Source: Candidatus Gastranaerophilales bacterium
Lineage (GTDB): Bacteria; Cyanobacteriota; Vampirovibrionia; Gastranaerophilales; Gastranaerophilaceae
DNA length: 64,000 nucleotides
Assembly: GCA_944324425.1 (NCBI GenBank)
Contig: CALUWE010000005.1
Span: forward strand, 1 to 64,000
Direction of reading: 5' to 3'
The position numbers and the translations under genes are program-made. A model generated the notes under the pieces. It had not been told where the DNA came from. It saw only the letters and a list, made by a program, of their open reading frames with translations, and did not search any database. Below, piece by piece: positions 1 to 64,000 of this stretch (position 1 is its first letter; every line of letters begins with the position of its first letter).

Positions 1-47
1 CCTCACGGGTATGAGCCGTGCGCTCTCACCAACTGAGCTACCTTGCC
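1..47 (-). tRNA. tRNA-Met(CAT), 5' part, runs off the left edge
   Basis: Read on the minus strand, the bases from 47 down to 1 give an acceptor 5' strand GGCAAGG, a D-arm with GGTGAGAGC, and an anticodon stem-loop with stems CACGG/CCGTG around loop CTCATAC, so the anticodon is CAT. The variable loop, T-arm and 3' end lie outside the window. The regular G at position 1 argues against an initiator tRNA. Elongator Met is most likely, but a lysidine-modified tRNA-Ile(CAT) cannot be excluded without the 3' half. Confidence 0.88.
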
Positions 48-301
48 ATTTAAAGTTTTATATTATTCAATTGTCAACAGGCTCAGTTGGCTCAGCGCAC
101 GGGGGCGCTCTCACGATACTTTGTTTTGTTCGCAAGCTCACAAAAGGAGCTACCTTGCCATTTAAAGTTTTATATTATTCAATTGTCAACAGGCTCAGTT
201 GGCTCAGCGCACGGGGGCGCTCTCACGATACTTTGTTTTGTTCGCAAGCTCACAAAAGGAGCTACCTTGCCACTTAAAGTTTTATATTATTAAATTGTCA
301 A
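35..301. repeat. 112-bp tandem repeat containing tRNA 5'-end fragments
   Basis: Two identical 112-bp units (35-146 and 147-258) are followed by about 43 bp of a third (259-301) with two substitutions. On the minus strand each unit contains the first 13 bases of the flanking tRNA (GGCAAGGTAGCTC at 47-35, 159-147 and 271-259) and the upstream segment with a TTGACA hexamer and an AT-rich stretch. After those 13 bases, units 1 and 2 diverge into unrelated sequence, then resume with the tRNA D-arm bases GTGAGAGCGC, followed by an inverted D-arm-like segment (GCTCAGTTGG on plus). It looks like local duplication of a tRNA promoter and 5' half with rearrangement. The rest of 302-361 holds only a small hairpin (TGTTC/GAACA near 304-318) and no gene. 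Long open frames through the repeats (11-277, 87-293) are by-products. Confidence 0.85.
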
Positions 302-361
302 ACTGTTCCTCATGAACAAAATTATTATTTCAAAAAAATAAAATTTTATCAAGCTAAAAGT

Positions 362-946
362 TTATAAAACTCCTTTAGTTGATGGAACATCATTTTGTTT
401 ATCGGGGTCAATTTCAATTGCAGCTTTTAAGGCTCTTGCAAAAGCTTTAAATGAACATTCTATAATATGGTGTGTGTCAAAGCCGTCTAATTCTTTAATA
501 TGAAGGGTTATAAGCGCATTTTGTGCAAAAGAATTATAAAAATGCGGCAATAAAACCGTTTCAAAATCAGATGTCTTTTCATCAGATAAATTAATGTCAA
601 CCTTTGCATACGGTCTGCCTGAAATGTCGATTGCACATAAAATTAAAGCTTCATCCATAGGCAAAATTACATTTGAATATCTTTTAATGCCTTTTTTATC
701 TTCTAAAGATTCAATAAAAGCTTTTCCTAAAGTAATTGCAATGTCTTCAACTATATGGTGTGAATCGCCATCCAATGATTTTGCATTTAATTCAAGGTCA
801 AAATTGCCGTGGTACGCAAATTGTTCAAGCATATGGTTTAAAAATTTAAAACCCGTTGAAATATTGTATTTCCCGCATCCTTTGGGGTTAAATTTAAGTG
901 AAATTTCTGTTTCTTTTGTGTTTCTTGTTTTTTCAATTATTTGCAT
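362..946 (-). CDS. hisB: Imidazoleglycerol-phosphate dehydratase
   Basis: This 194-residue protein has the length of the monofunctional bacterial enzyme that dehydrates imidazole-glycerol-phosphate to imidazole-acetol-phosphate (step 7 of histidine synthesis, cytoplasm). The two metal-binding signatures are visible: HHIVEDIAI near residue 65 and HHIIECSFKA near residue 160, together with the conserved N-terminal LNHMLEQ stretch. The start ATG has AAAGG about 7 nt upstream, inside the end of the hisC-HAD gene, which it overlaps by 10 bp; the two are therefore translationally coupled and act on consecutive steps (HisB product is the HisC substrate). There is no fused HisN phosphatase domain as in the E. 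coli bifunctional HisB. Identity is secure. Confidence 0.96.
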   Translation of the reverse strand: MQIIEKTRNTKETEISLKFNPKGCGKYNISTGFKFLNHMLEQFAYHGNFDLELNAKSLDGDSHHIVEDIAITLGKAFIESLEDKKGIKRYSNVILPMDEALILCAIDISGRPYAKVDINLSDEKTSDFETVLLPHFYNSFAQNALITLHIKELDGFDTHHIIECSFKAFARALKAAIEIDPDKQNDVPSTKGVL

Positions 947-2685
947 AAAACATCCTTTGCTAAAAATTTTTCAATAATTTCATCAGGGTTTTGAAAAACA
1001 CCGTCTGCGCCAAATTCAATTAATTTTTCTTTTGTTTCATCAACACTTTTTGCATTTGGCGGAATTATACCATACCTTTTAACATTTGCCCTTTTGCCGG
1101 CTTCAATGTCATCAACCGTATCTCCAAAATAGAAAATATCAGAATAAAGGCAGCTTTTTTTAATTATCTCTAACCCCATTGGGCTTGGTTTCGGGTCGTT
1201 TGGAACATCTTCATTACAAATAAAGAATGAAAAATATTTTTTAATACCATAATTTTTAAGTGAATGAAAAGCTTCCTCTCTTGGGCGCCCTGTAAAAATG
1301 GCACAATCATAATCAGCTTTTATTTTTTCAAAGAAATTTTTATCAAAAACAATTTCTTCATTATCAATTAAGCCTTTTGAACCGATGCTTTTTGGGTTAA
1401 AGAAAAGGTTTTGAAAAACTTCCGTTATTTTTTCATATTCAACATTAACCCCATTTTTTATAAGAAGATATTCCGTTACTTTCCAATCGTTTGACATGCC
1501 GCCCATATTTTTAACGGCTTGAATTTCTTCATCACCTAAGGGTTTACCTGCAAAATGTTCAAAAGTTTTTTTAATTGCTGCTCTATAAGAGTTATGAACA
1601 TCAAATAAAACGCCGTCCATATCAAAAACAAGCAAGGGTTTTTTTTCTAAAACTTTTAAAATTTTATCAACATCTTCTTCCTTTGGGGCTGTAATTCTAA
1701 AATAGCCGTTTAATTCGCCGCCTTTAAAATATTTAACCTTTATGTTGTTATTCAAAAGTTTTTGGTAAATAAAATCTCTTTTATTTCCAAAATCAACCAA
1801 AATAAAGTTTGCTTCCGTGTTCACGGTTTTATATCCAAGGGCTTGAATTTTACTATAAAGCCTGTTTCTTGCATTTTTAATTTTTTTAATTGTTTTATTA
1901 AAATATTCAAGGTCAGATAATGCGGCAAATCCTGCAACAACTGCGGCAGCATTTACATTATAGGGGGATGTAACCTTTTTAATTTGTTTAATAATATTTT
2001 CATTTGAATAAATGTATCCTAATCTAAACCCTGCAAGTGCAAAGTCTTTTGAAAATGATTTTAAAATAACAAGGTTGTCAAACTCTTTTACTAAAGAATA
2101 ATATTCTATTTTATCAATCTTTGAAAAATTTATATAAGTGCAATCTAAAACAATTAATTTATCTTGAAAATTTTCAAGCAATTTTTTGATAATATCAACC
2201 GGAACAATTTCCCCTGTGGGGTTATTTGGGCTTGTTATATAAATTATTTTTGTTTCTTTTTTAATATTTTGAATGTAATCATCATATGTAAAATTCCATT
2301 TTATTTTGTATGGAATTTCACGGAATTTTGCACCGATTACATTTGTGTATAAAATTGGCATTGAAAAAGTTGGTGAAAATGATAAAACTTCATCCCCAAC
2401 ATCTAAATATGTATTTAAAACAGCGTTAATTGCTTCATCACACCCGTTTGTCAAAACAAAATTTTCTTTTTTTGAATTTGTTAATTCTGCAAGCTTTTGA
2501 ATTAATTCGCCGTATGCAGGGTAAAACTTAATTTTTTCAACTTCAAAATTTCTTATTGCACAAATAACTGCATTCGATGGCCCATAAGGGTTTTCGTTTG
2601 AATCAAGCTTAAGGTCAAATTCAGCATAAAATTCATCTATTGAATACGGTTCAATATTTTCTAAAGTTTTTTTCGGTTTAATCAT
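937..2685 (-). CDS. hisC: Histidinol-phosphate aminotransferase fused to a HAD-family phosphatase
   Basis: A 582-residue two-domain protein. Residues 1-350 are a fold-type I PLP aminotransferase of the HisC family, with the PLP lysine in SFSKDFALAGFR (near 212) and SPNNPTGE near 150. Residues 350-582 are a complete HAD subfamily IA hydrolase: nucleophile motif FDMDGVLFD (near 354), motif II FTGRP, motif III lysine in KPSP, and motif IV GDTVDDIEAG. HisC converts imidazole-acetol-phosphate to histidinol-phosphate. The next step is dephosphorylation, so the fused HAD domain could plausibly be the histidinol-phosphatase; that is inference. The downstream neighbour hisB overlaps it. The start codon lies exactly 6 nt after an extended -10 box, with no Shine-Dalgarno sequence. 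The aminotransferase assignment is firm; the HAD substrate is not known. Confidence 0.93.
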   Translation of the reverse strand: MIKPKKTLENIEPYSIDEFYAEFDLKLDSNENPYGPSNAVICAIRNFEVEKIKFYPAYGELIQKLAELTNSKKENFVLTNGCDEAINAVLNTYLDVGDEVLSFSPTFSMPILYTNVIGAKFREIPYKIKWNFTYDDYIQNIKKETKIIYITSPNNPTGEIVPVDIIKKLLENFQDKLIVLDCTYINFSKIDKIEYYSLVKEFDNLVILKSFSKDFALAGFRLGYIYSNENIIKQIKKVTSPYNVNAAAVVAGFAALSDLEYFNKTIKKIKNARNRLYSKIQALGYKTVNTEANFILVDFGNKRDFIYQKLLNNNIKVKYFKGGELNGYFRITAPKEEDVDKILKVLEKKPLLVFDMDGVLFDVHNSYRAAIKKTFEHFAGKPLGDEEIQAVKNMGGMSNDWKVTEYLLIKNGVNVEYEKITEVFQNLFFNPKSIGSKGLIDNEEIVFDKNFFEKIKADYDCAIFTGRPREEAFHSLKNYGIKKYFSFFICNEDVPNDPKPSPMGLEIIKKSCLYSDIFYFGDTVDDIEAGKRANVKRYGIIPPNAKSVDETKEKLIEFGADGVFQNPDEIIEKFLAKDVLCK

Positions 2686-2691
2686 AACAAA

Positions 2692-2700
2692 ATAATATCA
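2692..2700 (-). promoter_or_regulatory. Extended -10 promoter of hisC, predicted leaderless
   Basis: On the minus strand TG-A-TATTAT (2700-2692) is followed by 6 nt and then the ATG of hisC at 2685. A sigma-70-type start would fall on the A of the ATG. No Shine-Dalgarno sequence is present and no clear -35 was seen. Confidence 0.55.
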
Positions 2701-2708
2701 TAATAACC

Positions 2709-3128
2709 CTATTTTGTAAGCTTATTTAAAATTTCATCAAAGCTTTCAATGGGCTTTAGTTTATAGCCGCATTCGGGCGCTAAAATTCCGCCCATTTTAA
2801 AAATTTCTTCCATCGGGTAGTTTCTGCAAATGGGGGGTCTAAAAAAATGAATTTTGCATTTTCTTGTAATTGGGTCTAAGTGCTTACATTTGAATAAAAG
2901 CCCAAGTTCATCACTTCCTATTAATTCTAAGCCCCTATAAAAAGAATGGAAAAATTTTAAGCGGTTAAATTCTTCTTCATTTTTAATAAAGCCTTTTTTG
3001 CCGTGGTTTACATAAATGTTTTCGCAGCATTTGCCGCAGCCTTTGCAAAAACCTAACCTGTAATATTTTTTCTTTAAAATTTTAAGGTAGAAAAACTTTT
3101 TAATTGAATTATAAACTTCTCTAAACAA
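2709..3128 (-). CDS. YkgJ-type cysteine-cluster (zinc/iron-chelating) domain protein
   Basis: 139 residues. The cysteine pattern is that of the YkgJ/UPF0153 cysteine-cluster family: CKGCGKCC near residue 30, then CKHL...CKIHFFRPPICRNYP and a later ECG. Such proteins are thought to bind a metal or iron-sulfur cluster; their biochemical role is not established. The start is TTG at 3128 with AAGG 8 nt upstream. It follows the unknown gene 3139-3501 by 10 bp and precedes hisC by 23 bp, although hisC seems to have its own promoter. The family call is solid; function is unknown. Confidence 0.85.
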   Translation of the reverse strand: MFREVYNSIKKFFYLKILKKKYYRLGFCKGCGKCCENIYVNHGKKGFIKNEEEFNRLKFFHSFYRGLELIGSDELGLLFKCKHLDPITRKCKIHFFRPPICRNYPMEEIFKMGGILAPECGYKLKPIESFDEILNKLTK

Positions 3129-3138
3129 AAGGGCTGCC

Positions 3139-3501
3139 TTATTCTATATAATCTTTATAATCATCACCAAAAATATCAGCCAAAAGCCCTTCCGATTCAA
3201 GAAGTTTTTTAACTGCAATGTCATCTTCGATGCTGATTTTTTTCTCTAATTCAACCGCATTTAAAATGTCTTCTTCCGTTACTCTGTCAATTTCATAAAG
3301 TGCCATTTTGGTAAATTTTTTAACATCTTCAAGTTTGTTATATTCCCTTATGGCATTTTCCAAAATTTTTATTTGTTCGTTTGTAATTGACCGGTTAATC
3401 TCTTTTTTATCGGGGAAGGTCATAAAATCGCTTGTCATAAAATTTGACAAGGGTGCTTTTTTATCTTTTTTCTTTAAAAACGAAGTAAGATATTTATGCA
3501 T
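3139..3501 (-). CDS. Unknown 120-residue acidic protein
   Basis: I do not recognise this protein. It has a Lys-rich N-terminus, then a predicted mostly helical, acidic body (for example LENAIREYNKLEDVKKF and EEDILNAVELEKK) ending in DDYKDYIE. There is no signal peptide, membrane segment or cysteine motif. It is the first gene of a leftward unit followed 10 bp later by the YkgJ-type gene, so the two are probably cotranscribed. The ATG at 3501 lies 6 nt after an extended -10 box (TG-A-TAGAAT) with no Shine-Dalgarno, which supports both the start and the reality of the gene. It is divergent from gpmI. Confidence 0.7.
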   Translation of the reverse strand: MHKYLTSFLKKKDKKAPLSNFMTSDFMTFPDKKEINRSITNEQIKILENAIREYNKLEDVKKFTKMALYEIDRVTEEDILNAVELEKKISIEDDIAVKKLLESEGLLADIFGDDYKDYIE

Positions 3502-3507
3502 AAGAAC

Positions 3508-3516
3508 ATTCTATCA
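3508..3516 (-). promoter_or_regulatory. Extended -10 promoter, predicted leaderless
   Basis: On the minus strand TG-A-TAGAAT (3516-3508) ends 6 nt before the ATG at 3501. The geometry puts the transcription start on the start codon. No Shine-Dalgarno sequence. Confidence 0.5.
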
Positions 3517-3565
3517 TTTTTATGTTATATTTTCAAAAGAAAATATTTTTATTTAGGAGATGATT

Positions 3566-5083
3566 ATGTCAGATAGAGTTTTACTTTGCATACTTGACGG
3601 CTGGGGCATTTCAGGTGATACAAAATATAACGCTGTTTACAGTGCAAACACCCCAAACTATGATAACTTTATAAAAAACATGTCTAATACAACAATCCAT
3701 GCCGACGGGCTTAATGTCGGGCTTCCCGAAGGGCAAATGGGAAATTCGGAAGTCGGCCACCTAAATATCGGTGCAGGCAGAATTGTATATCAAGAGTTAA
3801 CAAGAATTAATAAAGCAATTCAAGAGGGCGATTTCTTTAAAAATGAAGAATTTTTAAACGCAATTAACCACGTTAAGAAAAATAACTCATCTCTCCATAT
3901 CTACGGGCTTGTTTCATCAGGCGGTGTGCATTCTGCTATGAATCATTTGGAAGCTTTAATAAAAATGGCGGCCGATAACGGTTTATCAGATGTTTATGTA
4001 CACGCCTTTTTAGATGGCAGAGATACACCCCCTGAATCGGCAGAAACATTTTTAAATGAAATTGAAGAAACATTGAAAAAATATAATCTTCCCCCGATTG
4101 CAAGCATAATCGGAAGATATTGGGCAATGGACAGAGATAAAAGGTGGGAAAGAATTGAAAGAGCATATAATTGCTTAGTTTTGGGTGAAGGCAACAAGGC
4201 AGGCAGTTCAAAAGAAGCCATTTTAAATTCTTATAAAAACGGCAAAACAGATGAATTTGTTGAGCCTGTTAATATTGGCGGTAAAAGAATTTCAGATAAT
4301 GATGCGGTTATTTTCTTTAATTATCGCCCCGATAGAGCAAGAGAAATTACAAGAGCAGTTGCCTTTAAAGACTTTGACGGTTTTAACCGCAAGAAAGTTT
4401 TGAATAATTTATATTACGTTTGTATGACACAATACGATGAAACTTTCGGGCTTCCTGTTGCGTTTAAACCGCAAAAATTGGTTAACATTTTGGGCGAAGT
4501 TTTGGATGCAAACAATGTTAAACAGTTTAGAACCGCAGAAACAGAAAAATATGCTCACATTACATTCTTCTTTAATGGCGGTGTTGAAGAGCCAAACAAG
4601 CTTGAAACAAGAAAATTGGTGGCATCTCCAAAGGTTGCAACTTATGACCTTAAGCCCGAGATGAGTGCTTATGAAGTTTGCGACAACGTGCTTGAAGCTC
4701 TTGATAACAAAGATTACGGCTTTATCTTAGTAAACTTTGCAAACCCTGATATGGTAGGCCACACAGGCGTTATGGAAGCAGCTGTTAAGGCATGCAGCAC
4801 CGTTGATGAATGTGTCGGTAAAATTGCCGAAAAAGCCCTTAAAAACGGCGTTAAAATGATTATAACGGCAGACCACGGCAATGCCGAATGGATGTTTAAC
4901 GAAGAAACAAATGCGCCTCAAACGGCACACACTACAAACATTGTTCCTTTTATTATTGTTGATAATAAAAAATACAACTTAAAAGAAACAGGTGCTTTGT
5001 GCGATATTGCACCAACCGTTTTAGATTTAATGGGAATAAAACAACCTGTTGAGATGACAGGGCAATCAATGATTAAACATTAA
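3566..5083 (+). CDS. gpmI: 2,3-bisphosphoglycerate-independent phosphoglycerate mutase
   Basis: A 505-residue metalloenzyme of the alkaline-phosphatase superfamily interconverting 3- and 2-phosphoglycerate in glycolysis. Visible signatures are LCILDGWG at the N-terminus (first metal aspartate), the phospho-serine motif GQMGNSEVGHLN near residue 60, HAFLDGRDTPP, the arginine-rich FNYRPDRAREI, and the C-terminal metal ligands in DMVGHTG and TADHGNAE. Length fits the family. Two in-frame ATGs exist at 3560 and 3566; AGGAG at 3555-3559 is correctly spaced only for 3566. It is monocistronic, followed by a strong terminator at 5112-5152. Identification is certain. Confidence 0.97.
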   Translation: MSDRVLLCILDGWGISGDTKYNAVYSANTPNYDNFIKNMSNTTIHADGLNVGLPEGQMGNSEVGHLNIGAGRIVYQELTRINKAIQEGDFFKNEEFLNAINHVKKNNSSLHIYGLVSSGGVHSAMNHLEALIKMAADNGLSDVYVHAFLDGRDTPPESAETFLNEIEETLKKYNLPPIASIIGRYWAMDRDKRWERIERAYNCLVLGEGNKAGSSKEAILNSYKNGKTDEFVEPVNIGGKRISDNDAVIFFNYRPDRAREITRAVAFKDFDGFNRKKVLNNLYYVCMTQYDETFGLPVAFKPQKLVNILGEVLDANNVKQFRTAETEKYAHITFFFNGGVEEPNKLETRKLVASPKVATYDLKPEMSAYEVCDNVLEALDNKDYGFILVNFANPDMVGHTGVMEAAVKACSTVDECVGKIAEKALKNGVKMIITADHGNAEWMFNEETNAPQTAHTTNIVPFIIVDNKKYNLKETGALCDIAPTVLDLMGIKQPVEMTGQSMIKH

Positions 5084-5111
5084 TTTCAGCGCGAAAACAT
5101 TGATAAACATT

Positions 5112-5152
5112 AAAAAACAGCCCTTTTTATTAAATTAGGGGCTGTTTTTCTT
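5112..5152 (+). terminator. Rho-independent terminator after gpmI
   Basis: AAAAACAGCCC (5113-5123) pairs with GGGCTGTTTTT (5139-5149) around an AT-rich loop, followed by further T residues. Confidence 0.85.
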
Positions 5153-5250
5153 TTAAGGTATATAATTTTAATATATTGTATAAAAATTTTGTGCATTATA
5201 GAATTATCAAATAATATGCCAAGCGCTAACAACAACAGAAAGGATTTTAT

Positions 5251-6318
5251 ATGAAAATTACGGCCGTTGGGAGACCATTTTATAATTATCCCAAAAGTAA
5301 TGCGCCCGTAAATAAAAAAAGTTCATTATCCGTGCCAAAGTTTCAAGGCGCGGATATTTTTTGTTTTACGGGTAACTCCAATGCAAATTCAAAGGTATGC
5401 ATAGTTCCATCATCAAACCCGACAAATTTAGAACAGGGAATTAAACAAAAAACAGGAATTGACCCTGTTGATACCGTTGTTAAAAGTTTTAAAAACGGCG
5501 AAACTTATGTAAACATTGCGGGCAATATAAGGGGGAAAGATGTTTATTTGATGCCTGCGGGTGGCAACAGTGTAAATGACAATTTAATGGAAACTTACCT
5601 GAAAGCAGACGCCGCCAAAAGAGCAGGTGCTGACAGGGTAATTGCAATTATGCCAAATTTTGATTATGCAAGACAAGAAAAAAGAACGGAAAAAGGCGAA
5701 CCTATTGCTGCAAGATTAAATATGGACTTGTTAAAAACATCAGGAGTGGATGGAATAATAACGGTAGATATGCACACACCCGCACTTGAAGGTTTTGCGC
5801 CAAATGATATGAACGTGGTTCATCTTGAATCAATGGGATTAATGGTAGATTATATTAAATCAAAAGAAATCCCTGATTTAGTTGTGGTAAGCCCCGATTT
5901 GGGCGGTACAAAAAGAGCCGATAAATTGGCAAAAGCGCTTGAATGTGATAAGGCAATAGTTTATAAATCAAGAAAAGCCCATAATGAAGCAACAGCGGAA
6001 GATTTAATCGGCAATGTGGAAGGCAAAAACTGCATATTGTTTGACGATATCATTGATACTGCAGGCACTATTGCGGAAGCTTCAAAGTTATTAAAGAAAA
6101 AAGGCGCAAAAGATATTTACGTTTGTGCTGCCCATGGGCTTTTTAACGGCCAAGCAATGCAAAAATTGGACGATGCACCGATTAAAGAGGTTATTGTAAC
6201 AAACAGTGTACCTAATAAGCCGGATTCAATAGAAAAGATAAAACAAGTTGATTTATCGGGTCAGATAGTTGATGCCATGAAAGAAATTTCACCTGATATT
6301 GAAGCTGATGACAAATAA
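5251..6318 (+). CDS. prs: Ribose-phosphate pyrophosphokinase with extra N-terminal tag
   Basis: A 355-residue PRPP synthetase, making 5-phosphoribosyl-1-pyrophosphate from ribose-5-phosphate and ATP for nucleotide, histidine and tryptophan synthesis. Family motifs: FKNGETYVNI (near 90), the flexible-loop region DYARQEKR, MHTPALEGF, and the PRPP-binding loop FDDIIDTAGT near residue 270. The first 34 or so residues precede the usual family start and contain VPKFQG (F31-Q32-G33); this tail (MKITAV...PKFQG) resembles that of the unrelated protein at 21386-21952. GAAAGG lies upstream of the ATG. A bidirectional terminator follows. The enzymatic assignment is strong; the role of the tail is unknown. 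Confidence 0.94.
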   Translation: MKITAVGRPFYNYPKSNAPVNKKSSLSVPKFQGADIFCFTGNSNANSKVCIVPSSNPTNLEQGIKQKTGIDPVDTVVKSFKNGETYVNIAGNIRGKDVYLMPAGGNSVNDNLMETYLKADAAKRAGADRVIAIMPNFDYARQEKRTEKGEPIAARLNMDLLKTSGVDGIITVDMHTPALEGFAPNDMNVVHLESMGLMVDYIKSKEIPDLVVVSPDLGGTKRADKLAKALECDKAIVYKSRKAHNEATAEDLIGNVEGKNCILFDDIIDTAGTIAEASKLLKKKGAKDIYVCAAHGLFNGQAMQKLDDAPIKEVIVTNSVPNKPDSIEKIKQVDLSGQIVDAMKEISPDIEADDK

Positions 6319-6330
6319 GAAATTAATAAT

Positions 6331-6368
6331 TAAAGGGGCTTATTTTTAAATTTGAGCCCCTTTAATTT
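6331..6368. terminator. Bidirectional terminator between prs and the helicase-nuclease
   Basis: TAAAGGGGCT (6331-6340) pairs with AGCCCCTTTA (6354-6364), with a T-run on the plus side. The 3' arm contains the stop codon of the leftward gene ending at 6362. Confidence 0.8.
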
Positions 6369-9300
6369 TGATTATGCAACCTGCAAATTAACTTATAATT
6401 ACAGAACTTACAGTTGTCTTTATCTTTAATCGGTTCAAAATTAAGATTTTTTATATCGCTAACAGCTTTTCTTATTATCTCTTTGATTTCTTCATTATTA
6501 TCTGCAACATTTTCAATTCCTGATGATTTCAGCCCCTCTTCAAAAAATAACAATGCGCACTCGCCGACTTTTGAATTCGGGTTCAATTCTTCGTATAAAA
6601 ATTTATAGAATAAAAGCTGAATATAATATTCTTTCCTTTGTTTTAATGTTTTATGGCTGCCTGTTTTAAAGTCGAAAATACAAATATTGCCAAGATTATT
6701 TTTAGAAATTCTGTCTGCAAAGCCTTTTAAAATTGTTCCTTCAAAATTAAGCTCCATTCGATATTCGGTTTGCAAAATATTATTTGGGTTTGCTTCAATT
6801 AATTTCGGGAAATTTTCATCAATTGATTTTACCCCTCTTTTTTCAAATTCTTCTCTTTTTTCAGGGGTCGTAAATTCCATATCGTTCATTTTTTCTATAA
6901 ATTTATTCAGCATATCGTCTTTTTCGCCCCAAAAACCGTTTTTAATTGCGTTTTTGGTCATAAAATCAATGGCAAAGTGGATTGAAGAACCATAAGACAA
7001 GGTGTCTTTATCTTCAACATAAACGGGTACGCATAAAATGTTTGAATAAAAATATGAAAGAGGGCAATTTATGTATTGATTAAGGGTTGACTGGCTTAAA
7101 ACAATTTCATTTATTCTTTCTTGAATTTCTTTTTTATAGGAATTTTCGCTGAATTGAACGGTCAAATTTTTTATTGCTTCATTAATTTTGGAATCTAAAT
7201 CAAGCTCGTAAATTTTTTGTTCAATAAAGTTGTTGGCTTCGGGAAATAAATTTGTAATATATTTTGTTGCGCTTTGGGTGGCTCCGTCTGTTGCATTTGA
7301 GTAGCTTAAATAAAGCCCGAATTTTGCCCTTGTAATTCCTACAAATAAGAGCCTTAAAATTTCTGCGTCTTTGTTTTCGTCTTTGTCATTTGAAAATAAA
7401 GATTTTTCAATCGGTAAAGCTATTTCGGTGTTGCCTTGCGACATTTTTTCAAAGCTTTTTGCGGTTAAATTCGGCATAAAAACATATTCAAATTCTCTTC
7501 CTTTTGAACCGTGGTATGTTACAAGCTGAATAGCATCTTTTTTGCTGTCATCTTTTTTGAGTTCAATTTTAATATCTTGTTTTATATATGTATCTATGTG
7601 CGCTGTAAACTCATTTAAGGTTGCGTTTTTATGCAGAATTAAATATGATTTTGCTTCATCAATTAACCTTTGAATGGCTTGGATGTTTTCAAATTGTGTT
7701 TCATCTTTGATGTTTGAAAAATAGCTTAAAATGCCTGTTTTGCCTAAAACTTCATACAAAAAGGGCAACAGGGGTGTATACATTTTTTTAAGCTTTAATT
7801 CATTATAAGTTTTAAGAAAATTTTGAACTTCAATTGAATTTTTAAATTTTTCATTGTCTTCATCTTTTAAAATTTCATACCAATTTTTATCCGTTTTTCT
7901 TTGCTTATAAAGAAGTTCTGCTATAATTTCATCGTCAAATTTGAAGGGCGCATTTGTTAAAAGCGCAAAAAGTTTATCCTGTTCTAAATAAACATTTTCC
8001 AAAATTTTCAAATATGAGAAAAATGTTATAAAAGAAGGTATAAAAAGCGCATTTTTAGCTCTTGATAAAATATAGGGGATATTTTTTTGTTTCAAAAGCC
8101 TTGCGTATTCTTCCAATTTGTCATTTTTTCTTGTTATTATTGCAATTTCTTCTAATTTCGTCCCTTTTTGAATTAATTTTTCAATTTCTTCAATAATGAA
8201 GTTGTCCTCTTGAATGGTTTCTTGGAAAACATTGAATTTTATCTTCTCTTCTTTTTTGATAACATCTTCGTTTTTGGCAATTAATTTTTTGTCAACCATC
8301 TCACCATTATGGCTGTTTAATCTGAATTTATCTTTGCTTATTAAAATGTCTGAAAAATCAAGAATGGTTTGGGTTGAACGTCTGTTTTCATTTAATGAAA
8401 TAACGCTTGCATCCGGAAATTTTTCCAAAAAATCAACCAAATTGCGGCTTCTTGCCCCTTGGAAGGAATAAATTATTTGATCGTCATCCCCAACAACAAA
8501 AATATTTTCTTTTTTTGTTCCCCTCAAAAGGTTAAATATAAGTTCGTTTTGAACTTTGCTTGTATCTTGATATTCATCCACCAAGATATATTCAAGCCCT
8601 TTTGTTACTTTACAAAGAAAATCTTCGTCAGATTCAAGCTTTTCAATAACGAAATTAATCATATCCGAAAAATCAATCAAATTGTTTTCGTTTAATTTTC
8701 TTTTGTAAATTTCAAATATTGAATAAAATTCTTTTGCTTTACCCATCTTTTTTTCTTGATTTTCCAGCTTTTCAAGAAAAGTTTTCATAGGTTTTTTGTT
8801 TTCTTCTCTTTCAATTTTTTCTGCGTAGAGATTTTTTAACTTTTCGCCCCATTCAATATCTTCTTCAAGATATTTGAAATATTTTTCCTTTGTTGTTCTT
8901 TCTCTTTTAATTGTTTCAATTCCGCCTAAAATCTGACCTATAAAAAAATATTTATTTCCCCATTTGTCTTTTAAAAATTGAATTCCTTCTTTTTGGTCAA
9001 ATTCATCAATGCATTCTTTTAAAATTGCCTGTTTTGTAACATCATCCGCCATTTGAACGTTAGATGTCATCTCAAATTCTTCGGGGTATTGTTTTATAAT
9101 TTCATTACAAAAGCTATGATATGTGGAAATATTTACACCGCTTGCCTCAGGACCGATTTTTTCCACAAGTTTTACTTTCATTTGGTTTGATGCGGCATCG
9201 GAAAAAGTTAAGCATAAAATTGATTCGGGCTTAACCCCATTCGAGAGCATTTTTTCTATTCTTTTTGTTAAAGTGAAGGTTTTGCCTGTGCCGGGGCCAG

Positions 9301-9385
9301 CAAGCAGCATAACAGCGCCATCGATTTTGTTGATGGCAAGCTGCTGTTTATAATTAGGTTTAAAATTTTCTTTTGTTTGCTGCAC
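6362..9385 (-). CDS. UvrD/PcrA-like superfamily 1 helicase with C-terminal RecB/AddB-type nuclease
   Basis: A 1007-residue fusion. The helicase part carries Walker A GPGTGKT (near 30), Walker B LVDEYQDT, motif III GDDDQIIYSFQGA, motif V VTYHGSKGREFEYV and motif VI LLFVGITRAK. From about residue 760 a PD-(D/E)XK domain follows: LSQSTLNQYINCPLSYFYS, GSSIHFAIDF, and ICIFDFKTG with the catalytic D and K. One upstream Cys plus the terminal CKFCNYKLIC (CxxCx5C) match the iron-sulfur cysteine pattern of AddB-type nucleases. It probably processes double-strand DNA ends. The start is a GTG at 9385 sharing one base with the yebC stop (TAGTG), hence translationally coupled to yebC. No AddB/RecC partner is visible nearby. 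Confidence 0.9.
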   Translation of the reverse strand: MQQTKENFKPNYKQQLAINKIDGAVMLLAGPGTGKTFTLTKRIEKMLSNGVKPESILCLTFSDAASNQMKVKLVEKIGPEASGVNISTYHSFCNEIIKQYPEEFEMTSNVQMADDVTKQAILKECIDEFDQKEGIQFLKDKWGNKYFFIGQILGGIETIKRERTTKEKYFKYLEEDIEWGEKLKNLYAEKIEREENKKPMKTFLEKLENQEKKMGKAKEFYSIFEIYKRKLNENNLIDFSDMINFVIEKLESDEDFLCKVTKGLEYILVDEYQDTSKVQNELIFNLLRGTKKENIFVVGDDDQIIYSFQGARSRNLVDFLEKFPDASVISLNENRRSTQTILDFSDILISKDKFRLNSHNGEMVDKKLIAKNEDVIKKEEKIKFNVFQETIQEDNFIIEEIEKLIQKGTKLEEIAIITRKNDKLEEYARLLKQKNIPYILSRAKNALFIPSFITFFSYLKILENVYLEQDKLFALLTNAPFKFDDEIIAELLYKQRKTDKNWYEILKDEDNEKFKNSIEVQNFLKTYNELKLKKMYTPLLPFLYEVLGKTGILSYFSNIKDETQFENIQAIQRLIDEAKSYLILHKNATLNEFTAHIDTYIKQDIKIELKKDDSKKDAIQLVTYHGSKGREFEYVFMPNLTAKSFEKMSQGNTEIALPIEKSLFSNDKDENKDAEILRLLFVGITRAKFGLYLSYSNATDGATQSATKYITNLFPEANNFIEQKIYELDLDSKINEAIKNLTVQFSENSYKKEIQERINEIVLSQSTLNQYINCPLSYFYSNILCVPVYVEDKDTLSYGSSIHFAIDFMTKNAIKNGFWGEKDDMLNKFIEKMNDMEFTTPEKREEFEKRGVKSIDENFPKLIEANPNNILQTEYRMELNFEGTILKGFADRISKNNLGNICIFDFKTGSHKTLKQRKEYYIQLLFYKFLYEELNPNSKVGECALLFFEEGLKSSGIENVADNNEEIKEIIRKAVSDIKNLNFEPIKDKDNCKFCNYKLICRLHNQN

Positions 9386-10170
9386 TAAATGTTCACTTTT
9401 TCCATTATTTCATCATCAATGTCAAAATTAGAATAAACGTTTTGAACATCATCATGTTCTTCTAATTTTTCCATTAAAAGAAGAACTTTTCTTGCGGTTT
9501 CAGGGTCTGTAATTTCGGTTGAATTTGACGGAATTCTTGTATTTTCCGCCGTTTTTGCTTTGTAACCCAATTTTTCCAAGCCTTCCGTTGTCATTTGAAG
9601 ATTTTCCGTTGTTGTTACAACTTTAATTTCATCATCTTCTTCATAAACATCTTTTGGCTCAAATTCAAGGCTTGCTTCTAAAATTTCATCAAGCTCAATA
9701 ACTTTTGCCTTTTCTTTTTTATTTTCAGGTTCAATTACTTTATCAAAAGTAATAACACCGACAGGTTCAAATATCCAGCCAACGCAACCGTCAGCGCCCA
9801 AGTTGCCGCCAAATTTTGTGAAATAGCTTCTAATGTCGCCTGCGGTTCTGTTTCTGTTATCTGTTGCAGCTTCTATAAAAATAGCTGCACCGCCTGCAGA
9901 GTATCCTTCATAAGTTAATTCTTCGTAATTGTCTCCGCCAGCACCGCCTGCACCTTTTTCAATTGCACGTTTAATGTTATCGTTAGGCAATCCCCCTGCT
10001 TTTGCTTTATCGATTGCGGTTCTAAGCCTAAAGTTGCCCGCAGGGTCTCCCCCGCCCATTTTGGCTGCAATAATAATTTCTCTTGAAAATTTTGCAAAGT
10101 TTGCGCCGCGGAGTGCGTCTGTTTTTGCTTTTTTATGTTTAATGTTTGCCCATTTGGAATGTCCTGACAT
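9385..10170 (-). CDS. yebC: YebC/PmpR (TACO1) family protein
   Basis: 261 residues. The N-terminus MSGHSKWANIKHKKAKTDA and following GGGDPAGNFRLR are diagnostic of the YebC/PmpR family. Members were described as DNA-binding transcriptional regulators, and more recently linked to relieving ribosome stalling; which applies here cannot be seen. GGAAG lies 5 nt upstream of the ATG. It is the first gene of a leftward pair, with the helicase-nuclease starting on its stop codon. It is divergent from the TPR gene with only 41 bp between the two starts. Confidence 0.95.
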   Translation of the reverse strand: MSGHSKWANIKHKKAKTDALRGANFAKFSREIIIAAKMGGGDPAGNFRLRTAIDKAKAGGLPNDNIKRAIEKGAGGAGGDNYEELTYEGYSAGGAAIFIEAATDNRNRTAGDIRSYFTKFGGNLGADGCVGWIFEPVGVITFDKVIEPENKKEKAKVIELDEILEASLEFEPKDVYEEDDEIKVVTTTENLQMTTEGLEKLGYKAKTAENTRIPSNSTEITDPETARKVLLLMEKLEEHDDVQNVYSNFDIDDEIMEKVNI

Positions 10171-10199
10171 ATAATTCTTCCCTTTTTTACTTTTGATAC

Positions 10200-10205
10200 T
10201 ATAAT
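10200..10205 (+). promoter_or_regulatory. -10 box of the TPR gene, predicted leaderless
   Basis: A perfect TATAAT (10200-10205) ends 6 nt before the ATG at 10212. There is no Shine-Dalgarno, so transcription probably begins at the start codon. Confidence 0.55.
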
Positions 10206-10211
10206 TAAATC

Positions 10212-10724
10212 ATGGAAAAAAACAACGAGCAAGAAAAAAAACAGGCTAAAGTTCAGGAAAATGAACAAAATCAGCCTTTTATAGATAAAATTGAATTTGT
10301 AAGAGAATTAATTGCAGATTGCAGATTTGACGATGCTTTTGAAATTTTAGGCAGAATGGAAGAAGAAGAACCCGACAATTTTGAAGTAAACTATGAGCTT
10401 GCAAGGCTTCAATATGAAATGGGTGATTATTACAGTGCAATTGCAAATTATGAGGTGGTTTTAGAAAATCATCAAAGCCCGATTATTTTTTATAATTTGG
10501 GCTGCGCTTATGAAGCGAACGATGAACCCGATAAGGCGGTTTCAGCACACCTGAAAGCAATTACAATGAATGAAAATTTCCCTTATTCTTATAAAAAATT
10601 GGGAACCTTGTTTTTGGCGCGCGGCGACAAAACATCTGCTAAAGAATATTTTGAAGATTATATCAAGTTGGATATTGCGGATGATGAAAAAGAAAGTGTA
10701 AAACTTATATTGAACAGAATATAA
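10212..10724 (+). CDS. Tetratricopeptide-repeat protein
   Basis: 170 residues. After a Lys/Gln/Glu-rich N-terminal 20 residues there are about three TPR-like helical hairpins, for example NFEVNYELARLQYEMGDYYS, IIFYNLGCAYEANDEPDKA and YSYKKLGTLFLARGDKTSA. TPRs mediate protein-protein contacts; the partner is unknown. There is no signal peptide, so it is presumably cytoplasmic. It sits 13 bp upstream of a glutaredoxin gene and is likely cotranscribed with it. The start is supported by a -10 box spaced for leaderless transcription. Confidence 0.82.
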   Translation: MEKNNEQEKKQAKVQENEQNQPFIDKIEFVRELIADCRFDDAFEILGRMEEEEPDNFEVNYELARLQYEMGDYYSAIANYEVVLENHQSPIIFYNLGCAYEANDEPDKAVSAHLKAITMNENFPYSYKKLGTLFLARGDKTSAKEYFEDYIKLDIADDEKESVKLILNRI

Positions 10725-10737
10725 GGAACATTTTTTT

Positions 10738-10989
10738 ATGAATATTGAAATTTATACGCTGGATTATTGTCCTTTTTGCAAAAAAGCAAAAGCATTTTTT
10801 GATGAAAGAAATATCCCCTATATTGAATATAAATTGGATGGCGACGAAGAAGAAGAATTCAGAAAGCTGCAAAAAAAATTTAATATAAAAGGTGATGTTA
10901 CCGTTCCCCAAATTATAATAGACGGTAAAAGAATCGGCGGCTATTCGGATTTAATTGCGCTTTATGAGGCAGGTAAATTGAATTTTTAA
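10738..10989 (+). CDS. Glutaredoxin
   Basis: An 83-residue glutaredoxin with the redox motif CPFC near residue 12, the cis-proline strand VTVPQIIIDG near residue 60, and a C-terminal GGYSDLIALYEAGKL that matches the GSH-binding GG(Y)(D/S)D region. It reduces disulfides or glutathionylated proteins with glutathione or a substitute thiol; no glutathione synthesis gene is seen here. It is second in an operon with the TPR gene. Confidence 0.92.
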   Translation: MNIEIYTLDYCPFCKKAKAFFDERNIPYIEYKLDGDEEEEFRKLQKKFNIKGDVTVPQIIIDGKRIGGYSDLIALYEAGKLNF

Positions 10990-11075
10990 CTTTTGTAAAC
11001 ATTTTAATTAAAGTATTTAAGATTTTTCATTCTGAATCCGTAAGAGTTTATATAGATCAGATTCAAGGATGAACT

Positions 11076-11231
11076 ATGCTAAAAAAAGCAATTTTACCCA
11101 CTTCGAATAACTCAAGAGATATCATAATGATTATCCAAGGTGCCAAAAAACGCCGCATGATGGCGCATAGCACCGTTAAGGCTGTTAATACCGAGCTTGG
11201 TTTGAAGCCCGATTTGGCAACCGTTAAATAA
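11076..11231 (+). CDS. Possible 51-residue basic protein
   Basis: A short open frame starting ATG at 11076 with AAGG 7 nt upstream (11065-11068) and ending TAA at 11231. The product begins MLKKAILPTS, has a Lys/Arg patch AKKRRMMAHS and ends LKPDLATVK. I do not recognise it. It lies in a 373-bp gap (10990-11363) between the glutaredoxin gene and a coiled-coil gene that otherwise holds only short hairpins. The good ribosome-binding site and the non-AT-biased codons favour a real gene, but the length makes it uncertain. Confidence 0.45.
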   Translation: MLKKAILPTSNNSRDIIMIIQGAKKRRMMAHSTVKAVNTELGLKPDLATVK

Positions 11232-11300
11232 TTACACCCATAAAGCGCAAACCCCAAATACGCTTAAAAATTGAAAAAAGAGAAAATCGAACATACCAAG

Positions 11301-11340
11301 CAGGTTTTTTAGGCTATCGCTCAGGGAACCTGTTTTAGTT
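11301..11340 (+). terminator. Weak terminator-like hairpin
   Basis: CAGGTT (11301-11306) pairs with AACCTG (11327-11332) around a 20-nt loop, followed by TTTTAGTTTA. It could end the transcript carrying the 51-residue frame. Confidence 0.35.
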
Positions 11341-11363
11341 TAAAAAATAGAAAGGGAACAAAA

Positions 11364-11951
11364 ATGGGATATTGTTTTGAACTAACAAGAAAACTTCTTG
11401 AAATGAATGCTAACAAGGCTACTACGGAAGAGGCAAAAAAGCTCAACAAAGAGCTTACGGACGAATGCAAAGAAAAACTTGAAAAATATTCGATAAATAA
11501 ACCTCAAGAAAATAAAAAGCAAACCGAAGAAGACGAATGTATTGATTCAAACGAGCTTGTTGATGATATCAGAGAAGAGCTCGATAAATTGAAAAACGAA
11601 AAAGAACAGCTTGAAGAAGAGCTTGATGCCATTACTAAAGAAATCGCTGAGCTGCTGGATCAACTTAACGAATTGAAAGCTGAAAAGCAAGAAGAAGAAA
11701 AAGACTTGCAGGAAGAATTGGAAAAGCTCATGGAAAATATGAAAGCAATCGAAGAAAAACTGCAAAAAGGGAAAAAGGATAATGCCGAAAAAGGCGAATT
11801 GGATGAACAAAAAGCAGAAATATATGAAAACATTCAGAAAATCGCCGCTCAATTGCAGCAAATACAACAGGATATGCAATCAATGGATTCAGCTGGCGTC
11901 AACACGGATCAAAACACTGTAAACGATTCAAATGTAAACAAAAAAGAATAA
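11364..11951 (+). CDS. Coiled-coil protein of unknown function
   Basis: 195 residues with an almost uninterrupted Glu/Lys/Leu heptad pattern from about residue 60 to 170 (for example EQLEEELDAITKEIAELLDQ), preceded by a 50-residue region with MGYCFELTRKLLEMN and followed by an Asn/Ser/Asp-rich tail. No signal peptide or membrane segment. The ATG has a strong AAAGGG upstream. A clean bidirectional terminator follows immediately, so it is monocistronic. It is probably a structural or scaffolding protein; no specific function can be claimed. Confidence 0.72.
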   Translation: MGYCFELTRKLLEMNANKATTEEAKKLNKELTDECKEKLEKYSINKPQENKKQTEEDECIDSNELVDDIREELDKLKNEKEQLEEELDAITKEIAELLDQLNELKAEKQEEEKDLQEELEKLMENMKAIEEKLQKGKKDNAEKGELDEQKAEIYENIQKIAAQLQQIQQDMQSMDSAGVNTDQNTVNDSNVNKKE

Positions 11952-11952
11952 C

Positions 11953-11981
11953 AAAAAACCGAGCATATGCTCGGTTTTTTT
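11953..11981. terminator. Bidirectional terminator
   Basis: AAAAAACCGAGC and GCTCGGTTTTTT form a perfect hairpin around ATAT, with a T-run on both strands. It serves the coiled-coil gene and the leftward ftsB-like gene. Confidence 0.88.
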
Positions 11982-12453
11982 ACGGTAGAACAAAATCGGG
12001 ATTATTCTCCGAATCCGGATGAATAACCTTATTTACTATATTTTTTTCAAAGAAATCAATAAACTGTTCTTTTTTTGTTTTTGGTTTTTCTTCTTCATTT
12101 GGGGTGTTAATTATAACCAAAACCTCATTTTCGCCTGCCATTTTAAGGTTGTTTCTTGCGATGGATTCAACCCTGTTTGTGGAATTAAAATTATCAAGCT
12201 CGTTTTTTAATCTTTTATTTTTTTGCAGCGCAGCCTCTTTTAGTTCTCTTGCTTTAATAATTTTTCCTCTGTAAAAAACAATTTTGGATGTGTTTAAAAT
12301 GGCGCTGTATGTAATTTGAATAACACAAAGCAAAAGAACAATCGTCATAAAAGAAAGATAAACCTTGTTTTTTCTCATCTTCTTTTTTTGGATGGTTCTT
12401 GTTTTTTTTCTCAGATTATCGCCTGTTATTGTATCTTGATTTTCAAGTGCCAT
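11980..12453 (-). CDS. Septum-formation initiator (FtsB/DivIC-like) protein
   Basis: 157 residues: a basic cytoplasmic N-terminus (RKKTRTIQKKKMRKNK), one membrane helix near residues 32-52 (VYLSFMTIVLLLCVIQITYS), and an extracytoplasmic coiled coil (KARELKEAALQKNKRLKNEL) ending in the family-like VESIARNNLKMAGENEVLVI. This is the FtsB/DivIC topology; such proteins bridge FtsL and FtsQ/DivIB in the divisome. It follows dnaA but has its own -10 box spaced for a leaderless start. The FtsL-like gene is 30 kb away at 43581. Confidence 0.8.
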   Translation of the reverse strand: MALENQDTITGDNLRKKTRTIQKKKMRKNKVYLSFMTIVLLLCVIQITYSAILNTSKIVFYRGKIIKARELKEAALQKNKRLKNELDNFNSTNRVESIARNNLKMAGENEVLVIINTPNEEEKPKTKKEQFIDFFEKNIVNKVIHPDSENNPDFVLP

Positions 12454-12460
12454 AGATTTA

Positions 12461-12466
12461 ATTTTA
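12461..12466 (-). promoter_or_regulatory. -10 box of the FtsB/DivIC-like gene
   Basis: TAAAAT on the minus strand ends 7 nt before the ATG at 12453, with no Shine-Dalgarno sequence. A near-leaderless geometry. Confidence 0.4.
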
Positions 12467-12490
12467 CTCTTTTTTGTTTAATTGTACAAA

Positions 12491-13912
12491 TTAATCTCTT
12501 ATCAGTTTTTCAATTTCATTGATATTTTCTTTCAGTGATGCATCAAGCGCAATATCTTTTTTTAATTTTTCATATGAATATATAATTGTCGTGTGGTTTT
12601 TGTTAAAACTTTGAGCAATAACGGGAAAACTTAAGTTGAGAATTTCTCTTGTCAGATAAATTGCAGCTTGTCTTGCCGATTTTATTTCGCTTGACCTTTG
12701 GCTCCCTTTGATAAGCTCAGATGTGGTGCCAAAGTATTCTGCACATTTTTTAATAATATCATCGGTAACAATCTTTTTTTGGTTTTCCTTAAATCCTAAA
12801 ATTTCTTTTGCGCTTTGAACTGTTAAATCTATTCCCTGAATTGAAGCATAAGCGCTTACTTTGTTATATGCGCCTTCAAGCTCTCTTATATTTTTTGAAT
12901 AATTTTTGGCCAAAAATTCTGCAACTTCATCCGTTATTTCATAATTTGCGCGTTTTGCATGTTTTTTTATTATTTCAATTCTTGTGTCTAAGGAAGGTGG
13001 TTTAATTTCAACCGATAAACCCCATTCATATCTGCTTTTTAATCTGTCAGGGGTTTTTTCAAAGGTTTCAATCGGCCTGTCTGATGCAAAAACTATCTGT
13101 TTTCCGGCATGAAAAAGTGCGTCAAACGTGTTAAAAATTTCTTCTTCCGTTCTTTTTTTGCCTTCGGCAAATTGAATATCATCTAAAAGTAAAACATCAA
13201 TATTTCTGTACTGTTCTCTGAATTTTCTCATTTCATTGTAAGAATCATTCCCGTTTCTGCAGGAGTCCACTAATTGGTTTGTAAATTCTTCGGTTTTAGC
13301 ATATTTTACTTTTAGCTTGGGAAAATTTTTTAAAATGTTGTGGCCTATCGCTTGCATTAAATGTGTTTTGCCAATGCCGACAGAACCTGTTATAAAAAGC
13401 GGGTTGAATTTTTGCCCCGGGGCTTCCGAAATTAATTTAGCTGCGTCATACGCTACTTTGGAATTTTCCCCCTTAACAAAATTTTCGAATGTATATTTTA
13501 AATTTAAAGCGCAAAAAGAATGCATTTGCTTTAAATTGTCAATTTGCTCTTGCATTAGGGCAATTTCTTCCGTCGGTTTATATTTTTTCTTCGGTGCTTT
13601 TTTAACATCCGACGGCACAAAAATAATTTCAACGGGAATATCTTTGCCTAAGCTTGTTTGAACAGCATTTTGTATTTCGGGTAAAAATTTTTGGTTCAGG
13701 TGGCTGACACCAAACGCTTGATCGGATTTAACGGTGAATATATCTTTTTTAAACTGTTCTTCATTTGGCATAACCGGTTTTAATGGCGTTATCCAAGGTT
13801 CAAAAGTTGACGGAGGAAGGCTGTTTTTTAAAATTTCAAGCGCACTGTTCCATACCGATATATAATCTAATTCCGTTCCCTCTTTAGTCATGACAAAAAT
13901 TGCTTCTTCCAT
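12491..13912 (-). CDS. dnaA: Chromosomal replication initiator DnaA
   Basis: 473 residues with all four DnaA domains: N-terminal domain I (1-90), a linker with KKAPKKKYKP, an AAA+ domain with Walker A GSVGIGKTH (176-184) and Walker B LLLDDIQF (near 244), and a C-terminal DNA-binding domain with ARQAAIYLTREI. It opens the origin by binding DnaA boxes. The base-contacting signature is unusual: where most DnaA have FG(G/N)(R/K)DHTT, this one has FNKNHTT (436-442), one residue shorter with Asn for the conserved Asp. No dnaN, gyrB or DnaA-box cluster is adjacent, so this is not obviously an origin. The start is ATG 13912 or the internal ATG at 13891. Confidence 0.95.
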   Translation of the reverse strand: MEEAIFVMTKEGTELDYISVWNSALEILKNSLPPSTFEPWITPLKPVMPNEEQFKKDIFTVKSDQAFGVSHLNQKFLPEIQNAVQTSLGKDIPVEIIFVPSDVKKAPKKKYKPTEEIALMQEQIDNLKQMHSFCALNLKYTFENFVKGENSKVAYDAAKLISEAPGQKFNPLFITGSVGIGKTHLMQAIGHNILKNFPKLKVKYAKTEEFTNQLVDSCRNGNDSYNEMRKFREQYRNIDVLLLDDIQFAEGKKRTEEEIFNTFDALFHAGKQIVFASDRPIETFEKTPDRLKSRYEWGLSVEIKPPSLDTRIEIIKKHAKRANYEITDEVAEFLAKNYSKNIRELEGAYNKVSAYASIQGIDLTVQSAKEILGFKENQKKIVTDDIIKKCAEYFGTTSELIKGSQRSSEIKSARQAAIYLTREILNLSFPVIAQSFNKNHTTIIYSYEKLKKDIALDASLKENINEIEKLIRD

Positions 13913-14013
13913 CCTTTCTTCTTAACAATTTTACTATAAAAAGTTATTGTAGTAATATAAGATTAAATTTTGTTAAACCTACACCTTGGGGAATTACCGT
14001 TAAGAGAATTTTA

Positions 14014-15135
14014 ATGAAATTCATAAATCATTCATATCTTTTTGACTTATTCAGAAATCTATATGCAGACATTTCTTATAAGTCTTTCCTGAATAAAACA
14101 GGAAAGGCAATAATTCCCTTGAGATATTTTTTGGAGCTTACATACAGATGTAATTTGGACTGTCCTTATTGCTATTTGGGGCACAATCGCCATAAGGTTG
14201 AGTTAACAACCGGTGAATGGTTAAATGTTTTGTCTCAAATTCCTTGGTATGGCTTAATAACACTTGTCGGCGGAGAACCTTTTTTAAGGAATGATTTTGT
14301 CGATATTATGCGCTATGCTTCCAAAAAGGTATTCGGTAAAGTTAATGTGGTTTCAAACGGCACTCTTTTAAATGAGCAATATATCGATGAAATGATTAAA
14401 TCAAAAATTGTTTTATTCAGCGTTTCTTTGGATGGTTGGGGAAAAACGCATGATTTAAACAGAAACAAAGAAGGCATTTTTGATAAAATCACAAATAACC
14501 TTGAAATAATCAACAAAAAACGCCATAAAAGCTCAACTATGATTGATATTAAAACCATAGTTTTGAAAAACAACATTGAAGACATCTTTAAACTTTATGA
14601 ATATTGCACAAAAATGGGCTTTGAATATTTGTCCGTGTCCTTTTTAAGAAATAACGGACTCAAACAAAATGCAATTTTAGAAGATGATTTCACCTCTATT
14701 TTCTACGAACCTTCTTATGATATTGACCCTTATTTTGATGTGGAACATTTTTTGGATGTTTATAAAAGAATTTGCGATTTGTCAAAAAAATCCCCCACAA
14801 GAATAAGGTTTTCGCCAAAATTTGAAGGCGGCGGCGCAAATAAAGAAATTCAAAGAATCAGAAACTTCTTTAAACCCAAAGATTTAAACGATTTAAAAAG
14901 ACATCCTAAGGAAATTTATTACCCCTGCAAATACCCTTATTCAAACATTATGATTAACCCTTCAGGTGATGTATACCCTTGTTTATCGTTTAAAATCGGA
15001 AATGTAAAAGAAAAAAGCATAAAAGAGCTTTTTAATACGCCCAAATACAGATGCTTCAGAAAAAACCTGAAATATTCAAAGGCGTTTACATCTTGTCAGA
15101 TGTGCTGTGAACTTAAAGTTAAGGATAAAAATTAA
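14014..15135 (+). CDS. Radical SAM protein with SPASM-like C-terminus
   Basis: 373 residues from ATG 14014; an upstream in-frame ATG at 13900 would lie within dnaA and is unlikely. The radical SAM motif CNLDCPYC is near residue 45, followed by GGEPFLRNDF and VVSNGTLLN (SAM-binding strands). The C-terminal region has NPSGDVYPCLSFKIGN and a terminal CQMCC, typical of SPASM or twitch domains holding auxiliary iron-sulfur clusters. Such enzymes often modify peptides. Its stop codon abuts the ATG of an M16 protease, so the pair is translationally coupled, like PqqE with PqqF. The substrate is unknown and no precursor peptide was found beside it. Confidence 0.88.
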   Translation: MKFINHSYLFDLFRNLYADISYKSFLNKTGKAIIPLRYFLELTYRCNLDCPYCYLGHNRHKVELTTGEWLNVLSQIPWYGLITLVGGEPFLRNDFVDIMRYASKKVFGKVNVVSNGTLLNEQYIDEMIKSKIVLFSVSLDGWGKTHDLNRNKEGIFDKITNNLEIINKKRHKSSTMIDIKTIVLKNNIEDIFKLYEYCTKMGFEYLSVSFLRNNGLKQNAILEDDFTSIFYEPSYDIDPYFDVEHFLDVYKRICDLSKKSPTRIRFSPKFEGGGANKEIQRIRNFFKPKDLNDLKRHPKEIYYPCKYPYSNIMINPSGDVYPCLSFKIGNVKEKSIKELFNTPKYRCFRKNLKYSKAFTSCQMCCELKVKDKN

Positions 15136-17760
15136 ATGAAAATAATCAGAATATTTTTATTGTTCGGTATATTTATTTTGTTTAACACAACGGCTTTTGG
15201 CGCCGATTATGTGGCTAAAAAACTTGAATCAGGGCAATTGGTTGTTGTGTATGAAATGAAAGACAATCCTATTGTTACAATTAATACTTGGGTTAAAACG
15301 GGCTCAATAAATGAAGATGATACAAATACAGGCGTCGCGCATTTTTTGGAACACCTTTTCTTTAAGGGTTCGGAAAATGTTCCTTCAGGTGAATTTGATA
15401 AAATTTTAGAATCAAAAGGTGCCATTACAAATGCGGCTACCAGCAAAGATTACACTCAATTTTACATAACAATACCTTCCAAAGATTTTGATACTGCTCT
15501 TAAATTGCACTCTGATATGCTTTTAAGACCTTTAATCCCAAGAAAAGAGCTTGAAAAAGAAAGGCTTGTTGTTATTGAAGAAATTTCAAGAGGGTTAGAC
15601 AACCCAACATCTGTCATGTATGAAAACCTTTTTAAATTGGTCTATTCTCCGGAGATTAACAATCACCCTTATAAAAGACCTGTTATAGGTACAAAAGAGG
15701 TTATTTCATCAATTTCAAGAGAAAATATTTTGGAATTTTACAATAAATGGTATACGCCTGATAATATGATTACAATTATCTCGGGCGACATTGATCCTGA
15801 TTATGCAATTAAACAGGTGGCGCAAGCTTTTTCAAGACCGATTACAAAAAATGTCAAAAATTCTTATCCTGCTTTAAATAAAATCACAAAACCGGCCAAA
15901 GTTAATAAAACCATGGATGTTGCACAAGGATATATGGCAATAGGCTTTAGGGCGCCAAAGTTTGAAGACAATAAAGAGGCTTATGCTTTGGATGTTCTTG
16001 CCGTTATATTGGGCGGTTCCAACAGTTCAATTTTAAATACAGAATTAAAAGAAAAGAAACAATTGGTTAATTCAATTTCGGCTTCATATTCACAATATAT
16101 GGATGACGGCCTTTTTATAATATCTTCAACTTATAAGCCGGCTAAAATTTCTTTGGTGGAAAAAGAAATATTTGATGAAATTCAAAAAATTAAACAAGGC
16201 TCAATTACAAAAGAAGATGTTCAAAAAGCCAAAAACATGATAAAAACTTCCACATATTACAGCAGAGAATCTGCGGCAAACATTGCAAATGAACTCGGAT
16301 TTTTTACATTGTATTTCAACACTCCCAAAATGTATGACAAATATTTAAAAAGAATTGACAGGGTTTCTGTTAAGGATGTTGTAAATGCCGCAAACAAATA
16401 TTTATTAAAAGAACAATCGGCAACATCAACCGTAATGCCCGAAAAAACATCTTATGTTGAAATTTCGGACATTCAGCAAATGGCGGCAGCCGCAAAGATA
16501 ATTCCCGATACCGCAAAAATTTTGGAATCAAACAAAAATGAAACAAAATATCTTTTGGATAACGGCGCAACCTTAATTGTAAGAAAGAATAAGCAAAATT
16601 CCATAATTGCTCTTGATATAAATGCAAAGGGCGGCTCATTCCTTGAAAGTTCCCCCGGAACCGCCTATCTTGCAGCTGCTAATGCAAAGAGGGGCACCAA
16701 ATCATTCAGCTTTGATGAAATGAACGATTTTCTTGATGAAAACGGGATAAAGCTTTCGCTTTCGGCTAATCCCGATGCTTTCAACATTTCTATGTTGACT
16801 ACAAAAAACAGGCTTGATGAAGCTTTTATGGTGCTGAATGAAGTTGTTAATTACCCTTCTTTTACGACAACTGAAATTGACAAAACAAGAAAACATTATA
16901 AAGAGTATGTAAATTCTCTGAAAGACAGGTCTTTGGCGCTTGCCATGGACAGATTTTCGGGGCTTTCATATAAGGGTTATCCTTATGCAAACAATTCCGA
17001 AATTGTTTTGCCCTTGATTGATAAAATTTCAAGGGAAGAAATTGTTAAATTTTACAGTAATATATTGGATTCTAAAAACCTTGTCATAGCAATCACGGGC
17101 GATGTTGATGATAATGATATGATAAAAGAATTCAATAAAATATTTGAAGATAAGGGGCAAAAGAAAGTTGAAATTAAAGAATTCAACAGAACAAGTTTTG
17201 TTCCGAGCGAAAATATTTCTAAGAAAATATCTTCAGACAAAGAAACAACTTGGATTGTTTTGGGATACAAAACTCCTTCCGTATACGATATTAAAGATAT
17301 AGCTACACTAAGGGTTATTGATTCGGTTTTGGGAACAGGCATGAGCTCCCGTTTGTTTAAATCTTTAAGAGAAAACCAAGGCCTTGCATATCAGGTTGGC
17401 ACAAATATTAACCAATATGCAAACGACTCTTCATTTTTTGCCTATATAGGAACTAATTTCAAAAATGAACAAAAGGCAATAGAAGGCATTTTGGCAGAGT
17501 TTCACAAATTAAAAACAGAATTTATTCCGAATAAAGAATTAACTGAAGCGAAAGAAAAGCTTTTGGGCAACATGACAATTTCTATTGAAACCAACATGGA
17601 CAGAAGCAGCCTGCTTTCAAAATATAGTGCATACGGCTACGATATTAATTTTCTTGAAAACTTGAAGAGTGCAATAAATAACGTTACATCGAGCGATATT
17701 TTGACATTTGCAAATAAATATTTTAACAGCCCGTATATATCTGTTATTGTCGGAAAATAA
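15136..17760 (+). CDS. Exported M16 family zinc peptidase (two-lobe)
   Basis: 874 residues. An N-terminal signal peptide (hydrophobic to about residue 20, NTTAFGADY near the cleavage site) sends it to the periplasm or outer face. The first M16 lobe has the inverted zinc motif HFLEH near 72, with the distal ligand in VIEEISR about 75 residues later. The second lobe, from about 450, lacks HxxEH but has the partner-lobe RENQGLAYQVG region. This is the PqqL/insulinase architecture that degrades or trims peptides. It starts directly after the stop of the radical SAM gene, suggesting a joint role. Downstream lies an EF-hand gene preceded by a large hairpin. Confidence 0.92.
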   Translation: MKIIRIFLLFGIFILFNTTAFGADYVAKKLESGQLVVVYEMKDNPIVTINTWVKTGSINEDDTNTGVAHFLEHLFFKGSENVPSGEFDKILESKGAITNAATSKDYTQFYITIPSKDFDTALKLHSDMLLRPLIPRKELEKERLVVIEEISRGLDNPTSVMYENLFKLVYSPEINNHPYKRPVIGTKEVISSISRENILEFYNKWYTPDNMITIISGDIDPDYAIKQVAQAFSRPITKNVKNSYPALNKITKPAKVNKTMDVAQGYMAIGFRAPKFEDNKEAYALDVLAVILGGSNSSILNTELKEKKQLVNSISASYSQYMDDGLFIISSTYKPAKISLVEKEIFDEIQKIKQGSITKEDVQKAKNMIKTSTYYSRESAANIANELGFFTLYFNTPKMYDKYLKRIDRVSVKDVVNAANKYLLKEQSATSTVMPEKTSYVEISDIQQMAAAAKIIPDTAKILESNKNETKYLLDNGATLIVRKNKQNSIIALDINAKGGSFLESSPGTAYLAAANAKRGTKSFSFDEMNDFLDENGIKLSLSANPDAFNISMLTTKNRLDEAFMVLNEVVNYPSFTTTEIDKTRKHYKEYVNSLKDRSLALAMDRFSGLSYKGYPYANNSEIVLPLIDKISREEIVKFYSNILDSKNLVIAITGDVDDNDMIKEFNKIFEDKGQKKVEIKEFNRTSFVPSENISKKISSDKETTWIVLGYKTPSVYDIKDIATLRVIDSVLGTGMSSRLFKSLRENQGLAYQVGTNINQYANDSSFFAYIGTNFKNEQKAIEGILAEFHKLKTEFIPNKELTEAKEKLLGNMTISIETNMDRSSLLSKYSAYGYDINFLENLKSAINNVTSSDILTFANKYFNSPYISVIVGK

Positions 17761-17786
17761 TTATCATTCATTTATATGTTTTACTT

Positions 17787-17836
17787 TTTAATTCCTGTCA
17801 TTAAACTTATAAATAAGTTAGGAAACAGGAATTAAA
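17787..17836 (+). promoter_or_regulatory. 50-bp nested inverted repeat covering the ribosome-binding site
   Basis: The outer arms TTTAATTCCTGT (17787-17798) and ACAGGAATTAAA (17825-17836) are a perfect 12-bp inverted repeat. The inner arms AACTTAT (17804-17810) and ATAAGTT (17813-17819) are a perfect 7-bp repeat. Two 5-nt stretches form a symmetric internal loop. The AGGAA and AGGA elements that serve as Shine-Dalgarno for the ATG at 17840 lie within this structure. It could be an RNA fold controlling translation, or a dyad operator. Confidence 0.6.
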
Positions 17837-17839
17837 TTT

Positions 17840-18385
17840 ATGACTAATAGGATTAGCGGAAATTCACTTTTTGCACAGGCTGCATCAGGTTTAAATTCAA
17901 GTTTTTACTACCTTTCTTTATTGTCAGGTTCTACAAACGGTTTAACTTTGGATAATATCTTGCATCCTGATACCAAAAACTCGGGTGCAAGTGCTATATA
18001 TTTAAACTCAACTTTTGCTCAATATCTTGCAAAAAACTTTAATTATATTGATATGGATGGCGACGGCACTATTACTCAATCTGATATTACAAATTACAGC
18101 ACTCAATTGTATGGCACAGGGCTAACTTATGCTCAATTATCGCAATTGTGCGCACAAGGCGGTTCAGGTTCACTTTATGAAACTGTTTTAAATAATTTTC
18201 AGCAAATAGATGCTAACCACGACGGCAGAGTTACAAGTGCCGAAATTTCGGCTTATGGTATTAATCAGGAAAAAGAAGAAATGGAAAGTAAATATCCTAA
18301 ATATGACTTAAAGGGTATGTCAATTTTCCATGATACAACAACTTCAACCACAAGCAGTGAAGCAACGGAAACAGAAAAAGTTTAA
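17840..18385 (+). CDS. EF-hand calcium-binding protein
   Basis: 181 residues with two canonical 12-residue EF-hand loops: DMDGDGTITQSD (71-82, Asp instead of Glu at position 12) and DANHDGRVTSAE (124-135). The N-terminal 60 residues are Ser/Leu/Asn-rich with no classical signal peptide; the C-terminus is Thr/Ser-rich. A pair of EF-hands separated by about 40 residues resembles a calmodulin-like lobe or a dockerin-like element, but spacing and flanks do not match dockerin. Location and partners are unknown. It lies 80 bp after the M16 protease gene but has its own structured leader. Calcium binding is a strong inference from the loops. Confidence 0.82.
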   Translation: MTNRISGNSLFAQAASGLNSSFYYLSLLSGSTNGLTLDNILHPDTKNSGASAIYLNSTFAQYLAKNFNYIDMDGDGTITQSDITNYSTQLYGTGLTYAQLSQLCAQGGSGSLYETVLNNFQQIDANHDGRVTSAEISAYGINQEKEEMESKYPKYDLKGMSIFHDTTTSTTSSEATETEKV

Positions 18386-18387
18386 CT

Positions 18388-18918
18388 TTAGGTTTTTATG
18401 AAATCTAATTTACAACGACCATAAACCTTTTCTCTAAAGGGTGCAGATATTTTGCCGTAAATTCGGGAAAATTCCTGCATTCTTTTTTTATCGTATTCAA
18501 TAACCATAATTGAATCTTTAAATTTTTCAAAAACTTTTATGATTGCTTTTTCATAATCGGTTTCCCAAGGAGGATCTATATAAATTACATCGGGCTTAAT
18601 ATCAAGATTTTCAATAATTTTGATTGAGTCTCCCTTAATTATTTCAAAGCCGCTTTTTGCTATTTTTAGGTTTTCTTTTATTATTTTTATTGCACTGAAA
18701 TTTTTATCAATTGAAACAGTTTTAAAACCTCTTGACAAGGCTTCTAAACTCATAATGCCCGAGCCTGCATATAAATCAAGAAAAATTTTGTTTTCAAAAT
18801 CTCCTAAAATCGAATACAAAACATTAAAAACACTTTCTCTTGTTTTTGAAAGTGTTGGTTTTGCACAGTTTGGCGTAATAACTTTTACACCTTTATATTG
18901 CCCGCCTGTAACATGCAA
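18388..18918 (-). CDS. rsmD: 16S rRNA (guanine966-N2)-methyltransferase
   Basis: 176 residues, the family length. Motifs: the N-terminal VTGGQYKGVKV, the TRESVFNVLYS helix, the SAM-binding DLYAGSGIMSLEALSRG near residue 60, and the catalytic DPPW near residue 118. It methylates G966 of 16S rRNA during 30S assembly. It converges on the EF-hand gene with 2 bp between stops and is divergent from the flavoprotein gene. Confidence 0.93.
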   Translation of the reverse strand: MHVTGGQYKGVKVITPNCAKPTLSKTRESVFNVLYSILGDFENKIFLDLYAGSGIMSLEALSRGFKTVSIDKNFSAIKIIKENLKIAKSGFEIIKGDSIKIIENLDIKPDVIYIDPPWETDYEKAIIKVFEKFKDSIMVIEYDKKRMQEFSRIYGKISAPFREKVYGRCKLDFIKT

Positions 18919-18950
18919 TTTTTTACTCCTTAATTTATATTCAATTTATC

Positions 18951-20315
18951 ATGAAAAAAATTGTAATTATAGGCGGCTGCGCGGCTGGCCCAAAAGCTGC
19001 GTCAAAATGTAAAAGAATTAACCCTGAAAATATTGTGGAATTATACACATTGGAAAATATGGTTTCATATTCCGCTTGCGGTATGCCTTATTTTATAGGC
19101 GGTATTGTCCCAAATGTTAACAATCTGCTTGTAAGAAGTCCTGAAGAATTCAAAAAAATGAGCATAGATGTATTTTTAAACCATAAATGCACAAAAATTA
19201 ATCCTGATAAAAAAACGGTTGTTTTTAACAATGATAAAGAAGTCAAATATGATGATTTAATTTTGTGTATCGGCTCAAATCCTTATATTCCGAATATAAA
19301 AAACTATAATCTAAAAAATGTTTTTAATCTTAAAGTTATTCAAGACGGTATTGATATTAAAAATTTGGCAACGGTTTCAAAATCTGCAGTTTTAATTGGT
19401 GCAGGATATATTGCGCTTGAGCTCTTAGAAGCATTTGTCAGAAACGATATTAAAGTTACAATAATCGAAAAATCTTCAAGAATAATACCTGTTTTTGACG
19501 ATGAAATATCCGATGAAATAAAACGGGAAATTTTAAATAATTCCAAAGGGCTTGTTGAATTTATCAATAACGATGAAGTTATTGAATTTTTAGGAAATGA
19601 AAAATTTGAAGGCGTTATTACAAAAAACGGCTCTAAAATTTATGCCGATTTTTGCGTTGTTGCGGCAGGTGTTAAGCCCAATGTTGATATTGCACGCGAA
19701 GCCGGAATTGAAATCGGTGTAACGGGTGCAATTAAAGTGGATAATAAAATGCGGACATCAATTGAAAATATCTGGGCGGCAGGCGATTGCACGGAAGATA
19801 TTTTTATTCCCACAAAACAATCTGTTTATAGAGCATTGGGGACAATTGCATATAAACAAGGGCGAGTTGCCGCAATTAATGTAAATTCTGATTTTACGGG
19901 TATTACAGAGCAATTTGACGGAATTTTAGGCTCAATGGTAACAAAATATTTTGATTATTCAATTGCTCTGACGGGTTTAAGTGAAAGTTCGGCCAATGAA
20001 CTGACAAATTATTTTAACATTACCCCAATTTCAGCCACTGTTGAAGAATATGATAAAGCGGGGTATATGCCAAAAATCGGCACTTTGAAGGTTAAATTGA
20101 CTGCCGATAAAAGAACAGGTGAAATTTTGGGTGCTCAAGCAATAGGGACAGGAGATACTGACAAAAGAATAAGTGTTGTTGCTTCCGCTCTTCGTGCAAA
20201 CCTTACCATAAATGAATTTCTTCATTTGGATTTGCCTTATTCTCCGCCTTTTTCATCTACAATTGACCCCTTGTTGACAGCTGCATATAAACTTAAACAA
20301 ATGATTGATTCTTAA
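18951..20315 (+). CDS. CoA-disulfide reductase / NADH oxidase-like flavoprotein
   Basis: 454 residues of the pyridine nucleotide-disulfide oxidoreductase class with a single redox cysteine. The FAD-binding VIIGGCAAG is at the N-terminus, SYSACGMPYFIGG places the active Cys at residue 43 as in CoA-disulfide reductases, AVLIGAGYIALEL is the NAD(P)H site, and IWAAGDCTED is the second FAD motif. A dimerisation domain follows from about 330. It reduces CoA disulfide or persulfide, or oxygen, with NAD(P)H; the substrates cannot be separated by sequence inspection. The start has no Shine-Dalgarno. Confidence 0.88.
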   Translation: MKKIVIIGGCAAGPKAASKCKRINPENIVELYTLENMVSYSACGMPYFIGGIVPNVNNLLVRSPEEFKKMSIDVFLNHKCTKINPDKKTVVFNNDKEVKYDDLILCIGSNPYIPNIKNYNLKNVFNLKVIQDGIDIKNLATVSKSAVLIGAGYIALELLEAFVRNDIKVTIIEKSSRIIPVFDDEISDEIKREILNNSKGLVEFINNDEVIEFLGNEKFEGVITKNGSKIYADFCVVAAGVKPNVDIAREAGIEIGVTGAIKVDNKMRTSIENIWAAGDCTEDIFIPTKQSVYRALGTIAYKQGRVAAINVNSDFTGITEQFDGILGSMVTKYFDYSIALTGLSESSANELTNYFNITPISATVEEYDKAGYMPKIGTLKVKLTADKRTGEILGAQAIGTGDTDKRISVVASALRANLTINEFLHLDLPYSPPFSSTIDPLLTAAYKLKQMIDS

Positions 20316-20348
20316 ATATTTTAACCACCGTATAAAGGAATTCTTTAT

Positions 20349-20837
20349 TTGAATAACCTAGAAAAAAAGCAAATTATATATAATATTCTTAAAACAAACG
20401 GAATCATTCGGGAAAATGAAAAAGAAGCCGATTTTATTGTCAGCGATATTTTTCTTAAATCTGCAATGTTTTTGGATGTTTTCGAAGATGAAAATGAAGT
20501 GTATAATTATTTACAAGATTTTATTAACAGTTTAATTCAAAGAGATTCGAAAGAACCCGATATGACGGAAAATATTTTAAAAGACAACATAGATTCAATT
20601 AAAGACCCAAGAACAATTATTTTTGATATAACGGATGAAAGCAAATATATACGAAAAATATTAAAAAGGCTTGCCGAATTAGACAGAGTTAAGCCGAATA
20701 AAAAATATATTTCCATATTTTACAGAAAATATATTAAAGGTGTTTCTTTTGAGCAAGTGGCGCATGAGCTCAATATTTCGGATAAAGAACTCAAAGACAG
20801 AATTTTTGACATAGTTAAGTTTGTCTCAAAAGACTGA
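20349..20837 (+). CDS. Unknown protein with sigma region 4-like helix-turn-helix C-terminus
   Basis: 162 residues from a TTG at 20349 with AAAGGA 8 nt upstream. Residues 1-110 are acidic, helical and unrecognised. The last 40 residues (SIFYRKYIKGVSFEQVAHEL then NISDKELKDRIFDIVKFV) read like the HTH of sigma-70 region 4 or a SatD/YlxM-type regulator, but no region 2 is present, so it is not a sigma factor. It may bind DNA. It probably shares a transcript with the upstream flavoprotein (33 bp gap). Confidence 0.65.
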   Translation: MNNLEKKQIIYNILKTNGIIRENEKEADFIVSDIFLKSAMFLDVFEDENEVYNYLQDFINSLIQRDSKEPDMTENILKDNIDSIKDPRTIIFDITDESKYIRKILKRLAELDRVKPNKKYISIFYRKYIKGVSFEQVAHELNISDKELKDRIFDIVKFVSKD

Positions 20838-20840
20838 AGA

Positions 20841-21389
20841 TTAAATCGTAAGAGAGCTTGAATGAGGCATACTTTTTGTAAAATTAATGTATGACTGCAT
20901 ATTTAAAGGTTGTTTTGCTCTGAAATTCGGATATGTTCTGCCGTCATATATTTCAGGCGGTGGCGGTGTCAGATTTTTCTTTTCCATTATTTTTTTAATA
21001 ACAACGCTTGATTTATTTCTTAAAATAGGTGTGATTATATTGCTTGAAATAACCCCGCCTGCAATTGCCGCAAGGGTTCTTGCGCCTTCTACGGCCTGCT
21101 TGTTGTCAGGAAAACGTTTGCCTGCCAGTCTGCTTGCCATGTTCATAATCGGAATTGTAACGGCAGCATAAGTTGCAATGTTAAATGTGCCGTCCATAAT
21201 TTCCTGCGGAACAAGGAATTTTTTTTCTTCTTTTCCGATATCTTTATTGGCAATTAGCCCTATTGTTTGTGCCATTGAGGCCAAAGCCCATCCGATGGCG
21301 GCAGATATAAATAAGAAATTGCCGTTGTTTTTAACGCTTTGTTTTAAGAATTTTCCGCCCGCTTTGGCTGTGTTTTCTAAAATGTTCAT
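20841..21389 (-). CDS. Unknown membrane protein, partner of the upstream gene
   Basis: 182 residues with three hydrophobic stretches: near 27-48 (FLFISAAIGWALASMAQTIG), 68-88 (NIATYAAVTIPIMNMASRLA) and 104-122 (LAAIAGGVISSNIITPIL). The middle part LIANKDIGKEE parallels LTNKDVDKDT in the neighbour 21386-21952, and both end in a hydrophobic helix followed by a K-rich K(I/M)xEK segment, so the two appear distantly paralogous. They overlap by 4 bp (ATGA), hence are coupled and probably form a complex. The C-terminal tail is Pro-rich and soluble. No known family is recognised. Confidence 0.7.
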   Translation of the reverse strand: MNILENTAKAGGKFLKQSVKNNGNFLFISAAIGWALASMAQTIGLIANKDIGKEEKKFLVPQEIMDGTFNIATYAAVTIPIMNMASRLAGKRFPDNKQAVEGARTLAAIAGGVISSNIITPILRNKSSVVIKKIMEKKNLTPPPPEIYDGRTYPNFRAKQPLNMQSYINFTKSMPHSSSLTI

Positions 21390-21952
21390 TTAACAACCTC
21401 CGTATTTTGCGGCACGGTTTGATTATCTGTATTTTCAGGGTCTTTCTCGTATTTTTCGTTCATCTTGTTTGTAAGCCAGTTTGTAACAGGCGCATCAATC
21501 AAGAAGTTCGTTGCAAGCATAACGCCCAGTGCTGTAATTGTTCCTATAACGGCTGCATATTTTTTTGCGCCGCCTTGGTTTTTTATAAAATCTTTTGATT
21601 TTTCAATGGCTTCTTCCGAGAAATTTTCTGCGGTATATTTTGCAATTGAATTGGTAAATTTTTCGTTTTCAAATGCTTTTTCAACGACTTTCATGCAGCC
21701 GCCTCTGATTGCAATGCCGGTAGCGGCACCTACAAGGCCTTTTGCAAAGCTTCTGTTGGCTGAAATTCTTCTTGTGTCTTTGTCTACATCTTTATTTGTA
21801 AGGTCAATAATAGGCTGAAAAGTAATTGCGGCAAGGCCCAAAGCCGTTCTTTGCTGCCAGCTGTTAATGTTTGCCGCTTTAGATAAAAGACTTCCTGCAT
21901 TAAATCCTTTAAAATTTGGTGTCGAATAATTTTGTACAGGTGAAATTTTCAA
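21386..21952 (-). CDS. Unknown membrane protein with N-terminal PxFxG tag
   Basis: 188 residues if translation starts at TTG 21952, which has AAGAAGG upstream; the longer ATG form (to 22006) has no such site. The N-terminus is then MKISPVQNY...TPNFKGF, resembling the extra tail of the PRPP synthetase in this window. Two hydrophobic segments follow (LVGAATGIAIRGG and IGTITALGVMLATNFLI), with the conserved-looking TNKDVDKDTRRI between helices. It ends in an Asn/Asp/Gln-rich tail and overlaps the next gene by 4 bp. Unrecognised family. Confidence 0.7.
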   Translation of the reverse strand: MKISPVQNYSTPNFKGFNAGSLLSKAANINSWQQRTALGLAAITFQPIIDLTNKDVDKDTRRISANRSFAKGLVGAATGIAIRGGCMKVVEKAFENEKFTNSIAKYTAENFSEEAIEKSKDFIKNQGGAKKYAAVIGTITALGVMLATNFLIDAPVTNWLTNKMNEKYEKDPENTDNQTVPQNTEVVK

Positions 21953-22143
21953 GCCATACCTTCTTTGATTATTATCTTTCCCAAGTCGTATTAAACCAAA
22001 ACACAAGCTAAATTTGCGTTTTTATTGGATAGTATTAACAATTTTTAATATTACATTCATAGTAGTTTATTGTCAATACCCACCGATATTAATTTTATGT
22101 TAAGATTAAATAGCTTTATGATTTTATATAAGGATATAAACCG

Positions 22144-23682
22144 ATGAAACAGCCGTTTTTCTATGATATTACATTAAGGGATGGAAATCAAGCATTAAAA
22201 AAGCCTTGGGAATTAAGGGATAAAAAGGTTATTTTTGAAAAATTGCTGGAGCTTAATGTTCAAGCTGTTGAAGTCGGTTTTCCCGCAAGTTCCGAAATGG
22301 ATTTTGAAGCTTGCAGACAATTATCTTTAATGGCACCAAGCCACCTTGTTGTATCGGGTTTGGCAAGGTGTGTTGAAAACGACATTATAAGCGTTGTTAA
22401 TTCAATCGGTGAAGCAAAGAAACCAAGAATCCATGTGTTTTTGACCTTGTCTCCTTTTCATATGAAATATGTTTTAAATAAAACCCCTGAAGAAGCAAGA
22501 CAATCGGCAATAAAAGCGGTTAAATTTGCATATGACGAAATTAAAAAAGCAAATAAAGATGGTGAAGTTCAATTTTCAGTGGAGCATTTCGGCGACTGCG
22601 GCGAAAACCTTGATTTTGTGATAGATACCCTAAAAGAAATTGTACAAGCGGGTGCTACAACACTAAATTTGCCAAACACGGTTGAAAGATGCCGCCCCGG
22701 AACTTTTGTCAGAATGGTTGAAAAAGTGAGAGAAAGTATAGATGAATCTGTTACAATTTCTGTTCACAATCATAATGATTTAGGAATGGCAACGGCAACA
22801 ACCGTTGAAAGCTATTTCAAAGGGGCAGTTCAATTGGAATGCGCGCTAAACGGTTTAGGAGAGAGAGCCGGCAACACTAATTTTTATGAGGTTGCTGTTG
22901 CTCTGCATAATTCAGGCGTTGATGTTCCCATTGATTTATCCAAAATATATGAAACCGCATTAATTGTGGCTCAAATGTCAAAAGTTCCGATTTGGGAAAA
23001 AGCCCCCCTTATAGGCCCTGACGCCCTTGCGCACAGATCGGGTATCCACCAAGACGGCGCACTTAAAACAAAAGATATGGAAAAAGGTGCATACAGGCCA
23101 ATTCATCCTTCTTTAATCGGCAGAAAAGATGATGAAAAAATGGGCATTACTTCTCAATCAGGAAAAACAGCAATCTTTGAAGTTATATCTAAAGCGGGCT
23201 ATCCGATTACAATTCAGGAAGCTGTCCGCCTGCAGCCCATTATAAAAGAAGCGGCCGAAAAAGTCGGCGAATTGCCAACAGCACAGCTTATCGATATTTA
23301 TTTCAGCGAAACGTTTAATGTAAAAGGTGATTTTAAATTCAGACATCTTGGTTATTTGAATGACGGTATTTTTGAAGTTGAATTCAGATATAAAAATGAT
23401 GAATTTAAAGTTAAAGGCGAAGGCAACGGCCCTGTGGATGCTTGTATTAATGCATTGAATAAATCAGGGTTTAAAATTAAACTTCTTCACTACGAACAAA
23501 ATTCTCCCGATACCGAATTAAAAGGCGCAGGCGCTGTTGCACAGAGTGAAATTCACTTGGAAGATGAATCGGGCCGTGAAGTTATAGGCAGAGCGCGCCA
23601 CGAATCAACGGCAATTGCAAACGTCAAGGCAATTTTTAACGCTATGAATATTATGAGCAAAGATAAAAAGAATGAACAATAA
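22144..23682 (+). CDS. leuA: 2-isopropylmalate synthase
   Basis: 512 residues of the DRE-TIM metallolyase family. It has DITLRDGNQALKKPW near the N-terminus (catalytic Arg-Asp and metal site), VHNHNDLGMATAT with HxH metal ligands near 218, and NGLGERAGNTNF. The C-terminal domain (from about 390) is the LeuA allosteric fold region. It condenses acetyl-CoA with 2-ketoisovalerate, the first step of leucine synthesis. AAGGA lies upstream of the ATG. A close homologue with other substrates (for example citramalate) is possible, but length and motifs favour LeuA. The following radical SAM gene overlaps it by 11 bp. Confidence 0.88.
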   Translation: MKQPFFYDITLRDGNQALKKPWELRDKKVIFEKLLELNVQAVEVGFPASSEMDFEACRQLSLMAPSHLVVSGLARCVENDIISVVNSIGEAKKPRIHVFLTLSPFHMKYVLNKTPEEARQSAIKAVKFAYDEIKKANKDGEVQFSVEHFGDCGENLDFVIDTLKEIVQAGATTLNLPNTVERCRPGTFVRMVEKVRESIDESVTISVHNHNDLGMATATTVESYFKGAVQLECALNGLGERAGNTNFYEVAVALHNSGVDVPIDLSKIYETALIVAQMSKVPIWEKAPLIGPDALAHRSGIHQDGALKTKDMEKGAYRPIHPSLIGRKDDEKMGITSQSGKTAIFEVISKAGYPITIQEAVRLQPIIKEAAEKVGELPTAQLIDIYFSETFNVKGDFKFRHLGYLNDGIFEVEFRYKNDEFKVKGEGNGPVDACINALNKSGFKIKLLHYEQNSPDTELKGAGAVAQSEIHLEDESGREVIGRARHESTAIANVKAIFNAMNIMSKDKKNEQ

Positions 23683-24646
23683 AAAAACTTTTATTTTTGA
23701 CTTTCTGATAACTCAAAACTGCAATTACAGGTGCCCTTATTGCTCCCAAAGTAAAAAGTTTCATAAAGGAATTTTTGAACAAGCTTCAGGTGAAACCATA
23801 AATTCGGTTTTAAATTTTATTGATAAAAATTTATCTGAATTTAATTTTGAAATTACGGTTTCAGGCGGCGAACCGTTAATACATCCTGAATTTTTCAATT
23901 TTTTGGCTGAATTAAAAAAAAGAAATGTTGCGGTTTCTGTTGTTTCCAACTTTTCGTTTCAAATTGAACAATATAAAAAAATTAAAGACATTTTAGGTGA
24001 AAATTTTAAAGAACTTCTTGTTTCCCTTCATCTATCCCAAGTCAAAAACAAGGATGAATTTTTATCTAAAGCCGCAGCCTTTAACTGTTTCAAGCAGAAT
24101 ACAAATTTTGTGGTTGCATCTGTTTTAACTGATGAAAATGTTGATGAATTAAAGAAAGTTGCCGAATTTTTAAAAGAAAATGAGATAAAATTTGAACTCC
24201 AGCATTTAAGAATAAATAATAAATTTGTTGAATACGGTGATATTGCAAGAGAGTTTATTTCAAAATTTCCTATTTCAAAAATTAAAGAAAAATCGGGAAC
24301 CTATTCTAAAATTTGTTTGGCAGGCTCAAACTTTATGATAATTTATCAAAATGGCGAATGCTACCGCTGCTATTCTTCAAGATTTAATAAAATTCATTCT
24401 CTTGGAAATATAAACTCTAAAAATTTCAAACTCTATGATAGGCCCATCCCTTGCCTTAATAAGAATTGCACTTGCCCAAAGCCCATTTTATTTAATATGA
24501 TCGATTATTCTTCAAGTGCTCCCCTAAAAGCTTTAATTTTAAGCCTTTACAATGCATTTTTTATTCCTTTTTATATAGTTAAAAATTTTAATTCTCTGAA
24601 AGAAAAATTTATTCAGGGCAGAAATTTTAAAAATAATAACTCTTGA
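23672..24646 (+). CDS. Radical SAM protein of unknown substrate
   Basis: 324 residues. The radical SAM cluster motif CNYRCPYC is at residues 17-24, with TVSGGEPLIHPEF and SVVSNFS as SAM-binding elements. The C-terminal part has GECYRCYSS and a cysteine-rich NKNCTCPKP, suggesting additional cluster ligands but not a complete SPASM. A hydrophobic, membrane-like C-terminal stretch (LILSLYNAFFIPFYIVKNF) is unusual for the family. The start overlaps the 3' end of leuA. The substrate is unknown. Confidence 0.82.
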   Translation: MNNKKTFIFDFLITQNCNYRCPYCSQSKKFHKGIFEQASGETINSVLNFIDKNLSEFNFEITVSGGEPLIHPEFFNFLAELKKRNVAVSVVSNFSFQIEQYKKIKDILGENFKELLVSLHLSQVKNKDEFLSKAAAFNCFKQNTNFVVASVLTDENVDELKKVAEFLKENEIKFELQHLRINNKFVEYGDIAREFISKFPISKIKEKSGTYSKICLAGSNFMIIYQNGECYRCYSSRFNKIHSLGNINSKNFKLYDRPIPCLNKNCTCPKPILFNMIDYSSSAPLKALILSLYNAFFIPFYIVKNFNSLKEKFIQGRNFKNNNS

Positions 24647-24692
24647 TTTATTGCTTTTATTTGTTAAAATTTTGTTGCGTTGATGTATCTGT

Positions 24693-24769
24693 CGGGACGT
24701 AGCGCAGCTTGGTAGCGCACCACCTTGGGGTGGTGGGGGTCGCAGGTTCAAATCCTGTCGTTCCGACCA
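24693..24769 (+). tRNA. tRNA-Pro(GGG)
   Basis: A 77-nt cloverleaf: acceptor CGGGACG/CGTTCCG with discriminator A and encoded CCA, D-arm GCGC/GCGC, anticodon stem CCACC/GGTGG with loop TTGGGGT (anticodon GGG), and T-arm GCAGG TTCAAAT CCTGT. It is followed directly by a terminator. Confidence 0.96.
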
Positions 24770-24775
24770 TTTAAG

Positions 24776-24810
24776 AAAAAACACCTTTTATCAAAAAAGG
24801 TGTTTTTTCT
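24776..24810 (+). terminator. Terminator after tRNA-Pro
   Basis: AAAAAACACCTTTT (24776-24789) and AAAAGGTGTTTTTT (24795-24808) form a 14-bp perfect hairpin with a T-run. Confidence 0.9.
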
Positions 24811-24904
24811 TCGGATAACTTTTTGATTTAAGCATTTAAATGTGCAAGCGCACTTTTAAACCGCAAATGTTTAATATCTTGATGTTTGGATTGTTTGTTC
24901 AAAA

Positions 24905-25033
24905 CTATTTTGCATAAAAGGGTCTTTTGTTTTTAAACTGCCTGTATCCAAGATAACCTGAAATCACTAAATCTATAAGCAAAAAAGCGGTAAGACCGCC
25001 CTTTATTTTATTTTTTACATATTTTAATAACAA
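24905..25033 (-). CDS. Possible 42-residue single-span membrane peptide
   Basis: A minus-strand frame from TTG (25033) to TAG (24905). The product would have a basic N-terminus, one hydrophobic helix (GGLTAFLLIDLVISGYLGY) and a basic tail ending RPFYAK. This follows positive-inside membrane peptide logic, but there is no convincing Shine-Dalgarno and part of the frame overlaps a GCGGT/ACCGC hairpin (24985-24998). It is the only coding-like signal in the 310-bp gap 24770-25083. Confidence 0.25.
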   Translation of the reverse strand: MLLKYVKNKIKGGLTAFLLIDLVISGYLGYRQFKNKRPFYAK

Positions 25034-25083
25034 TTTTTTTTTACGAAAAATTTTTATTATAAGAGTGGAAGCAACGGTTTTTT

Positions 25084-27804
25084 ATGAATACATTTATATC
25101 TCTCAACGACTTTAAAAATTTTACTCAAAATAATGCCGCTCAGCCTCAGGGGACTGAAAAATATGTTCTGCCGTTAAAAAATGTACGTAATTTGCAAATA
25201 AATACATCTGCTATTAATGATAAATTTCAAAGTGCAAAAAAACAAAACGGTTTGGTTGAAAAACTTGCCGATAAAGTAAAAAATGTTACAAAAATCGGTT
25301 TCGGTTCGGCTAAAATTGAACAATCCATTGCAGATTTTAACTCCGGCAAAAAAACACAACAGGAAGTTGAAGCGGATATTAAAAATTACAGACGCTCGCA
25401 AGAAAATGTTGCGCAATCATTTGGTGATCTTGCCTCAATTGCTCTTGCGGGTCTTGTTTTTTTTGCACTGCATAAAAACCTTACTAAAGGAAAATCAATT
25501 GTTCAATTAAAAGAAGATAAGATTAAAGGTGCTATGCAAAAATTTGCCGAACGTCTTGAAAATTTTAAAGGCAATGAGCAACTTAAAAAAATATTATTAA
25601 AATTTCAAGATAAAAAGAATCAAGATAAAATCTACGACATTCTGAGCGACAGAAAAACCGTTAATGTCCTTGCCGCTTTGCCTGCCATGTTTGTGGGCGG
25701 ATTTGTTAAGTCAAATGTTCTTAAATTAAACAGAATAGGTACTTCCCAATATAAAGCCGAATACGACAAAGAAAAAATGTCTAAAGAGGAAATCAAGCAG
25801 ATTAAAAAGGCCAATAAAAAAGCAAAGAAAAATGCTAATTTCAGAAATAATCTTTCAGGCGCCATTAACGGTTTAACCATGCCGATAGTTGGCATGTTGG
25901 GCCCTGCGGGTGTTCCTTTATATCTTGCGGTTAATTCTTTGTCAAAATATTTTATTGCATCCGGAGAAGATAAAGGCGAAAAATCACCGGCTTCGTTTGT
26001 TGAAAATCTTGGCTCTTCAAAATTGGTTAATGCAATGACGGCTGCTTTAATTGCTGTTCCTTTAATTAAAAACGGCAAATTTACAAGAGTGCTTGAAGAA
26101 AATGCCCAAAAGGTTGTTGATGAACTGAAAAACGTAAAATTATCCTCTAAATTGTCATCAAAAGGCTCATATGATGAATTAGAGCAAATTTTGTTCTCAA
26201 ATCCGAAAATCGGTGCCATTATGGAAGGCGAACTTAAGGATACGGATAAAATTCGTTTGCTTGGCGAAGAAAACATTTTTGCACTTAAGTTTAAGCAAAT
26301 TTCTAATGACGGAAGCGGACTGACAAATGCTCTAAGAGAGAAATGTCCTCAAACATGGACACTGCAGGATGCTCAAAGAGAAGTTGAAAAAACATTTGGT
26401 GAAAATACATATAAATTAAGACAATGTGTCGGAAGCGGCACGGTTGCTCAAACATTCGTTGCCGAAGATAAAAACGGAAGAAAAGTTTGTATAAAAATGA
26501 TTCATAAGGGCATGAGTAAAGATAAAATTTTAAAAGATAAAGAAGCCTTTATTTCAATGATTAATGCAAGCGGAAAAACTCAACAAGAAAAAGATTATTT
26601 AATTAAAAATATCGAAAATATTTCAAGAGGCATAGAAGCCGAAGTTAACCTTCAAAATGAAATGGATGCCGCAAAAAGGCTTGCCGAAACGGTTAAAAAA
26701 GCAAACGTGGTTAAACCGATTGAAGTTAAAGATAACATATATGTAATGGAACGCGCAGAAGGCATTAGTCTTGCAGATTTCAACGAATTCGGCGATAAAA
26801 TTTCGCGTGCAAGATGGGATGTCGAGTTTTATGAAAAATTTGCAAACGATGGTTCGACATACAGCTATGTAAGCCAAGCCGAACTGGCACGCTACAAAAA
26901 AGAATTAGCGGATTTGATTGCAGAATTTAAAGCAAAAGTCGGTATTGATATTGAATTTGAAGATTTAACAAAAGATGAAACGTTAAAAATGCTCAGACAA
27001 TATCAGGATATTTTGACGGAACAATTTTCTAAAGTGGACGTACAAGGCAAAGTAATCCATGGCGACATTCACCCGGGTAATATATTTATCGATGTTAAAA
27101 AATTAAAAGAAGGTAAAAACTGTTTTACATTAATTGATACCGGTAACGTTATCGAGCAAACAAGAGAACAAGCCATAAGGTTTATGAACTTAACAAACTA
27201 TGTTAAAAATGCAGATGTTGATAATATTGTAGATTTCGTATTGGACGGCGCAACTCTGCCAAACGGCATGACAAGACAAAAAGCTGCTGAATTATTAAGT
27301 GCCGAGTTAAGAAAAGCATTCTTTGACAAGCAAACCGGAATTCCCGTTTTGACAAATGACACTTTGCTGACTATGACCGAAAATATCTTGCAGGGTCTTA
27401 ATATTATACCGTCGTCTGTTCAGGGTAATTTGTTAAAGGCTAAAAAATCAAGCAGTAATTCGCTGATAGAATTATACAAATCATATCTTACTAAATTTGA
27501 ATCACAATTTGATAAATCGGGTGATTTGTCTCCCGCGCAAAGGCTCGCTTTTATTGCCAAGGTTACCGCAGAATTAACAAAAGATATCACGGGGCTCAAA
27601 ACAAGAAATGCAATTCATTCCATGATGCAGGAAAGATCTAATTTGTTAAAATTGCCTCTTACTGAAAGAATAAAACTTAAAAAAGGATTAAACGTTCCGG
27701 ATGCTAATTCTAAAGACGCATTAACTTACTTCCTTAAACAATATTCCTCGGAAGATTTTGATGTTAAAAATTTTGTTGCGGAATTTTCTAAGGCATATAT
27801 GTAA
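25084..27804 (+). CDS. Very long ABC1/UbiB-like atypical kinase with membrane N-terminal half
   Basis: 906 residues. The first 430 or so residues contain several hydrophobic segments (LASIALAGLVFFALHK, VLAALPAMFVGGFV, LTMPIVGMLGPAGVPLYLAV, AMTAALIAVPLI) and Lys-rich linkers. A kinase-like domain of the ABC1/ADCK type follows: nucleotide loop CVGSGTVAQTFVAED (near 449), Lys471 in CIKMIHKG, the alpha-C Glu region AEVNLQNEMDAA, catalytic loop HGDIHPGNIFI (D661, N666), and a metal-binding site LIDTG (685-687) where the family normally has DFG. A helical C-terminal 200 residues follow. Typical UbiB proteins are about 550 residues, so this is a new arrangement. Target unknown. It is monocistronic. 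Confidence 0.78.
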   Translation: MNTFISLNDFKNFTQNNAAQPQGTEKYVLPLKNVRNLQINTSAINDKFQSAKKQNGLVEKLADKVKNVTKIGFGSAKIEQSIADFNSGKKTQQEVEADIKNYRRSQENVAQSFGDLASIALAGLVFFALHKNLTKGKSIVQLKEDKIKGAMQKFAERLENFKGNEQLKKILLKFQDKKNQDKIYDILSDRKTVNVLAALPAMFVGGFVKSNVLKLNRIGTSQYKAEYDKEKMSKEEIKQIKKANKKAKKNANFRNNLSGAINGLTMPIVGMLGPAGVPLYLAVNSLSKYFIASGEDKGEKSPASFVENLGSSKLVNAMTAALIAVPLIKNGKFTRVLEENAQKVVDELKNVKLSSKLSSKGSYDELEQILFSNPKIGAIMEGELKDTDKIRLLGEENIFALKFKQISNDGSGLTNALREKCPQTWTLQDAQREVEKTFGENTYKLRQCVGSGTVAQTFVAEDKNGRKVCIKMIHKGMSKDKILKDKEAFISMINASGKTQQEKDYLIKNIENISRGIEAEVNLQNEMDAAKRLAETVKKANVVKPIEVKDNIYVMERAEGISLADFNEFGDKISRARWDVEFYEKFANDGSTYSYVSQAELARYKKELADLIAEFKAKVGIDIEFEDLTKDETLKMLRQYQDILTEQFSKVDVQGKVIHGDIHPGNIFIDVKKLKEGKNCFTLIDTGNVIEQTREQAIRFMNLTNYVKNADVDNIVDFVLDGATLPNGMTRQKAAELLSAELRKAFFDKQTGIPVLTNDTLLTMTENILQGLNIIPSSVQGNLLKAKKSSSNSLIELYKSYLTKFESQFDKSGDLSPAQRLAFIAKVTAELTKDITGLKTRNAIHSMMQERSNLLKLPLTERIKLKKGLNVPDANSKDALTYFLKQYSSEDFDVKNFVAEFSKAYM

Positions 27805-27950
27805 AAACCTTTAAATTAATACCGCCCATATAATGGATTGACTTTAATTATGCTTGATTTTCCTTGTAAAAAATTATAAATTATTTTTAGTATTGGGCTA
27901 AAGGTTTTAATGCAACCTGCCGATAACTATACGGGTAATACGAGGCACAT

Positions 27951-29078
27951 ATGTTAAGCATAGATAAAAGTTTGCAATTTGAGGGTCTGGATAATTTCCT
28001 TTATGCAACTAACGAAAACGTAACAAATACAATTTTGCTTGTTGATGATGAAATTAACAATCTTCAGCTTATAAAACGTGCTCTTAGAGGTAAATATAAT
28101 ATTTTAACGGCAAGCCAAGGCGCAGAAGGGCTTGACGTTTTAAAGCAAAACATTGATAAAATATGCCTTATAATTTCAGACCACAAAATGCCTGTTATGG
28201 AAGGCACGGAATTTTTGGAAAAAGCAAATCAAATTGCGCCAGATGTGATAAAAATTTTATTAACAGGCTTTACTGACATTGAAATTTTAACTGATGCCGT
28301 TAACAAATGTAATCTGTTTCAATACATTACAAAACCTTTTGACCCCAATGAGTTAATAGCTGTTGTTGAATCCGGTGTTGAAAAATTCAATCTTTCAAGT
28401 TCAAAGTCCATGATGATGAAGGATTTAAAAGAGCTTTTCTACAAAACAATAAAATCCATCTCTGCAACTTTGGACGCAAAAGATGCCTATACCCATGGTC
28501 ATTCCATGAGGGTTACCTTGTATTCTCTTATGTTGGCAAGCACAATTTGCCCTGACGATCTTAAGTTTTTGGAAAATGTTGAAATTGCAGGCCTTCTTCA
28601 TGATATAGGAAAAATTTCAATTCCTCAAAGTGTTCTTTGCAAACCCGGCAGACTGACCGATGATGAATTTGTTATCATGAAATCTCACCCCGTATGTTCT
28701 GAAAGGCTTGTTGAAAATATAAAACAACTGGGTGATGTCGGTCAATGGGTAAAAGCTCACCATGAAAGGTGGGACGGCACAGGATATCCTGACAAATTAA
28801 AAGGTGAAGAAATTCCTTTGTGCGCAAGAATTGTTGCAATTGCTGATACTTATGACGCCATGACAAGTACAAGGTCATATAGAAGCTCACTTTTGCATGA
28901 AGTTGCAATTGAAGAAATTGAAAAGTGTGCAGGTACCCAGTTTGACCCTGAATTGGCGAAAAAATTCGTAGATATGCAGGATTTAATTAAGAAGGCAAAA
29001 GATGAGCCCGAAAAATTCTATAAGCAGTACAGCGTTCTTCAAAAACTTATAGATAAAGGTGTTACCGGCGGGTTTTAA
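27951..29078 (+). CDS. Response regulator with HD-GYP phosphodiesterase output domain
   Basis: 375 residues. A receiver domain spans about 25-150, with acidic pocket LLVDDE, phospho-acceptor Asp in ISDHKMP, the Thr in LLTGF and Lys in ITKPF. The HD-GYP domain spans about 170-350, with HGHSMRVT, LLHDIGKI and HHERWDGTGYP all intact, so c-di-GMP hydrolysis is expected. GAGG lies 8 nt before the ATG. No histidine kinase is adjacent. The substrate assignment rests on the intact motif set. Confidence 0.93.
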   Translation: MLSIDKSLQFEGLDNFLYATNENVTNTILLVDDEINNLQLIKRALRGKYNILTASQGAEGLDVLKQNIDKICLIISDHKMPVMEGTEFLEKANQIAPDVIKILLTGFTDIEILTDAVNKCNLFQYITKPFDPNELIAVVESGVEKFNLSSSKSMMMKDLKELFYKTIKSISATLDAKDAYTHGHSMRVTLYSLMLASTICPDDLKFLENVEIAGLLHDIGKISIPQSVLCKPGRLTDDEFVIMKSHPVCSERLVENIKQLGDVGQWVKAHHERWDGTGYPDKLKGEEIPLCARIVAIADTYDAMTSTRSYRSSLLHEVAIEEIEKCAGTQFDPELAKKFVDMQDLIKKAKDEPEKFYKQYSVLQKLIDKGVTGGF

Positions 29079-29101
29079 TTTATTAAAATAAATATAAAAA
29101 T

Positions 29102-29130
29102 AAAAAACTCTTCATTCGAAGAGTTTTTTA
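29102..29130 (+). terminator. Terminator after the HD-GYP gene
   Basis: AAAAAACTCTTC and GAAGAGTTTTTT form a 12-bp hairpin around ATTC. Confidence 0.85.
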
Positions 29131-29134
29131 AATT

Positions 29135-29222
29135 AGGAGAAGAAGGGATTCGAACCCTTGGTACGTTATTCACGTACGACGGTTTTCAAGACCGCTCCGA
29201 TCAACCACTCCGGCACTTCTCC
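29135..29222 (-). tRNA. tRNA-Ser(TGA)
   Basis: On the minus strand: acceptor GGAGAAG/CTTCTCC, D-arm CCG/CGG, anticodon stem GCGGT/ACCGT with loop CTTGAAA (TGA), a long variable arm GTACGT/ACGTAC as in class II tRNAs, and T-arm AAGGG TTCGAAT CCCTT. No CCA is encoded, and the base at the discriminator position is T rather than the usual G. Confidence 0.95.
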
Positions 29223-29280
29223 AATATGCAGTTGTCTTTGATTATTATTATAAAAAAATAATAATTTGTAAAGAGTTAAA

Positions 29281-30036
29281 TTATGAATCCAGTTCTTTTT
29301 TTAGTTGTTCAATTTCATTTTGTGAAGAATCATCTTCCTTGCATTCTATTAACTGCTGCTTAATGGCATCTAATTCGCCTTGAACTTCAATGCTTGTGCC
29401 AAGTGCTTTGTTTATTTCATCGTCAATATTTGTGCCTATTTTGGCTGTTTCTTCATATGCTGCTGCCAAATTTTCTTCTTCCGTTATTTTGTTTTTCATT
29501 TCCTCTAAAAGCGATGTTGTTGAATCATAATCAACGGATGATAATTGTTTGCTGACTTTTTTTGTGGTTTTGGCAACAGTATAGCGCGCTTTTAGGCTTT
29601 GGTATTCGCCTTCCCATTTTTGAATTTGGTGTTTTAGTTCAGATATTTTACCTTCCATTTTTTTTAGCATTTCATCATAATTCTTTGCTTCACTGTTCAT
29701 TTTTTGAACTTCTTTTAATAATTCATTCTTTTTATTCAAAGCTTCACCTGCAAGCCTGTCTGCTTCTTTTTCGTCTAATTCGCCGCTTTTTGCCTTTTTT
29801 AGAAGCTGAATTGCTTTTTGCTCATATTCTTTTGCTTGCATTGTTTTTGCTTCAATTTCTTTTTTAACACCGATTGAAATAGCTTTAACTTTTGCAAAAT
29901 TTTGCATGCTGTCATCAAAATCTTTTTTTAAATCTCTTATTGCTTGTTCCGTTAATCTGACAGGGTTTTCGAATTTTGACAATATGTGGTGTGCAAGTGC
30001 CTGCATCAATTTAAATGTTCTTGAGAATAAATTCAT
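29281..30036 (-). CDS. PspA/IM30 (Vipp1-like) membrane-stress protein
   Basis: 251 residues, almost entirely coiled coil with the PspA family pattern: an N-terminal amphipathic segment (MNLFSRTFKLMQALAHHIL), ENPVRLTEQAIRDLKKDF, then long helices with Glu/Lys heptads (for example KKMEGKISELKHQIQKWEGE). PspA/Vipp1 proteins form ESCRT-III-like assemblies on the inner membrane during envelope stress or membrane biogenesis. It overlaps the upstream J-domain gene by 4 bp (ATGA), with AAAGG before the ATG, so it is the last gene of a helicase/J-domain/PspA operon. Confidence 0.88.
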   Translation of the reverse strand: MNLFSRTFKLMQALAHHILSKFENPVRLTEQAIRDLKKDFDDSMQNFAKVKAISIGVKKEIEAKTMQAKEYEQKAIQLLKKAKSGELDEKEADRLAGEALNKKNELLKEVQKMNSEAKNYDEMLKKMEGKISELKHQIQKWEGEYQSLKARYTVAKTTKKVSKQLSSVDYDSTTSLLEEMKNKITEEENLAAAYEETAKIGTNIDDEINKALGTSIEVQGELDAIKQQLIECKEDDSSQNEIEQLKKELDS

Positions 30037-30362
30037 ATATTTTTCCTTTCAAAATAAGAATATGCTTCATTAATTTTTTTTGAAATAATTACTGCTTTTT
30101 GGTATTTTTCTTCGTTATTGCGGAAAAAATCCGGATGATATTTTTTTAACAATTTTTTATATGCTGCTTTAATTTGACTGAAAGGTGCGCCGTATTTCAG
30201 TTCAAGAATTTCATAATATTCTTTTTCTTTGTCGTTTTTAACGGTTTCTGTTGTTTTTGTTTCGGATAAAATTTCGTCATATTCGGCAAAATCTTTTCCG
30301 AGGCCTTCTTTGGCATTTATATTGCTTGTTATTATATTTTTTAATCTTTTAAAAAAACTCAA
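30033..30362 (-). CDS. Small J-domain protein
   Basis: 109 residues with a C-terminal J domain: YYEILELKYGAPFSQIKAAY, then KKYHPDFF containing the essential HPD, then KINEAYSYFE. The N-terminal 45 residues are unrelated to other DnaJ regions, and there is no zinc finger or substrate domain. It should stimulate a DnaK and target it to a partner, plausibly the PspA protein encoded next, with which it overlaps by 4 bp. The start is TTG at 30362 with AAAGGGG upstream. Confidence 0.86.
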   Translation of the reverse strand: MSFFKRLKNIITSNINAKEGLGKDFAEYDEILSETKTTETVKNDKEKEYYEILELKYGAPFSQIKAAYKKLLKKYHPDFFRNNEEKYQKAVIISKKINEAYSYFERKNI

Positions 30363-30372
30363 TTAAACCCCT

Positions 30373-32826
30373 TTACAGCCATATTCTGTTTTCAGACAAA
30401 TTCTCATCAAAGTAAAGATTGTATTCAGCTTTTAATAATTCTTTCCATCCATTGGGAGTTCTTGTCATTATTATATCCAAATATCCCAATTCTTGCTCTA
30501 AATATTTTAACAATATTTCCGTATATTTTTTGTTTGAACTGATAGCAAGCGGCGTCATAATATATTTATCGTCTTTTTTTATAATGTATTTCTGCCCTTC
30601 GGGCTTTGAGTAAATTTCTTTTATGGAATTAATAAAAATGTTCCTTTCTCTTGTTGTGCAGTTAAGAAGTGTTAGGCAGCCCGTGAATTCTTTTGTTGTG
30701 AAATATTCTAATTTTAATTCAGAATACGGTGTTTTAATTATTTTTGCTCTGCATAATGTTTTTAATACGGCATCTGCTATTTTATATTTTCTTTTTAAAT
30801 TTTCTCTTGTTTTAAACTTTAAAATCATTTTATAAATAAAGGCAAAAAACCCGCACTCAGGTTCTTTATTTCCTATAAACTTAACCGTTGTTTTTTCGGT
30901 TTCAATAACTTCATACATTCCTGACGTCATATTTTTTTCGGTTATTTTTGATTCCTTAAAAACCTGCTGCCATTTGGTTTTAAGTCCGGCTCGTTTTTTG
31001 CTTAAATTAATAAAAAATTTATTTAATTCTTCAATTTTATTTTTGTCCTGTGGCGGTGCATACACTTTAATTCTTTCTGTCCCGTTTTGAATTTTGTTGT
31101 CAAAATAGCTGACTCCTTCAAAAGTTTGAAACCTTTTTTCTATCGTTTCGAAATCTTTTGTAACCCCGTCTGCAACTGAAACCAAGTGCCAAATGTTTGC
31201 TGTTTTTTCTTTGTTGTTTTTGTCTATTCTAAGCGCTCTTCCTCTCATTTGATTGGATAGCATAAAAGACCCTACAACGCTTGCAATAATTAAGCAGTTA
31301 ACGGCAGGGCAATCCCAGCCTTCGCCCAAAAGCGCCGCTGTTCCGATTAAAACATTAATTTCGCCATCATAAAAAAGCTTTGTTATAACAGGGGTTATGT
31401 TAACATCCGAATATGTATTAACTCTTAAAAAATCCTCGTCAAAATTATCCGTTAAAATATTGTCAGCATTAAGCCCCATTTCAGTTACTGTTTTATATAA
31501 TTTTTCTTTTGCGCTTTTTGGAATTACAACAAGCGAACCTGTTAAAATTCCGATTTTTATATTTTTTGTTTTTTGAAAGCTTTTAATTTCATCAAAAACA
31601 GATAATACATTTACTCTTAAACTGTCCCCTTTTGAAATGTAATCTAATAAAATAACTTCTCTGAGTTCATTTTTCAGATTTTCAGCTTCTGTTTCCGTTA
31701 TTTTTTTTATTGAATAAATTTTATTTGTGCTTCTTGCAATTAATTTTTTTAATTTTTCACCCCCGAAATCAACCTTTTTGCTTGATGATAACAGGTTTAA
31801 TTCCTTTAATTTTTGATATATCTCTTTTGAATTTTTAAAATATTGTTCATATTCACCTATAATTCCGTTTGTTAAAATTTCTGCTTCAAATGTATTGAAT
31901 GCGGGTATATTTTCTTTTTTGACATCTAAAAAATTTATAAGTAAATTAGCTTCAATATCAAGTTCATTGTTATCCAGAAGCAAAGAAATCAAAGAAACGG
32001 TGAAATTTGTATCTTGATATATCAATTCAATATTTTTCTCAAGTTCGCATAAAAAGGGTGAATTTTTAACCTCAAACAGAAATTCGGAGCTGTTTTTCAA
32101 ATATTTTATAAAAGCTTCTTTTGATTTTTCAAAATTGTTTGCAATTTCTTCCTCTTTTTCTGTTAGGCTTGAAAAATAAATTAAATCCTGATGGGGGCAT
32201 AAATCTCCTGCTCTAACAAGCTCGGGGATTGAAATTTCGGCATCAACAGAACCGCAAAGTTCACTGTAATTTTTCCATTCACAGGCAGAAACATCGTACG
32301 GCGGAGTTCCTGTTAGAGAAACGGTTCTTAAATCGGGCGAATCAAGCGAATTTAATAGTTTTGTCAGAGTTCTGTACCATTCATCTCTAAGGTGGTGCGC
32401 TTCATCAAGCACAATTGTTTTTATATTGCACTCTTTCAGGCCGTTAATAAATTCCGCCTCTTTTTCTTTGTCTTTGCATATACTGTGGAGCGTTTGGTAT
32501 GTAAGAATTGTAATGGGTTGAATATTGTCCGCTTTAAGGCTTATTTGCAAAGAATCCTCTTTTTCTTGTATGAAATTCTCGCAAATTCTTTGCTTCCACT
32601 GGTTTCTTATTGTAATTGTAGGGGCTAAAATAAGAGTGTTATTTTTTAGTCTTGAAATAACCTCTACCCCTAAAATTGTTTTGCCCGCCCCCGGGGCTGC
32701 AACTATATTTAATTTTTTATCATCAAGATATTTTTCTAAACTTGAAAGACAGTTTTGCTGGTAATTTCTCCAGCTTCCTTTGAATTTAAGTTTTTCTGCC
32801 ATATCTTTTGTTTTTGATTCAATCAT
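30373..32826 (-). CDS. DEAD/DEAH-type superfamily 2 helicase
   Basis: 817 residues. Motif I AAPGAGKTILG near residue 45, motif Ia LILAPTITIRNQW, motif II VLDEAHHL near 140, motif III SLTGTPP, motif IV-V region VLIGTAALLGEGWDCPAVN, and motif VI QMRGRALRID. The arrangement is of the UvsW/SSL2-like group. The C-terminal 200 residues are unrecognised. It is the first gene of an operon with a J-domain and a PspA gene. A skp terminator stem lies just upstream of its ATG and no Shine-Dalgarno is evident. Nucleic-acid substrate unknown. Confidence 0.87.
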   Translation of the reverse strand: MIESKTKDMAEKLKFKGSWRNYQQNCLSSLEKYLDDKKLNIVAAPGAGKTILGVEVISRLKNNTLILAPTITIRNQWKQRICENFIQEKEDSLQISLKADNIQPITILTYQTLHSICKDKEKEAEFINGLKECNIKTIVLDEAHHLRDEWYRTLTKLLNSLDSPDLRTVSLTGTPPYDVSACEWKNYSELCGSVDAEISIPELVRAGDLCPHQDLIYFSSLTEKEEEIANNFEKSKEAFIKYLKNSSEFLFEVKNSPFLCELEKNIELIYQDTNFTVSLISLLLDNNELDIEANLLINFLDVKKENIPAFNTFEAEILTNGIIGEYEQYFKNSKEIYQKLKELNLLSSSKKVDFGGEKLKKLIARSTNKIYSIKKITETEAENLKNELREVILLDYISKGDSLRVNVLSVFDEIKSFQKTKNIKIGILTGSLVVIPKSAKEKLYKTVTEMGLNADNILTDNFDEDFLRVNTYSDVNITPVITKLFYDGEINVLIGTAALLGEGWDCPAVNCLIIASVVGSFMLSNQMRGRALRIDKNNKEKTANIWHLVSVADGVTKDFETIEKRFQTFEGVSYFDNKIQNGTERIKVYAPPQDKNKIEELNKFFINLSKKRAGLKTKWQQVFKESKITEKNMTSGMYEVIETEKTTVKFIGNKEPECGFFAFIYKMILKFKTRENLKRKYKIADAVLKTLCRAKIIKTPYSELKLEYFTTKEFTGCLTLLNCTTRERNIFINSIKEIYSKPEGQKYIIKKDDKYIMTPLAISSNKKYTEILLKYLEQELGYLDIIMTRTPNGWKELLKAEYNLYFDENLSENRIWL

Positions 32827-32830
32827 ACGT

Positions 32831-32868
32831 TTAAAAAGCCCCTTAGTTTAATTAAGGGGCTTAAAAAT
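32831..32868 (-). terminator. Terminator after skp (minus strand)
   Basis: On the minus strand TTAAGCCCCTTA pairs with TAAGGGGCTT, followed by TTTAA. It lies between skp and the helicase gene. Confidence 0.75.
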
Positions 32869-32874
32869 TAATTT

Positions 32875-33339
32875 CTATTTTTTAGCAGGCTGCGGTGCTG
32901 CGGATGTAAAGTTGAGTTTCTTTAAAACTTTATCCGTAATATCTATGCCGCCGAAAAATACGACTCTTGAATCAAGCACTGTATCAATTTTGTTTTCAAT
33001 TGCAACCTGTTTAATTGCAGCATTAATTGCAGCGTCAATTTCAGATTCTTTTTTCTGTCTGAATTTTTCAAGAGCATCTTGTTTTTGTGCAAATGCTCTT
33101 GCCGTTTGGTCTTCAAAGTTTTTCTTTTGAACGGCTGAATCTATTTTCTTGAATTCTTTTTCTTTATCCAATAAATATCTTTGAAGCTCGTTTGTTTTGT
33201 CTTCAAGTTCGCTCATTGCGGTTTTCGCCTTGGAATAATTTGAAACTAATTGTCTGTAATTTACCATGCCGACTGTTTCGGCAAAAACCGGAGCCGCCAT
33301 AAGCAAAACCAAAAATGCTGCAATAATTTTGTTCTTCAT
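32875..33339 (-). CDS. skp: OmpH/Skp family periplasmic chaperone
   Basis: 154 residues with a signal peptide (MKNKIIAAFLVLLMAAPVFA, cleavage before ETV). The mature N-terminus GMVNYRQLVSNYSKAK matches the OmpH family start, then a long coiled coil (LQRYLLDKEKEFKKIDSAVQ) and a C-terminal strand region VLDSRVVFFGG.DITDKVLK. Skp holds outer-membrane proteins during transit, so its presence supports a diderm envelope. AAAGG precedes the ATG. It is monocistronic with its own terminator. Confidence 0.9.
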   Translation of the reverse strand: MKNKIIAAFLVLLMAAPVFAETVGMVNYRQLVSNYSKAKTAMSELEDKTNELQRYLLDKEKEFKKIDSAVQKKNFEDQTARAFAQKQDALEKFRQKKESEIDAAINAAIKQVAIENKIDTVLDSRVVFFGGIDITDKVLKKLNFTSAAPQPAKK

Positions 33340-33480
33340 ATAATTGGTACCTTTCTTTTTTTTCGGATTATATCAAATTATTTGGTTTTAGTAAATACAA
33401 GCAAATATTGTATTCTTGCCAGCTTGAACTTTTGAATTGATGTTATATCATTATAAGATATTATTTTTTCAGGGGCAAAA

Positions 33481-34113
33481 ATGTCGCGAAACTATTCTCA
33501 AAGAAAACCTTCGGAATATAATTTTTTCAGAAAACTTTTCACAATGATAACTTGCAGGTTTGTATACGGTCTTTATTACAAAGTTGCTTGTAATTTAAAA
33601 ATTGAAGGCAGAGAAAATGTTCCGAAAAAAGGCTTTTTTATTGTGGCTTCCAACCATGTAAGTGCTGTTGACCCGTTTTTGATGGTTGATGCCGTAGGAA
33701 GACCGATTGCATATATGGCTAAAAAAGAGCTTTTTGAAACAAAAACGGGAAGGTTTTTCTTAAATTTGCTTGGCGCTTTTGCCGTTAATCGTGAAAAACT
33801 GGATGTTTCCACAATTAAAACTGCAATAGGAATTAAACAAACAGATTGGCTATTGGGGCTTTTTCCGCAAGGTACAAGAGAAGTCGACGGCAATATGGAT
33901 AATATTTCCCGTGGTTTTGCGGCAATTGCAAAAACAACAAAATCGGATATTTTACCTGTTTGCATAACAGGCGCAAGAAAAGACGAAAGAAAGGCTTTTA
34001 GGGGGCATATCAAAATTAAAATCGGTAAGCCGATTCCCTATATGGAAGATACCCATGAAATGGTCAATATTTGGATACAAAAAATGTCTGAATTAAGCAG
34101 AGAGGAATCATAG
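33481..34113 (+). CDS. plsC: 1-acyl-sn-glycerol-3-phosphate acyltransferase (PlsC family), copy 1
   Basis: 210 residues of the lysophosphatidic acid acyltransferase family. The catalytic motif NHVSAVDPF (HX4D) is near residue 58, GRPIAYMAKKELF and the substrate-binding FPQGTRE follow, and PVCITGA is block IV. It makes phosphatidic acid at the inner membrane. AGGGG lies upstream of the ATG. A paralogue follows 1 bp later, so they form an operon. No strong membrane helix precedes the catalytic domain. Confidence 0.92.
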   Translation: MSRNYSQRKPSEYNFFRKLFTMITCRFVYGLYYKVACNLKIEGRENVPKKGFFIVASNHVSAVDPFLMVDAVGRPIAYMAKKELFETKTGRFFLNLLGAFAVNREKLDVSTIKTAIGIKQTDWLLGLFPQGTREVDGNMDNISRGFAAIAKTTKSDILPVCITGARKDERKAFRGHIKIKIGKPIPYMEDTHEMVNIWIQKMSELSREES

Positions 34114-34114
34114 A

Positions 34115-34786
34115 TTGATGACATCAAGCAAACTGGATCATAAAAATTATACAAAAAAAGTTGCAAAAGATTTTAATCTTTTTACTTGGCTTTATCAATT
34201 ATATGCACTGAGAGTTCTTTTTATTCCGTTTATCGCAGTTCCTTTTTACAGATTTAAAATTTCAGGCAACAGAGATGCTCTTAAAAATGTACCTTGTATT
34301 TTGGCTTCAAATCATATTTCATATTTTGATCCTTTTATTGTGTCTTGGGCCGTCAGGCGCAAAATGGCTTTTATGGCCAAGAAGGAACTTTTTGAAGAAT
34401 CAAATTATATTGCAAAAAACATTTCAAGACTCGGTGCGTTTGCCGTTAATCGCGAAAAATTGGAAGTTTCAACAATAAAATCGGCAAAAGAAGTTTTTAA
34501 GGCAGGTTGGAACCTTTGCATTTTTCCTCAGGGCGGTATAAGAAAAAATAAAACAATTGAAACAATAAACAAAGGCTTTGTTGTCCTTGCGAAGATGACT
34601 AAAGCGGATATTTTGCCCATCGGTATTTCGGGTTTGGAAAAATACAGCTGGAATATATTTAAAAAGCCTGTAATTAATGTAAAAGTCGGTAATCCGATTT
34701 CTCATACGCTGGATGATGATGAAATTATTGAAAATTGGAGAAAGCAGGCTGCCCAATTAACGGGTTATGAGCTTGCCGACATTTAA
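34115..34786 (+). CDS. PlsC-family acyltransferase, copy 2
   Basis: 223 residues, a clear paralogue of the preceding protein: SNHISYFDPF (HX4D), MAFMAKKELFEE, LGAFAVNREKLEVSTIKSA and FPQGGIRKN. In copy 2 the FPQGTR arginine-containing motif reads FPQGGIR. A hydrophobic segment (LRVLFIPFIAVPFY) precedes the catalytic domain. Start is TTG 34115 or ATG 34118, both after GAGAGG. It may acylate with different fatty acids or act on another lysolipid; this cannot be told from sequence. Confidence 0.87.
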   Translation: MMTSSKLDHKNYTKKVAKDFNLFTWLYQLYALRVLFIPFIAVPFYRFKISGNRDALKNVPCILASNHISYFDPFIVSWAVRRKMAFMAKKELFEESNYIAKNISRLGAFAVNREKLEVSTIKSAKEVFKAGWNLCIFPQGGIRKNKTIETINKGFVVLAKMTKADILPIGISGLEKYSWNIFKKPVINVKVGNPISHTLDDDEIIENWRKQAAQLTGYELADI

Positions 34787-34861
34787 AATTTATAGCTTGT
34801 TTATTTTTGCGCAAAAAAAATTATTTTCTGTTGTTTTAGAATTGTTTAAATATTTTATAGC

Positions 34862-34867
34862 TATAAT
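34862..34867 (+). promoter_or_regulatory. -10 box close to the start codon
   Basis: TATAAT (34862-34867) ends 5 nt before the ATG at 34873. There is no Shine-Dalgarno, so a leaderless or near-leaderless start is likely. Confidence 0.45.
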
Positions 34868-34872
34868 ACTCA

Positions 34873-36429
34873 ATGAACATTACAACGCCTGTTTTATCAT
34901 ATCTTCAAAACCCTGAAAAAATCGCTCCGATGCTTGCAATCGAAGTGCCTACAACCTTGGGCAGAACCTATCAGGGCTATAAAAGAGGCGGCAAGGCGGA
35001 AGCAAGAGAGAGAATTTGCGAAGAAACAGTAGGCGGGGTGGTTTGGCTTTTTGGCGCGAAAGCTTTCAACAAGGGGTTTGACTTTATAGGAAAAAATCTT
35101 TTGGGCTTAAAAGATTTGGATATTGATGTCGGCAAGGATTCTTTAAGAAATCCTGCATCATATATTGAACACAAGCCAACCTTTACGGCAGCTTTTAAAT
35201 TTTCAAAAATTGCAGCATCTGCAGTTTTGGGGATTTTAACAATGGGCATTGTTGTTCCCAAAGTTAAACAAGCCATGACAAATGCCTTCAGAATGAAAGA
35301 AGGCAAAGAACCTATTCCGGACAAAAATTCGCCTGACGGTAAATTCCATGAAGGCTGGGCGGATAAATTCGTTGCTCATTTTATAAAATACGACGAAAAT
35401 GAACCCTTACAAAATAATATGGGTCAAAACCGAAAAAATTCGGCTATTCCTTCCATGGCGGAATTTATTAACAGTTCAAGACAAACAACATCTTCTCCTT
35501 CATTTACCGGCGGTTCAATTTTAAATACTTTGTGTTTTGCTTCGCATAATTTGGAAAATAACACTGCTTGGCGTCTTTTATCAACCGATGTAGGAACATT
35601 GTCAGGCAGAGTTGCAACCTCAAGGAACAAAAAAGAAGGCATTGAATATGCCGTCAGAGATTCAATTTCGAGCCTGTTTTACGTTGGTGCGGCTCCGGCA
35701 TTTTTATATTTTGTAAGGAAAGTGGCAAATATCCCTAATATCGATCCAAATGGTGCGGAAGCCGTTGCGCAAAGAATGAAAGATGTTATTCAAACAAAAG
35801 GCGGCTCTGTTAAGGCAGGCTTCTTCGGGTCAAAAATTCTCTCAAAAGAAAATGCCGAAGAATTGATAAAAGACATTACATTTAGAGAAGACGGCACAAT
35901 TTGGCTGGATGATTTTAACCGTCAAACTAAAAATGCATGGATGGGTCATAGTCAGGCAATGTCTGAATTGCAGCCTAAGCTTTTGGATGAAAACGGAATA
36001 AGACGCTCAATTTTATCTAAAAAACAAGCGGTTGATGTTTTATCGGATTCTTATTTTGCAGAACCCGTCTTCTTGAAAAACGCCATTTCAAAAGTTACAA
36101 ACGGCAAATCTTCTGATCCTAAAGCCTTTATTTCAAGAAACAAACTTGAAAAAATCAGAGATAGTTTTGATGAGTTTGCTGTTTCTCTTGAAAATTACGC
36201 TAAGAAAAAAGGCAAAGATATTGATGCAAGTTTGATTGATGATTATACAAAGAAATTAAACAGAATGAATTTAAGCATTCACATTATGGGTATGGCGTTT
36301 GCTGTTTTGGGTTTGGCTGTTTTAATTCCCAAATTCCAATATTGGATATCTGAAAAATTGACGGGCATAAAAGAATTCCCGGGCGATATAAATCCAAATC
36401 AAGATAAGAAGCCCAACCAAGCTATATAA
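34873..36429 (+). CDS. Unknown 518-residue membrane protein with internal duplication
   Basis: I do not recognise this protein. Hydrophobic segments lie near 52-62 (VGGVVWLFGAKAF), 110-135 (IAASAVLGILTMGIVVPKV), 264-285 (SSLFYVGAAPAFLYFV) and 470-490 (GMAFAVLGLAVLIPKF). The block 26-65 (TTLGR, then ERICEETVGGVVWLFGA) resembles 238-277 (GTLSGR, then YAVRDSISSLFYVGA), suggesting an internal repeat. SPSFTGG (F211-T-G) precedes the second block, echoing the PxFxG element of two other proteins here. The C-terminus, a helix then an Asn/Lys/Pro tail, resembles 21386-21952. It is a single gene with a -10 box next to its start. Confidence 0.72.
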   Translation: MNITTPVLSYLQNPEKIAPMLAIEVPTTLGRTYQGYKRGGKAEARERICEETVGGVVWLFGAKAFNKGFDFIGKNLLGLKDLDIDVGKDSLRNPASYIEHKPTFTAAFKFSKIAASAVLGILTMGIVVPKVKQAMTNAFRMKEGKEPIPDKNSPDGKFHEGWADKFVAHFIKYDENEPLQNNMGQNRKNSAIPSMAEFINSSRQTTSSPSFTGGSILNTLCFASHNLENNTAWRLLSTDVGTLSGRVATSRNKKEGIEYAVRDSISSLFYVGAAPAFLYFVRKVANIPNIDPNGAEAVAQRMKDVIQTKGGSVKAGFFGSKILSKENAEELIKDITFREDGTIWLDDFNRQTKNAWMGHSQAMSELQPKLLDENGIRRSILSKKQAVDVLSDSYFAEPVFLKNAISKVTNGKSSDPKAFISRNKLEKIRDSFDEFAVSLENYAKKKGKDIDASLIDDYTKKLNRMNLSIHIMGMAFAVLGLAVLIPKFQYWISEKLTGIKEFPGDINPNQDKKPNQAI

Positions 36430-36496
36430 ACTTTTGCGATTTTAAGCTTTTAAATTTTATTTAATCTTAATTTACAGGTAAATTTTGGAGCTTATT

Positions 36497-37294
36497 TTGC
36501 ACAAGCTGTTTTTAGTGTTTTTAATTTTTATAATTCCTTCTTTATCTTTTGCGGAAACTATTTCAGGCAATGTCAGGGAAGATAATTTTCTGAATAAAAA
36601 AAGTGTTATTATAGATTCAGAAACCGAAAAAGCTATTGAAGGCGCCAAGGTTTATCTTCCGAACTATGGTTTTTCAACATCAACCGACAACAAAGGGCGT
36701 TTTGAGTTAAATGCAAATATTCAGGACAAGGCAATTTTACAAGTAGAAAAAGAAGGTTACAGGCCATTTTCAATTACCGTTGACAAATCCATAACGGAAA
36801 GGCCTCTTAAATTAGGCATTGAAAAATTAAACGCCTCAGATATTTTTGTGGATTCAGGGGTTTATCATCTGGGTGATGATGTTTATTCCTCAAATTCCGC
36901 CAATTGCTATCAGTTTAAGGCAAAGCCCATCGGGCCTTTTTATTCAAAAAGAATAAAAATTAATAAGCCTTCAAACGGCAAGCAGGCTGTTCTTGTTTTC
37001 GGCTCTGTTATAGGGCTTGATACAAAACTTGCAAAAGAATTGGGGCAAAATGCAATAGTTTCCGTTTATTCTTCTCCTGTCGAGATTATTTTTAACGGGC
37101 AAAAAATCGGTGAATTAAATATGAATGGCGATAACCAGCAAATTGTAATTCCAAATTCTCTGATAAGAATGAATAACGATTTAACAATAAGAACGGGTAA
37201 AAACCTTTTTCAATATAATTACATAGATTATGATGATATGGAATTTGCGAACTTAAGAATTGAAATTAGAGACAAGGTTTTTGCGAATAAATAG
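36497..37294 (+). CDS. Exported protein with carboxypeptidase regulatory-like (beta-sandwich) domain
   Basis: 265 residues from a TTG at 36497, which has GGAG 6 nt upstream; the frame extends to another TTG at 36485 inside that site. A signal peptide HKLFLVFLIFIIPSLSFA is cleaved before ETI. Residues about 35-100 form a CarboxypepD_reg/CNA-B-like domain (KAIEGAKVYLPNYGFSTSTD, DNKGRFELN). The rest is beta-rich and unrecognised. Probably periplasmic or surface-attached. Its last 29 bp overlap the 3' end of folP on the other strand. Confidence 0.75.
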   Translation: MHKLFLVFLIFIIPSLSFAETISGNVREDNFLNKKSVIIDSETEKAIEGAKVYLPNYGFSTSTDNKGRFELNANIQDKAILQVEKEGYRPFSITVDKSITERPLKLGIEKLNASDIFVDSGVYHLGDDVYSSNSANCYQFKAKPIGPFYSKRIKINKPSNGKQAVLVFGSVIGLDTKLAKELGQNAIVSVYSSPVEIIFNGQKIGELNMNGDNQQIVIPNSLIRMNNDLTIRTGKNLFQYNYIDYDDMEFANLRIEIRDKVFANK

Positions 37295-38429
37295 CCCTGT
37301 AAAAATCAAGTGCGGTTTTTGTTTTTTTGACGTTATGAACTCTTATAATATCGACATTTTGTTCTAATAAATAAAAACTTGCAAGCATTGTTAATTCATC
37401 CAAAGTTTCAAGGTTGTTTTCATTTGTCAAACTTTTTATAAACCTTTTTCTTGAAACTCCCGCTAAATTTTTAAACCCTAAGGAATTAAATTCTTTTATT
37501 CTTTTTAAAAGTTCAAAATTTTGCTCAACATTTTTTGCAAACCCAAAACCGACATCAATTATAATTCTTTCTTTTTTAATTCCTTCCTCTAAAAGAAACA
37601 AGCTTTTTTTGTATAATTCTTCATATATTTCATCAGCAACGTTTTTATATTGCGCCATATCATCCATAGTATCTGGCGTCCCTTTTGAATGGCACAAAAC
37701 ATAATTAACATCTGAATTTTTAATAACATCAACCATTTTGTTGTCATAATTCAACCCCGAAACATCGTTAATATAATCAACTCCAAGCTCAATCATTTTT
37801 TTTGCGGTTTTAGAATTTCTTGTATCAATTGAAATTTTAATATTTTGTTTTTTTAATTCTTTTACAACCGGTGTTAATTTTTCAATTTCAAAATCAATAT
37901 CAACGGGAATTGCGTTTGGCCTTGTGGATTCTGCGCCAATATCTATAATATCCGCCCCTTCTTGAACTAACCTTTCGGCTTGAATAATTGCATCGTTTAA
38001 TTCAAAATATTTGCCGCCGTCAGAGAAGGAATCTTTTGTAATATTTAAAATTCCCATAATTTTTGGGTTTGATTTTTTAAAATAAAGATTTATTTCATCT
38101 TCAATTGATTTTGCAACGTTTTTAAGCCCAAAAGGTTGGTCTGATAAATTTTTTGCAATTTCTTTCAATTGTTTAATTGTGCCCGATAAAATTAAATCGG
38201 AATGCTCAATTTTATTTAATAAAACATCTCTGTGAATTCCTGCATCACAGCCTTTTGATAATGCTGTTTGCTTTATTATTGTTGATAGATGAGGGGGAAG
38301 ATTTTGAATTTTTAAAGTTAAAAAATTGTGTTTCAAAGAAGCGTAATCAATATACGCGCTATCAAAGCCTATTTTTATAAGCTCATTTTTAATGTCATTG
38401 TTTCTAATTGTCTTTACTATAAATTGCAT
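37266..38429 (-). CDS. folP: Dihydropteroate synthase with N-terminal extension
   Basis: 387 residues. The catalytic TIM-barrel begins near 118 with KIMGILNITKDSFSDGGKY, followed by ADIIDIGAESTRP, SIDTRNSKTA, INDVSGLN and a C-terminal GVSRKRFI and RVHNV, all DHPS signatures. It joins p-aminobenzoate to the dihydropterin pyrophosphate in folate synthesis. The first 117 residues are extra relative to the usual 270-residue enzyme and contain HNFLTLKIQNLPPHLSTIIK; this kind of extension is known in some DHPS proteins but its function is not evident here. A TAAAAT box lies 6 nt before the ATG with no Shine-Dalgarno. Confidence 0.93.
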   Translation of the reverse strand: MQFIVKTIRNNDIKNELIKIGFDSAYIDYASLKHNFLTLKIQNLPPHLSTIIKQTALSKGCDAGIHRDVLLNKIEHSDLILSGTIKQLKEIAKNLSDQPFGLKNVAKSIEDEINLYFKKSNPKIMGILNITKDSFSDGGKYFELNDAIIQAERLVQEGADIIDIGAESTRPNAIPVDIDFEIEKLTPVVKELKKQNIKISIDTRNSKTAKKMIELGVDYINDVSGLNYDNKMVDVIKNSDVNYVLCHSKGTPDTMDDMAQYKNVADEIYEELYKKSLFLLEEGIKKERIIIDVGFGFAKNVEQNFELLKRIKEFNSLGFKNLAGVSRKRFIKSLTNENNLETLDELTMLASFYLLEQNVDIIRVHNVKKTKTALDFYRAIYSQKPCL

Positions 38430-38435
38430 TTAATT

Positions 38436-38441
38436 ATTTTA
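38436..38441 (-). promoter_or_regulatory. -10 box of folP, predicted leaderless
   Basis: On the minus strand TAAAAT (38441-38436) is followed by 6 nt (AATTAA) and the ATG at 38429. No Shine-Dalgarno. Confidence 0.5.
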
Positions 38442-38489
38442 CAGGTACAATAAAAAAAGACAACAAAAATTTAATCAGGAGAAAATAAA

Positions 38490-38768
38490 ATGGAAGCTTG
38501 TATTGTAAAATTAGAAGCAAAGAAAAGAGAAGAAGGTAAAAACCCTCGCCAATTAAGAAGTATGGGTTTACTTCCCGTTACGATTTACGGCAAAGATTTA
38601 AACTTGAATGTTGCTGTTAATACCCACGAATTTAAACTTGCATATGCAAAAGATAAAAACACGAAGTTTGAAATTTCCTATGAAGGAAAAACTTATTTAA
38701 CAGAAACAAAAAATGTACAAGTTAATTATGCAACATCTGAAATTCAAAGCGCTGAATTTTCTGCATAA
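38490..38768 (+). CDS. rplY: Ribosomal protein bL25 (single-domain form)
   Basis: 92 residues with the bL25 5S rRNA-binding domain: LEAKKREEGKNPRQLRSMG, LLPVTIYGKDLN and the later beta strands YLTETKNVQVNY. The length matches the short E. coli-type L25 rather than the two-domain CTC form. AGGAG precedes the ATG. It lies in a small region with an unrelated leftward gene converging on it. Confidence 0.88.
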   Translation: MEACIVKLEAKKREEGKNPRQLRSMGLLPVTIYGKDLNLNVAVNTHEFKLAYAKDKNTKFEISYEGKTYLTETKNVQVNYATSEIQSAEFSA

Positions 38769-38795
38769 TTAATTTTAAAGCCTTAACTTTTACGC

Positions 38796-39077
38796 CTAAT
38801 TTTCTTCTTCACCTTTGGAGATGTAAAATTCGGCGTAATTGTTTAACATGCTGATAAAGTGGTTGTATCTTTCCATTCTTAATTTTAACCACCCTAAAAC
38901 GGCATCAGGCCCCATTACCTTGATGATTCTTGTTTGTGTAAAACATTTTTTCTTTGTTGAATACCCTTCTTCAAAAAACATTTGGTATTTGCAGCTAAGT
39001 TCATCTACCATGTTGAGCAAAGTCTGCAGCCAAGCGTCTTGAAGTTCATCGTTGTCAACTCGATACTCTAGGTACAT
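38796..39077 (-). CDS. Unknown 93-residue protein
   Basis: I do not recognise this small, soluble, probably helical protein (WLQTLLNMVDELSCKYQMFF, WLKLRMERYNHFISMLNNYA). It has a strong AAGGAG before its ATG and is surrounded by ordinary genes, so it is likely real. There is no signal peptide or membrane segment. It is divergent from the DUF192 gene. Confidence 0.65.
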   Translation of the reverse strand: MYLEYRVDNDELQDAWLQTLLNMVDELSCKYQMFFEEGYSTKKKCFTQTRIIKVMGPDAVLGWLKLRMERYNHFISMLNNYAEFYISKGEEEN

Positions 39078-39117
39078 ATTTTATTTTCTCCTTGCTTGAT
39101 TTATGCGTTTCATGTTT

Positions 39118-39146
39118 TTGGCAATTTTGGTTTTATAGGGTATAAT
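39118..39146 (+). promoter_or_regulatory. Sigma-70-type promoter of DUF192-uvrC
   Basis: TTGGCA (39118-39123), a 17-nt spacer, and TATAAT (39141-39146). The implied transcript has a leader of about 78 nt before the start at 39231. Confidence 0.6.
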
Positions 39147-39230
39147 TTTGAAGTTAATAGTCAGTTTTTACTGTTTATTTTGTTGTTACATTTTTAGTAT
39201 TTATGAAAGTATTATTTGAGGCGATATTTG

Positions 39231-39581
39231 GTGGGCAAGGATTTTAATTGTAAAGTTTCTTTAAGCAATGGTAAACGTCTTTTTGATGCAAAGGTTGCAA
39301 ACAGCTTTTTTTCTAAATTAATCGGAATTATGTTTCAACGTCAATTCCCTTACAGTGCGCTTGTTTTCACAGATTGTTACTGGATGCATTCTTTCTTTTG
39401 CTTTGTTAATTTTCATATCGTCTTTTTAGATAAAAACTTTAATGTTATTCAAACTTTTTATGATGTAAAACCAAATAAAATTCTGCCTCCTGTTTTAAAT
39501 TCAAAATATGTTATTGAATTTTTTGACGGTAATGTAAAATTTAATGTTGGCGATAAGGTGATTTTAGAAAAATATGAATAA
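39231..39581 (+). CDS. DUF192 family protein
   Basis: 116 residues from GTG 39231 (GAGG 9 nt upstream; in-frame TTG codons lie further up at 39216 and 39228). The DUF192 pattern is visible: VANSFFSKLIGIMFQRQFP, ALVFTDCYWMHSFFCFVNF, IVFLDKNFNVIQTFYDVKP and the C-terminal YVIEFFDG. Family function is unknown. No signal peptide is present here, although many homologues are exported. Its 3' end overlaps uvrC by 8 bp, so they are coupled. Confidence 0.82.
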   Translation: MGKDFNCKVSLSNGKRLFDAKVANSFFSKLIGIMFQRQFPYSALVFTDCYWMHSFFCFVNFHIVFLDKNFNVIQTFYDVKPNKILPPVLNSKYVIEFFDGNVKFNVGDKVILEKYE

Positions 39582-41247
39582 AAATGTTTCAAAAGAAGTT
39601 TTAGACCAAGTTAAATTAATGCCAAAGCTCCCCGGCAGCTATCAATTTTATGATAATAAAGGCACCGTTATATATGTAGGCAAAGCTAAAAACCTTTTTA
39701 AAAGAGTCAGAAGCTATTTTATTTCAAACGATTCAATAAAAGTTAATGTTATGGTTCCAAAAATCGCCAAAATTGAATGCATTGTGGTAGACAGTGAAAT
39801 TGAAGCTTTAATTTTGGAATCCGAATTAATTAAAAAATATAAGCCCCGCTATAATGTTTTATTGAAGGATGATAAAAAATTTCCTTATTTTGTTATAACT
39901 GATGAAGAATACCCAAGAATAACGGTTGTAAGAAAGGCAAACAAAAACCCCGTTAAAGGCAAATATTTTGGTCCCTATACTGATTCAAGAGCAATGTGGG
40001 CAACTTTGGAAGTTTTAGAGAGAATTTTCCCCCTAAAAAAATGCAAAAAACCAAAGTTTAATTCTCGCCCTTGTCTTTATTATGATATGGGGCAGTGCAT
40101 GGCGCCTTGCCAAAGGTTAATCAGCCCAGATGATTACAAAAAAATATTAAAAGATGTTGAACTTTTTTTAACAGGCAGAAGATGTGAACTATTAAAAATT
40201 TTAAAAAAACAAATGGATGTGGCTTCAAATAACCTTGAATTTGAAAAAGCCGCAAAATACAGAAATTCATATTTAGACATTGAAAAAACAATGGAAAAAC
40301 AAAAAATTGTTTCTGAAAACACAAAGCAAAATAACGACTATATTGGCGTTATGAGAGAAGGAAATATTTTCTGTGCGGCAGTTTTAGAAATCAGAGAAGG
40401 GTGCCTTGTTAATAAAAAAGATTTTGATTTTAAAGGAATTCAAACAGAAGATAAAACCGATTTTAAAGAAATTATAAAAGCTATTATGAGGGAATATTAT
40501 TCTATTGTTGAAGATACAAACATTCCAAAAAATATAATTGTTCAAGAGCTTCCTGATGAAAAAGAAATTTATGAAGCTTGGCTTTCTGAAAGAAAGGGAA
40601 GTAATGTCAAAATAGTTGAAGCAAAAACGGAAAAAGACAAAGAAATTTTATCTTTGGCACAAAAAAATTCAATTTTTAATTTGGAACAGCTAAAGCTAAA
40701 AAATTTATCGGAACTTCAAAATGATTACAATGAAGTAGGTGCATATATTAAAGAAAAATTGGGGCTTAAAAAATTTCCCCATATTGTTGAATGCTATGAC
40801 ATATCTCACATTCAAGGCACAAATACGGTAGCTTCAGGCGTTGTTTTTGAAAACGGCTTCCCTAAAAAAAGCTTATATAAAAAATACAAATTAAAAACAA
40901 TTGAAAAAGGCGAAGTGAACGATTTTAAATCTATGAATGAAATTTTAAAAAGGAGATTTAAAAGAATTAAAGAAAAAAATGACTATATTCCTGATTTAAT
41001 CATCATAGACGGCGGCAAAGGGCAATTGTCAAGCGCATATAATGCAATGAAAGAAGAAGGCTTTGATATTGATATGGTTTCTTTAGCTAAAAGAGAAGAA
41101 GAAGTGTTTGTCCCGAATAAAAAAACCTCTGTTATTTTCCCTGTTAATTCGGGTTCTTTATATTTTTTCCAAAGAATAAGAGACGAAGCACACAGGTTTG
41201 CAATAACATTTCACAGACAATTAAGAAATAAGAATATGCTGCAATAA
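39574..41247 (+). CDS. uvrC: UvrABC system protein C, lacking the C-terminal HhH domain
   Basis: 557 residues. The GIY-YIG nuclease domain begins the protein (LPGSYQFYDNKGTVIYVGKA, SELIKKYKPRYN). The UVR/UvrB-binding segment lies near 200-235 and the RNase H-like nuclease with ECYDISHIQG near 408, PDLIIIDGGKGQLSSA near 475 and RDEAHRFAITFHR at the end. UvrC makes the 3' and 5' incisions in nucleotide excision repair. It stops about 10 residues after FAITFHR, where the (HhH)2 DNA-binding domain normally begins; no HhH remnant follows the stop in the next 70 bp. It overlaps the DUF192 gene. Confidence 0.94.
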   Translation: MNKNVSKEVLDQVKLMPKLPGSYQFYDNKGTVIYVGKAKNLFKRVRSYFISNDSIKVNVMVPKIAKIECIVVDSEIEALILESELIKKYKPRYNVLLKDDKKFPYFVITDEEYPRITVVRKANKNPVKGKYFGPYTDSRAMWATLEVLERIFPLKKCKKPKFNSRPCLYYDMGQCMAPCQRLISPDDYKKILKDVELFLTGRRCELLKILKKQMDVASNNLEFEKAAKYRNSYLDIEKTMEKQKIVSENTKQNNDYIGVMREGNIFCAAVLEIREGCLVNKKDFDFKGIQTEDKTDFKEIIKAIMREYYSIVEDTNIPKNIIVQELPDEKEIYEAWLSERKGSNVKIVEAKTEKDKEILSLAQKNSIFNLEQLKLKNLSELQNDYNEVGAYIKEKLGLKKFPHIVECYDISHIQGTNTVASGVVFENGFPKKSLYKKYKLKTIEKGEVNDFKSMNEILKRRFKRIKEKNDYIPDLIIIDGGKGQLSSAYNAMKEEGFDIDMVSLAKREEEVFVPNKKTSVIFPVNSGSLYFFQRIRDEAHRFAITFHRQLRNKNMLQ

Positions 41248-41281
41248 AAATTTTTTACGGGCTTTTTATTTTTACAATTAA

Positions 41282-41290
41282 TGTTATAAT
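41282..41290 (+). promoter_or_regulatory. Extended -10 promoter of the BlaI-like gene
   Basis: TG-T-TATAAT (TG at 41282-41283, hexamer 41285-41290), about 30 nt before a start codon that has GAGAGGA. Confidence 0.5.
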
Positions 41291-41320
41291 GGTAGTAATA
41301 AAAATTTGAGAGGATAAAAA

Positions 41321-41695
41321 ATGAATTTCAGACACGGTTCATTAGAAAGTATAATTTTAAACGCATTGTGGGAGCTTGAAGCAACAGGTGTTTATAAAAA
41401 TTCCGTTAAAGATGTTTTTGATTATATATGCGAATCTCAGACTACAAAAAGGGCATACACAACGGTAAAAACCGTTATGGACAGGCTTCATGAAAAAGAA
41501 GTTTTGCTTAGAATTAAACAAGGCAAGAAATTTTATTATAGAACCGCTTATTCAAACAATGATATCATTGCAAACAGCCTGAAAAAAATTGCCGTTCAAT
41601 ATTGCAACGGCGATATGAATAAATTAATTCAGGTTGCATCCTCTATTAATTCAAATGAATTAAATATTGTAGAATCAAAAGTTAATGCGGGTTAA
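41321..41695 (+). CDS. BlaI/MecI/CopY-family transcriptional repressor
   Basis: 124 residues with the winged-helix of the penicillinase-repressor family: GSLESIILNALWELEATG at the start and AYTTVKTVMDRLHEKEVLLR as the recognition-helix/wing region. Members repress beta-lactamase or copper genes. No BlaR1 or MecR sensor protease is adjacent; the downstream neighbours are an unknown protein and a TadE-like membrane protein. The regulated target here is unknown. Confidence 0.85.
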   Translation: MNFRHGSLESIILNALWELEATGVYKNSVKDVFDYICESQTTKRAYTTVKTVMDRLHEKEVLLRIKQGKKFYYRTAYSNNDIIANSLKKIAVQYCNGDMNKLIQVASSINSNELNIVESKVNAG

Positions 41696-41701
41696 GTTTT
41701 C

Positions 41702-42076
41702 TTGAAAAATGCCGAAAATATAATAGAGACCAGACAACAAACGGCTAAACTTATTGTTGATGTAATCTTGAATAAGATTACCGTTTTGGATGCTCTGAAA
41801 TCTTTTCCCAAAGAATCATCCGACCCTTCTGTCAAAACCTGTTTCCATATTTTGGTTCATTATGAATCTGACGAAGAATTAAGAAAAAAAGATCCCCTAT
41901 ACAAAGAAACACAGGATGAATTTTTGGTCGAAACGGCAGAAACCTTGTTGAAAGGAGACCCTTTACCGGTTAATATTATAAAAGAATATCAAGATTTCTA
42001 CCAAAATGATCTTTTTTACCCTGAAATGACAAAAGAAAACATTTTAAAGCGGCTGAGAAAGTTTATTAATTTATGA
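41702..42076 (+). CDS. Unknown 124-residue protein
   Basis: I do not recognise this soluble acidic protein (LIVDVILNKITVLDALKSFP, FHILVHYESDEELRKKDPLY). The start is a TTG 7 bp after the BlaI-like stop, with a weak ribosome-binding site. It overlaps the TadE-like gene by 4 bp (ATGA), so it is the middle gene of a three-gene operon. Confidence 0.65.
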   Translation: MKNAENIIETRQQTAKLIVDVILNKITVLDALKSFPKESSDPSVKTCFHILVHYESDEELRKKDPLYKETQDEFLVETAETLLKGDPLPVNIIKEYQDFYQNDLFYPEMTKENILKRLRKFINL

Positions 42077-42531
42077 GTTTACTTAAATTAAAAACAAAAT
42101 TAAAAAATTTGAAAGGAACAAGTTCTATTGAATTTCTTGCCGTTTTTGTGTTTTTGTTTTTCTTCTTTGTTTTAATTTTAGATATTGCATTATTTTTCAG
42201 GCAGGTTTATTTGGTTCAAACTATTGCGGATGAAACAATTGCGCGACTTACGGTTGAAAAACAATGCTCTAAAGACTTGCCGTCAACAATTATTATTGCA
42301 AACAAAGCAACTTCGTTTTATTATGCCGATCTTCAATTCAGTGCATCAAGCCAAAATCATAAAATTGTTAAACTAAAAACCGACGGAGATAAATATTCTT
42401 TTCTTATTCAATGCAGAAATGAAATCACTCCCGATTCTCTTATTTTTACTCTTAAATATAAGGGCGTATTTTTATATAGAACAGGAAAAGTGATAACGTC
42501 AAATATTTCTGTCAATACCACATATTACTAA
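42073..42531 (+). CDS. TadE-like single-span membrane protein
   Basis: 152 residues: a basic N-terminus with KGTSSIEFLAVFVFLFFFFV, i.e. the G-x-x-S-x-E-F start of TadE/pseudopilin-like proteins followed by a hydrophobic helix, then IADETIARLTVEKQC and a beta-rich C-terminal part. TadE proteins are minor pilins of Tad/Flp pili. No other tad genes are visible in the window, so this is an orphan or a distant relative. It is the last gene of the BlaI-unknown-TadE operon, with a weak terminator after it. Confidence 0.65.
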   Translation: MSLLKLKTKLKNLKGTSSIEFLAVFVFLFFFFVLILDIALFFRQVYLVQTIADETIARLTVEKQCSKDLPSTIIIANKATSFYYADLQFSASSQNHKIVKLKTDGDKYSFLIQCRNEITPDSLIFTLKYKGVFLYRTGKVITSNISVNTTYY

Positions 42532-42548
42532 GAATAAAATATACGATT

Positions 42549-42580
42549 TTATATCATCCTTGTTGGTGATATAATTTTTT
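42549..42580 (+). terminator. Weak terminator after the TadE-like gene
   Basis: ATATCATCC and GGTGATAT form a bulged hairpin around TTGTT, followed by AATTTTTT. Confidence 0.5.
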
Positions 42581-42593
42581 ATAGCCTTTTGTA

Positions 42594-42599
42594 TATAAT
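42594..42599 (+). promoter_or_regulatory. -10 box of rsmH
   Basis: TATAAT (42594-42599) ends exactly 6 nt before the in-frame TTG at 42606 and 15 nt before the ATG at 42615, with no Shine-Dalgarno before either. Confidence 0.45.
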
Positions 42600-42605
42600 T
42601 TATTT

Positions 42606-43577
42606 TTGAAAATTATGGTTAACAGTTTATTTAAAGATGAGAATTTTACCCATTATACCGTCATGTTAAATGAAGCGGTTAATGTTCTTGATATAAAAAA
42701 TAATCCGGATGCAATATATATTGACGCAACACTTGGTGCAGGCGGGCACAGCGAATTAATCTTGCAGCAATTGTCAAATAAAGGCAGATTAATTTCTTTT
42801 GATATAGATTCGGATGCAATTAATGCGGCTTCAAAAAGGCTTGAGAAATATAAAAATCTCACAATTGTAAACAGAAGCTATACTGAAATAAAACAGGTTT
42901 TATCAGAGCTTGGAATTGAAAAAATAACAGGCGGTGTTATTTTTGATTTGGGTGCAAGCTATCATCAGCTTACAAAAGCCGAAAGGGGCTTTAGTTTTAA
43001 AAAAGACGCCCCATTGGATATGCGTTTTAATAAAGAGCAAAAGTTTAGCGCATATGATGTTGTAAATAAATATAAGGAAGATGAGCTTGTTGAAATTTTT
43101 TCAAAATACGGCGAAGAACATTTTTCAAAGAGAATTGCAAAAGCAATTGTCAATTCCCGTCCCATTAATACAACTTTACAATTGGCAGATTTAATTGTAG
43201 CTTCCACCCCAAAAATAAAAAGCTCTATTCATCCGGCTACAAGAGTGTTTCAGGCAATCAGGATTGAAGTTAATCAAGAGTTGTTAAATTTTGAAAATAC
43301 ATTAAAAGATGTGCTTACTTTATTATCCTTAGGTGGTATAATTAGTATTATAAGTTTTCATTCTTTGGAAGACAGAATTGCAAAGCATTTTTTTAAGGAA
43401 TATTCCAAAAAATGCAGGTGCAAAAAAGAACAGCTCATTTGTTCATGCGGCGGTCAGGTTCTTGAAATTCTAACAAGGAAACCAATAAGCGCGAGTGATG
43501 AAGAAATAAGTCTAAACCCGCCGTCGAGAAGCGCGAAGTTGAGAGCCGCAAGGAAAATAGCCGATATTGGAGTTTAA
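42606..43577 (+). CDS. rsmH: 16S rRNA (cytosine1402-N4)-methyltransferase
   Basis: 323 residues from TTG 42606, or 320 from ATG 42615; the -10 spacing fits the TTG as a leaderless start. Motifs: HYTVMLNEAV, YIDATLGAGGHSELIL (SAM binding), FDLGASYHQL, RGFSFKKDAPLDMRF, and the C-terminal ISFHSLEDRIAKHFF and NPPSRSAKLRAARK. It methylates C1402 of 16S rRNA. As in many bacteria it heads the division cluster rsmH-ftsL-ftsI, but mraZ upstream and the mur genes downstream are missing here. Confidence 0.96.
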   Translation: MKIMVNSLFKDENFTHYTVMLNEAVNVLDIKNNPDAIYIDATLGAGGHSELILQQLSNKGRLISFDIDSDAINAASKRLEKYKNLTIVNRSYTEIKQVLSELGIEKITGGVIFDLGASYHQLTKAERGFSFKKDAPLDMRFNKEQKFSAYDVVNKYKEDELVEIFSKYGEEHFSKRIAKAIVNSRPINTTLQLADLIVASTPKIKSSIHPATRVFQAIRIEVNQELLNFENTLKDVLTLLSLGGIISIISFHSLEDRIAKHFFKEYSKKCRCKKEQLICSCGGQVLEILTRKPISASDEEISLNPPSRSAKLRAARKIADIGV

Positions 43578-43580
43578 GAT

Positions 43581-44162
43581 TTGAATTCTTTTGATTTTAA
43601 TTTTAACAACAATAATAATAAAAATTCTTCACACAATAACGGTGACGGAATTAAATTCGGCATGCCTGATATGAACAAGCCTTCAATGGGTCCGTTTTTA
43701 ATGGGTGCAAGACAAGTTAAAAACCCTTACCATGATGTTGTTCAAAACAGAAAAGTCTCTCAAAGAAATATGCATGGTCAAAAGAATCCCGTTATCAGCG
43801 GTTATTTTGTTAAAGAAAAGTCTTACAAAGAAATTATCATTTCACGAATAAATACTGTATTGTGCGGCATTTTAGGCTGTTTGGTTTTGGTTTGTTTGGT
43901 CAGTTATTATTTTGTTGTTCAATCTGAAATTGAACTCAGAAAATTGAGCAAAGAGACTATTGCGCTCAATTATGACAATGTTGATATGCAAAATAAATTA
44001 GATAATCTTCAATCGTTTTCTAATGTTGATTTTGAGGTTACAAAATCAAACATTTTGACCCGTGCGAAAAAGGTTATTGAGCTTTCGGCCGCAAATGTTC
44101 CAAGTGTCAATTATGACAAAAAGAAAAATGAGGGGCTTACAAACAGATATTTAGGATACTAA
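43581..44162 (+). CDS. FtsL-like division protein
   Basis: 193 residues from TTG 43581 (GGAG 8 nt upstream). An Asn-rich, disordered cytoplasmic N-terminus of about 90 residues is followed by one membrane helix (INTVLCGILGCLVLVCLVSY) and an extracytoplasmic coiled-coil stretch (IELRKLSKETIALNYDNVD). The topology and the position between rsmH and the PBP gene match FtsL; sequence similarity in this family is always low. The cytoplasmic tail is longer than usual. It would link FtsI and the FtsB-like protein at 11980. Confidence 0.72.
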   Translation: MNSFDFNFNNNNNKNSSHNNGDGIKFGMPDMNKPSMGPFLMGARQVKNPYHDVVQNRKVSQRNMHGQKNPVISGYFVKEKSYKEIIISRINTVLCGILGCLVLVCLVSYYFVVQSEIELRKLSKETIALNYDNVDMQNKLDNLQSFSNVDFEVTKSNILTRAKKVIELSAANVPSVNYDKKKNEGLTNRYLGY

Positions 44163-44189
44163 ATTTTTATTTTGAGGCGATAGGGGAAG

Positions 44190-45905
44190 TTGAGAAGAGA
44201 ATTTCATAAACAATTTGAAAACAGAGTTGGCTGTCTGCAACTTTTATTTAATTTGTTTGTTGTCTTGCTTCTTGTTTATCTTTTTTTGGTTCAGGTTTTC
44301 GATATCAGAGGTTATAAAGATAGGGCAAAAACCCAAAGAGCGTCAACACCTTTTGTTTTAAGAGGTGAAATTGTTGACAGAAACAATGTTAAATTGGCTA
44401 CCGATGACACATCTTTTAACGTGTATGCTCACCCCATGTATTATGATAATTCTCCGGAAGAGCTTGCGGAAAAGCTTCAATCGCTGCTCAATATGGACAA
44501 AAGAACGCTTGTTTCAAAATTCTCTAAAGACGAATCGGTTATTTTAATTAAAAGGGGAATTTCCAGAAAGACCGCGGAAAAAATAAAAGCTCTTAAATTA
44601 AGGGAAATTTCTCTTGAAGCTAAAAATAAAAGAATTTATCCTCAAGGAAGCTTGGCAGCGCATATTTTGGGATATTACAATGCTGACGCGGATATGGCAG
44701 GCGGAATTGAATACGTTGCGGGAGATTACCTTAAATACATAGATAAATCCATAAAATATGAAAAAATGCCGAATGGCGATATTATCTATAATTTGTCGGT
44801 TGACCCCGAGGATGTTATAAAACCGGCCAAAGGTAAGACATTAAAACTCACAATTGATTCTCCGATTCAACATATTTGTGAAAAATATTTATACCAAATG
44901 GTTCAAAAAACAGATGCTTACAGGGGTGCTGTTATTGTCATGGAACCAAAAACGGGCGAAATTTTAGCACTTGCTCAATATCCGTATTATGACCCCAATA
45001 ATTATCAAAAGCATTCTTTAATTGAAATGAAAAACTGGGCTTTGACCGATGTTTACCCCCCGGGGTCAACTTTTAAAATTATAACAATAGCGTCTGCCAT
45101 GTTGAATAACAAAATAAATAAAAATACAAAAATAATGGACACAGGCAAAATGAAAGTCGGCTGGTGGGAAATAACCAACTACGATTACAGAGAAAAAGGC
45201 GCCCCCGGTTTGATTGACCTTGTCTATTTATTCCAGCATTCAAGCAATATTGCAAGTGTAAAAGTTGCCCAAATGATGACATCCGATGAATATTACGATG
45301 CCTTGCAATTATTCGGCTTCGGACAAAGAACGGGAATTGACCTTCCGGGTGAATCAACCGGACTTTTGCCCAAAGCTTCATCTTGGGATGTTTCAACCCA
45401 TGCTTCAATGGCATATGGCTACGGCGCTTCTGTTACCGCCATACAGATGATATCTGCCGTAAACGCAATTGCAAATGACGGAGTTTGGATAACGCCTCAT
45501 GTTATTAAATATTCAGATGCCGAAGCTGAGCAAAAAATAGTTAAAAGGCGCATTATGACCCATGAGCAAGCTCAGGAAATTACCGAGTTATTGGTTAAAT
45601 CAATTGAGGCGGGTCGTTCCATGGGCAAAATGGACGGTTACACGGTTGCTGCCAAAACGGGAACATCAAGGCGCCCTAATGACAAAGGTACCGGCTATTC
45701 AAATAAGCTGTATACCTCAATGATTGGTTTTTTGCCTGCGTCTGACCCGAAAGTAACCATTTATGTGGTTATAGATTCACCGCAAGGCGGAGGTTTATGG
45801 GGTTCTACAATTGCGGGCCCCGTATTTAAAGATGTTGCAACCGAGATTGTAAGAATTATGAATATTAACCCTGATAAACCCCAAAAGGACGGTAAAAAAG
45901 TGTAA
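44190..45905 (+). CDS. ftsI: Division-type class B penicillin-binding protein (transpeptidase)
   Basis: 571 residues. An N-terminal membrane anchor (20-37), a pedestal domain with RGEIVDRNNVKLA, and a transpeptidase domain with the acylated Ser in STFK (293-296), SSN (351-353) and KTGT (489-492), all complete. It cross-links septal peptidoglycan. The gene order rsmH-ftsL-like-PBP supports FtsI/PBP3 over the elongation PBP2. The start is TTG at 44190, preceded by AGGGGAAG at short spacing. No PASTA domains. Confidence 0.92.
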   Translation: MRREFHKQFENRVGCLQLLFNLFVVLLLVYLFLVQVFDIRGYKDRAKTQRASTPFVLRGEIVDRNNVKLATDDTSFNVYAHPMYYDNSPEELAEKLQSLLNMDKRTLVSKFSKDESVILIKRGISRKTAEKIKALKLREISLEAKNKRIYPQGSLAAHILGYYNADADMAGGIEYVAGDYLKYIDKSIKYEKMPNGDIIYNLSVDPEDVIKPAKGKTLKLTIDSPIQHICEKYLYQMVQKTDAYRGAVIVMEPKTGEILALAQYPYYDPNNYQKHSLIEMKNWALTDVYPPGSTFKIITIASAMLNNKINKNTKIMDTGKMKVGWWEITNYDYREKGAPGLIDLVYLFQHSSNIASVKVAQMMTSDEYYDALQLFGFGQRTGIDLPGESTGLLPKASSWDVSTHASMAYGYGASVTAIQMISAVNAIANDGVWITPHVIKYSDAEAEQKIVKRRIMTHEQAQEITELLVKSIEAGRSMGKMDGYTVAAKTGTSRRPNDKGTGYSNKLYTSMIGFLPASDPKVTIYVVIDSPQGGGLWGSTIAGPVFKDVATEIVRIMNINPDKPQKDGKKV

Positions 45906-45921
45906 AAATAAATAAATTATC

Positions 45922-45949
45922 TTGATTTTATTAATATTTTTGCTAGAAT
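45922..45949 (+). promoter_or_regulatory. Candidate promoter of the SNF2 gene
   Basis: TTGATT (45922-45927), a 16-nt spacer, and TAGAAT (45944-45949) with an adjacent TG. It would give a leader of about 85 nt; an alternative TATAGA at 46028-46033 sits 6 nt before the GTG start. Confidence 0.4.
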
Positions 45950-46039
45950 TTTCATGTGGTAAGTTAATTTCGAGTGTAGTTCCTTATTTAGTTTCACATT
46001 TAAGATTTTAACTTTTGTAGTTGGTAATATAGAATTATT

Positions 46040-49000
46040 GTGAAATACAACTTTAACAACAGTTATATTAAAGAACAATCAAAACCCGGCAGTTGGCGCA
46101 GGGGGTATGAATGTTTTCAGAAAAATTTAGTAAGCGATGTTACAATTAAAGACACCGTTATTTCTGGAAAGGTAAAAGGCAATTTTAAAGACCACTACGA
46201 TGTTTCAATTAAATTTAACAAAACATCAATAAAGCCAACCTGCTCTTGCCCTTTGGATGAGCCTTGGTGCAAGCATGTTGTGGCGCTTGGTTTGTCTGCA
46301 ATTAAAGATCATCAGGTTGATGAATTGATGTACGAAAAATTTGACATTGAACCAAAACTTGATGATGAAAACATCCCCATGACTGAAAACCCAAAAGGCG
46401 GTTATATTTTCCACTTTAACCCTAAAAGAAGACAAAATTTCTTTTCAATTCTTGTCATGGACAGAAACACAAAAAGAGTTATAAGAGATTTAGAGGGCAT
46501 TTTTAAGGCGGTTTTAGAAATGCAGAAAAATGACCCTGATTTTAAGTTGAATGAAGTCCAAAAATTAGAAGCCATGATGTTTTCAATGCTTTTAAAACAA
46601 TCGAGACTTGATAAAAAATCGGGCTGGTATGATGTTCAAATAAACAAATTTGACGATTTCTTTAAAATGCTTGCCAAAATGGAAGATGTAATTGATGCTA
46701 AAACCCATAAAAAAATCTTATTTACGCAAGATGTTTGGAATTTGTGCTTATCCGTTAATGTGTCATATGTCGGAAACGTTTTATTGTCTTTATATTGGAA
46801 GCGCCCTGACGGTAATGAAATATATCCCTTTGAAGAAATCAGATATTTTTCACGCGGTTTAAAATGGGGCAGATTTAAAGACAGAATTTTCCAAACTGAT
46901 GTTATGGTGTCTGTTCTTCCTCAAAACCTTATAAAAGCTTCCTTTACGGATATTAAAGATGCTGAAGGCGGTAAATTTATATATGAAGAATTGCCTGAAT
47001 TAAGAAAAGTTATGACAGTTGAACTATCAGAAGAAATGGAAAAGCTTTCTTTCGAAAAAAGGCCGCCAAAATGTATTGTTGAGCTTGGAATTGACTATGA
47101 CCAGTCCCTAAAAGCTTCTCTTGATTTTGAATATGACGGTGTGAGGGTTCCTTATGCCAAAAACCCAAAAACGCCATATATCACAATAAAAGACCCTGAT
47201 AAAGATTTATTATATTGGGTTAAAAGAGATTCAAACTATGAGCAAAAAGCTTATCAAATGCTTCTTGCCTGCCGTTTTGCACCAATGCAGACAAATAATT
47301 TAGCGCTCGAAAAAGAAAATGCCATAGATTTTTATAATTACTATATAAAGCAGGCAGGTCCAAATTGGGAATTTATTGAAAAAGACGATATGTCTATGTA
47401 TAAATTAACCAAAAAAGAACTTACATTGTGTGCTGATATTGACTTTGCGGCAGATACAACGGATAAATTCGAAATCGAAATGTACGCAGAAGCTGAGGGT
47501 GAACGAATAGAATTTGAAAAAGTTCAGGATTTAGTCTATGACGGTCAAAGATATTACCAATCAACGGGTAAAGGACAAAGTTTAATCCCTGTTGATAATG
47601 TTTTCACGCTTTTAAAATCTTTTAATACATACGATGTTTACAAAAACGATGAAGATAAATACATTGTAAAAACCTATCGTGCAGGTGTAGTTTCCGAAAT
47701 GGAAAATATGGATGTTAAAATGAAAATGTCCAGAAAATTTTCTAAATTTTGGAAAGAAATTTCAACATTTTCAAATATGGAAAATACTCCACTGCCTAAA
47801 TCCACAATCGCAACACTTCGTGAATACCAATTAAAAGGATACAGCTGGCTTTGGTTTTTGTATAAATACGGTCTGAACGGAATTTTGGCTGATGATATGG
47901 GGCTCGGTAAAACCCTTCAAACCTTAACCTTGCTGCAAAAAGCAAAAGAAAAAGACGGCAAAGAGCCGACACTTGTAATTTGCCCCACATCCGTTGTTTT
48001 TAACTGGGAAAATGAAATTGAAAAATTTGCTCCTAATTTGAAATTTTTAACACTTTCAGGGTCAGAAAGAAAGTCTAACTTTAAAAATATTCCGAAATAT
48101 GACGTCATAATAACAAGCTATGCCCTTATAAGACGCGATATTGATCAATTAAAGAAATTTGATTTCAGATACATAATTTTGGATGAATCTCAAAATATTA
48201 AAAATTCTCAAAGTCAAACTTCAAAAGCTGTTAAAACCCTAAAGGCTAAGCATAAGTTGGCATTATCAGGTACACCTATTGAAAACAGACTTGAAGAATT
48301 ATGGAGCGTGTTTGATTTTCTTATGCCCGGGTTCTTGTTTGATGCACCTGAATTCAACAACAGATACGTTTATCCGATTGTTGAAAAAGAAGATAAACAG
48401 GTTGAAAGGCGCTTGAAATCTCAAATATTCCCGTTCATTTTAAGACGTATGAAAAGAGACGTTGCAAAAGACTTGCCTGATAAAATTGAAGCTGTTGCAT
48501 ACTGTGAACTTACGCCCGATCAAAAAGATTTATACTTACAAGTTCTTGATTCAACAAAAGAGGAGCTCTTTAAATCAATTGAAACTGTCGGTCTTGAAAA
48601 ATCAAGAATGTCTATTTTCTCTGCCCTTCTTCGTCTTCGTCAAATTTGCTGCCACCCGAGGCTGTATGATAAAGAAGGCATGTTAAATATAAATGAATCG
48701 GGTAAATTTGAACACCTGCAATCAATGCTTGAAGAAATTATATCTGAAGGTCATAGAATTTTACTATTCAGCCAATTTGTCGGAATGCTTGATATTATTA
48801 AACTTTGGCTTGAAGAAAAAGGTATTAAGCATGAATACTTATCGGGTGCAACTAAAAACAGGCAGGAAGTTGTTGAAAGGTTTAATAATGACCCGACAAT
48901 TCCTATATTTTTAGTTTCCCTGAAAGCGGGCGGCACGGGCTTGAACTTAACAGGTGCAGATTATGTAATTCACTATGACCCATGGTGGAACCCTGCTGTG

Positions 49001-49207
49001 GAAGATCAGGCAACAGACAGGGCTTATCGTATCGGGCAAACAAAGAAAGTTTTTGTTTACCGCTTAATTACAAAAGGAACGGTTGAAGAAAAAATTCAAA
49101 GGTTGAAATCTAAAAAACGTTCACTTGTAGATTCTGTTATTTCTGTTGACAGAAACATTGCAAAAACTCTTACATATCAAGATATTAAAGATATTTTCTC
49201 TGTATAA
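46040..49207 (+). CDS. SNF2-family ATPase with N-terminal SWIM zinc finger
   Basis: 1055 residues from a GTG at 46040. The SWIM finger is CSC (68-70) with CKH (77-79), i.e. CxCx6CxH. A long middle region (100-600) is typical of bacterial SNF2 proteins. The ATPase core has ADDMGLGKTLQTL, TSYALIRRDID, ILDESQNIKNS, LALSGTPIENRLEELW, LFSQFVGMLDII, and KAGGTGLNLTGADYVIHYDP with RAYRIGQ. It translocates on double-stranded DNA, perhaps displacing RNA polymerase or other proteins; bacterial roles are poorly defined. It is monocistronic between a promoter and a terminator. Confidence 0.93.
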   Translation: MKYNFNNSYIKEQSKPGSWRRGYECFQKNLVSDVTIKDTVISGKVKGNFKDHYDVSIKFNKTSIKPTCSCPLDEPWCKHVVALGLSAIKDHQVDELMYEKFDIEPKLDDENIPMTENPKGGYIFHFNPKRRQNFFSILVMDRNTKRVIRDLEGIFKAVLEMQKNDPDFKLNEVQKLEAMMFSMLLKQSRLDKKSGWYDVQINKFDDFFKMLAKMEDVIDAKTHKKILFTQDVWNLCLSVNVSYVGNVLLSLYWKRPDGNEIYPFEEIRYFSRGLKWGRFKDRIFQTDVMVSVLPQNLIKASFTDIKDAEGGKFIYEELPELRKVMTVELSEEMEKLSFEKRPPKCIVELGIDYDQSLKASLDFEYDGVRVPYAKNPKTPYITIKDPDKDLLYWVKRDSNYEQKAYQMLLACRFAPMQTNNLALEKENAIDFYNYYIKQAGPNWEFIEKDDMSMYKLTKKELTLCADIDFAADTTDKFEIEMYAEAEGERIEFEKVQDLVYDGQRYYQSTGKGQSLIPVDNVFTLLKSFNTYDVYKNDEDKYIVKTYRAGVVSEMENMDVKMKMSRKFSKFWKEISTFSNMENTPLPKSTIATLREYQLKGYSWLWFLYKYGLNGILADDMGLGKTLQTLTLLQKAKEKDGKEPTLVICPTSVVFNWENEIEKFAPNLKFLTLSGSERKSNFKNIPKYDVIITSYALIRRDIDQLKKFDFRYIILDESQNIKNSQSQTSKAVKTLKAKHKLALSGTPIENRLEELWSVFDFLMPGFLFDAPEFNNRYVYPIVEKEDKQVERRLKSQIFPFILRRMKRDVAKDLPDKIEAVAYCELTPDQKDLYLQVLDSTKEELFKSIETVGLEKSRMSIFSALLRLRQICCHPRLYDKEGMLNINESGKFEHLQSMLEEIISEGHRILLFSQFVGMLDIIKLWLEEKGIKHEYLSGATKNRQEVVERFNNDPTIPIFLVSLKAGGTGLNLTGADYVIHYDPWWNPAVEDQATDRAYRIGQTKKVFVYRLITKGTVEEKIQRLKSKKRSLVDSVISVDRNIAKTLTYQDIKDIFSV

Positions 49208-49212
49208 AACAT

Positions 49213-49245
49213 TAAAAAGCCCCTTAATTTAAGGGGTTTTAATTT
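49213..49245. terminator. Bidirectional terminator between the SNF2 gene and hydG
   Basis: AAAAAGCCCCTTAA pairs with TTAAGGGGTTTT, with T-runs on both strands. Confidence 0.8.
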
Positions 49246-49247
49246 AT

Positions 49248-50660
49248 CTAAAATTTTAAATCTCTTGTTCCGTTTTCTATATTTTTAAGATTTTTAATTA
49301 CTTCTTCTTTTAAAATGGGGTTTTCAATGCCTTCCAGTTCTTGTTTTATCATTCTTTCGCCTGCAATTTTTGTTTCATTTGAAGCGTAATCGGATAAATA
49401 TTCTTTTAATGTCATAATGGCATTTGGTGCACAGAAATTATGAATTTGTTCTTTTTTGCAAATTTCCATAAAATCTGAACCGATTCTTCCTTTTCTATAA
49501 CAGGCTGTACAAAAACTCGGCATATAATCCATATCTAAAAGCCATTTTACAACTTCATCCAACGTTCTAAGGTCTGAAACATTAAATTGGGATGAATCTT
49601 CTTTTTCAGGTTTTGCATAGCCGCCAACACTTGTTTTTGAACCGCCTGAAATTTGTGTTATACCCACATGAAGGCTTCTTTTTCTAACCTGAACGTTTTC
49701 CCTTGTTGAAACTATCATGCCTGTATATGGCACAGCAAGCCTTAAAACGGCAATAATTTTTTCAAATGTATCATCATCAATTCCGTTATCAAAAGTATTC
49801 GGGTCAATGTCATCCGCTCTTCTTATTCTTGGAACGGAAATTGTATGAGGACCTACGCCAAAATTGGCTTCTAAGTGCTCTGCATGCATTATAAGCCCGA
49901 CTAATTCATATCTATATAAACTTAAACCGAATAAAACCCCAAGCCCCACATCTTCAATGCCGCCCGTTAAGGCTCTGTCCATTGCTTCCGTATGATATTT
50001 ATAATTGCTTTTCGGCCCTTTCGGGTGAAGATTTTCATAGTTTTTCTTGTGGTATGTTTCTTGAAATAAAATGTATGTGCCAATTTCGGCTTCTTTTAAT
50101 TTTTTATAATTTTCAACCGTTGTGGCTGCAATATTAACATTTACCCTTCTTATGGAACCATTTTTATGTTTTGTATTATAAATTGTGTGAATTGATTCCA
50201 AAATGTATTCAATGGGGTTATTAACGGGGTCTTCGCCTGCTTCAACGGCAAGCCTTTTGTGTCCCATATCCTGAAGTGCCATCACTTCTTCTTCAATTTC
50301 TTTTTGGGTTAATTTTTTTCTTGGAATATGTTTGTTTGTGTAATGATACGGGCAATAAACACAACCGTTCACGCAATAATTTGAAAGATACAAAGGCGCA
50401 AATAAAACAATTCTGTTGCCGTAAAAATCTTTTTTAATTTTCTCTGCAAGGGCAAAAATTTCGTTGTTTTTATCTTCAAGAGTGCAGTCTAATAAAATTA
50501 AAGCCTCTCTGTGGGTTAAACCTTTCTTTTCTCTCGCCTTTTGAATAATGTCATCAATTAATTTTTCATTATTCCTGTTTTTTTCAGCCCATTTAAGGGT
50601 TTCCATAATTTCATTGTGGTCAATAAAATTTATTGAATCAGAAGATTTAACATCATACAT
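49248..50660 (-). CDS. hydG: [FeFe]-hydrogenase maturase HydG
   Basis: 470 residues from ATG 50660, which has AAAGG 8 nt upstream (an in-frame ATG at 50711 lacks one). The radical SAM motif CVNGCVYC follows the HydG-typical NYC. The C-terminal domain has the auxiliary-cluster motif CTACYRKGRIGSDFMEICKK. HydG cleaves tyrosine to supply CO and cyanide for the H-cluster. This implies an [FeFe]-hydrogenase and fermentative or anaerobic hydrogen metabolism. HydE, HydF and the hydrogenase are not in the window. ThiH is the nearest alternative but lacks this tail. Confidence 0.92.
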   Translation of the reverse strand: MYDVKSSDSINFIDHNEIMETLKWAEKNRNNEKLIDDIIQKAREKKGLTHREALILLDCTLEDKNNEIFALAEKIKKDFYGNRIVLFAPLYLSNYCVNGCVYCPYHYTNKHIPRKKLTQKEIEEEVMALQDMGHKRLAVEAGEDPVNNPIEYILESIHTIYNTKHKNGSIRRVNVNIAATTVENYKKLKEAEIGTYILFQETYHKKNYENLHPKGPKSNYKYHTEAMDRALTGGIEDVGLGVLFGLSLYRYELVGLIMHAEHLEANFGVGPHTISVPRIRRADDIDPNTFDNGIDDDTFEKIIAVLRLAVPYTGMIVSTRENVQVRKRSLHVGITQISGGSKTSVGGYAKPEKEDSSQFNVSDLRTLDEVVKWLLDMDYMPSFCTACYRKGRIGSDFMEICKKEQIHNFCAPNAIMTLKEYLSDYASNETKIAGERMIKQELEGIENPILKEEVIKNLKNIENGTRDLKF

Positions 50661-50722
50661 AATTTTTGCCTTTCTAATTTTTAATGTTACTCTTAAAAAT
50701 TTATCAGGCAAGAAAAATAAAT

Positions 50723-51892
50723 TTATCCTAATGTACTATAAGCAACTTTTGAAACTTTTTGTATAAGCTCCCTTGCACCGTAATCATTATGAGGACGTTT
50801 AACCATAATAACCATAATATATTTTTTACCCGAAGGGGAATAAATAACTCCCGCATCACCCAGCATTTTTCCAATGTCGCCCGTTTTGTGCATTAAAACG
50901 GCATCAGGTGGCAATTGCGATTTAATTAAAGTTCTGTTTTCAACTTTTGTCATATATTCTTTAATATTTGCCGCAGATTGAATGGGGAGAAACTTTTGAT
51001 TGTCTATATTATAGAGCATGGTTGCAATGTCATAAGGAGTTGTTGTGTTTGTTCCTTTTAGGTCAGGAAGCCAAGATGTAACTTGTGTTTTTGAAAAGCC
51101 CCAGTGTCTAAGAGCAGCATTTAATTGGTTAATTCCGCCGACTTCTTCAATCAGCATATTTGTTGCGGAATTGTCCGATTTTCTTATCATAATTTTTGCT
51201 AAATAATCAATCGAATAATCAACATCGGCGCTTTTAAACTGCAAATTCCCCGAACCTTCCGTTCTGTGTGCTTCGGTGAAGGTTAACTTTTTATCTAAAC
51301 TTATGGGTTCAAACCCTTCTTTTTCAAGGTCTTTATTTCTGTTAAAGAAATCCAATAAAACGGGAATTTTTATTATACTTGCTGCGGGGAAAATTTCGTC
51401 TTTATTTATATCAACGGTTTTTCCCGTGTGGTAATCATAAATAAAAATACCCGCATGAAGATTTTTATAGTTATCTAAAATAGGCAATATACTGTTTTTA
51501 AGTGCCGTTAGTTCGCCCGTTGATGTTATTGGGAGCAATTTGCCCTTTCCTTTATCGGGAACATTTGCCAAAATGTTTGTATTTAAAAAATTTAAATTAT
51601 TTGCATAATTTAGTGTGGGTGCATAAACCGTTTCTGCCTTAAACTCAAGGTTTGAATTATTTAATCTGTTTAAATATACAGGTTCTAAAAAATTCGGCTT
51701 GTTTATTGAAAGTGCACCAAGCAAAACGGACGCCCAAACTATGAGTGCAGCATATATTTTTACTTTTGAAACTCTTTGTGTCCGCATTTTTTTCTTAGCA
51801 ACGCCAAGAGAATCTTTTTTCATGCCGTTTGATACTTTGCGGTTATAATTTAAACTCTGTCTCGGATAATTTTCATAGTAAAGGTTTTGCAT
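50723..51892 (-). CDS. Class A beta-lactamase-fold serine hydrolase without the deacylating Glu
   Basis: 389 residues: a basic cytoplasmic N-terminus, a membrane anchor at 47-62, a linker, then the serine hydrolase fold from about 130. The active-site triads are present: S172-I-I-K175, S239-D-N241 and K336-T-G338. In class A beta-lactamases the omega loop reads W-E-P-E-L-N; here it is W274-L-P-D-L-K279, so the general base Glu166 is Leu and Asn170 is Lys. It should acylate but deacylate poorly, more like a penicillin-binding protein or an inactive relative. The start is leaderless from an extended -10. Divergent from the gene at 52005. Confidence 0.82.
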   Translation of the reverse strand: MQNLYYENYPRQSLNYNRKVSNGMKKDSLGVAKKKMRTQRVSKVKIYAALIVWASVLLGALSINKPNFLEPVYLNRLNNSNLEFKAETVYAPTLNYANNLNFLNTNILANVPDKGKGKLLPITSTGELTALKNSILPILDNYKNLHAGIFIYDYHTGKTVDINKDEIFPAASIIKIPVLLDFFNRNKDLEKEGFEPISLDKKLTFTEAHRTEGSGNLQFKSADVDYSIDYLAKIMIRKSDNSATNMLIEEVGGINQLNAALRHWGFSKTQVTSWLPDLKGTNTTTPYDIATMLYNIDNQKFLPIQSAANIKEYMTKVENRTLIKSQLPPDAVLMHKTGDIGKMLGDAGVIYSPSGKKYIMVIMVKRPHNDYGARELIQKVSKVAYSTLG

Positions 51893-51898
51893 ATTTTT

Positions 51899-51907
51899 AA
51901 TATAACA
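51899..51907 (-). promoter_or_regulatory. Extended -10 promoter, predicted leaderless
   Basis: On the minus strand TG-T-TATATT (51907-51899) ends 6 nt before the ATG at 51892. No Shine-Dalgarno. Confidence 0.55.
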
Positions 51908-51989
51908 AAGTTTATTTTTTAGGGCTTCTATGTAAAAAAATTTTAAACTTTTTGGATGATATAAATTTCTTAACTTGAATTGAAAAATA

Positions 51990-51998
51990 TGATATACT
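51990..51998 (+). promoter_or_regulatory. Extended -10 promoter, predicted leaderless
   Basis: TG-A-TATACT (51990-51998) ends 6 nt before the ATG at 52005. No Shine-Dalgarno. It faces away from the leaderless promoter of the beta-lactamase-fold gene. Confidence 0.55.
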
Positions 51999-52004
51999 CA
52001 TCAT

Positions 52005-52358
52005 ATGAAAATTTTTTATACGCTGATTTTACTTATTTTTGTTTCATTTATGCCCGTGTTTGCAAAAGATACCGTGCAAACTAAGGATAATATTATCACC
52101 GGCAAGATTCATTCCTATGTTGACGGATTAATAAAAATCAATAAAAACGGAATTGAATATACTTTTAACAGGTCTAAAAATATAGATTATTACGGCGATT
52201 TTGTTCAGTACAAGCCAAAACCGGTTACAAGAGAATTAATTGATGCATATTGCCGTGTTGTTTACGTTGATGTTTATAAAGTTGTATTTGAAACTCCCTC
52301 AGCCAGAATACAGGTTCCGAGGTATAGAGTTAAAAATGTTGTATTGAATGCTGATTAG
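52005..52358 (+). CDS. Small exported protein of unknown function
   Basis: 117 residues with a signal peptide (hydrophobic residues 4-20, cleavage near VFAKD). The mature part of about 97 residues is predicted beta-rich (IITGKIHSYVDGLIKINKNG, VVYVDVYKVVFETPSARIQV). I do not recognise the family. It is 10 bp upstream of the GGDEF-variant gene and likely cotranscribed with it and hisF. Confidence 0.7.
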   Translation: MKIFYTLILLIFVSFMPVFAKDTVQTKDNIITGKIHSYVDGLIKINKNGIEYTFNRSKNIDYYGDFVQYKPKPVTRELIDAYCRVVYVDVYKVVFETPSARIQVPRYRVKNVVLNAD

Positions 52359-52368
52359 GAGATAAAAG

Positions 52369-53241
52369 ATGAATGTAGTTATTTATTCCGACAATAAAGA
52401 AACCGAATTAAAAAATATACTTGAAGATATAGATGAAATCAACTTAAGAGTTGAGCCTGCGGCCGGTTTGCCTCAATATAAAGACATTAATGCATCTGTC
52501 ATTATATTGGACATGCCTCTTGATAAAATAAAAGAGACTTCTGCTATTACCAAGTTTGACGCAGGTGTTTTGGTTTTGGTTGATGAAATTCCCGATATGA
52601 CAATAAGAGCAATTGTTCACGATTTTATTAAACGCCCTGTGAATAACATTGAGCTTAAAGTCAGAGTTGAAGCTTTAATGAAAGCTGTACACTACAAACA
52701 TTCTTTGAGCAAAGTTTCAATAACCGATGAATTAACCGGCCTCTACAACAGAAAATATCTCCATGCAAGGTTGGATGCTGAAATTTCACGTGCAAAAAGG
52801 TATGGCACAGACCTTTCATGTTTGCTTATCGATATTGACTTCTTTAAAACGGTTAATGATATGTACGGTTATGACTGGGGCGATGTTTTATTGAAAAAAG
52901 TGGCTGAAATGCTCAATGCCCTCATAAGAAAAGAAGATATTTTAACAAGATACGGCGATGAAGAATTTCTTTTAATTCTTCCGAACACATCCGAACAACA
53001 AGCATTTATTTTTGCTGAACGTTTCAGACGCGATATTGAAAAAATGGAATTTATCCCTGCACAAGAAGAAGAACGACACCCGATTACAATCTCGGGAGGC
53101 ATTTCAAGTTATCCGTTCTTGGAAAATGTTGAAGAAAATTCAAATTCTTTAATCAGATACGCAGAACATGCTCTCTATAACGCAAAACAAAGCGGCAAAA
53201 ACCAAATTGTTCAATTTTCAAGAATAAACTTAGGGTTCTAA
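52369..53241 (+). CDS. GGDEF-domain protein with altered signature and receiver-like N-terminus
   Basis: 290 residues. Residues 1-110 look like a degenerate receiver domain (VVIYSDNKETELKNIL, SVIILDMPLDKIKE, DFIKRP with the conserved Lys-Pro). Residues 115-285 are a GGDEF domain: DELTGLYNRKYL, IDIDFFKTVNDMYGYDWGD, and RYGDEEF where the canonical motif is RYGG(D/E)EF, so the second Gly is Asp. The inhibitory RxxD site (RKED) is present five residues upstream. Diguanylate cyclase activity is possible but doubtful; it may be a c-di-GMP sensor. It has AGGAG before the ATG, and hisF follows by 1 bp. Confidence 0.87.
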   Translation: MNVVIYSDNKETELKNILEDIDEINLRVEPAAGLPQYKDINASVIILDMPLDKIKETSAITKFDAGVLVLVDEIPDMTIRAIVHDFIKRPVNNIELKVRVEALMKAVHYKHSLSKVSITDELTGLYNRKYLHARLDAEISRAKRYGTDLSCLLIDIDFFKTVNDMYGYDWGDVLLKKVAEMLNALIRKEDILTRYGDEEFLLILPNTSEQQAFIFAERFRRDIEKMEFIPAQEEERHPITISGGISSYPFLENVEENSNSLIRYAEHALYNAKQSGKNQIVQFSRINLGF

Positions 53242-53242
53242 A

Positions 53243-54019
53243 ATGATTAAAAACGGCCCTTGTAAAAGAATTATCCCCTGTCTTGACGTTAAAGACGGTC
53301 AGACGGTAAAAGGGGTTAATTTTGTTAACCTCAAATATGCAGGCGATTGTATTGAACTTGCAAAAAAATATTCGGATTCAGGCGCAGATGAATTAGTTTT
53401 TCTTGATATAACAGCAACAAACGAAAAAAGAAAAACCGTTGTTGATTTGGTTCAAAAAGTGGGAAAAAATGTTTTTATTCCCTTCACGGTTGGCGGCGGC
53501 ATATCTGACATAGAAGATATAAGGTATATTTTATCTGCCGGAGCGGATAAAGTTTCAATCAATTCTGCCGCAGTGAAAAATCCTGAAATAATTTCAAATT
53601 GTGCAGAATATTTCGGTTCTCAATGTATTGTAATTGCAATTGATGCCAAAAGAATTGACAATGATTTCTATGTATTTGTAAACGCAGGCAAAAAAAACTC
53701 AGGTAAAAAACTTCTTGATTGGGCAAAAGAAGTTGAAGAAAAGGGCGCAGGCGAAATCTTATTAACCTCGATGGATTATGACGGCACACAAAAAGGTTTT
53801 GACATTGAAATGCTTAATGTTGTTTCAAATGCCGTTAATATTCCCGTAATTGCTTCAGGCGGTGCAGGGGCTGACAGCAGGCATTTTATAGATGTTTTTA
53901 ATAAAACAAAAGTTGATGCTGCTTTGGCTGCATCCATTTTTCATTTTGGCACTTTGCCGGTTAATGTTCTTAAAAAAGAGCTTCAAGCTGCAGGAATTGA
54001 GACGAGAAGAATTATTTAA
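53243..54019 (+). CDS. hisF: Imidazole glycerol phosphate synthase cyclase subunit
   Basis: 258 residues of the (beta/alpha)8 HisF family: RIIPCLDVKDGQTVKGVNF with the catalytic Asp at the N-terminus, VGGGISDIEDI phosphate loop, INSAAVKNPE, SMDYDGTQKGFD with the second catalytic Asp, and IASGGAG. With HisH it makes the imidazole ring and AICAR. HisH is not in the window. It is the last gene of an operon with the GGDEF-variant gene, which is an odd partnership, and a clean terminator follows. Confidence 0.97.
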   Translation: MIKNGPCKRIIPCLDVKDGQTVKGVNFVNLKYAGDCIELAKKYSDSGADELVFLDITATNEKRKTVVDLVQKVGKNVFIPFTVGGGISDIEDIRYILSAGADKVSINSAAVKNPEIISNCAEYFGSQCIVIAIDAKRIDNDFYVFVNAGKKNSGKKLLDWAKEVEEKGAGEILLTSMDYDGTQKGFDIEMLNVVSNAVNIPVIASGGAGADSRHFIDVFNKTKVDAALAASIFHFGTLPVNVLKKELQAAGIETRRII

Positions 54020-54031
54020 TTTTTTTTAAAT

Positions 54032-54061
54032 AAAAAAGCCGCATTTTATGCGGCTTTTTGT
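54032..54061. terminator. Bidirectional terminator after hisF
   Basis: AAAAAAGCCGCAT and ATGCGGCTTTTT form a perfect hairpin with T-runs on both strands. Confidence 0.9.
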
Positions 54062-54079
54062 TTATTATAAAATCTGAAT

Positions 54080-54934
54080 TTAGCTGAAATATTGGAATGT
54101 TCTTTCGATGTTGGATTGGATAATTGAATCCACTGATTCCATTTCTTGTTCTACTGCTTTTTTCTGTGTTTCAATTTGGTTTAATTTGTTTTCAAGACGT
54201 GTATCAAGCGTGTTTACTTTTGCCATTGCCGTGTTGTATTCCGCTTGTGCTGCCGCGTCATCTTCCGTGTAATATCTTGATGTTACTGTTGACAATGATT
54301 CAGGCGTTTTTCTTACAAAGAATTCATCGTTTACTTTTAGCTCGCCTGCTTCGTTAGTAACGGTTGATACGATATGGCTTGTTGAGTTAACGTTGTCTGT
54401 ATCGCCGTTATCTTGTGTCCACAATTGATATGAACCGTTTGCAATACCGTATTGAATAGGTGTGTTTGAACCGTTAACGTTCATTGCTTCAATTACGTTT
54501 TGATAATATTTATACAATGCAGGATTTTCTTTTTTAAGTGAATCGTCAAAAGCTCTTAATTCGCCGCCCACTTCAACTTCATATGACATTTCATATGTTG
54601 AGTTACCGTCATCATCACCTGTTGCCGTTGCTGTCGCCTTAACAATAGGTGTACCGTTTGAGTCGGCAATAATAATGCTTGCTGAACCTGCACCTGCTGT
54701 TTGCGCTTTTGCGAGTGAATCCAAAGTCATTGTTTGTTGTTGTGTTTCGCCGTTTTCAAATACACGACAAGTATAAATCGTGTTTGTAGTTTTGTCAGAA
54801 TATTCCTGAGCAATAGTTTCTTGTTCCTGAGCCAGCAATAAACGTTCTTGTTCAACATTTTGTGCTTGAAGTTCAAGTGCGTCATTTTTTGCTGTCAGTA
54901 ATAATAGTCTTGCTTGTGATGCTGCTAAACCCAT
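54080..54934 (-). CDS. Unknown protein with coiled-coil ends and MGLAASQARLL N-terminus
   Basis: 284 residues. The N-terminal 40 residues (MGLAASQARLLLLTAKNDAL then ELQAQNVEQERLLLAQEQ) form an amphipathic helix with a motif that I recall, without being able to check, from unannotated gut Melainabacteria proteins. The middle (60-210) is Thr/Asn/Asp-rich and beta-like. The C-terminal 60 residues are again helical (TLDTRLENKLNQIETQKKAV) and end FQYFS. No Sec signal or membrane helix. This helix-variable region-helix plan recalls filament or secreted-substrate subunits (flagellin-like), which is only an analogy. Strong AAAGGTGG and an isolated promoter suggest high expression. Confidence 0.68.
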   Translation of the reverse strand: MGLAASQARLLLLTAKNDALELQAQNVEQERLLLAQEQETIAQEYSDKTTNTIYTCRVFENGETQQQTMTLDSLAKAQTAGAGSASIIIADSNGTPIVKATATATGDDDGNSTYEMSYEVEVGGELRAFDDSLKKENPALYKYYQNVIEAMNVNGSNTPIQYGIANGSYQLWTQDNGDTDNVNSTSHIVSTVTNEAGELKVNDEFFVRKTPESLSTVTSRYYTEDDAAAQAEYNTAMAKVNTLDTRLENKLNQIETQKKAVEQEMESVDSIIQSNIERTFQYFS

Positions 54935-55220
54935 TTTATACCACCTTTATATTATGTTAATTCTTTTCTTTTAAGGACCTATATAGTAATAAAAACTTTT
55001 TTTATATATAAAATACATATAAATTATATATTTTTACATTACTTTACATTAGTCCTAAATGTGTCTTGTTGCGTGTCTTTCCTTTTGTTTGCGTGTGTTA
55101 TCTTTTTTCTTGCTATTGTTAACGACAAAATTTAAAAAAAACTTTAATTTGAGCTTTTTGCCCTTAATATTTTGTAACATATTTATTTTAATTAAGCCAA
55201 ATTTACCTAGTCCTCTTTGT

Positions 55221-55250
55221 TTGTAAAAACTCTTTTATTTGAATTATAAT
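55221..55250 (+). promoter_or_regulatory. Promoter of VKOR-DsbA and queH
   Basis: TTGTAA (55221-55226), an 18-nt spacer, and a perfect TATAAT (55245-55250), 27 nt before the ATG at 55277. The rest of the 340-bp gap 54935-55270 is AT-rich and contains the leftward promoter of 54080-54934 plus AGGAC/GTCCT arms (54976 and 55053) but no coding signal that I can see. Confidence 0.55.
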
Positions 55251-55276
55251 TATTACATTATTTTTTTGAGGTGTTT

Positions 55277-56464
55277 ATGTCTTCTAAAAAACGAATTTTA
55301 ATTACTCTCTTATGTTTGATAGGTCTTATTTTAAGCTTTGATTTGGTATATATTTATATTAAAACAAGTTTTCTTGAAGGCGCCCCTAAGAGCTTTTGTT
55401 CCATTAACAGTTTCATTGATTGCGACGGTGTTGCACAAACCGATAAGGCATTTTTTATGGGTGTTCCCTTGGCAATTTGGGGTGTTGTCTTATATCTTTT
55501 GTTTTTATTCTTAAATTTTGTGGATAAAATCAAGGAAAAAATTAATTTCCCTTTGTTGAACGTTTTTAAAAATCCAAGTTCTTATATTGCAACAATAGGC
55601 TTTATTTCTTTTTGTATATCGGTTAGTTTGGCATGCATTTCGCTTTTTGATATCCGTAAAATATGCATTCTTTGTTTCATGACATATTTTATTAATCTTT
55701 TTATTGCGCTTATTGCGGTCAAAAAAGATTTTTTTATTACCGATATAAAAAACACTATTTTAGATTTCATTCAAGGCGTAAAGGAATATACAACTTTGTT
55801 TTTGGTTGTACTTCTCCTTGTTGTGCTCACTTTGGGATTTTTTAGTCAATCGCTTATTTTGGCGCCAATAATTAAAACAAACAAATCCATAAAACAATTT
55901 AGTGAACTAAAGACAAATATCTATGCAATCAGCGGCAATACTTTGGGAAATCCTGACGGAGACGTTTCGGTTTTTGTATACGGCGATTTTATGTGTCCTT
56001 TTTGCAGAGTAATGAACATAATGCTCCATAAGCTTGTTTTGGATGATAAAAATGTTGCGGTGTATCACGTTAATTTTCCCTTGGATTCTGCCTGCAACCC
56101 CACGGTTAAAGCTAAAATTCACCCTGGCTCCTGTATTTTGTCAAAATATGCGCTTGCTGCACAAAATCAAGGTGATTATTGGGGTATGGTTTCCGGAATT
56201 TATAACAAATTACCAAGAAACGAAAAAGAAATTCTGCAAGTTGCAAAAAGCTTGAATTTGGATACGGATAAGCTGTATAAAGACGCTCATTCGGCCACCA
56301 TAGATGAATATCTTGAAAATCAAGTATACAGAGGCATGAATGAAAGACTTATGGGTACACCCACAATTATAATTGACGGCATTCCGCATTCTGAAATAAT
56401 GCCGTATTTTAAACTGCAAAAGCTGGTTAAACAATCAAGGATACGCCATGCAAAGCAAAAATAA
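55277..56464 (+). CDS. Vitamin K epoxide reductase-like protein fused to a DsbA-like thioredoxin domain
   Basis: 395 residues from ATG 55277 (GAGG 5 nt upstream). The N-terminal 200 residues form the four-helix VKOR membrane domain with the loop cysteine pair CSINSFIDC and the quinone-site pair CILC. The C-terminal 170 residues are a DsbA/thioredoxin fold with CPFC in GDFMCPFCRVMN and the cis-Pro region GTPTIIIDG. It oxidises exported proteins and passes electrons to quinone, replacing DsbA-DsbB, as in cyanobacteria. Its end overlaps queH by 17 bp. Confidence 0.92.
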   Translation: MSSKKRILITLLCLIGLILSFDLVYIYIKTSFLEGAPKSFCSINSFIDCDGVAQTDKAFFMGVPLAIWGVVLYLLFLFLNFVDKIKEKINFPLLNVFKNPSSYIATIGFISFCISVSLACISLFDIRKICILCFMTYFINLFIALIAVKKDFFITDIKNTILDFIQGVKEYTTLFLVVLLLVVLTLGFFSQSLILAPIIKTNKSIKQFSELKTNIYAISGNTLGNPDGDVSVFVYGDFMCPFCRVMNIMLHKLVLDDKNVAVYHVNFPLDSACNPTVKAKIHPGSCILSKYALAAQNQGDYWGMVSGIYNKLPRNEKEILQVAKSLNLDTDKLYKDAHSATIDEYLENQVYRGMNERLMGTPTIIIDGIPHSEIMPYFKLQKLVKQSRIRHAKQK

Positions 56465-56990
56465 AATTTTAATCCATGCCTGCTGCGGCGTTTGTTTTTC
56501 TTACCCTTTAATTTTATTGAGAGAATTGGGGTATGAACCTGTTGTATATTTTGTTAATCCGAATATCCACCCTATAAATGAGTTTGAAAGAAGATATTCG
56601 GAGCTTGAAAAATATTGTGCGGCAAATAATGTTGAATTAATTAAAGAAGAATATGACCATGGCGAATTTTTAAAAATTGCAAAAGGTCTTGAAAACTTGC
56701 CCGAAAAAAGCGAGAGATGCAAAAGATGTTTTTATTTAAGGCTTTTAAAGACCGTCCTTTTGGCAAAAAAAACCGGTATTGATAAAATAACCACAACTTT
56801 ATCCGTTTCGCCTCATAAAATTTCAAAAGATATTTTTGAAATGGGTAAAAAAGCATGTGAAAACACGGATATCGAATTTATGGAATTTGATTTTAAGAAA
56901 AAAGACGGCTTCAAAAAAACCTCAAAAATTGCTTATGACTTCGGAATGTACCGCCAAAACTATTGCGGTTGCGAATTTAGTTTAAGATAA
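56448..56990 (+). CDS. queH: Epoxyqueuosine reductase QueH
   Basis: 180 residues of the DUF208 family. HACCGVC at the N-terminus, ERCKRCF near 85 and YRQNYCGCEFS at the C-terminus provide the conserved cysteines that bind an iron-sulfur cluster and a second metal. QueH performs the last step of queuosine synthesis in tRNA, as the non-cobalamin alternative to QueG. It overlaps the VKOR-DsbA gene by 17 bp and is cotranscribed with it. Confidence 0.93.
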   Translation: MQSKNKILIHACCGVCFSYPLILLRELGYEPVVYFVNPNIHPINEFERRYSELEKYCAANNVELIKEEYDHGEFLKIAKGLENLPEKSERCKRCFYLRLLKTVLLAKKTGIDKITTTLSVSPHKISKDIFEMGKKACENTDIEFMEFDFKKKDGFKKTSKIAYDFGMYRQNYCGCEFSLR

Positions 56991-56997
56991 AAAAAGT

Positions 56998-57026
56998 TTG
57001 TATATAGTTTTTGTTTCTGTTATTAT
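56998..57026 (+). promoter_or_regulatory. Candidate promoter for a small RNA
   Basis: TTGTAT (56998-57003), a 17-nt spacer, and TATTAT (57021-57026), just after the queH stop codon. Confidence 0.4.
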
Positions 57027-57032
57027 ATTTTA

Positions 57033-57223
57033 GCTAAAGGTTTGAAGCAAAAAAATTGTTTTATGAGGTTTAACAATATACTTCAAACACGATCTGTCGG
57101 TTAGAGAATATATTAGAGAATACTTTTTAAATTAGAAAATAATTAAATAGTCAGATAAAGTTTATTTTTTCATACTACAATTTTCTTTTCGTTACGACGC
57201 TTGTACAATCCCAAGCGTCTTTT
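57033..57223 (+). ncRNA. Candidate structured small RNA of about 190 nt
   Basis: Between queH and comEC there is a promoter-like pair (56998-57026), no credible ORF, and a plus-strand terminator (57196-57223). The inferred transcript begins with a nested hairpin: GTTTGAAG (57040-57047) with CTTCAAAC (57081-57088), and inside it ATTGTT (57055-57060) with AACAAT (57072-57077). Three TTAGA(G/A)AATA elements follow at 57101, 57113 and 57132. The terminator is too far from queH (about 200 nt) to be its obvious partner. 6S RNA was considered, but the 5' and 3' ends do not pair. Identity unknown. Confidence 0.4.
57196..57223 (+). terminator. Plus-strand terminator before comEC
   Basis: GACGCTTG (57196-57203) and CAAGCGTC (57212-57219), then TTTTCTT. 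The T-run exists only on the plus strand, so it does not serve comEC. Confidence 0.75.
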
Positions 57224-57224
57224 C

Positions 57225-59750
57225 TTATTTATATTTTTTAAATTCGGTTTTATTGAACGTATAGGGAATAATTTTATCTTCTTTTATTTCAAATTTAATT
57301 GCACCGTTTTCTTTTGTATTTAAAACCTTTGAATATTTCTTCAATACGTCTACTGTTTCAATATCAGGGTGATTATATGGATTTCTGCCCGTTAATATAA
57401 CAGAATATTTCGGCCTGAGTTTTCTTAGCATTATGTCATTTGCTGTTCGCTTTGCGCCATGGTGTGAAACTTTTAAAATATCAATGTCATTTGGCATAAA
57501 TTTTTCTATTGTATAAAAGCTTTTTATTGGTATATCTGCCAAAAATAAAAATTTAAGGTCGCCGTATTTAATAAATGTTACGGTTGATGAGTCGTTTTTT
57601 GAAATTTTATTGTTGGATTTTGGAACATAATTTACAACTTCAATATTTTTGTCATATGAAAACCTTTGTTTTGTATAAGGCAGCGTATAATTAATTTTAT
57701 TTTCTTCTATGTAATTTTTAATTTTGCAGGAATTTTTGGAGCTGCACTCTAATTTGGGAATTATCAGATTTTTTACTTTTACTTCTTTTAAAATATCAAC
57801 CAAGCCGCCTGAATGGTCCGAATCATAGTGAGTTACAATTAAAAGTTCAATTTCTTTTATGTTTTTGTCATAAAAATATTCCAAAGTAATTCTTTTTGCG
57901 GTTGAAGAATCGGGGAATATGTATCTGCCTGTATCTATCATTATATATTTATTATCTGTTGTTTTAATTAATGTATTATCGGAATTTCCGGTATCAAAGA
58001 ATATTATTTCGCCTTTATTGGTGTCAAAATTTATAAATTGCACTGAAATAATAAAAACGGAAACAATAAGTGCGATGTTTAAAAATTTTCTTTTGAATAA
58101 ATGCTTAATGCAGAAAAACAAAAGAATGATGAATACATAAAAACTGAAAATTAAAAACGGGTTCGGTGAGGGAACTTTTATTATTGAATAATTAAGAGCT
58201 GCAAAATAGTTTGATATATTAAGGATTATTTGTATTAATTGGTTTAATACAACATCTAATGCGGGAATTATGCAGTCTGACATAAAAGGAATAAGACAAA
58301 ATGCGGACGAAATAAAACCCAAAAAGCTTACAATTCCAATAAACGGTACAACGGCAATGTTTGCCAAAATTGAATAAATTGAAAAAGTGTTAAAATAATG
58401 AGCTTGCAGGGGTGCCGCCCAAAGTTGTGCAATAAAAGGCACTAAAAATATACAGGTAATTGATACGGGTGAAAATATCATAAGAAAAGATTTAGTCAGC
58501 TTATTAAAATTTTTCAGTTTTCTTATATAGTTTCTTTCTTTGCTTTCAATAATTGTTGTTGTGCAAGGAGTACAGATGATTAATCCCAAAGTTACAAGAA
58601 AAGACAATTGAAACCCGACATCTGCTATGTATTCCGGTTTAAAGAGCATAATAAGAAAACCGGCCATAAATATTAACGAAATTCCGTTGGCTTCTCTGTA
58701 TATAAATTTACCAAGCAAAATTAAAATGAGCATAACAGACGCTCTTACAATGGATGGCGGAAAGCCGGTCATGGTCATGTATAAAATTACGACACAAAGT
58801 CCCGATAAAATTTTTAGTCTGTAATGTATATTTATAAAATAAACAATGCAAAGCCACATCGAAAGAATCAATGCAACATTCAGCCCCGAAGCCGCTAAAA
58901 GATGTAATAAGCCCGAATTTATAAACGATTCTCTGACTTCATCGGGAGTGTTTATTGCATCATCTCCAAAAACAATGCCGCCCAATATTTCTAAATTTGG
59001 TGATTTCAGATATTTTCCGTGGGTTTGAATAACTTTGTCTCTCAAATTATTCATATATCTTGTAAAACATATTCCAAGATAATTAAGCTTGCTTTTTGGT
59101 GTCTTTTTATTTTTTAATTCAGCTATATTCGGACTGTGTATAAATTCGCATTCTTTAGCATAAAATGTTTTTAAAATTCCTTTGTTGTTTAAAAACTTTC
59201 TGTAATCGAATTGTGAAGGATTTGTTGCCTCTGTCGGGGTTGTCATTGTGCCTGTTAATTTTATTTTATCTCCGTATTTTGGAATATAATTATCATCCGC
59301 AGATTTTACGGTTGCAAGAATTGTTCCTTTATCAATTTTGATTGTTTTGTTTTGAATCACTACAAGATTAACTTCAAGCGGAAATTTACAGCTTCCTTTT
59401 TTCTCGCTGCAGTTTGGAATATTTATTACCGTTCCTGTCGCTTGCATATTTTTTACGATTTCTGTTCCGTAAAAGTCATCAAAGGCCACATATTTATATT
59501 TTGCATTTATAAAACCGATTACAAAAAGAATGTACAGAAAAAGTATAAAAAGCGGAGAAATAAATTTTTCGTATTTTTTGGCAAAAATCAAATATAAGTA
59601 TATAAGGCAGGTAAATATGGTTACAATAGCTGCTATTATTGCTGTTTTCCCGCAATAAAAGGCAATAAGTCCGGCTGAATACGACAAGAAAATCAGAGCA
59701 CATATAAGAGATTTGTTTTCTTTTATATTAATTAAAAAGCCCTTCAACAT
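57225..59750 (-). CDS. comEC: ComEC/Rec2 DNA-uptake channel protein with metallo-hydrolase domain
   Basis: 841 residues with the full ComEC plan: N-terminal membrane helices, a soluble OB-like DUF4131 region (60-180), the competence membrane domain with SGLLHLLAASGLNVALILS and GFPPSIVRASVMLILILLG, and a C-terminal metallo-beta-lactamase domain (from about 580) with IMIDTG, THYDSDHSGGL and VSHHGAKRTAND. It transports single-stranded DNA across the inner membrane; the hydrolase domain may degrade the other strand. It implies natural transformability if ComEA and type IV pili exist elsewhere. Monocistronic. Confidence 0.94.
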   Translation of the reverse strand: MLKGFLINIKENKSLICALIFLSYSAGLIAFYCGKTAIIAAIVTIFTCLIYLYLIFAKKYEKFISPLFILFLYILFVIGFINAKYKYVAFDDFYGTEIVKNMQATGTVINIPNCSEKKGSCKFPLEVNLVVIQNKTIKIDKGTILATVKSADDNYIPKYGDKIKLTGTMTTPTEATNPSQFDYRKFLNNKGILKTFYAKECEFIHSPNIAELKNKKTPKSKLNYLGICFTRYMNNLRDKVIQTHGKYLKSPNLEILGGIVFGDDAINTPDEVRESFINSGLLHLLAASGLNVALILSMWLCIVYFINIHYRLKILSGLCVVILYMTMTGFPPSIVRASVMLILILLGKFIYREANGISLIFMAGFLIMLFKPEYIADVGFQLSFLVTLGLIICTPCTTTIIESKERNYIRKLKNFNKLTKSFLMIFSPVSITCIFLVPFIAQLWAAPLQAHYFNTFSIYSILANIAVVPFIGIVSFLGFISSAFCLIPFMSDCIIPALDVVLNQLIQIILNISNYFAALNYSIIKVPSPNPFLIFSFYVFIILLFFCIKHLFKRKFLNIALIVSVFIISVQFINFDTNKGEIIFFDTGNSDNTLIKTTDNKYIMIDTGRYIFPDSSTAKRITLEYFYDKNIKEIELLIVTHYDSDHSGGLVDILKEVKVKNLIIPKLECSSKNSCKIKNYIEENKINYTLPYTKQRFSYDKNIEVVNYVPKSNNKISKNDSSTVTFIKYGDLKFLFLADIPIKSFYTIEKFMPNDIDILKVSHHGAKRTANDIMLRKLRPKYSVILTGRNPYNHPDIETVDVLKKYSKVLNTKENGAIKFEIKEDKIIPYTFNKTEFKKYK

Positions 59751-59893
59751 ATATCATTTATCCCATATCAAGCTTGCTTTTCACGGGTTTGTTAAATTTT
59801 GTTAACTAACATTTTTACAAAAAGTCAATTTTACAGAGGATATATACTTTATATATTCAACGAGAGAAAATTTTTTTACCAAAGGAGAGTAAA

Positions 59894-61375
59894 ATGACAC
59901 ACGTAAGTACTATTAAAACAAATACCCAAACAATGACCCCTGAAGCTTTACAAGAAGCTATCAGAAACGGAAGTATTGATTCAACAAAAATTACTGATGT
60001 TTCAGTATTTAACCAATCAGCTGACCCGTCAGCTTGCACAGATGGCAAAGATGACGGTAAAATCGGCTTTTTTGAAGCAATCGGAAGCACGTTAAAAGGC
60101 GCTGTTGAAGGTGTCGTAAACGGTATTAAAGGTTGCTTTTTTGATGAAAACGGAAACTTCAGCTTAGGTAATACATTAAAAACTGCATTAACGGTTGGCG
60201 CTTGCTTTATCCCAGGCGTTGGTCCTATCATTGCAACAGGCTTGTGCGCATATGGTGCTGTTAAGGGCGGTATAGGCATTGCTAAGGGTGTGGCAGCAGC
60301 TGCAACTGCTGAAACAGACGCTGAGGCAAAAGCAGCATTTGAGTCAATCGGTGCAAACGGCGTTGCAACAGCAGCTTCAGCGGTAGGTCTTAAAGCTTCT
60401 ATCGGTGCTGTTTCCGCAGGTGCTAAAGCAGCAACCGGTTCATCAGCCTTCCAAAACGCTACAACTGTTGGCGGCAAGGTTGCAGGCTTAGCTAAAGACG
60501 CTCTTGCAGGTGTTAAAGGATATTACGGTTCCGCTTGGGGCAGTGCAACGGGCACAACTGCACAAAAGCTCGGCCAAGTAGCTAAAACCACATTAAAAGA
60601 CACAGGTTCAAACGCAGTAGCAGCAGCTAAAGCAGCTAAAGATGCAGTTAAAAATAAAGTTGACAAAATTACAGGTAAATCAGGCACTATTTCTGAAGCT
60701 AAAATGACTAAACTTGCAGAAAAGAATAATATGACTCAATCTGCAGACGGTTCTTATCAAACAACTTCAAAAGACGGCTTGACAACAAAACAATACAATA
60801 AAGTTGTTGCAGATGACGGTACTGTTTCATACGAAATCAAAACAACAAAAACACCTAAATCTTCAACTCAGACTTCATACTCAGCTGATGCTGACGGCGC
60901 ATTAACAAAAACAACTTCAAAAACAATTCAAAAATCAACTCTTTCAGACGCTCAGATTGAAGCTCTTAAAGCATTAGACGGAAAAGCAGCAGGCAGCTCT
61001 AAAATCAAAGTTGAAGTAACCGGTGATACAGTAACAATTACATCAACAGGCAAAGGTACTCAATTTGGCAAGGCAATTCACGATATTACAAGCACAGGTG
61101 CTGGCCAATACGCAACATATACAAACGCTGCAGGTGATACGGTTTCAACAGTAGCAGCAGGCCAACCAAAAGCAGCAGCTTGGACATTAGCTTCAACTAC
61201 AACAAGAGGTGCAGCTGATAATATTGAAGACCAAATCCCCTTAGCTTCACAACAATATGCAACAGTAGATATCCAATCAGGTGTTGAATATGACTTAGAA
61301 GATTATACAATCTACGGTGCAGACCAAGTTAACGAAAGCTATTCACAAATTATGTCAGATGCATACGGTCTGTAA
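59894..61375 (+). CDS. Unknown Ala/Gly/Thr/Lys-rich protein with glycine-zipper segment
   Basis: 493 residues, not recognised. Residues 1-40 are polar and lack a Sec signal. DGKDDGKIGFFEAIG near 52 is EF-hand-like but incomplete. Residues 95-140 form a hydrophobic Gly-zipper (LTVGACFIPGVGPIIATG, then AYGAVKGGIGIAKG) that could insert in or span membranes. Residues 140-270 are Ala/Lys-rich helix, and 270-490 Thr/Ser/Asp-rich beta-like repeats (for example QTTSKDGLTTKQYNKVVAD). A very strong AAAGGAG, its own terminator and a more G+C-rich codon choice than neighbours suggest high expression. It may be a secreted or surface protein. Confidence 0.72.
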   Translation: MTHVSTIKTNTQTMTPEALQEAIRNGSIDSTKITDVSVFNQSADPSACTDGKDDGKIGFFEAIGSTLKGAVEGVVNGIKGCFFDENGNFSLGNTLKTALTVGACFIPGVGPIIATGLCAYGAVKGGIGIAKGVAAAATAETDAEAKAAFESIGANGVATAASAVGLKASIGAVSAGAKAATGSSAFQNATTVGGKVAGLAKDALAGVKGYYGSAWGSATGTTAQKLGQVAKTTLKDTGSNAVAAAKAAKDAVKNKVDKITGKSGTISEAKMTKLAEKNNMTQSADGSYQTTSKDGLTTKQYNKVVADDGTVSYEIKTTKTPKSSTQTSYSADADGALTKTTSKTIQKSTLSDAQIEALKALDGKAAGSSKIKVEVTGDTVTITSTGKGTQFGKAIHDITSTGAGQYATYTNAAGDTVSTVAAGQPKAAAWTLASTTTRGAADNIEDQIPLASQQYATVDIQSGVEYDLEDYTIYGADQVNESYSQIMSDAYGL

Positions 61376-61394
61376 TAATAAAAACTAAATAAAT

Positions 61395-61427
61395 AAAAAA
61401 GGGGGCTTTTTAAAGCCCCCTTTTTTT
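61395..61427. terminator. Bidirectional terminator
   Basis: AAAAAAGGGGGCTTT and AAAGCCCCCTTTTTTT form a very strong hairpin. It overlaps the stop codon of the leftward gene ending at 61426. Confidence 0.9.
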
Positions 61428-62241
61428 AGTCTATAATTGTAACCGTTGCACCGCCGTTTGAACCGTATCTTCCTTCGTAGCCGTAGCCGTTTTGATAGTC
61501 CCCTGCGCTTGTTCCGTTATTATCGTCAAAAAGATTTATTGTTTTGCTTTTTCCGTATTGCGAATTATTGTAATTTCCGTTTACAATCCCGTTGTTTGGC
61601 GTTGGCACGGTTGAATAGTACGGGTCATTTTCTTCGTCTTTTTTAAATACGTTTTTTATTTTATCTATAATACCTTCTCTGTAATAATAGTTAGGGTTGT
61701 TATAAATTCCGTTTGTGTAGCCGTAATTGTTGTAATAGCCGTACCCTACAGGCGGCGTAAAGCCTGTTATTGTCCCATATGGTCTTCTTCCCCAAAAGCG
61801 GTTATTGTACCATCTGTTGCAGTGGCAATTGTGTCTGCTATATCTTCCGTAACCTCTGTATCCTCCGTAATATCCGCCATACGATGGGCCAAAACCGCCT
61901 ACACCCGTTCTCATAACGCCAATTCCTGCTATCAGGCATTTGTTTGAATATTTATTTATCATATCCATCCTTTTTGCAAAACTGCCTGATTGTATTGAGC
62001 CGAATATTTTGGATTCTATTCTTGACAATCTTACTTCTGTTGAGTCTTCTTTGAAATTTTTTCCCAATATTTTATATTCGGCTTTTTCTAAAGTTTTTAT
62101 ATCAATTTTTTCAACCGCTTCCTTGCAGGTGAAATCGTTATAGCCGTCTTTAACTTTGTAATTGGCATTAATAATGTCATCATGAGCAAAAGAAGGCAAA
62201 ATGCTTAAAATTAACCCTAAAATTAAAATATAATTTTTCAT
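61426..62241 (-). CDS. Exported Gly/Tyr/Asn-rich protein
   Basis: 271 residues. Signal peptide MKNYILILGLILSILPSFAH. Residues 30-100 are helical and include EVRLSRIESKIFGSIQSG, which resembles the R(I/L)xxLE..(V/I)FG surface-protein motif I associate with cyanobacteria and relatives. From about 110 the sequence is Gly/Tyr/Asn/Arg-rich (GGYYGGYRGYGRYSR, GYGYYNNYGYTNG), like adhesive or amyloid-like extracellular proteins. Function unknown. A TATTTT box lies 6 nt before the ATG, again without Shine-Dalgarno. Confidence 0.7.
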   Translation of the reverse strand: MKNYILILGLILSILPSFAHDDIINANYKVKDGYNDFTCKEAVEKIDIKTLEKAEYKILGKNFKEDSTEVRLSRIESKIFGSIQSGSFAKRMDMINKYSNKCLIAGIGVMRTGVGGFGPSYGGYYGGYRGYGRYSRHNCHCNRWYNNRFWGRRPYGTITGFTPPVGYGYYNNYGYTNGIYNNPNYYYREGIIDKIKNVFKKDEENDPYYSTVPTPNNGIVNGNYNNSQYGKSKTINLFDDNNGTSAGDYQNGYGYEGRYGSNGGATVTIID

Positions 62242-62302
62242 AATATGAAAATAACTCGGGTTGAAATTTTTTAAACCCTATATAAAGCTATTAGCAGATT
62301 GT

Positions 62303-63133
62303 CTAATAATTTAATTGTCTTATTGCGAAAATGGTTTTATCAAGGTCTGATAAAAGTTTGGCATCTTCCTTTAAAATGTTTTCAGGGTCATATTTTGTGC
62401 CCATAACCGGTGAAAATTTTGAATAGTAATTGGCATCAAACTTTAAATTGCCCAAAACTTTAGCCTTATAGCTTAAATCTAATAAAAGCCAATATGAAGG
62501 GCTCATGCCGTCGGGCGTGTCTTTGTATAATTTTTCAATTCTTCTTGCGTGTAAATCCAATAAGTTTACATTAGCATTAAACTTTTGAATATTTTCATGG
62601 TTTTCAATTACAACTCTGAAACTTTCCAAAAATTTCATTACCCTAATCATATCCACAACATAATTTGAAGGATTTTCTTTCTTCAGGATTACATCTAAAA
62701 ACAACGGGTCTTCAATTTTTGATTTTTGAAATTCTTCAGGGTAATAATTATCGGCGCTTACGCCTTCCCCTTTAACATTTGTGGATTTTGGCTTTTTGTA
62801 TTGAAATTCTGATTTTATATCCGGTAAACTTCCTCGATAGCCTGATTGAACCGTGTCAAACTGAGGCTCTTGTTTTTTGTTTCTGTTAAACAGTCTGTTA
62901 AAAAAGCCTTTTATCCCGCCTTCTTCCTTTTGTTTTGGTGCGGAATAACTTGATTGATTGTTAACCTTAACTTCGTTTGAAGCCCCTTTTTTAATTTTAT
63001 ACTCTTCATACTTCGGTATTTCAAAAGAAACATTCGGCGGAAGGTCCAGGTCGTACATTGAATCTGCTTTTGCACTTATCTTTGGCGCAAAAAGCAATAC
63101 AAGAAAAAGAAAAAATAAAACTAACTTCTTCAT
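62303..63133 (-). CDS. Exported protein of unknown function
   Basis: 276 residues. Signal peptide MKKLVLFFLFLVLLFAPKISAKA. Residues 25-140 are low-complexity, Lys/Ser/Gln-rich with a basic patch GFFNRLFNRNKKQEP. Residues 140-276 form a predicted helical domain (VVDMIRVMKFLESFRVVIEN, NLLDLHARRIEKLYKDTPDG). I do not recognise it. Its start is 6 nt after a perfect TATAAT. It precedes the similarly exported gene 61426-62241 on the same strand. Confidence 0.7.
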   Translation of the reverse strand: MKKLVLFFLFLVLLFAPKISAKADSMYDLDLPPNVSFEIPKYEEYKIKKGASNEVKVNNQSSYSAPKQKEEGGIKGFFNRLFNRNKKQEPQFDTVQSGYRGSLPDIKSEFQYKKPKSTNVKGEGVSADNYYPEEFQKSKIEDPLFLDVILKKENPSNYVVDMIRVMKFLESFRVVIENHENIQKFNANVNLLDLHARRIEKLYKDTPDGMSPSYWLLLDLSYKAKVLGNLKFDANYYSKFSPVMGTKYDPENILKEDAKLLSDLDKTIFAIRQLNY

Positions 63134-63139
63134 ACTTAA

Positions 63140-63145
63140 ATTATA
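63140..63145 (-). promoter_or_regulatory. -10 box, predicted leaderless
   Basis: On the minus strand TATAAT (63145-63140) ends 6 nt before the ATG at 63133. No Shine-Dalgarno. Confidence 0.55.
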
Positions 63146-63180
63146 ATGATGATTTGCAAAAATGTAAAAATTATAAAGTT

Positions 63181-63735
63181 TTATATGTGGCTTTTGTTAT
63201 ATTTTTCCTGCAGCTTTTGCATATCCGAACCCAGCCAATCAATTGCCGCGTTCATTGCCGCATTTAGCGCAATATTCAAACTTTCTTTTTCTTCTTGTCT
63301 GAAATTTTCCAAAACAAATTTTTCGGAAGGAAAATTTTTGGGCTGCGGCCCGATGCCGACTTTTAATCTGTCAAAATCAGATGAGCCTGTTTCTTTTATA
63401 ATTGATTTTATTCCGTTATGACCGCCGTCAGAACCTTTATCTCTAAATCTTAAAGTTCCTAACGGAAGCGAAATATCATCATAAATGATTAAAATATCTT
63501 TTATATTTAACTTATAAAAATTCATAACTTCTGCAACGGCAAAGCCTGATAAATTCATGTATGTTTTTGGCAACAAGTAAAGAACATCGCCGTCTTTTGC
63601 AAAAAAAGATTTAAATTTTTCCTGAAGTTTTAGATTCTTTTTTTCTAAAATTCTGTCAAGCACCATAAAGCCTGTATTGTGCCTTGTGTTTATATATTTA
63701 ACATCGGGGTTTCCAAGCCCAACTATAAGCTTCAT
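63181..63735 (-). CDS. pth: Peptidyl-tRNA hydrolase
   Basis: 184 residues, the normal length. LIVGLGNPDVKYINTRHNTG at the N-terminus contains the catalytic Asn and His; LIIYDDISLPLG contains the catalytic Asp; GGHNGIKSI is the third signature. It releases peptides from prematurely dissociated peptidyl-tRNA. AAAGGG precedes the ATG. The ribosomal L25 gene, its frequent neighbour in other bacteria, is 25 kb away. Confidence 0.96.
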   Translation of the reverse strand: MKLIVGLGNPDVKYINTRHNTGFMVLDRILEKKNLKLQEKFKSFFAKDGDVLYLLPKTYMNLSGFAVAEVMNFYKLNIKDILIIYDDISLPLGTLRFRDKGSDGGHNGIKSIIKETGSSDFDRLKVGIGPQPKNFPSEKFVLENFRQEEKESLNIALNAAMNAAIDWLGSDMQKLQEKYNKSHI

Positions 63736-63855
63736 AATTTTTCCCTTTCAATTTTAATTATAATACAAATTATCTTACTAGCTATTTATATGTGGAATAA
63801 AAAAAAGATAACTAAGGTTTAACTTCAAAATATTAATTATTTTGGAGCAGTTAAA

Positions 63856-64000
63856 ATGAAAAATACAAGCCTTAAAGAATTTGACATAAAAAGTTCAAAA
63901 AAAGTCGGCGATTTTTTAGAACAAAACAACCTTCATAAAAAAGATTTTGCACAAATGATAGGTGTTACCTTGTCTTATGTCTATAACATTATTGATGAAA
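63856..64000 (+). CDS. N-terminal part of a helix-turn-helix (XRE-like) protein, cut by the window edge
   Basis: The frame opens at ATG 63856 (GGAG upstream) and runs off the right edge. The 48 visible residues include VGDFLEQNNLHKKDFAQMIG and VTLSYVYNIIDE, the pattern of a Cro/CI-type HTH (LHKKDFAQMIGVTLSYVYNI). Target and full length cannot be seen. Confidence 0.7.
   Translation, partial: MKNTSLKEFDIKSSKKVGDFLEQNNLHKKDFAQMIGVTLSYVYNIIDE

What the first reader, a model, noticed from the sequence alone, without database searches (positions are those of the whole stretch)
5251..21952. Shared N-terminal MKI...PxFxG tag on a cytosolic enzyme and a membrane protein
The PRPP synthetase has about 34 extra N-terminal residues beginning MKITAV and ending VPKFQG. 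The unrelated membrane protein at 21386-21952 (start TTG 21952) begins MKISPV and has TPNFKG at residues 11-16. A third protein (34873-36429) has SPSFTGG before a membrane segment at residue 209. An Asn/Ser/Pro-rich spacer followed by F-[KQT]-G looks like a short sorting, docking or processing tag rather than part of either fold.
Basis: partly seen in the sequence, partly recalled or inferred. Interest (0 to 1): 0.68.

Follow-up and report, generated by a model that had tools for sequence, protein, structure and literature searches.

The report
Shared N-terminal tag in gut Gastranaerophilales
Dozens of unrelated proteins of a gut bacterium (a non-photosynthetic cousin of cyanobacteria) start with the same kind of short, floppy two-part address label, which suggests an undescribed protein-sorting or secretion route in this group; where the label sends its proteins has not been shown.

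Summary
The window is from Candidatus Gastranaerophilales. A bipartite N-terminal tag, roughly M-[KNR]-[IV]-x-[PS]-[IV] … Asn/Ser/Pro-rich, acid-poor spacer of 0-45 residues … [IVLP]-[SNPT]-F-x-[GA], sits on unrelated proteins. A motif model trained on four families finds it on others at 10 observed against 0.35 expected (442 genes). I estimate 3-5% of proteins carry it. It is conserved at protein level in orthologues while the spacer drifts, and is disordered in the predicted Prs model.

The tagged Prs, GH77 and FtsH-like proteins are accessory paralogues; their housekeeping copies are untagged. In Prs the conserved end is FCF(K/T)G, not VPKFQG. The third protein (34873-36429) does not fit.

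Microcompartment and Sec-type signals are excluded. My favoured but unproven reading is an order-specific targeting signal for a type III export apparatus. That apparatus is universal in the order (29/29 genomes), distinct from the flagellar one, and no paper found describes it as a secretion system. Tag composition, moderate transmembrane hydrophobicity and Chlamydia precedents fit; lack of gene clustering and housekeeping-type enzymes argue against. The main rival is an intracellular docking tag.

The parts
5251..6318 (+). Accessory, tagged ribose-phosphate pyrophosphokinase (Prs), 355 aa
   Evidence: ORF; Pfam Prs domains from residue 51; 46% identical to the untagged housekeeping Prs at G000:C2:135634-136500
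5251..5373 (+). N-terminal tag of Prs, residues 1-41: MKITAV ... (VPKFQG, not conserved) ... ADIFCFTG (conserved end)
   Evidence: alignment of 15-16 Gastranaerophilales orthologues; pLDDT about 30 over residues 1-40
5359..5373 (+). Conserved terminal element FCFTG of the Prs tag (residues 37-41)
   Evidence: FCFKG/FCFKS/FSFKG in the same-type orthologues; short orthologue reads MKIQPTFAG then the same fold
21386..21952 (-). Tagged predicted membrane/helical protein, 188 aa, TTG start
   Evidence: ORF; orthologues in 26 of 29 relatives; all-helical low-confidence model
21905..21952 (-). N-terminal tag MKISPVQNYSTPNFKG (residues 1-16)
   Evidence: conserved in nine same-genus copies with synonymous codon changes; most orthologues from other genera lack it
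20841..21389 (-). Downstream overlapping ORF (182 aa, MNILENTAKAGG...), probable operon partner; starts MNI but has no FxG element
   Evidence: no convincing relation to the 188-aa family
34873..36429 (+).

Best explanation
The tag is an order-specific N-terminal targeting signal: a disordered, acid-poor, Asn/Ser/Pro-rich leader with a short hydrophobic start (M-K-I-x-x-V/I) and a Phe-Gly anchor, read by a dedicated receptor. The most likely receptor is the conserved type III export apparatus that is distinct from the flagellum (a FlhA-like gate component, FliP-Q-R, FliI, FliF, FliE and rod proteins, plus a stand-alone FlhA-C-like protein), which would dock the tag and export the protein unfolded. 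Shown: the tag, its recurrence, conservation, disorder and composition, and the presence and conservation of the apparatus. Inferred: that the tag is a targeting signal at all, that the apparatus reads it, and that export takes place.
For: Recurrence beyond chance in an out-of-family test and in shuffles. Both ends conserved with a drifting spacer in accessory FtsH-like, Prs, GH77 and 188-aa families. Tag disordered in the Prs model. Composition of 31 tags: D+E 4% against 14% in other polar N-termini (p=9e-13), Leu 3.6% against 8.8%, Asn, Ser, Pro about doubled; this resembles published type III effector N-termini (Ser, Thr, Pro enriched; Leu and acidic residues depleted; PMC2669295), although Thr is not enriched here. 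A two-signal N-terminal arrangement, hydrophobic extreme N-terminus plus a downstream motif, is known for flagellar export substrates (PMC8983047). Apparatus: FHIPEP in 29/29 and FliP in 29/29 order members; the second FHIPEP is 81% identical between families f1 and f7 and only 37% to the flagellar FlhA, separate clade in the tree. Tag seen in families f1, f6, f7 and sporadically f4, not in f8 of another order. Tagged proteins with TM-like stretches are less hydrophobic than other membrane proteins (0 of 33 above KD 2.2 against 19%; p=0.005 among those above 1.6), as I recall (from memory) for type III exported membrane proteins. Cargo includes a FHA-calpain-like protease, a weak ADP-ribosyltransferase-like match, and glycogen-type enzymes; Chlamydia GlgA is secreted into the host cell (PMC3722199).
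Against: No physical or genetic link between tag and apparatus was found: tagged genes are not enriched next to its genes (p=0.16) and share no detectable promoter. Published type III signals are degenerate, whereas this tag has a fixed F-x-G. Rod proteins and FliE, the expected substrates, do not carry it in a conserved form. Cargo includes ATP-using, intracellular-type enzymes (Prs, FtsH-like AAA protease, DSHCT helicase) that make little sense outside a cell. Family f8 has a related FHIPEP but no tag. The f8 comparison rests on few genomes.
Confidence: 0.38

Rival explanations
1. The tag is an intracellular docking motif: a short linear peptide that brings accessory paralogues and small membrane proteins to one cytosolic scaffold, membrane site or adaptor, without export.
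For: Tagged proteins are mostly cytosolic enzyme types and membrane proteins without Sec signals (0 of 33 with a hydrophobic N-terminal stretch against 29%). Accessory copies of Prs, FtsH and GH77 are tagged while the housekeeping copies are not, as expected if the tag relocates a second copy. A fixed F-x-G anchor is typical of docking motifs (general knowledge).
Against: No scaffold identified; microcompartment shell proteins absent from all 29 genomes. The extreme acid depletion is more usual for export or transit peptides than for cytosolic tails.
Confidence: 0.33
2. The tag is a regulatory or processing element, for example an N-terminal degron or propeptide cut after F-x-G.
For: Position just before the fold; a tagged calpain-like protease and a tagged FtsH-like protease exist in the same genome.
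Against: No cleavage data; residue after G is not conserved. The N-terminal MKI part is also conserved, which cleavage at G would not need.
Confidence: 0.12
3. The similarity is chance or composition: AT-rich genomes favour ATG-AAA-ATT starts, and F-x-G is common.
For: M.I starts alone associate only weakly with F-x-G (odds ratio 1.85, p=0.04).
Against: Shuffles and internal stretches do not reproduce it; conserved across orthologues with synonymous codon changes; composition strongly different from other N-termini.
Confidence: 0.03
4. The tagged genes form one regulon and the tag is a by-product of a shared translation-initiation or promoter region.
For: An A-tract/T-tract plus G-rich step and TTTT pattern precedes 8 of 27 tagged against 15 of 375 other genes (p=4e-5, pattern chosen after looking).
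Against: A de novo motif search on tagged upstream regions scores no better than on random sets of upstream regions; start codons differ (ATG, TTG, GTG); the conserved F-x-G lies up to 50 codons inside the gene.
Confidence: 0.04

Closest known systems
Type III secretion / flagellar export N-terminal signals
   Same: Extreme N-terminal, disordered, Ser/Asn/Pro-rich, acid- and Leu-poor; two elements (hydrophobic start plus downstream motif) as in early flagellar subunits (PMC8983047, PMC2669295); a conserved type III export apparatus is present.
   Different: Fixed conserved M-K-I start and F-x-G end instead of a degenerate signal; rod substrates lack it; secretion not shown; no clustering with apparatus genes.
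Bacterial microcompartment encapsulation peptides
   Same: Short terminal peptides joined by a disordered linker to unrelated enzymes.
   Different: No BMC shell protein in any of 29 genomes; Prs tag predicted disordered rather than helical.
Sec/Tat/lipoprotein signal peptides
   Same: N-terminal, often one basic residue after Met.
   Different: No hydrophobic core in 33 of 33 tagged proteins.
Secretion of Chlamydia glycogen synthase GlgA (PMC3722199)
   Same: GlgA-like, GH77 (MalQ-like) and amylase-like enzymes are among the tagged proteins.
   Different: Chlamydia enzymes carry no such shared motif as far as I know (from memory); here the tested one, GH77, is an accessory paralogue.
Plastid/cyanelle transit peptides with an N-terminal Phe motif (from memory, not tested)
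   Same: Acid-poor N-terminal leader with an essential Phe, in descendants of relatives of this lineage.
   Different: No organelle; no Omp85-type receptor examined here.

Membership tests
Type III secretion signal | A type III export apparatus is encoded in the genome | tested here: met
   FHIPEP and FliP in 29/29; FliE, FliF, FliH, FliI, FliQ/R-like ORFs and FlgB/FlgC/FlgG in G000
Type III secretion signal | N-terminal, disordered, Ser/Thr/Pro-rich, Leu- and acid-depleted | tested here: met
   reference composition. Thr is not enriched
Type III secretion signal | Substrate genes enriched near apparatus genes | tested here: not met
   p=0.16; not a strict requirement for effectors
Type III secretion signal | Directs secretion through the apparatus | not testable with these tools
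   needs an experiment; for this reason it is not filed as a member
Type III secretion signal | Flagellar gate recognition motif | not tested
   tag ends F-x-G, often followed by a hydrophobic residue; no formal comparison made
Bacterial microcompartment encapsulation peptide | BMC shell proteins (PF00936) present | tested here: not met
   0 of 29 genomes, controls ring
Sec/Tat signal peptide | Hydrophobic N-terminal core | tested here: not met
   0 of 33 tagged proteins with a 9-residue stretch above KD 2.2 in the first 40, against 29%
Contractile injection system cargo signal | Phage-sheath-type genes present | tested here: inconclusive
   PF04984 below cut-off in G000 (24.5 of 31.4 bits), above cut-off in only 7 of 29 genomes
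Curated sorting-signal or tag models in NCBIfam/Pfam | A model covers the tag | tested here: not met
   no match covering the tag that passes a cut-off in the tagged proteins scanned

The most novel reading that the evidence does not exclude
Gut Gastranaerophilales, relatives of cyanobacteria, use a conserved type III apparatus distinct from the flagellum to deliver some 50-90 proteins marked by a fixed N-terminal tag, among them glycogen enzymes, a calpain-like protease and nucleotide enzymes, into other cells or to the cell surface.
Probability: 0.25. Interest if true: 0.92.

Novelty: new variant of a known kind. Interest (0 to 1): 0.66.

Why it matters
A recognisable tag on several percent of a proteome is a handle on cell biology in a lineage whose gut members are known almost entirely from metagenome-assembled genomes. 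It groups many uncharacterised proteins and may explain why accessory copies of housekeeping enzymes exist. If it is an export signal, gut relatives of cyanobacteria would have a type III secretion route that earlier work read as incomplete flagellar gene sets. Either way the motif gives a direct, testable bait for finding the receptor.

Tried and rejected
Microcompartment targeting (no BMC shell in 29 genomes). Sec-type signals. Contractile injection systems as carrier (only patchy sheath hits). Shared promoter or regulon: a post hoc A/T-tract pattern looked enriched but a de novo motif search did no better than on random upstream sets. Clustering of tagged genes around the type III genes (p=0.16). 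Relation of the 34873-36429 and 20841-21389 proteins to the 188-aa family (none convincing). The fold of the 188-aa protein: model mean pLDDT 66, too weak for a fold search. A PDB sequence search with the 1418-aa tagged protein gave nothing. The whole genome was not available as a file, so statistics rest on stretches covering roughly half of the genome; the unbiased set uses 29 stretches of contigs C1-C7 chosen by position. The gene finder was home-made (longest ORF, simple start choice), so some starts may be wrong. Literature searches found no paper on such a motif or on type III secretion in this group; only open-licence papers are held.

Full report
Origin. The window lies in a 1.84 Mb metagenome-assembled genome (G000, 98% complete; window G+C 33%). 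Named relatives are Candidatus Gastranaerophilales from animal guts.

What is in the window. Prs (5251-6318) has about 45 residues before its fold. It is not the housekeeping enzyme: that one lies at C2:135634-136500, is 46% identical and has no tag. Only some same-genus relatives carry the accessory Prs, and in the genome-wide scan matches that include the tag come only from Gastranaerophilales or unnamed gut bacteria close to them. The active-site residues of Prs look kept (alignment; judged from knowledge of the family). The 188-aa protein (21386-21952) is helical, probably membrane-bound, and starts MKISPVQNYSTPNFKG from a conserved TTG.

Correction of the motif. In the Prs orthologues VPKFQG is mostly replaced by SAPKSQG and similar, while the MKI start, the YPKS stretch and ADIFCF(K/T)G stay. 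More distant orthologues have shortened versions, MKIQPTFAG followed directly by the fold, and a degenerate MRTNPIAAGINNASFSFTS. So the tag is two short elements with a spacer that can nearly vanish.

Extent. In sampled stretches of G000 many unrelated proteins carry the tag, for example MKISNVAFNNSYFKPAFRG, MKISPANNNYPFHPNNSDSLSFKG, MNISPFNYTSPVFKG, MKINKVSNLSFNG, MKITNNFVGNIENYSTKDNKPSNQINFTG. A DNA pattern for the tag hits 52 times against 14 for its reversed control in G000; part of that excess comes from other motifs such as M16 peptidases, so it is only indicative. Most family f1 genomes also show more hits than control; the three genomes of family f8 (same class) do not. The clean test: a position matrix from the Prs, GH77, FtsH-like and 188-aa families, scored on 442 other G000 genes from stretches chosen by position, gave at score 12 or more 10 hits against 0.35 in shuffled N-termini and 1 in internal stretches; at least one of the 10 looks like a false hit. 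At lower scores the excess suggests 3-5% of proteins (estimate). In small samples of other genomes the same kind of model finds convincing tags in families f1, f6 and f7, weaker ones in f4, and none beyond chance in f8.

Conservation. Accessory FtsH-like orthologues read MKINPI...ISFEG (twice), MKVNSI...INFTG, MRVNPV...VPFTG, MKVNSI...ITFRG, MRISPV...IPFCG, with unrelated spacers, and DINFKG or ITFTG in other families of the order. GH77 orthologues read MKLGAVTGF..SPAFGR, MKINPIGSTTAFGR, MKVNSINNYGAYSPSFQR. Codons of the conserved residues vary synonymously, so selection acts on protein. Housekeeping FtsH starts with a transmembrane segment and housekeeping-type GH77 has no tag. The 188-aa family has the tag within the genus but mostly not in other genera, so tags are gained or lost.

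Cargo. Matches in tagged proteins: Prs, CheR-type methyltransferase, AAA plus M41 protease, AAA ATPase, FHA plus calpain-like protease, HD domain (weak), ADP-ribosyltransferase-like (weak), starch/glycogen synthase, GH77, amylase-like (weak), DEAD/DSHCT helicase; more than half have no family.

Nature of the tag. In Prs it is predicted disordered. Across 31 tags D+E is 4% and Leu 3.6%, with Asn, Ser, Pro about doubled. No tagged protein has a Sec-like N-terminus; TM-like stretches in tagged proteins are of moderate hydrophobicity.

A possible receptor. FHIPEP (FlhA/SctV family) and FliP occur in all 29 order members tested. Some members have two full-length FHIPEP copies, one of them of the flagellar type. 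The copy common to all is 81% identical between G000 and G033 of another family, but G000's copy is 37% identical to G033's flagellar FlhA, and it forms its own clade. G000 holds fliE, fliF, fliH, this FHIPEP, fliI, fliP with fliQ- and fliR-like ORFs, flgB, flgC and two flgG-like genes, on several contigs, plus a stand-alone FlhA C-domain protein. Earlier work reported incomplete flagellar gene sets in six of nine Gastranaerophilales and read them as loss (PMC4040986; see also PMC3787301). The high conservation and separate clade suggest a distinct working machine. Its coexistence with the tag within the order is consistent with a link but proves nothing.

Mechanism. I favour export by this apparatus at 0.38 over intracellular docking at 0.33. 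The first rests on composition, two-part layout, hydrophobicity and cargo precedents; the second on the enzyme types and the fixed F-x-G anchor. That the tag exists as a conserved protein feature I hold at about 0.95.

Novelty. No matching description was found in the held papers or in the curated Pfam and NCBIfam models. N-terminal tags as such are known, so I rate it a new variant of a known kind.

Noticed in passing
L251:12705-19584, L074:11355-14143, L095:15065-16306, L090:4924-7151 (G000): A conserved type III export gene set distinct from the flagellar one; FHIPEP and FliP in all 29 Gastranaerophilales tested. Earlier work read such sets as incomplete flagella.
   Followed up: partly
L254:8173-9537 (G000:C9): Stand-alone FlhA C-terminal-domain protein (454 aa) in 26 of 29 order members, not seen in three f8 genomes; in G033 it lies next to flgE-, flgD-, fliK- and fliJ-like genes. 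Candidate substrate-docking factor.
   Followed up: partly
L072:15310-16779: Tagged protein with FHA domain and calpain-like C2 cysteine protease domain, a eukaryote-like combination.
   Followed up: no
L066:9692-12751: Tagged 1019-aa AAA plus M41 protease: an FtsH-like protein without the N-terminal membrane anchor.
   Followed up: partly
L155:11149-11616 and 11639-12115 (family f4): Two adjacent small ORFs starting MIKGITPAPNFTG and MIKRVTPLPSFTG, a tag variant in another family of the order.
   Followed up: no
window 21386-21952 and eight orthologues: TTG start codon conserved in all nine same-genus copies of the 188-aa protein.
   Followed up: no
upstream of several tagged genes, for example L068:10395, L094:608, L081:3537: A-tract/T-tract followed by a G-rich step and TTTT before the start; 8 of 27 tagged against 15 of 375 others with a post hoc pattern.
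   Followed up: partly
G000:C7:51779-52207: Weak phage-sheath-like match (24.5 bits, below cut-off), found as a 364-368-aa frame in most of the genus.
   Followed up: no
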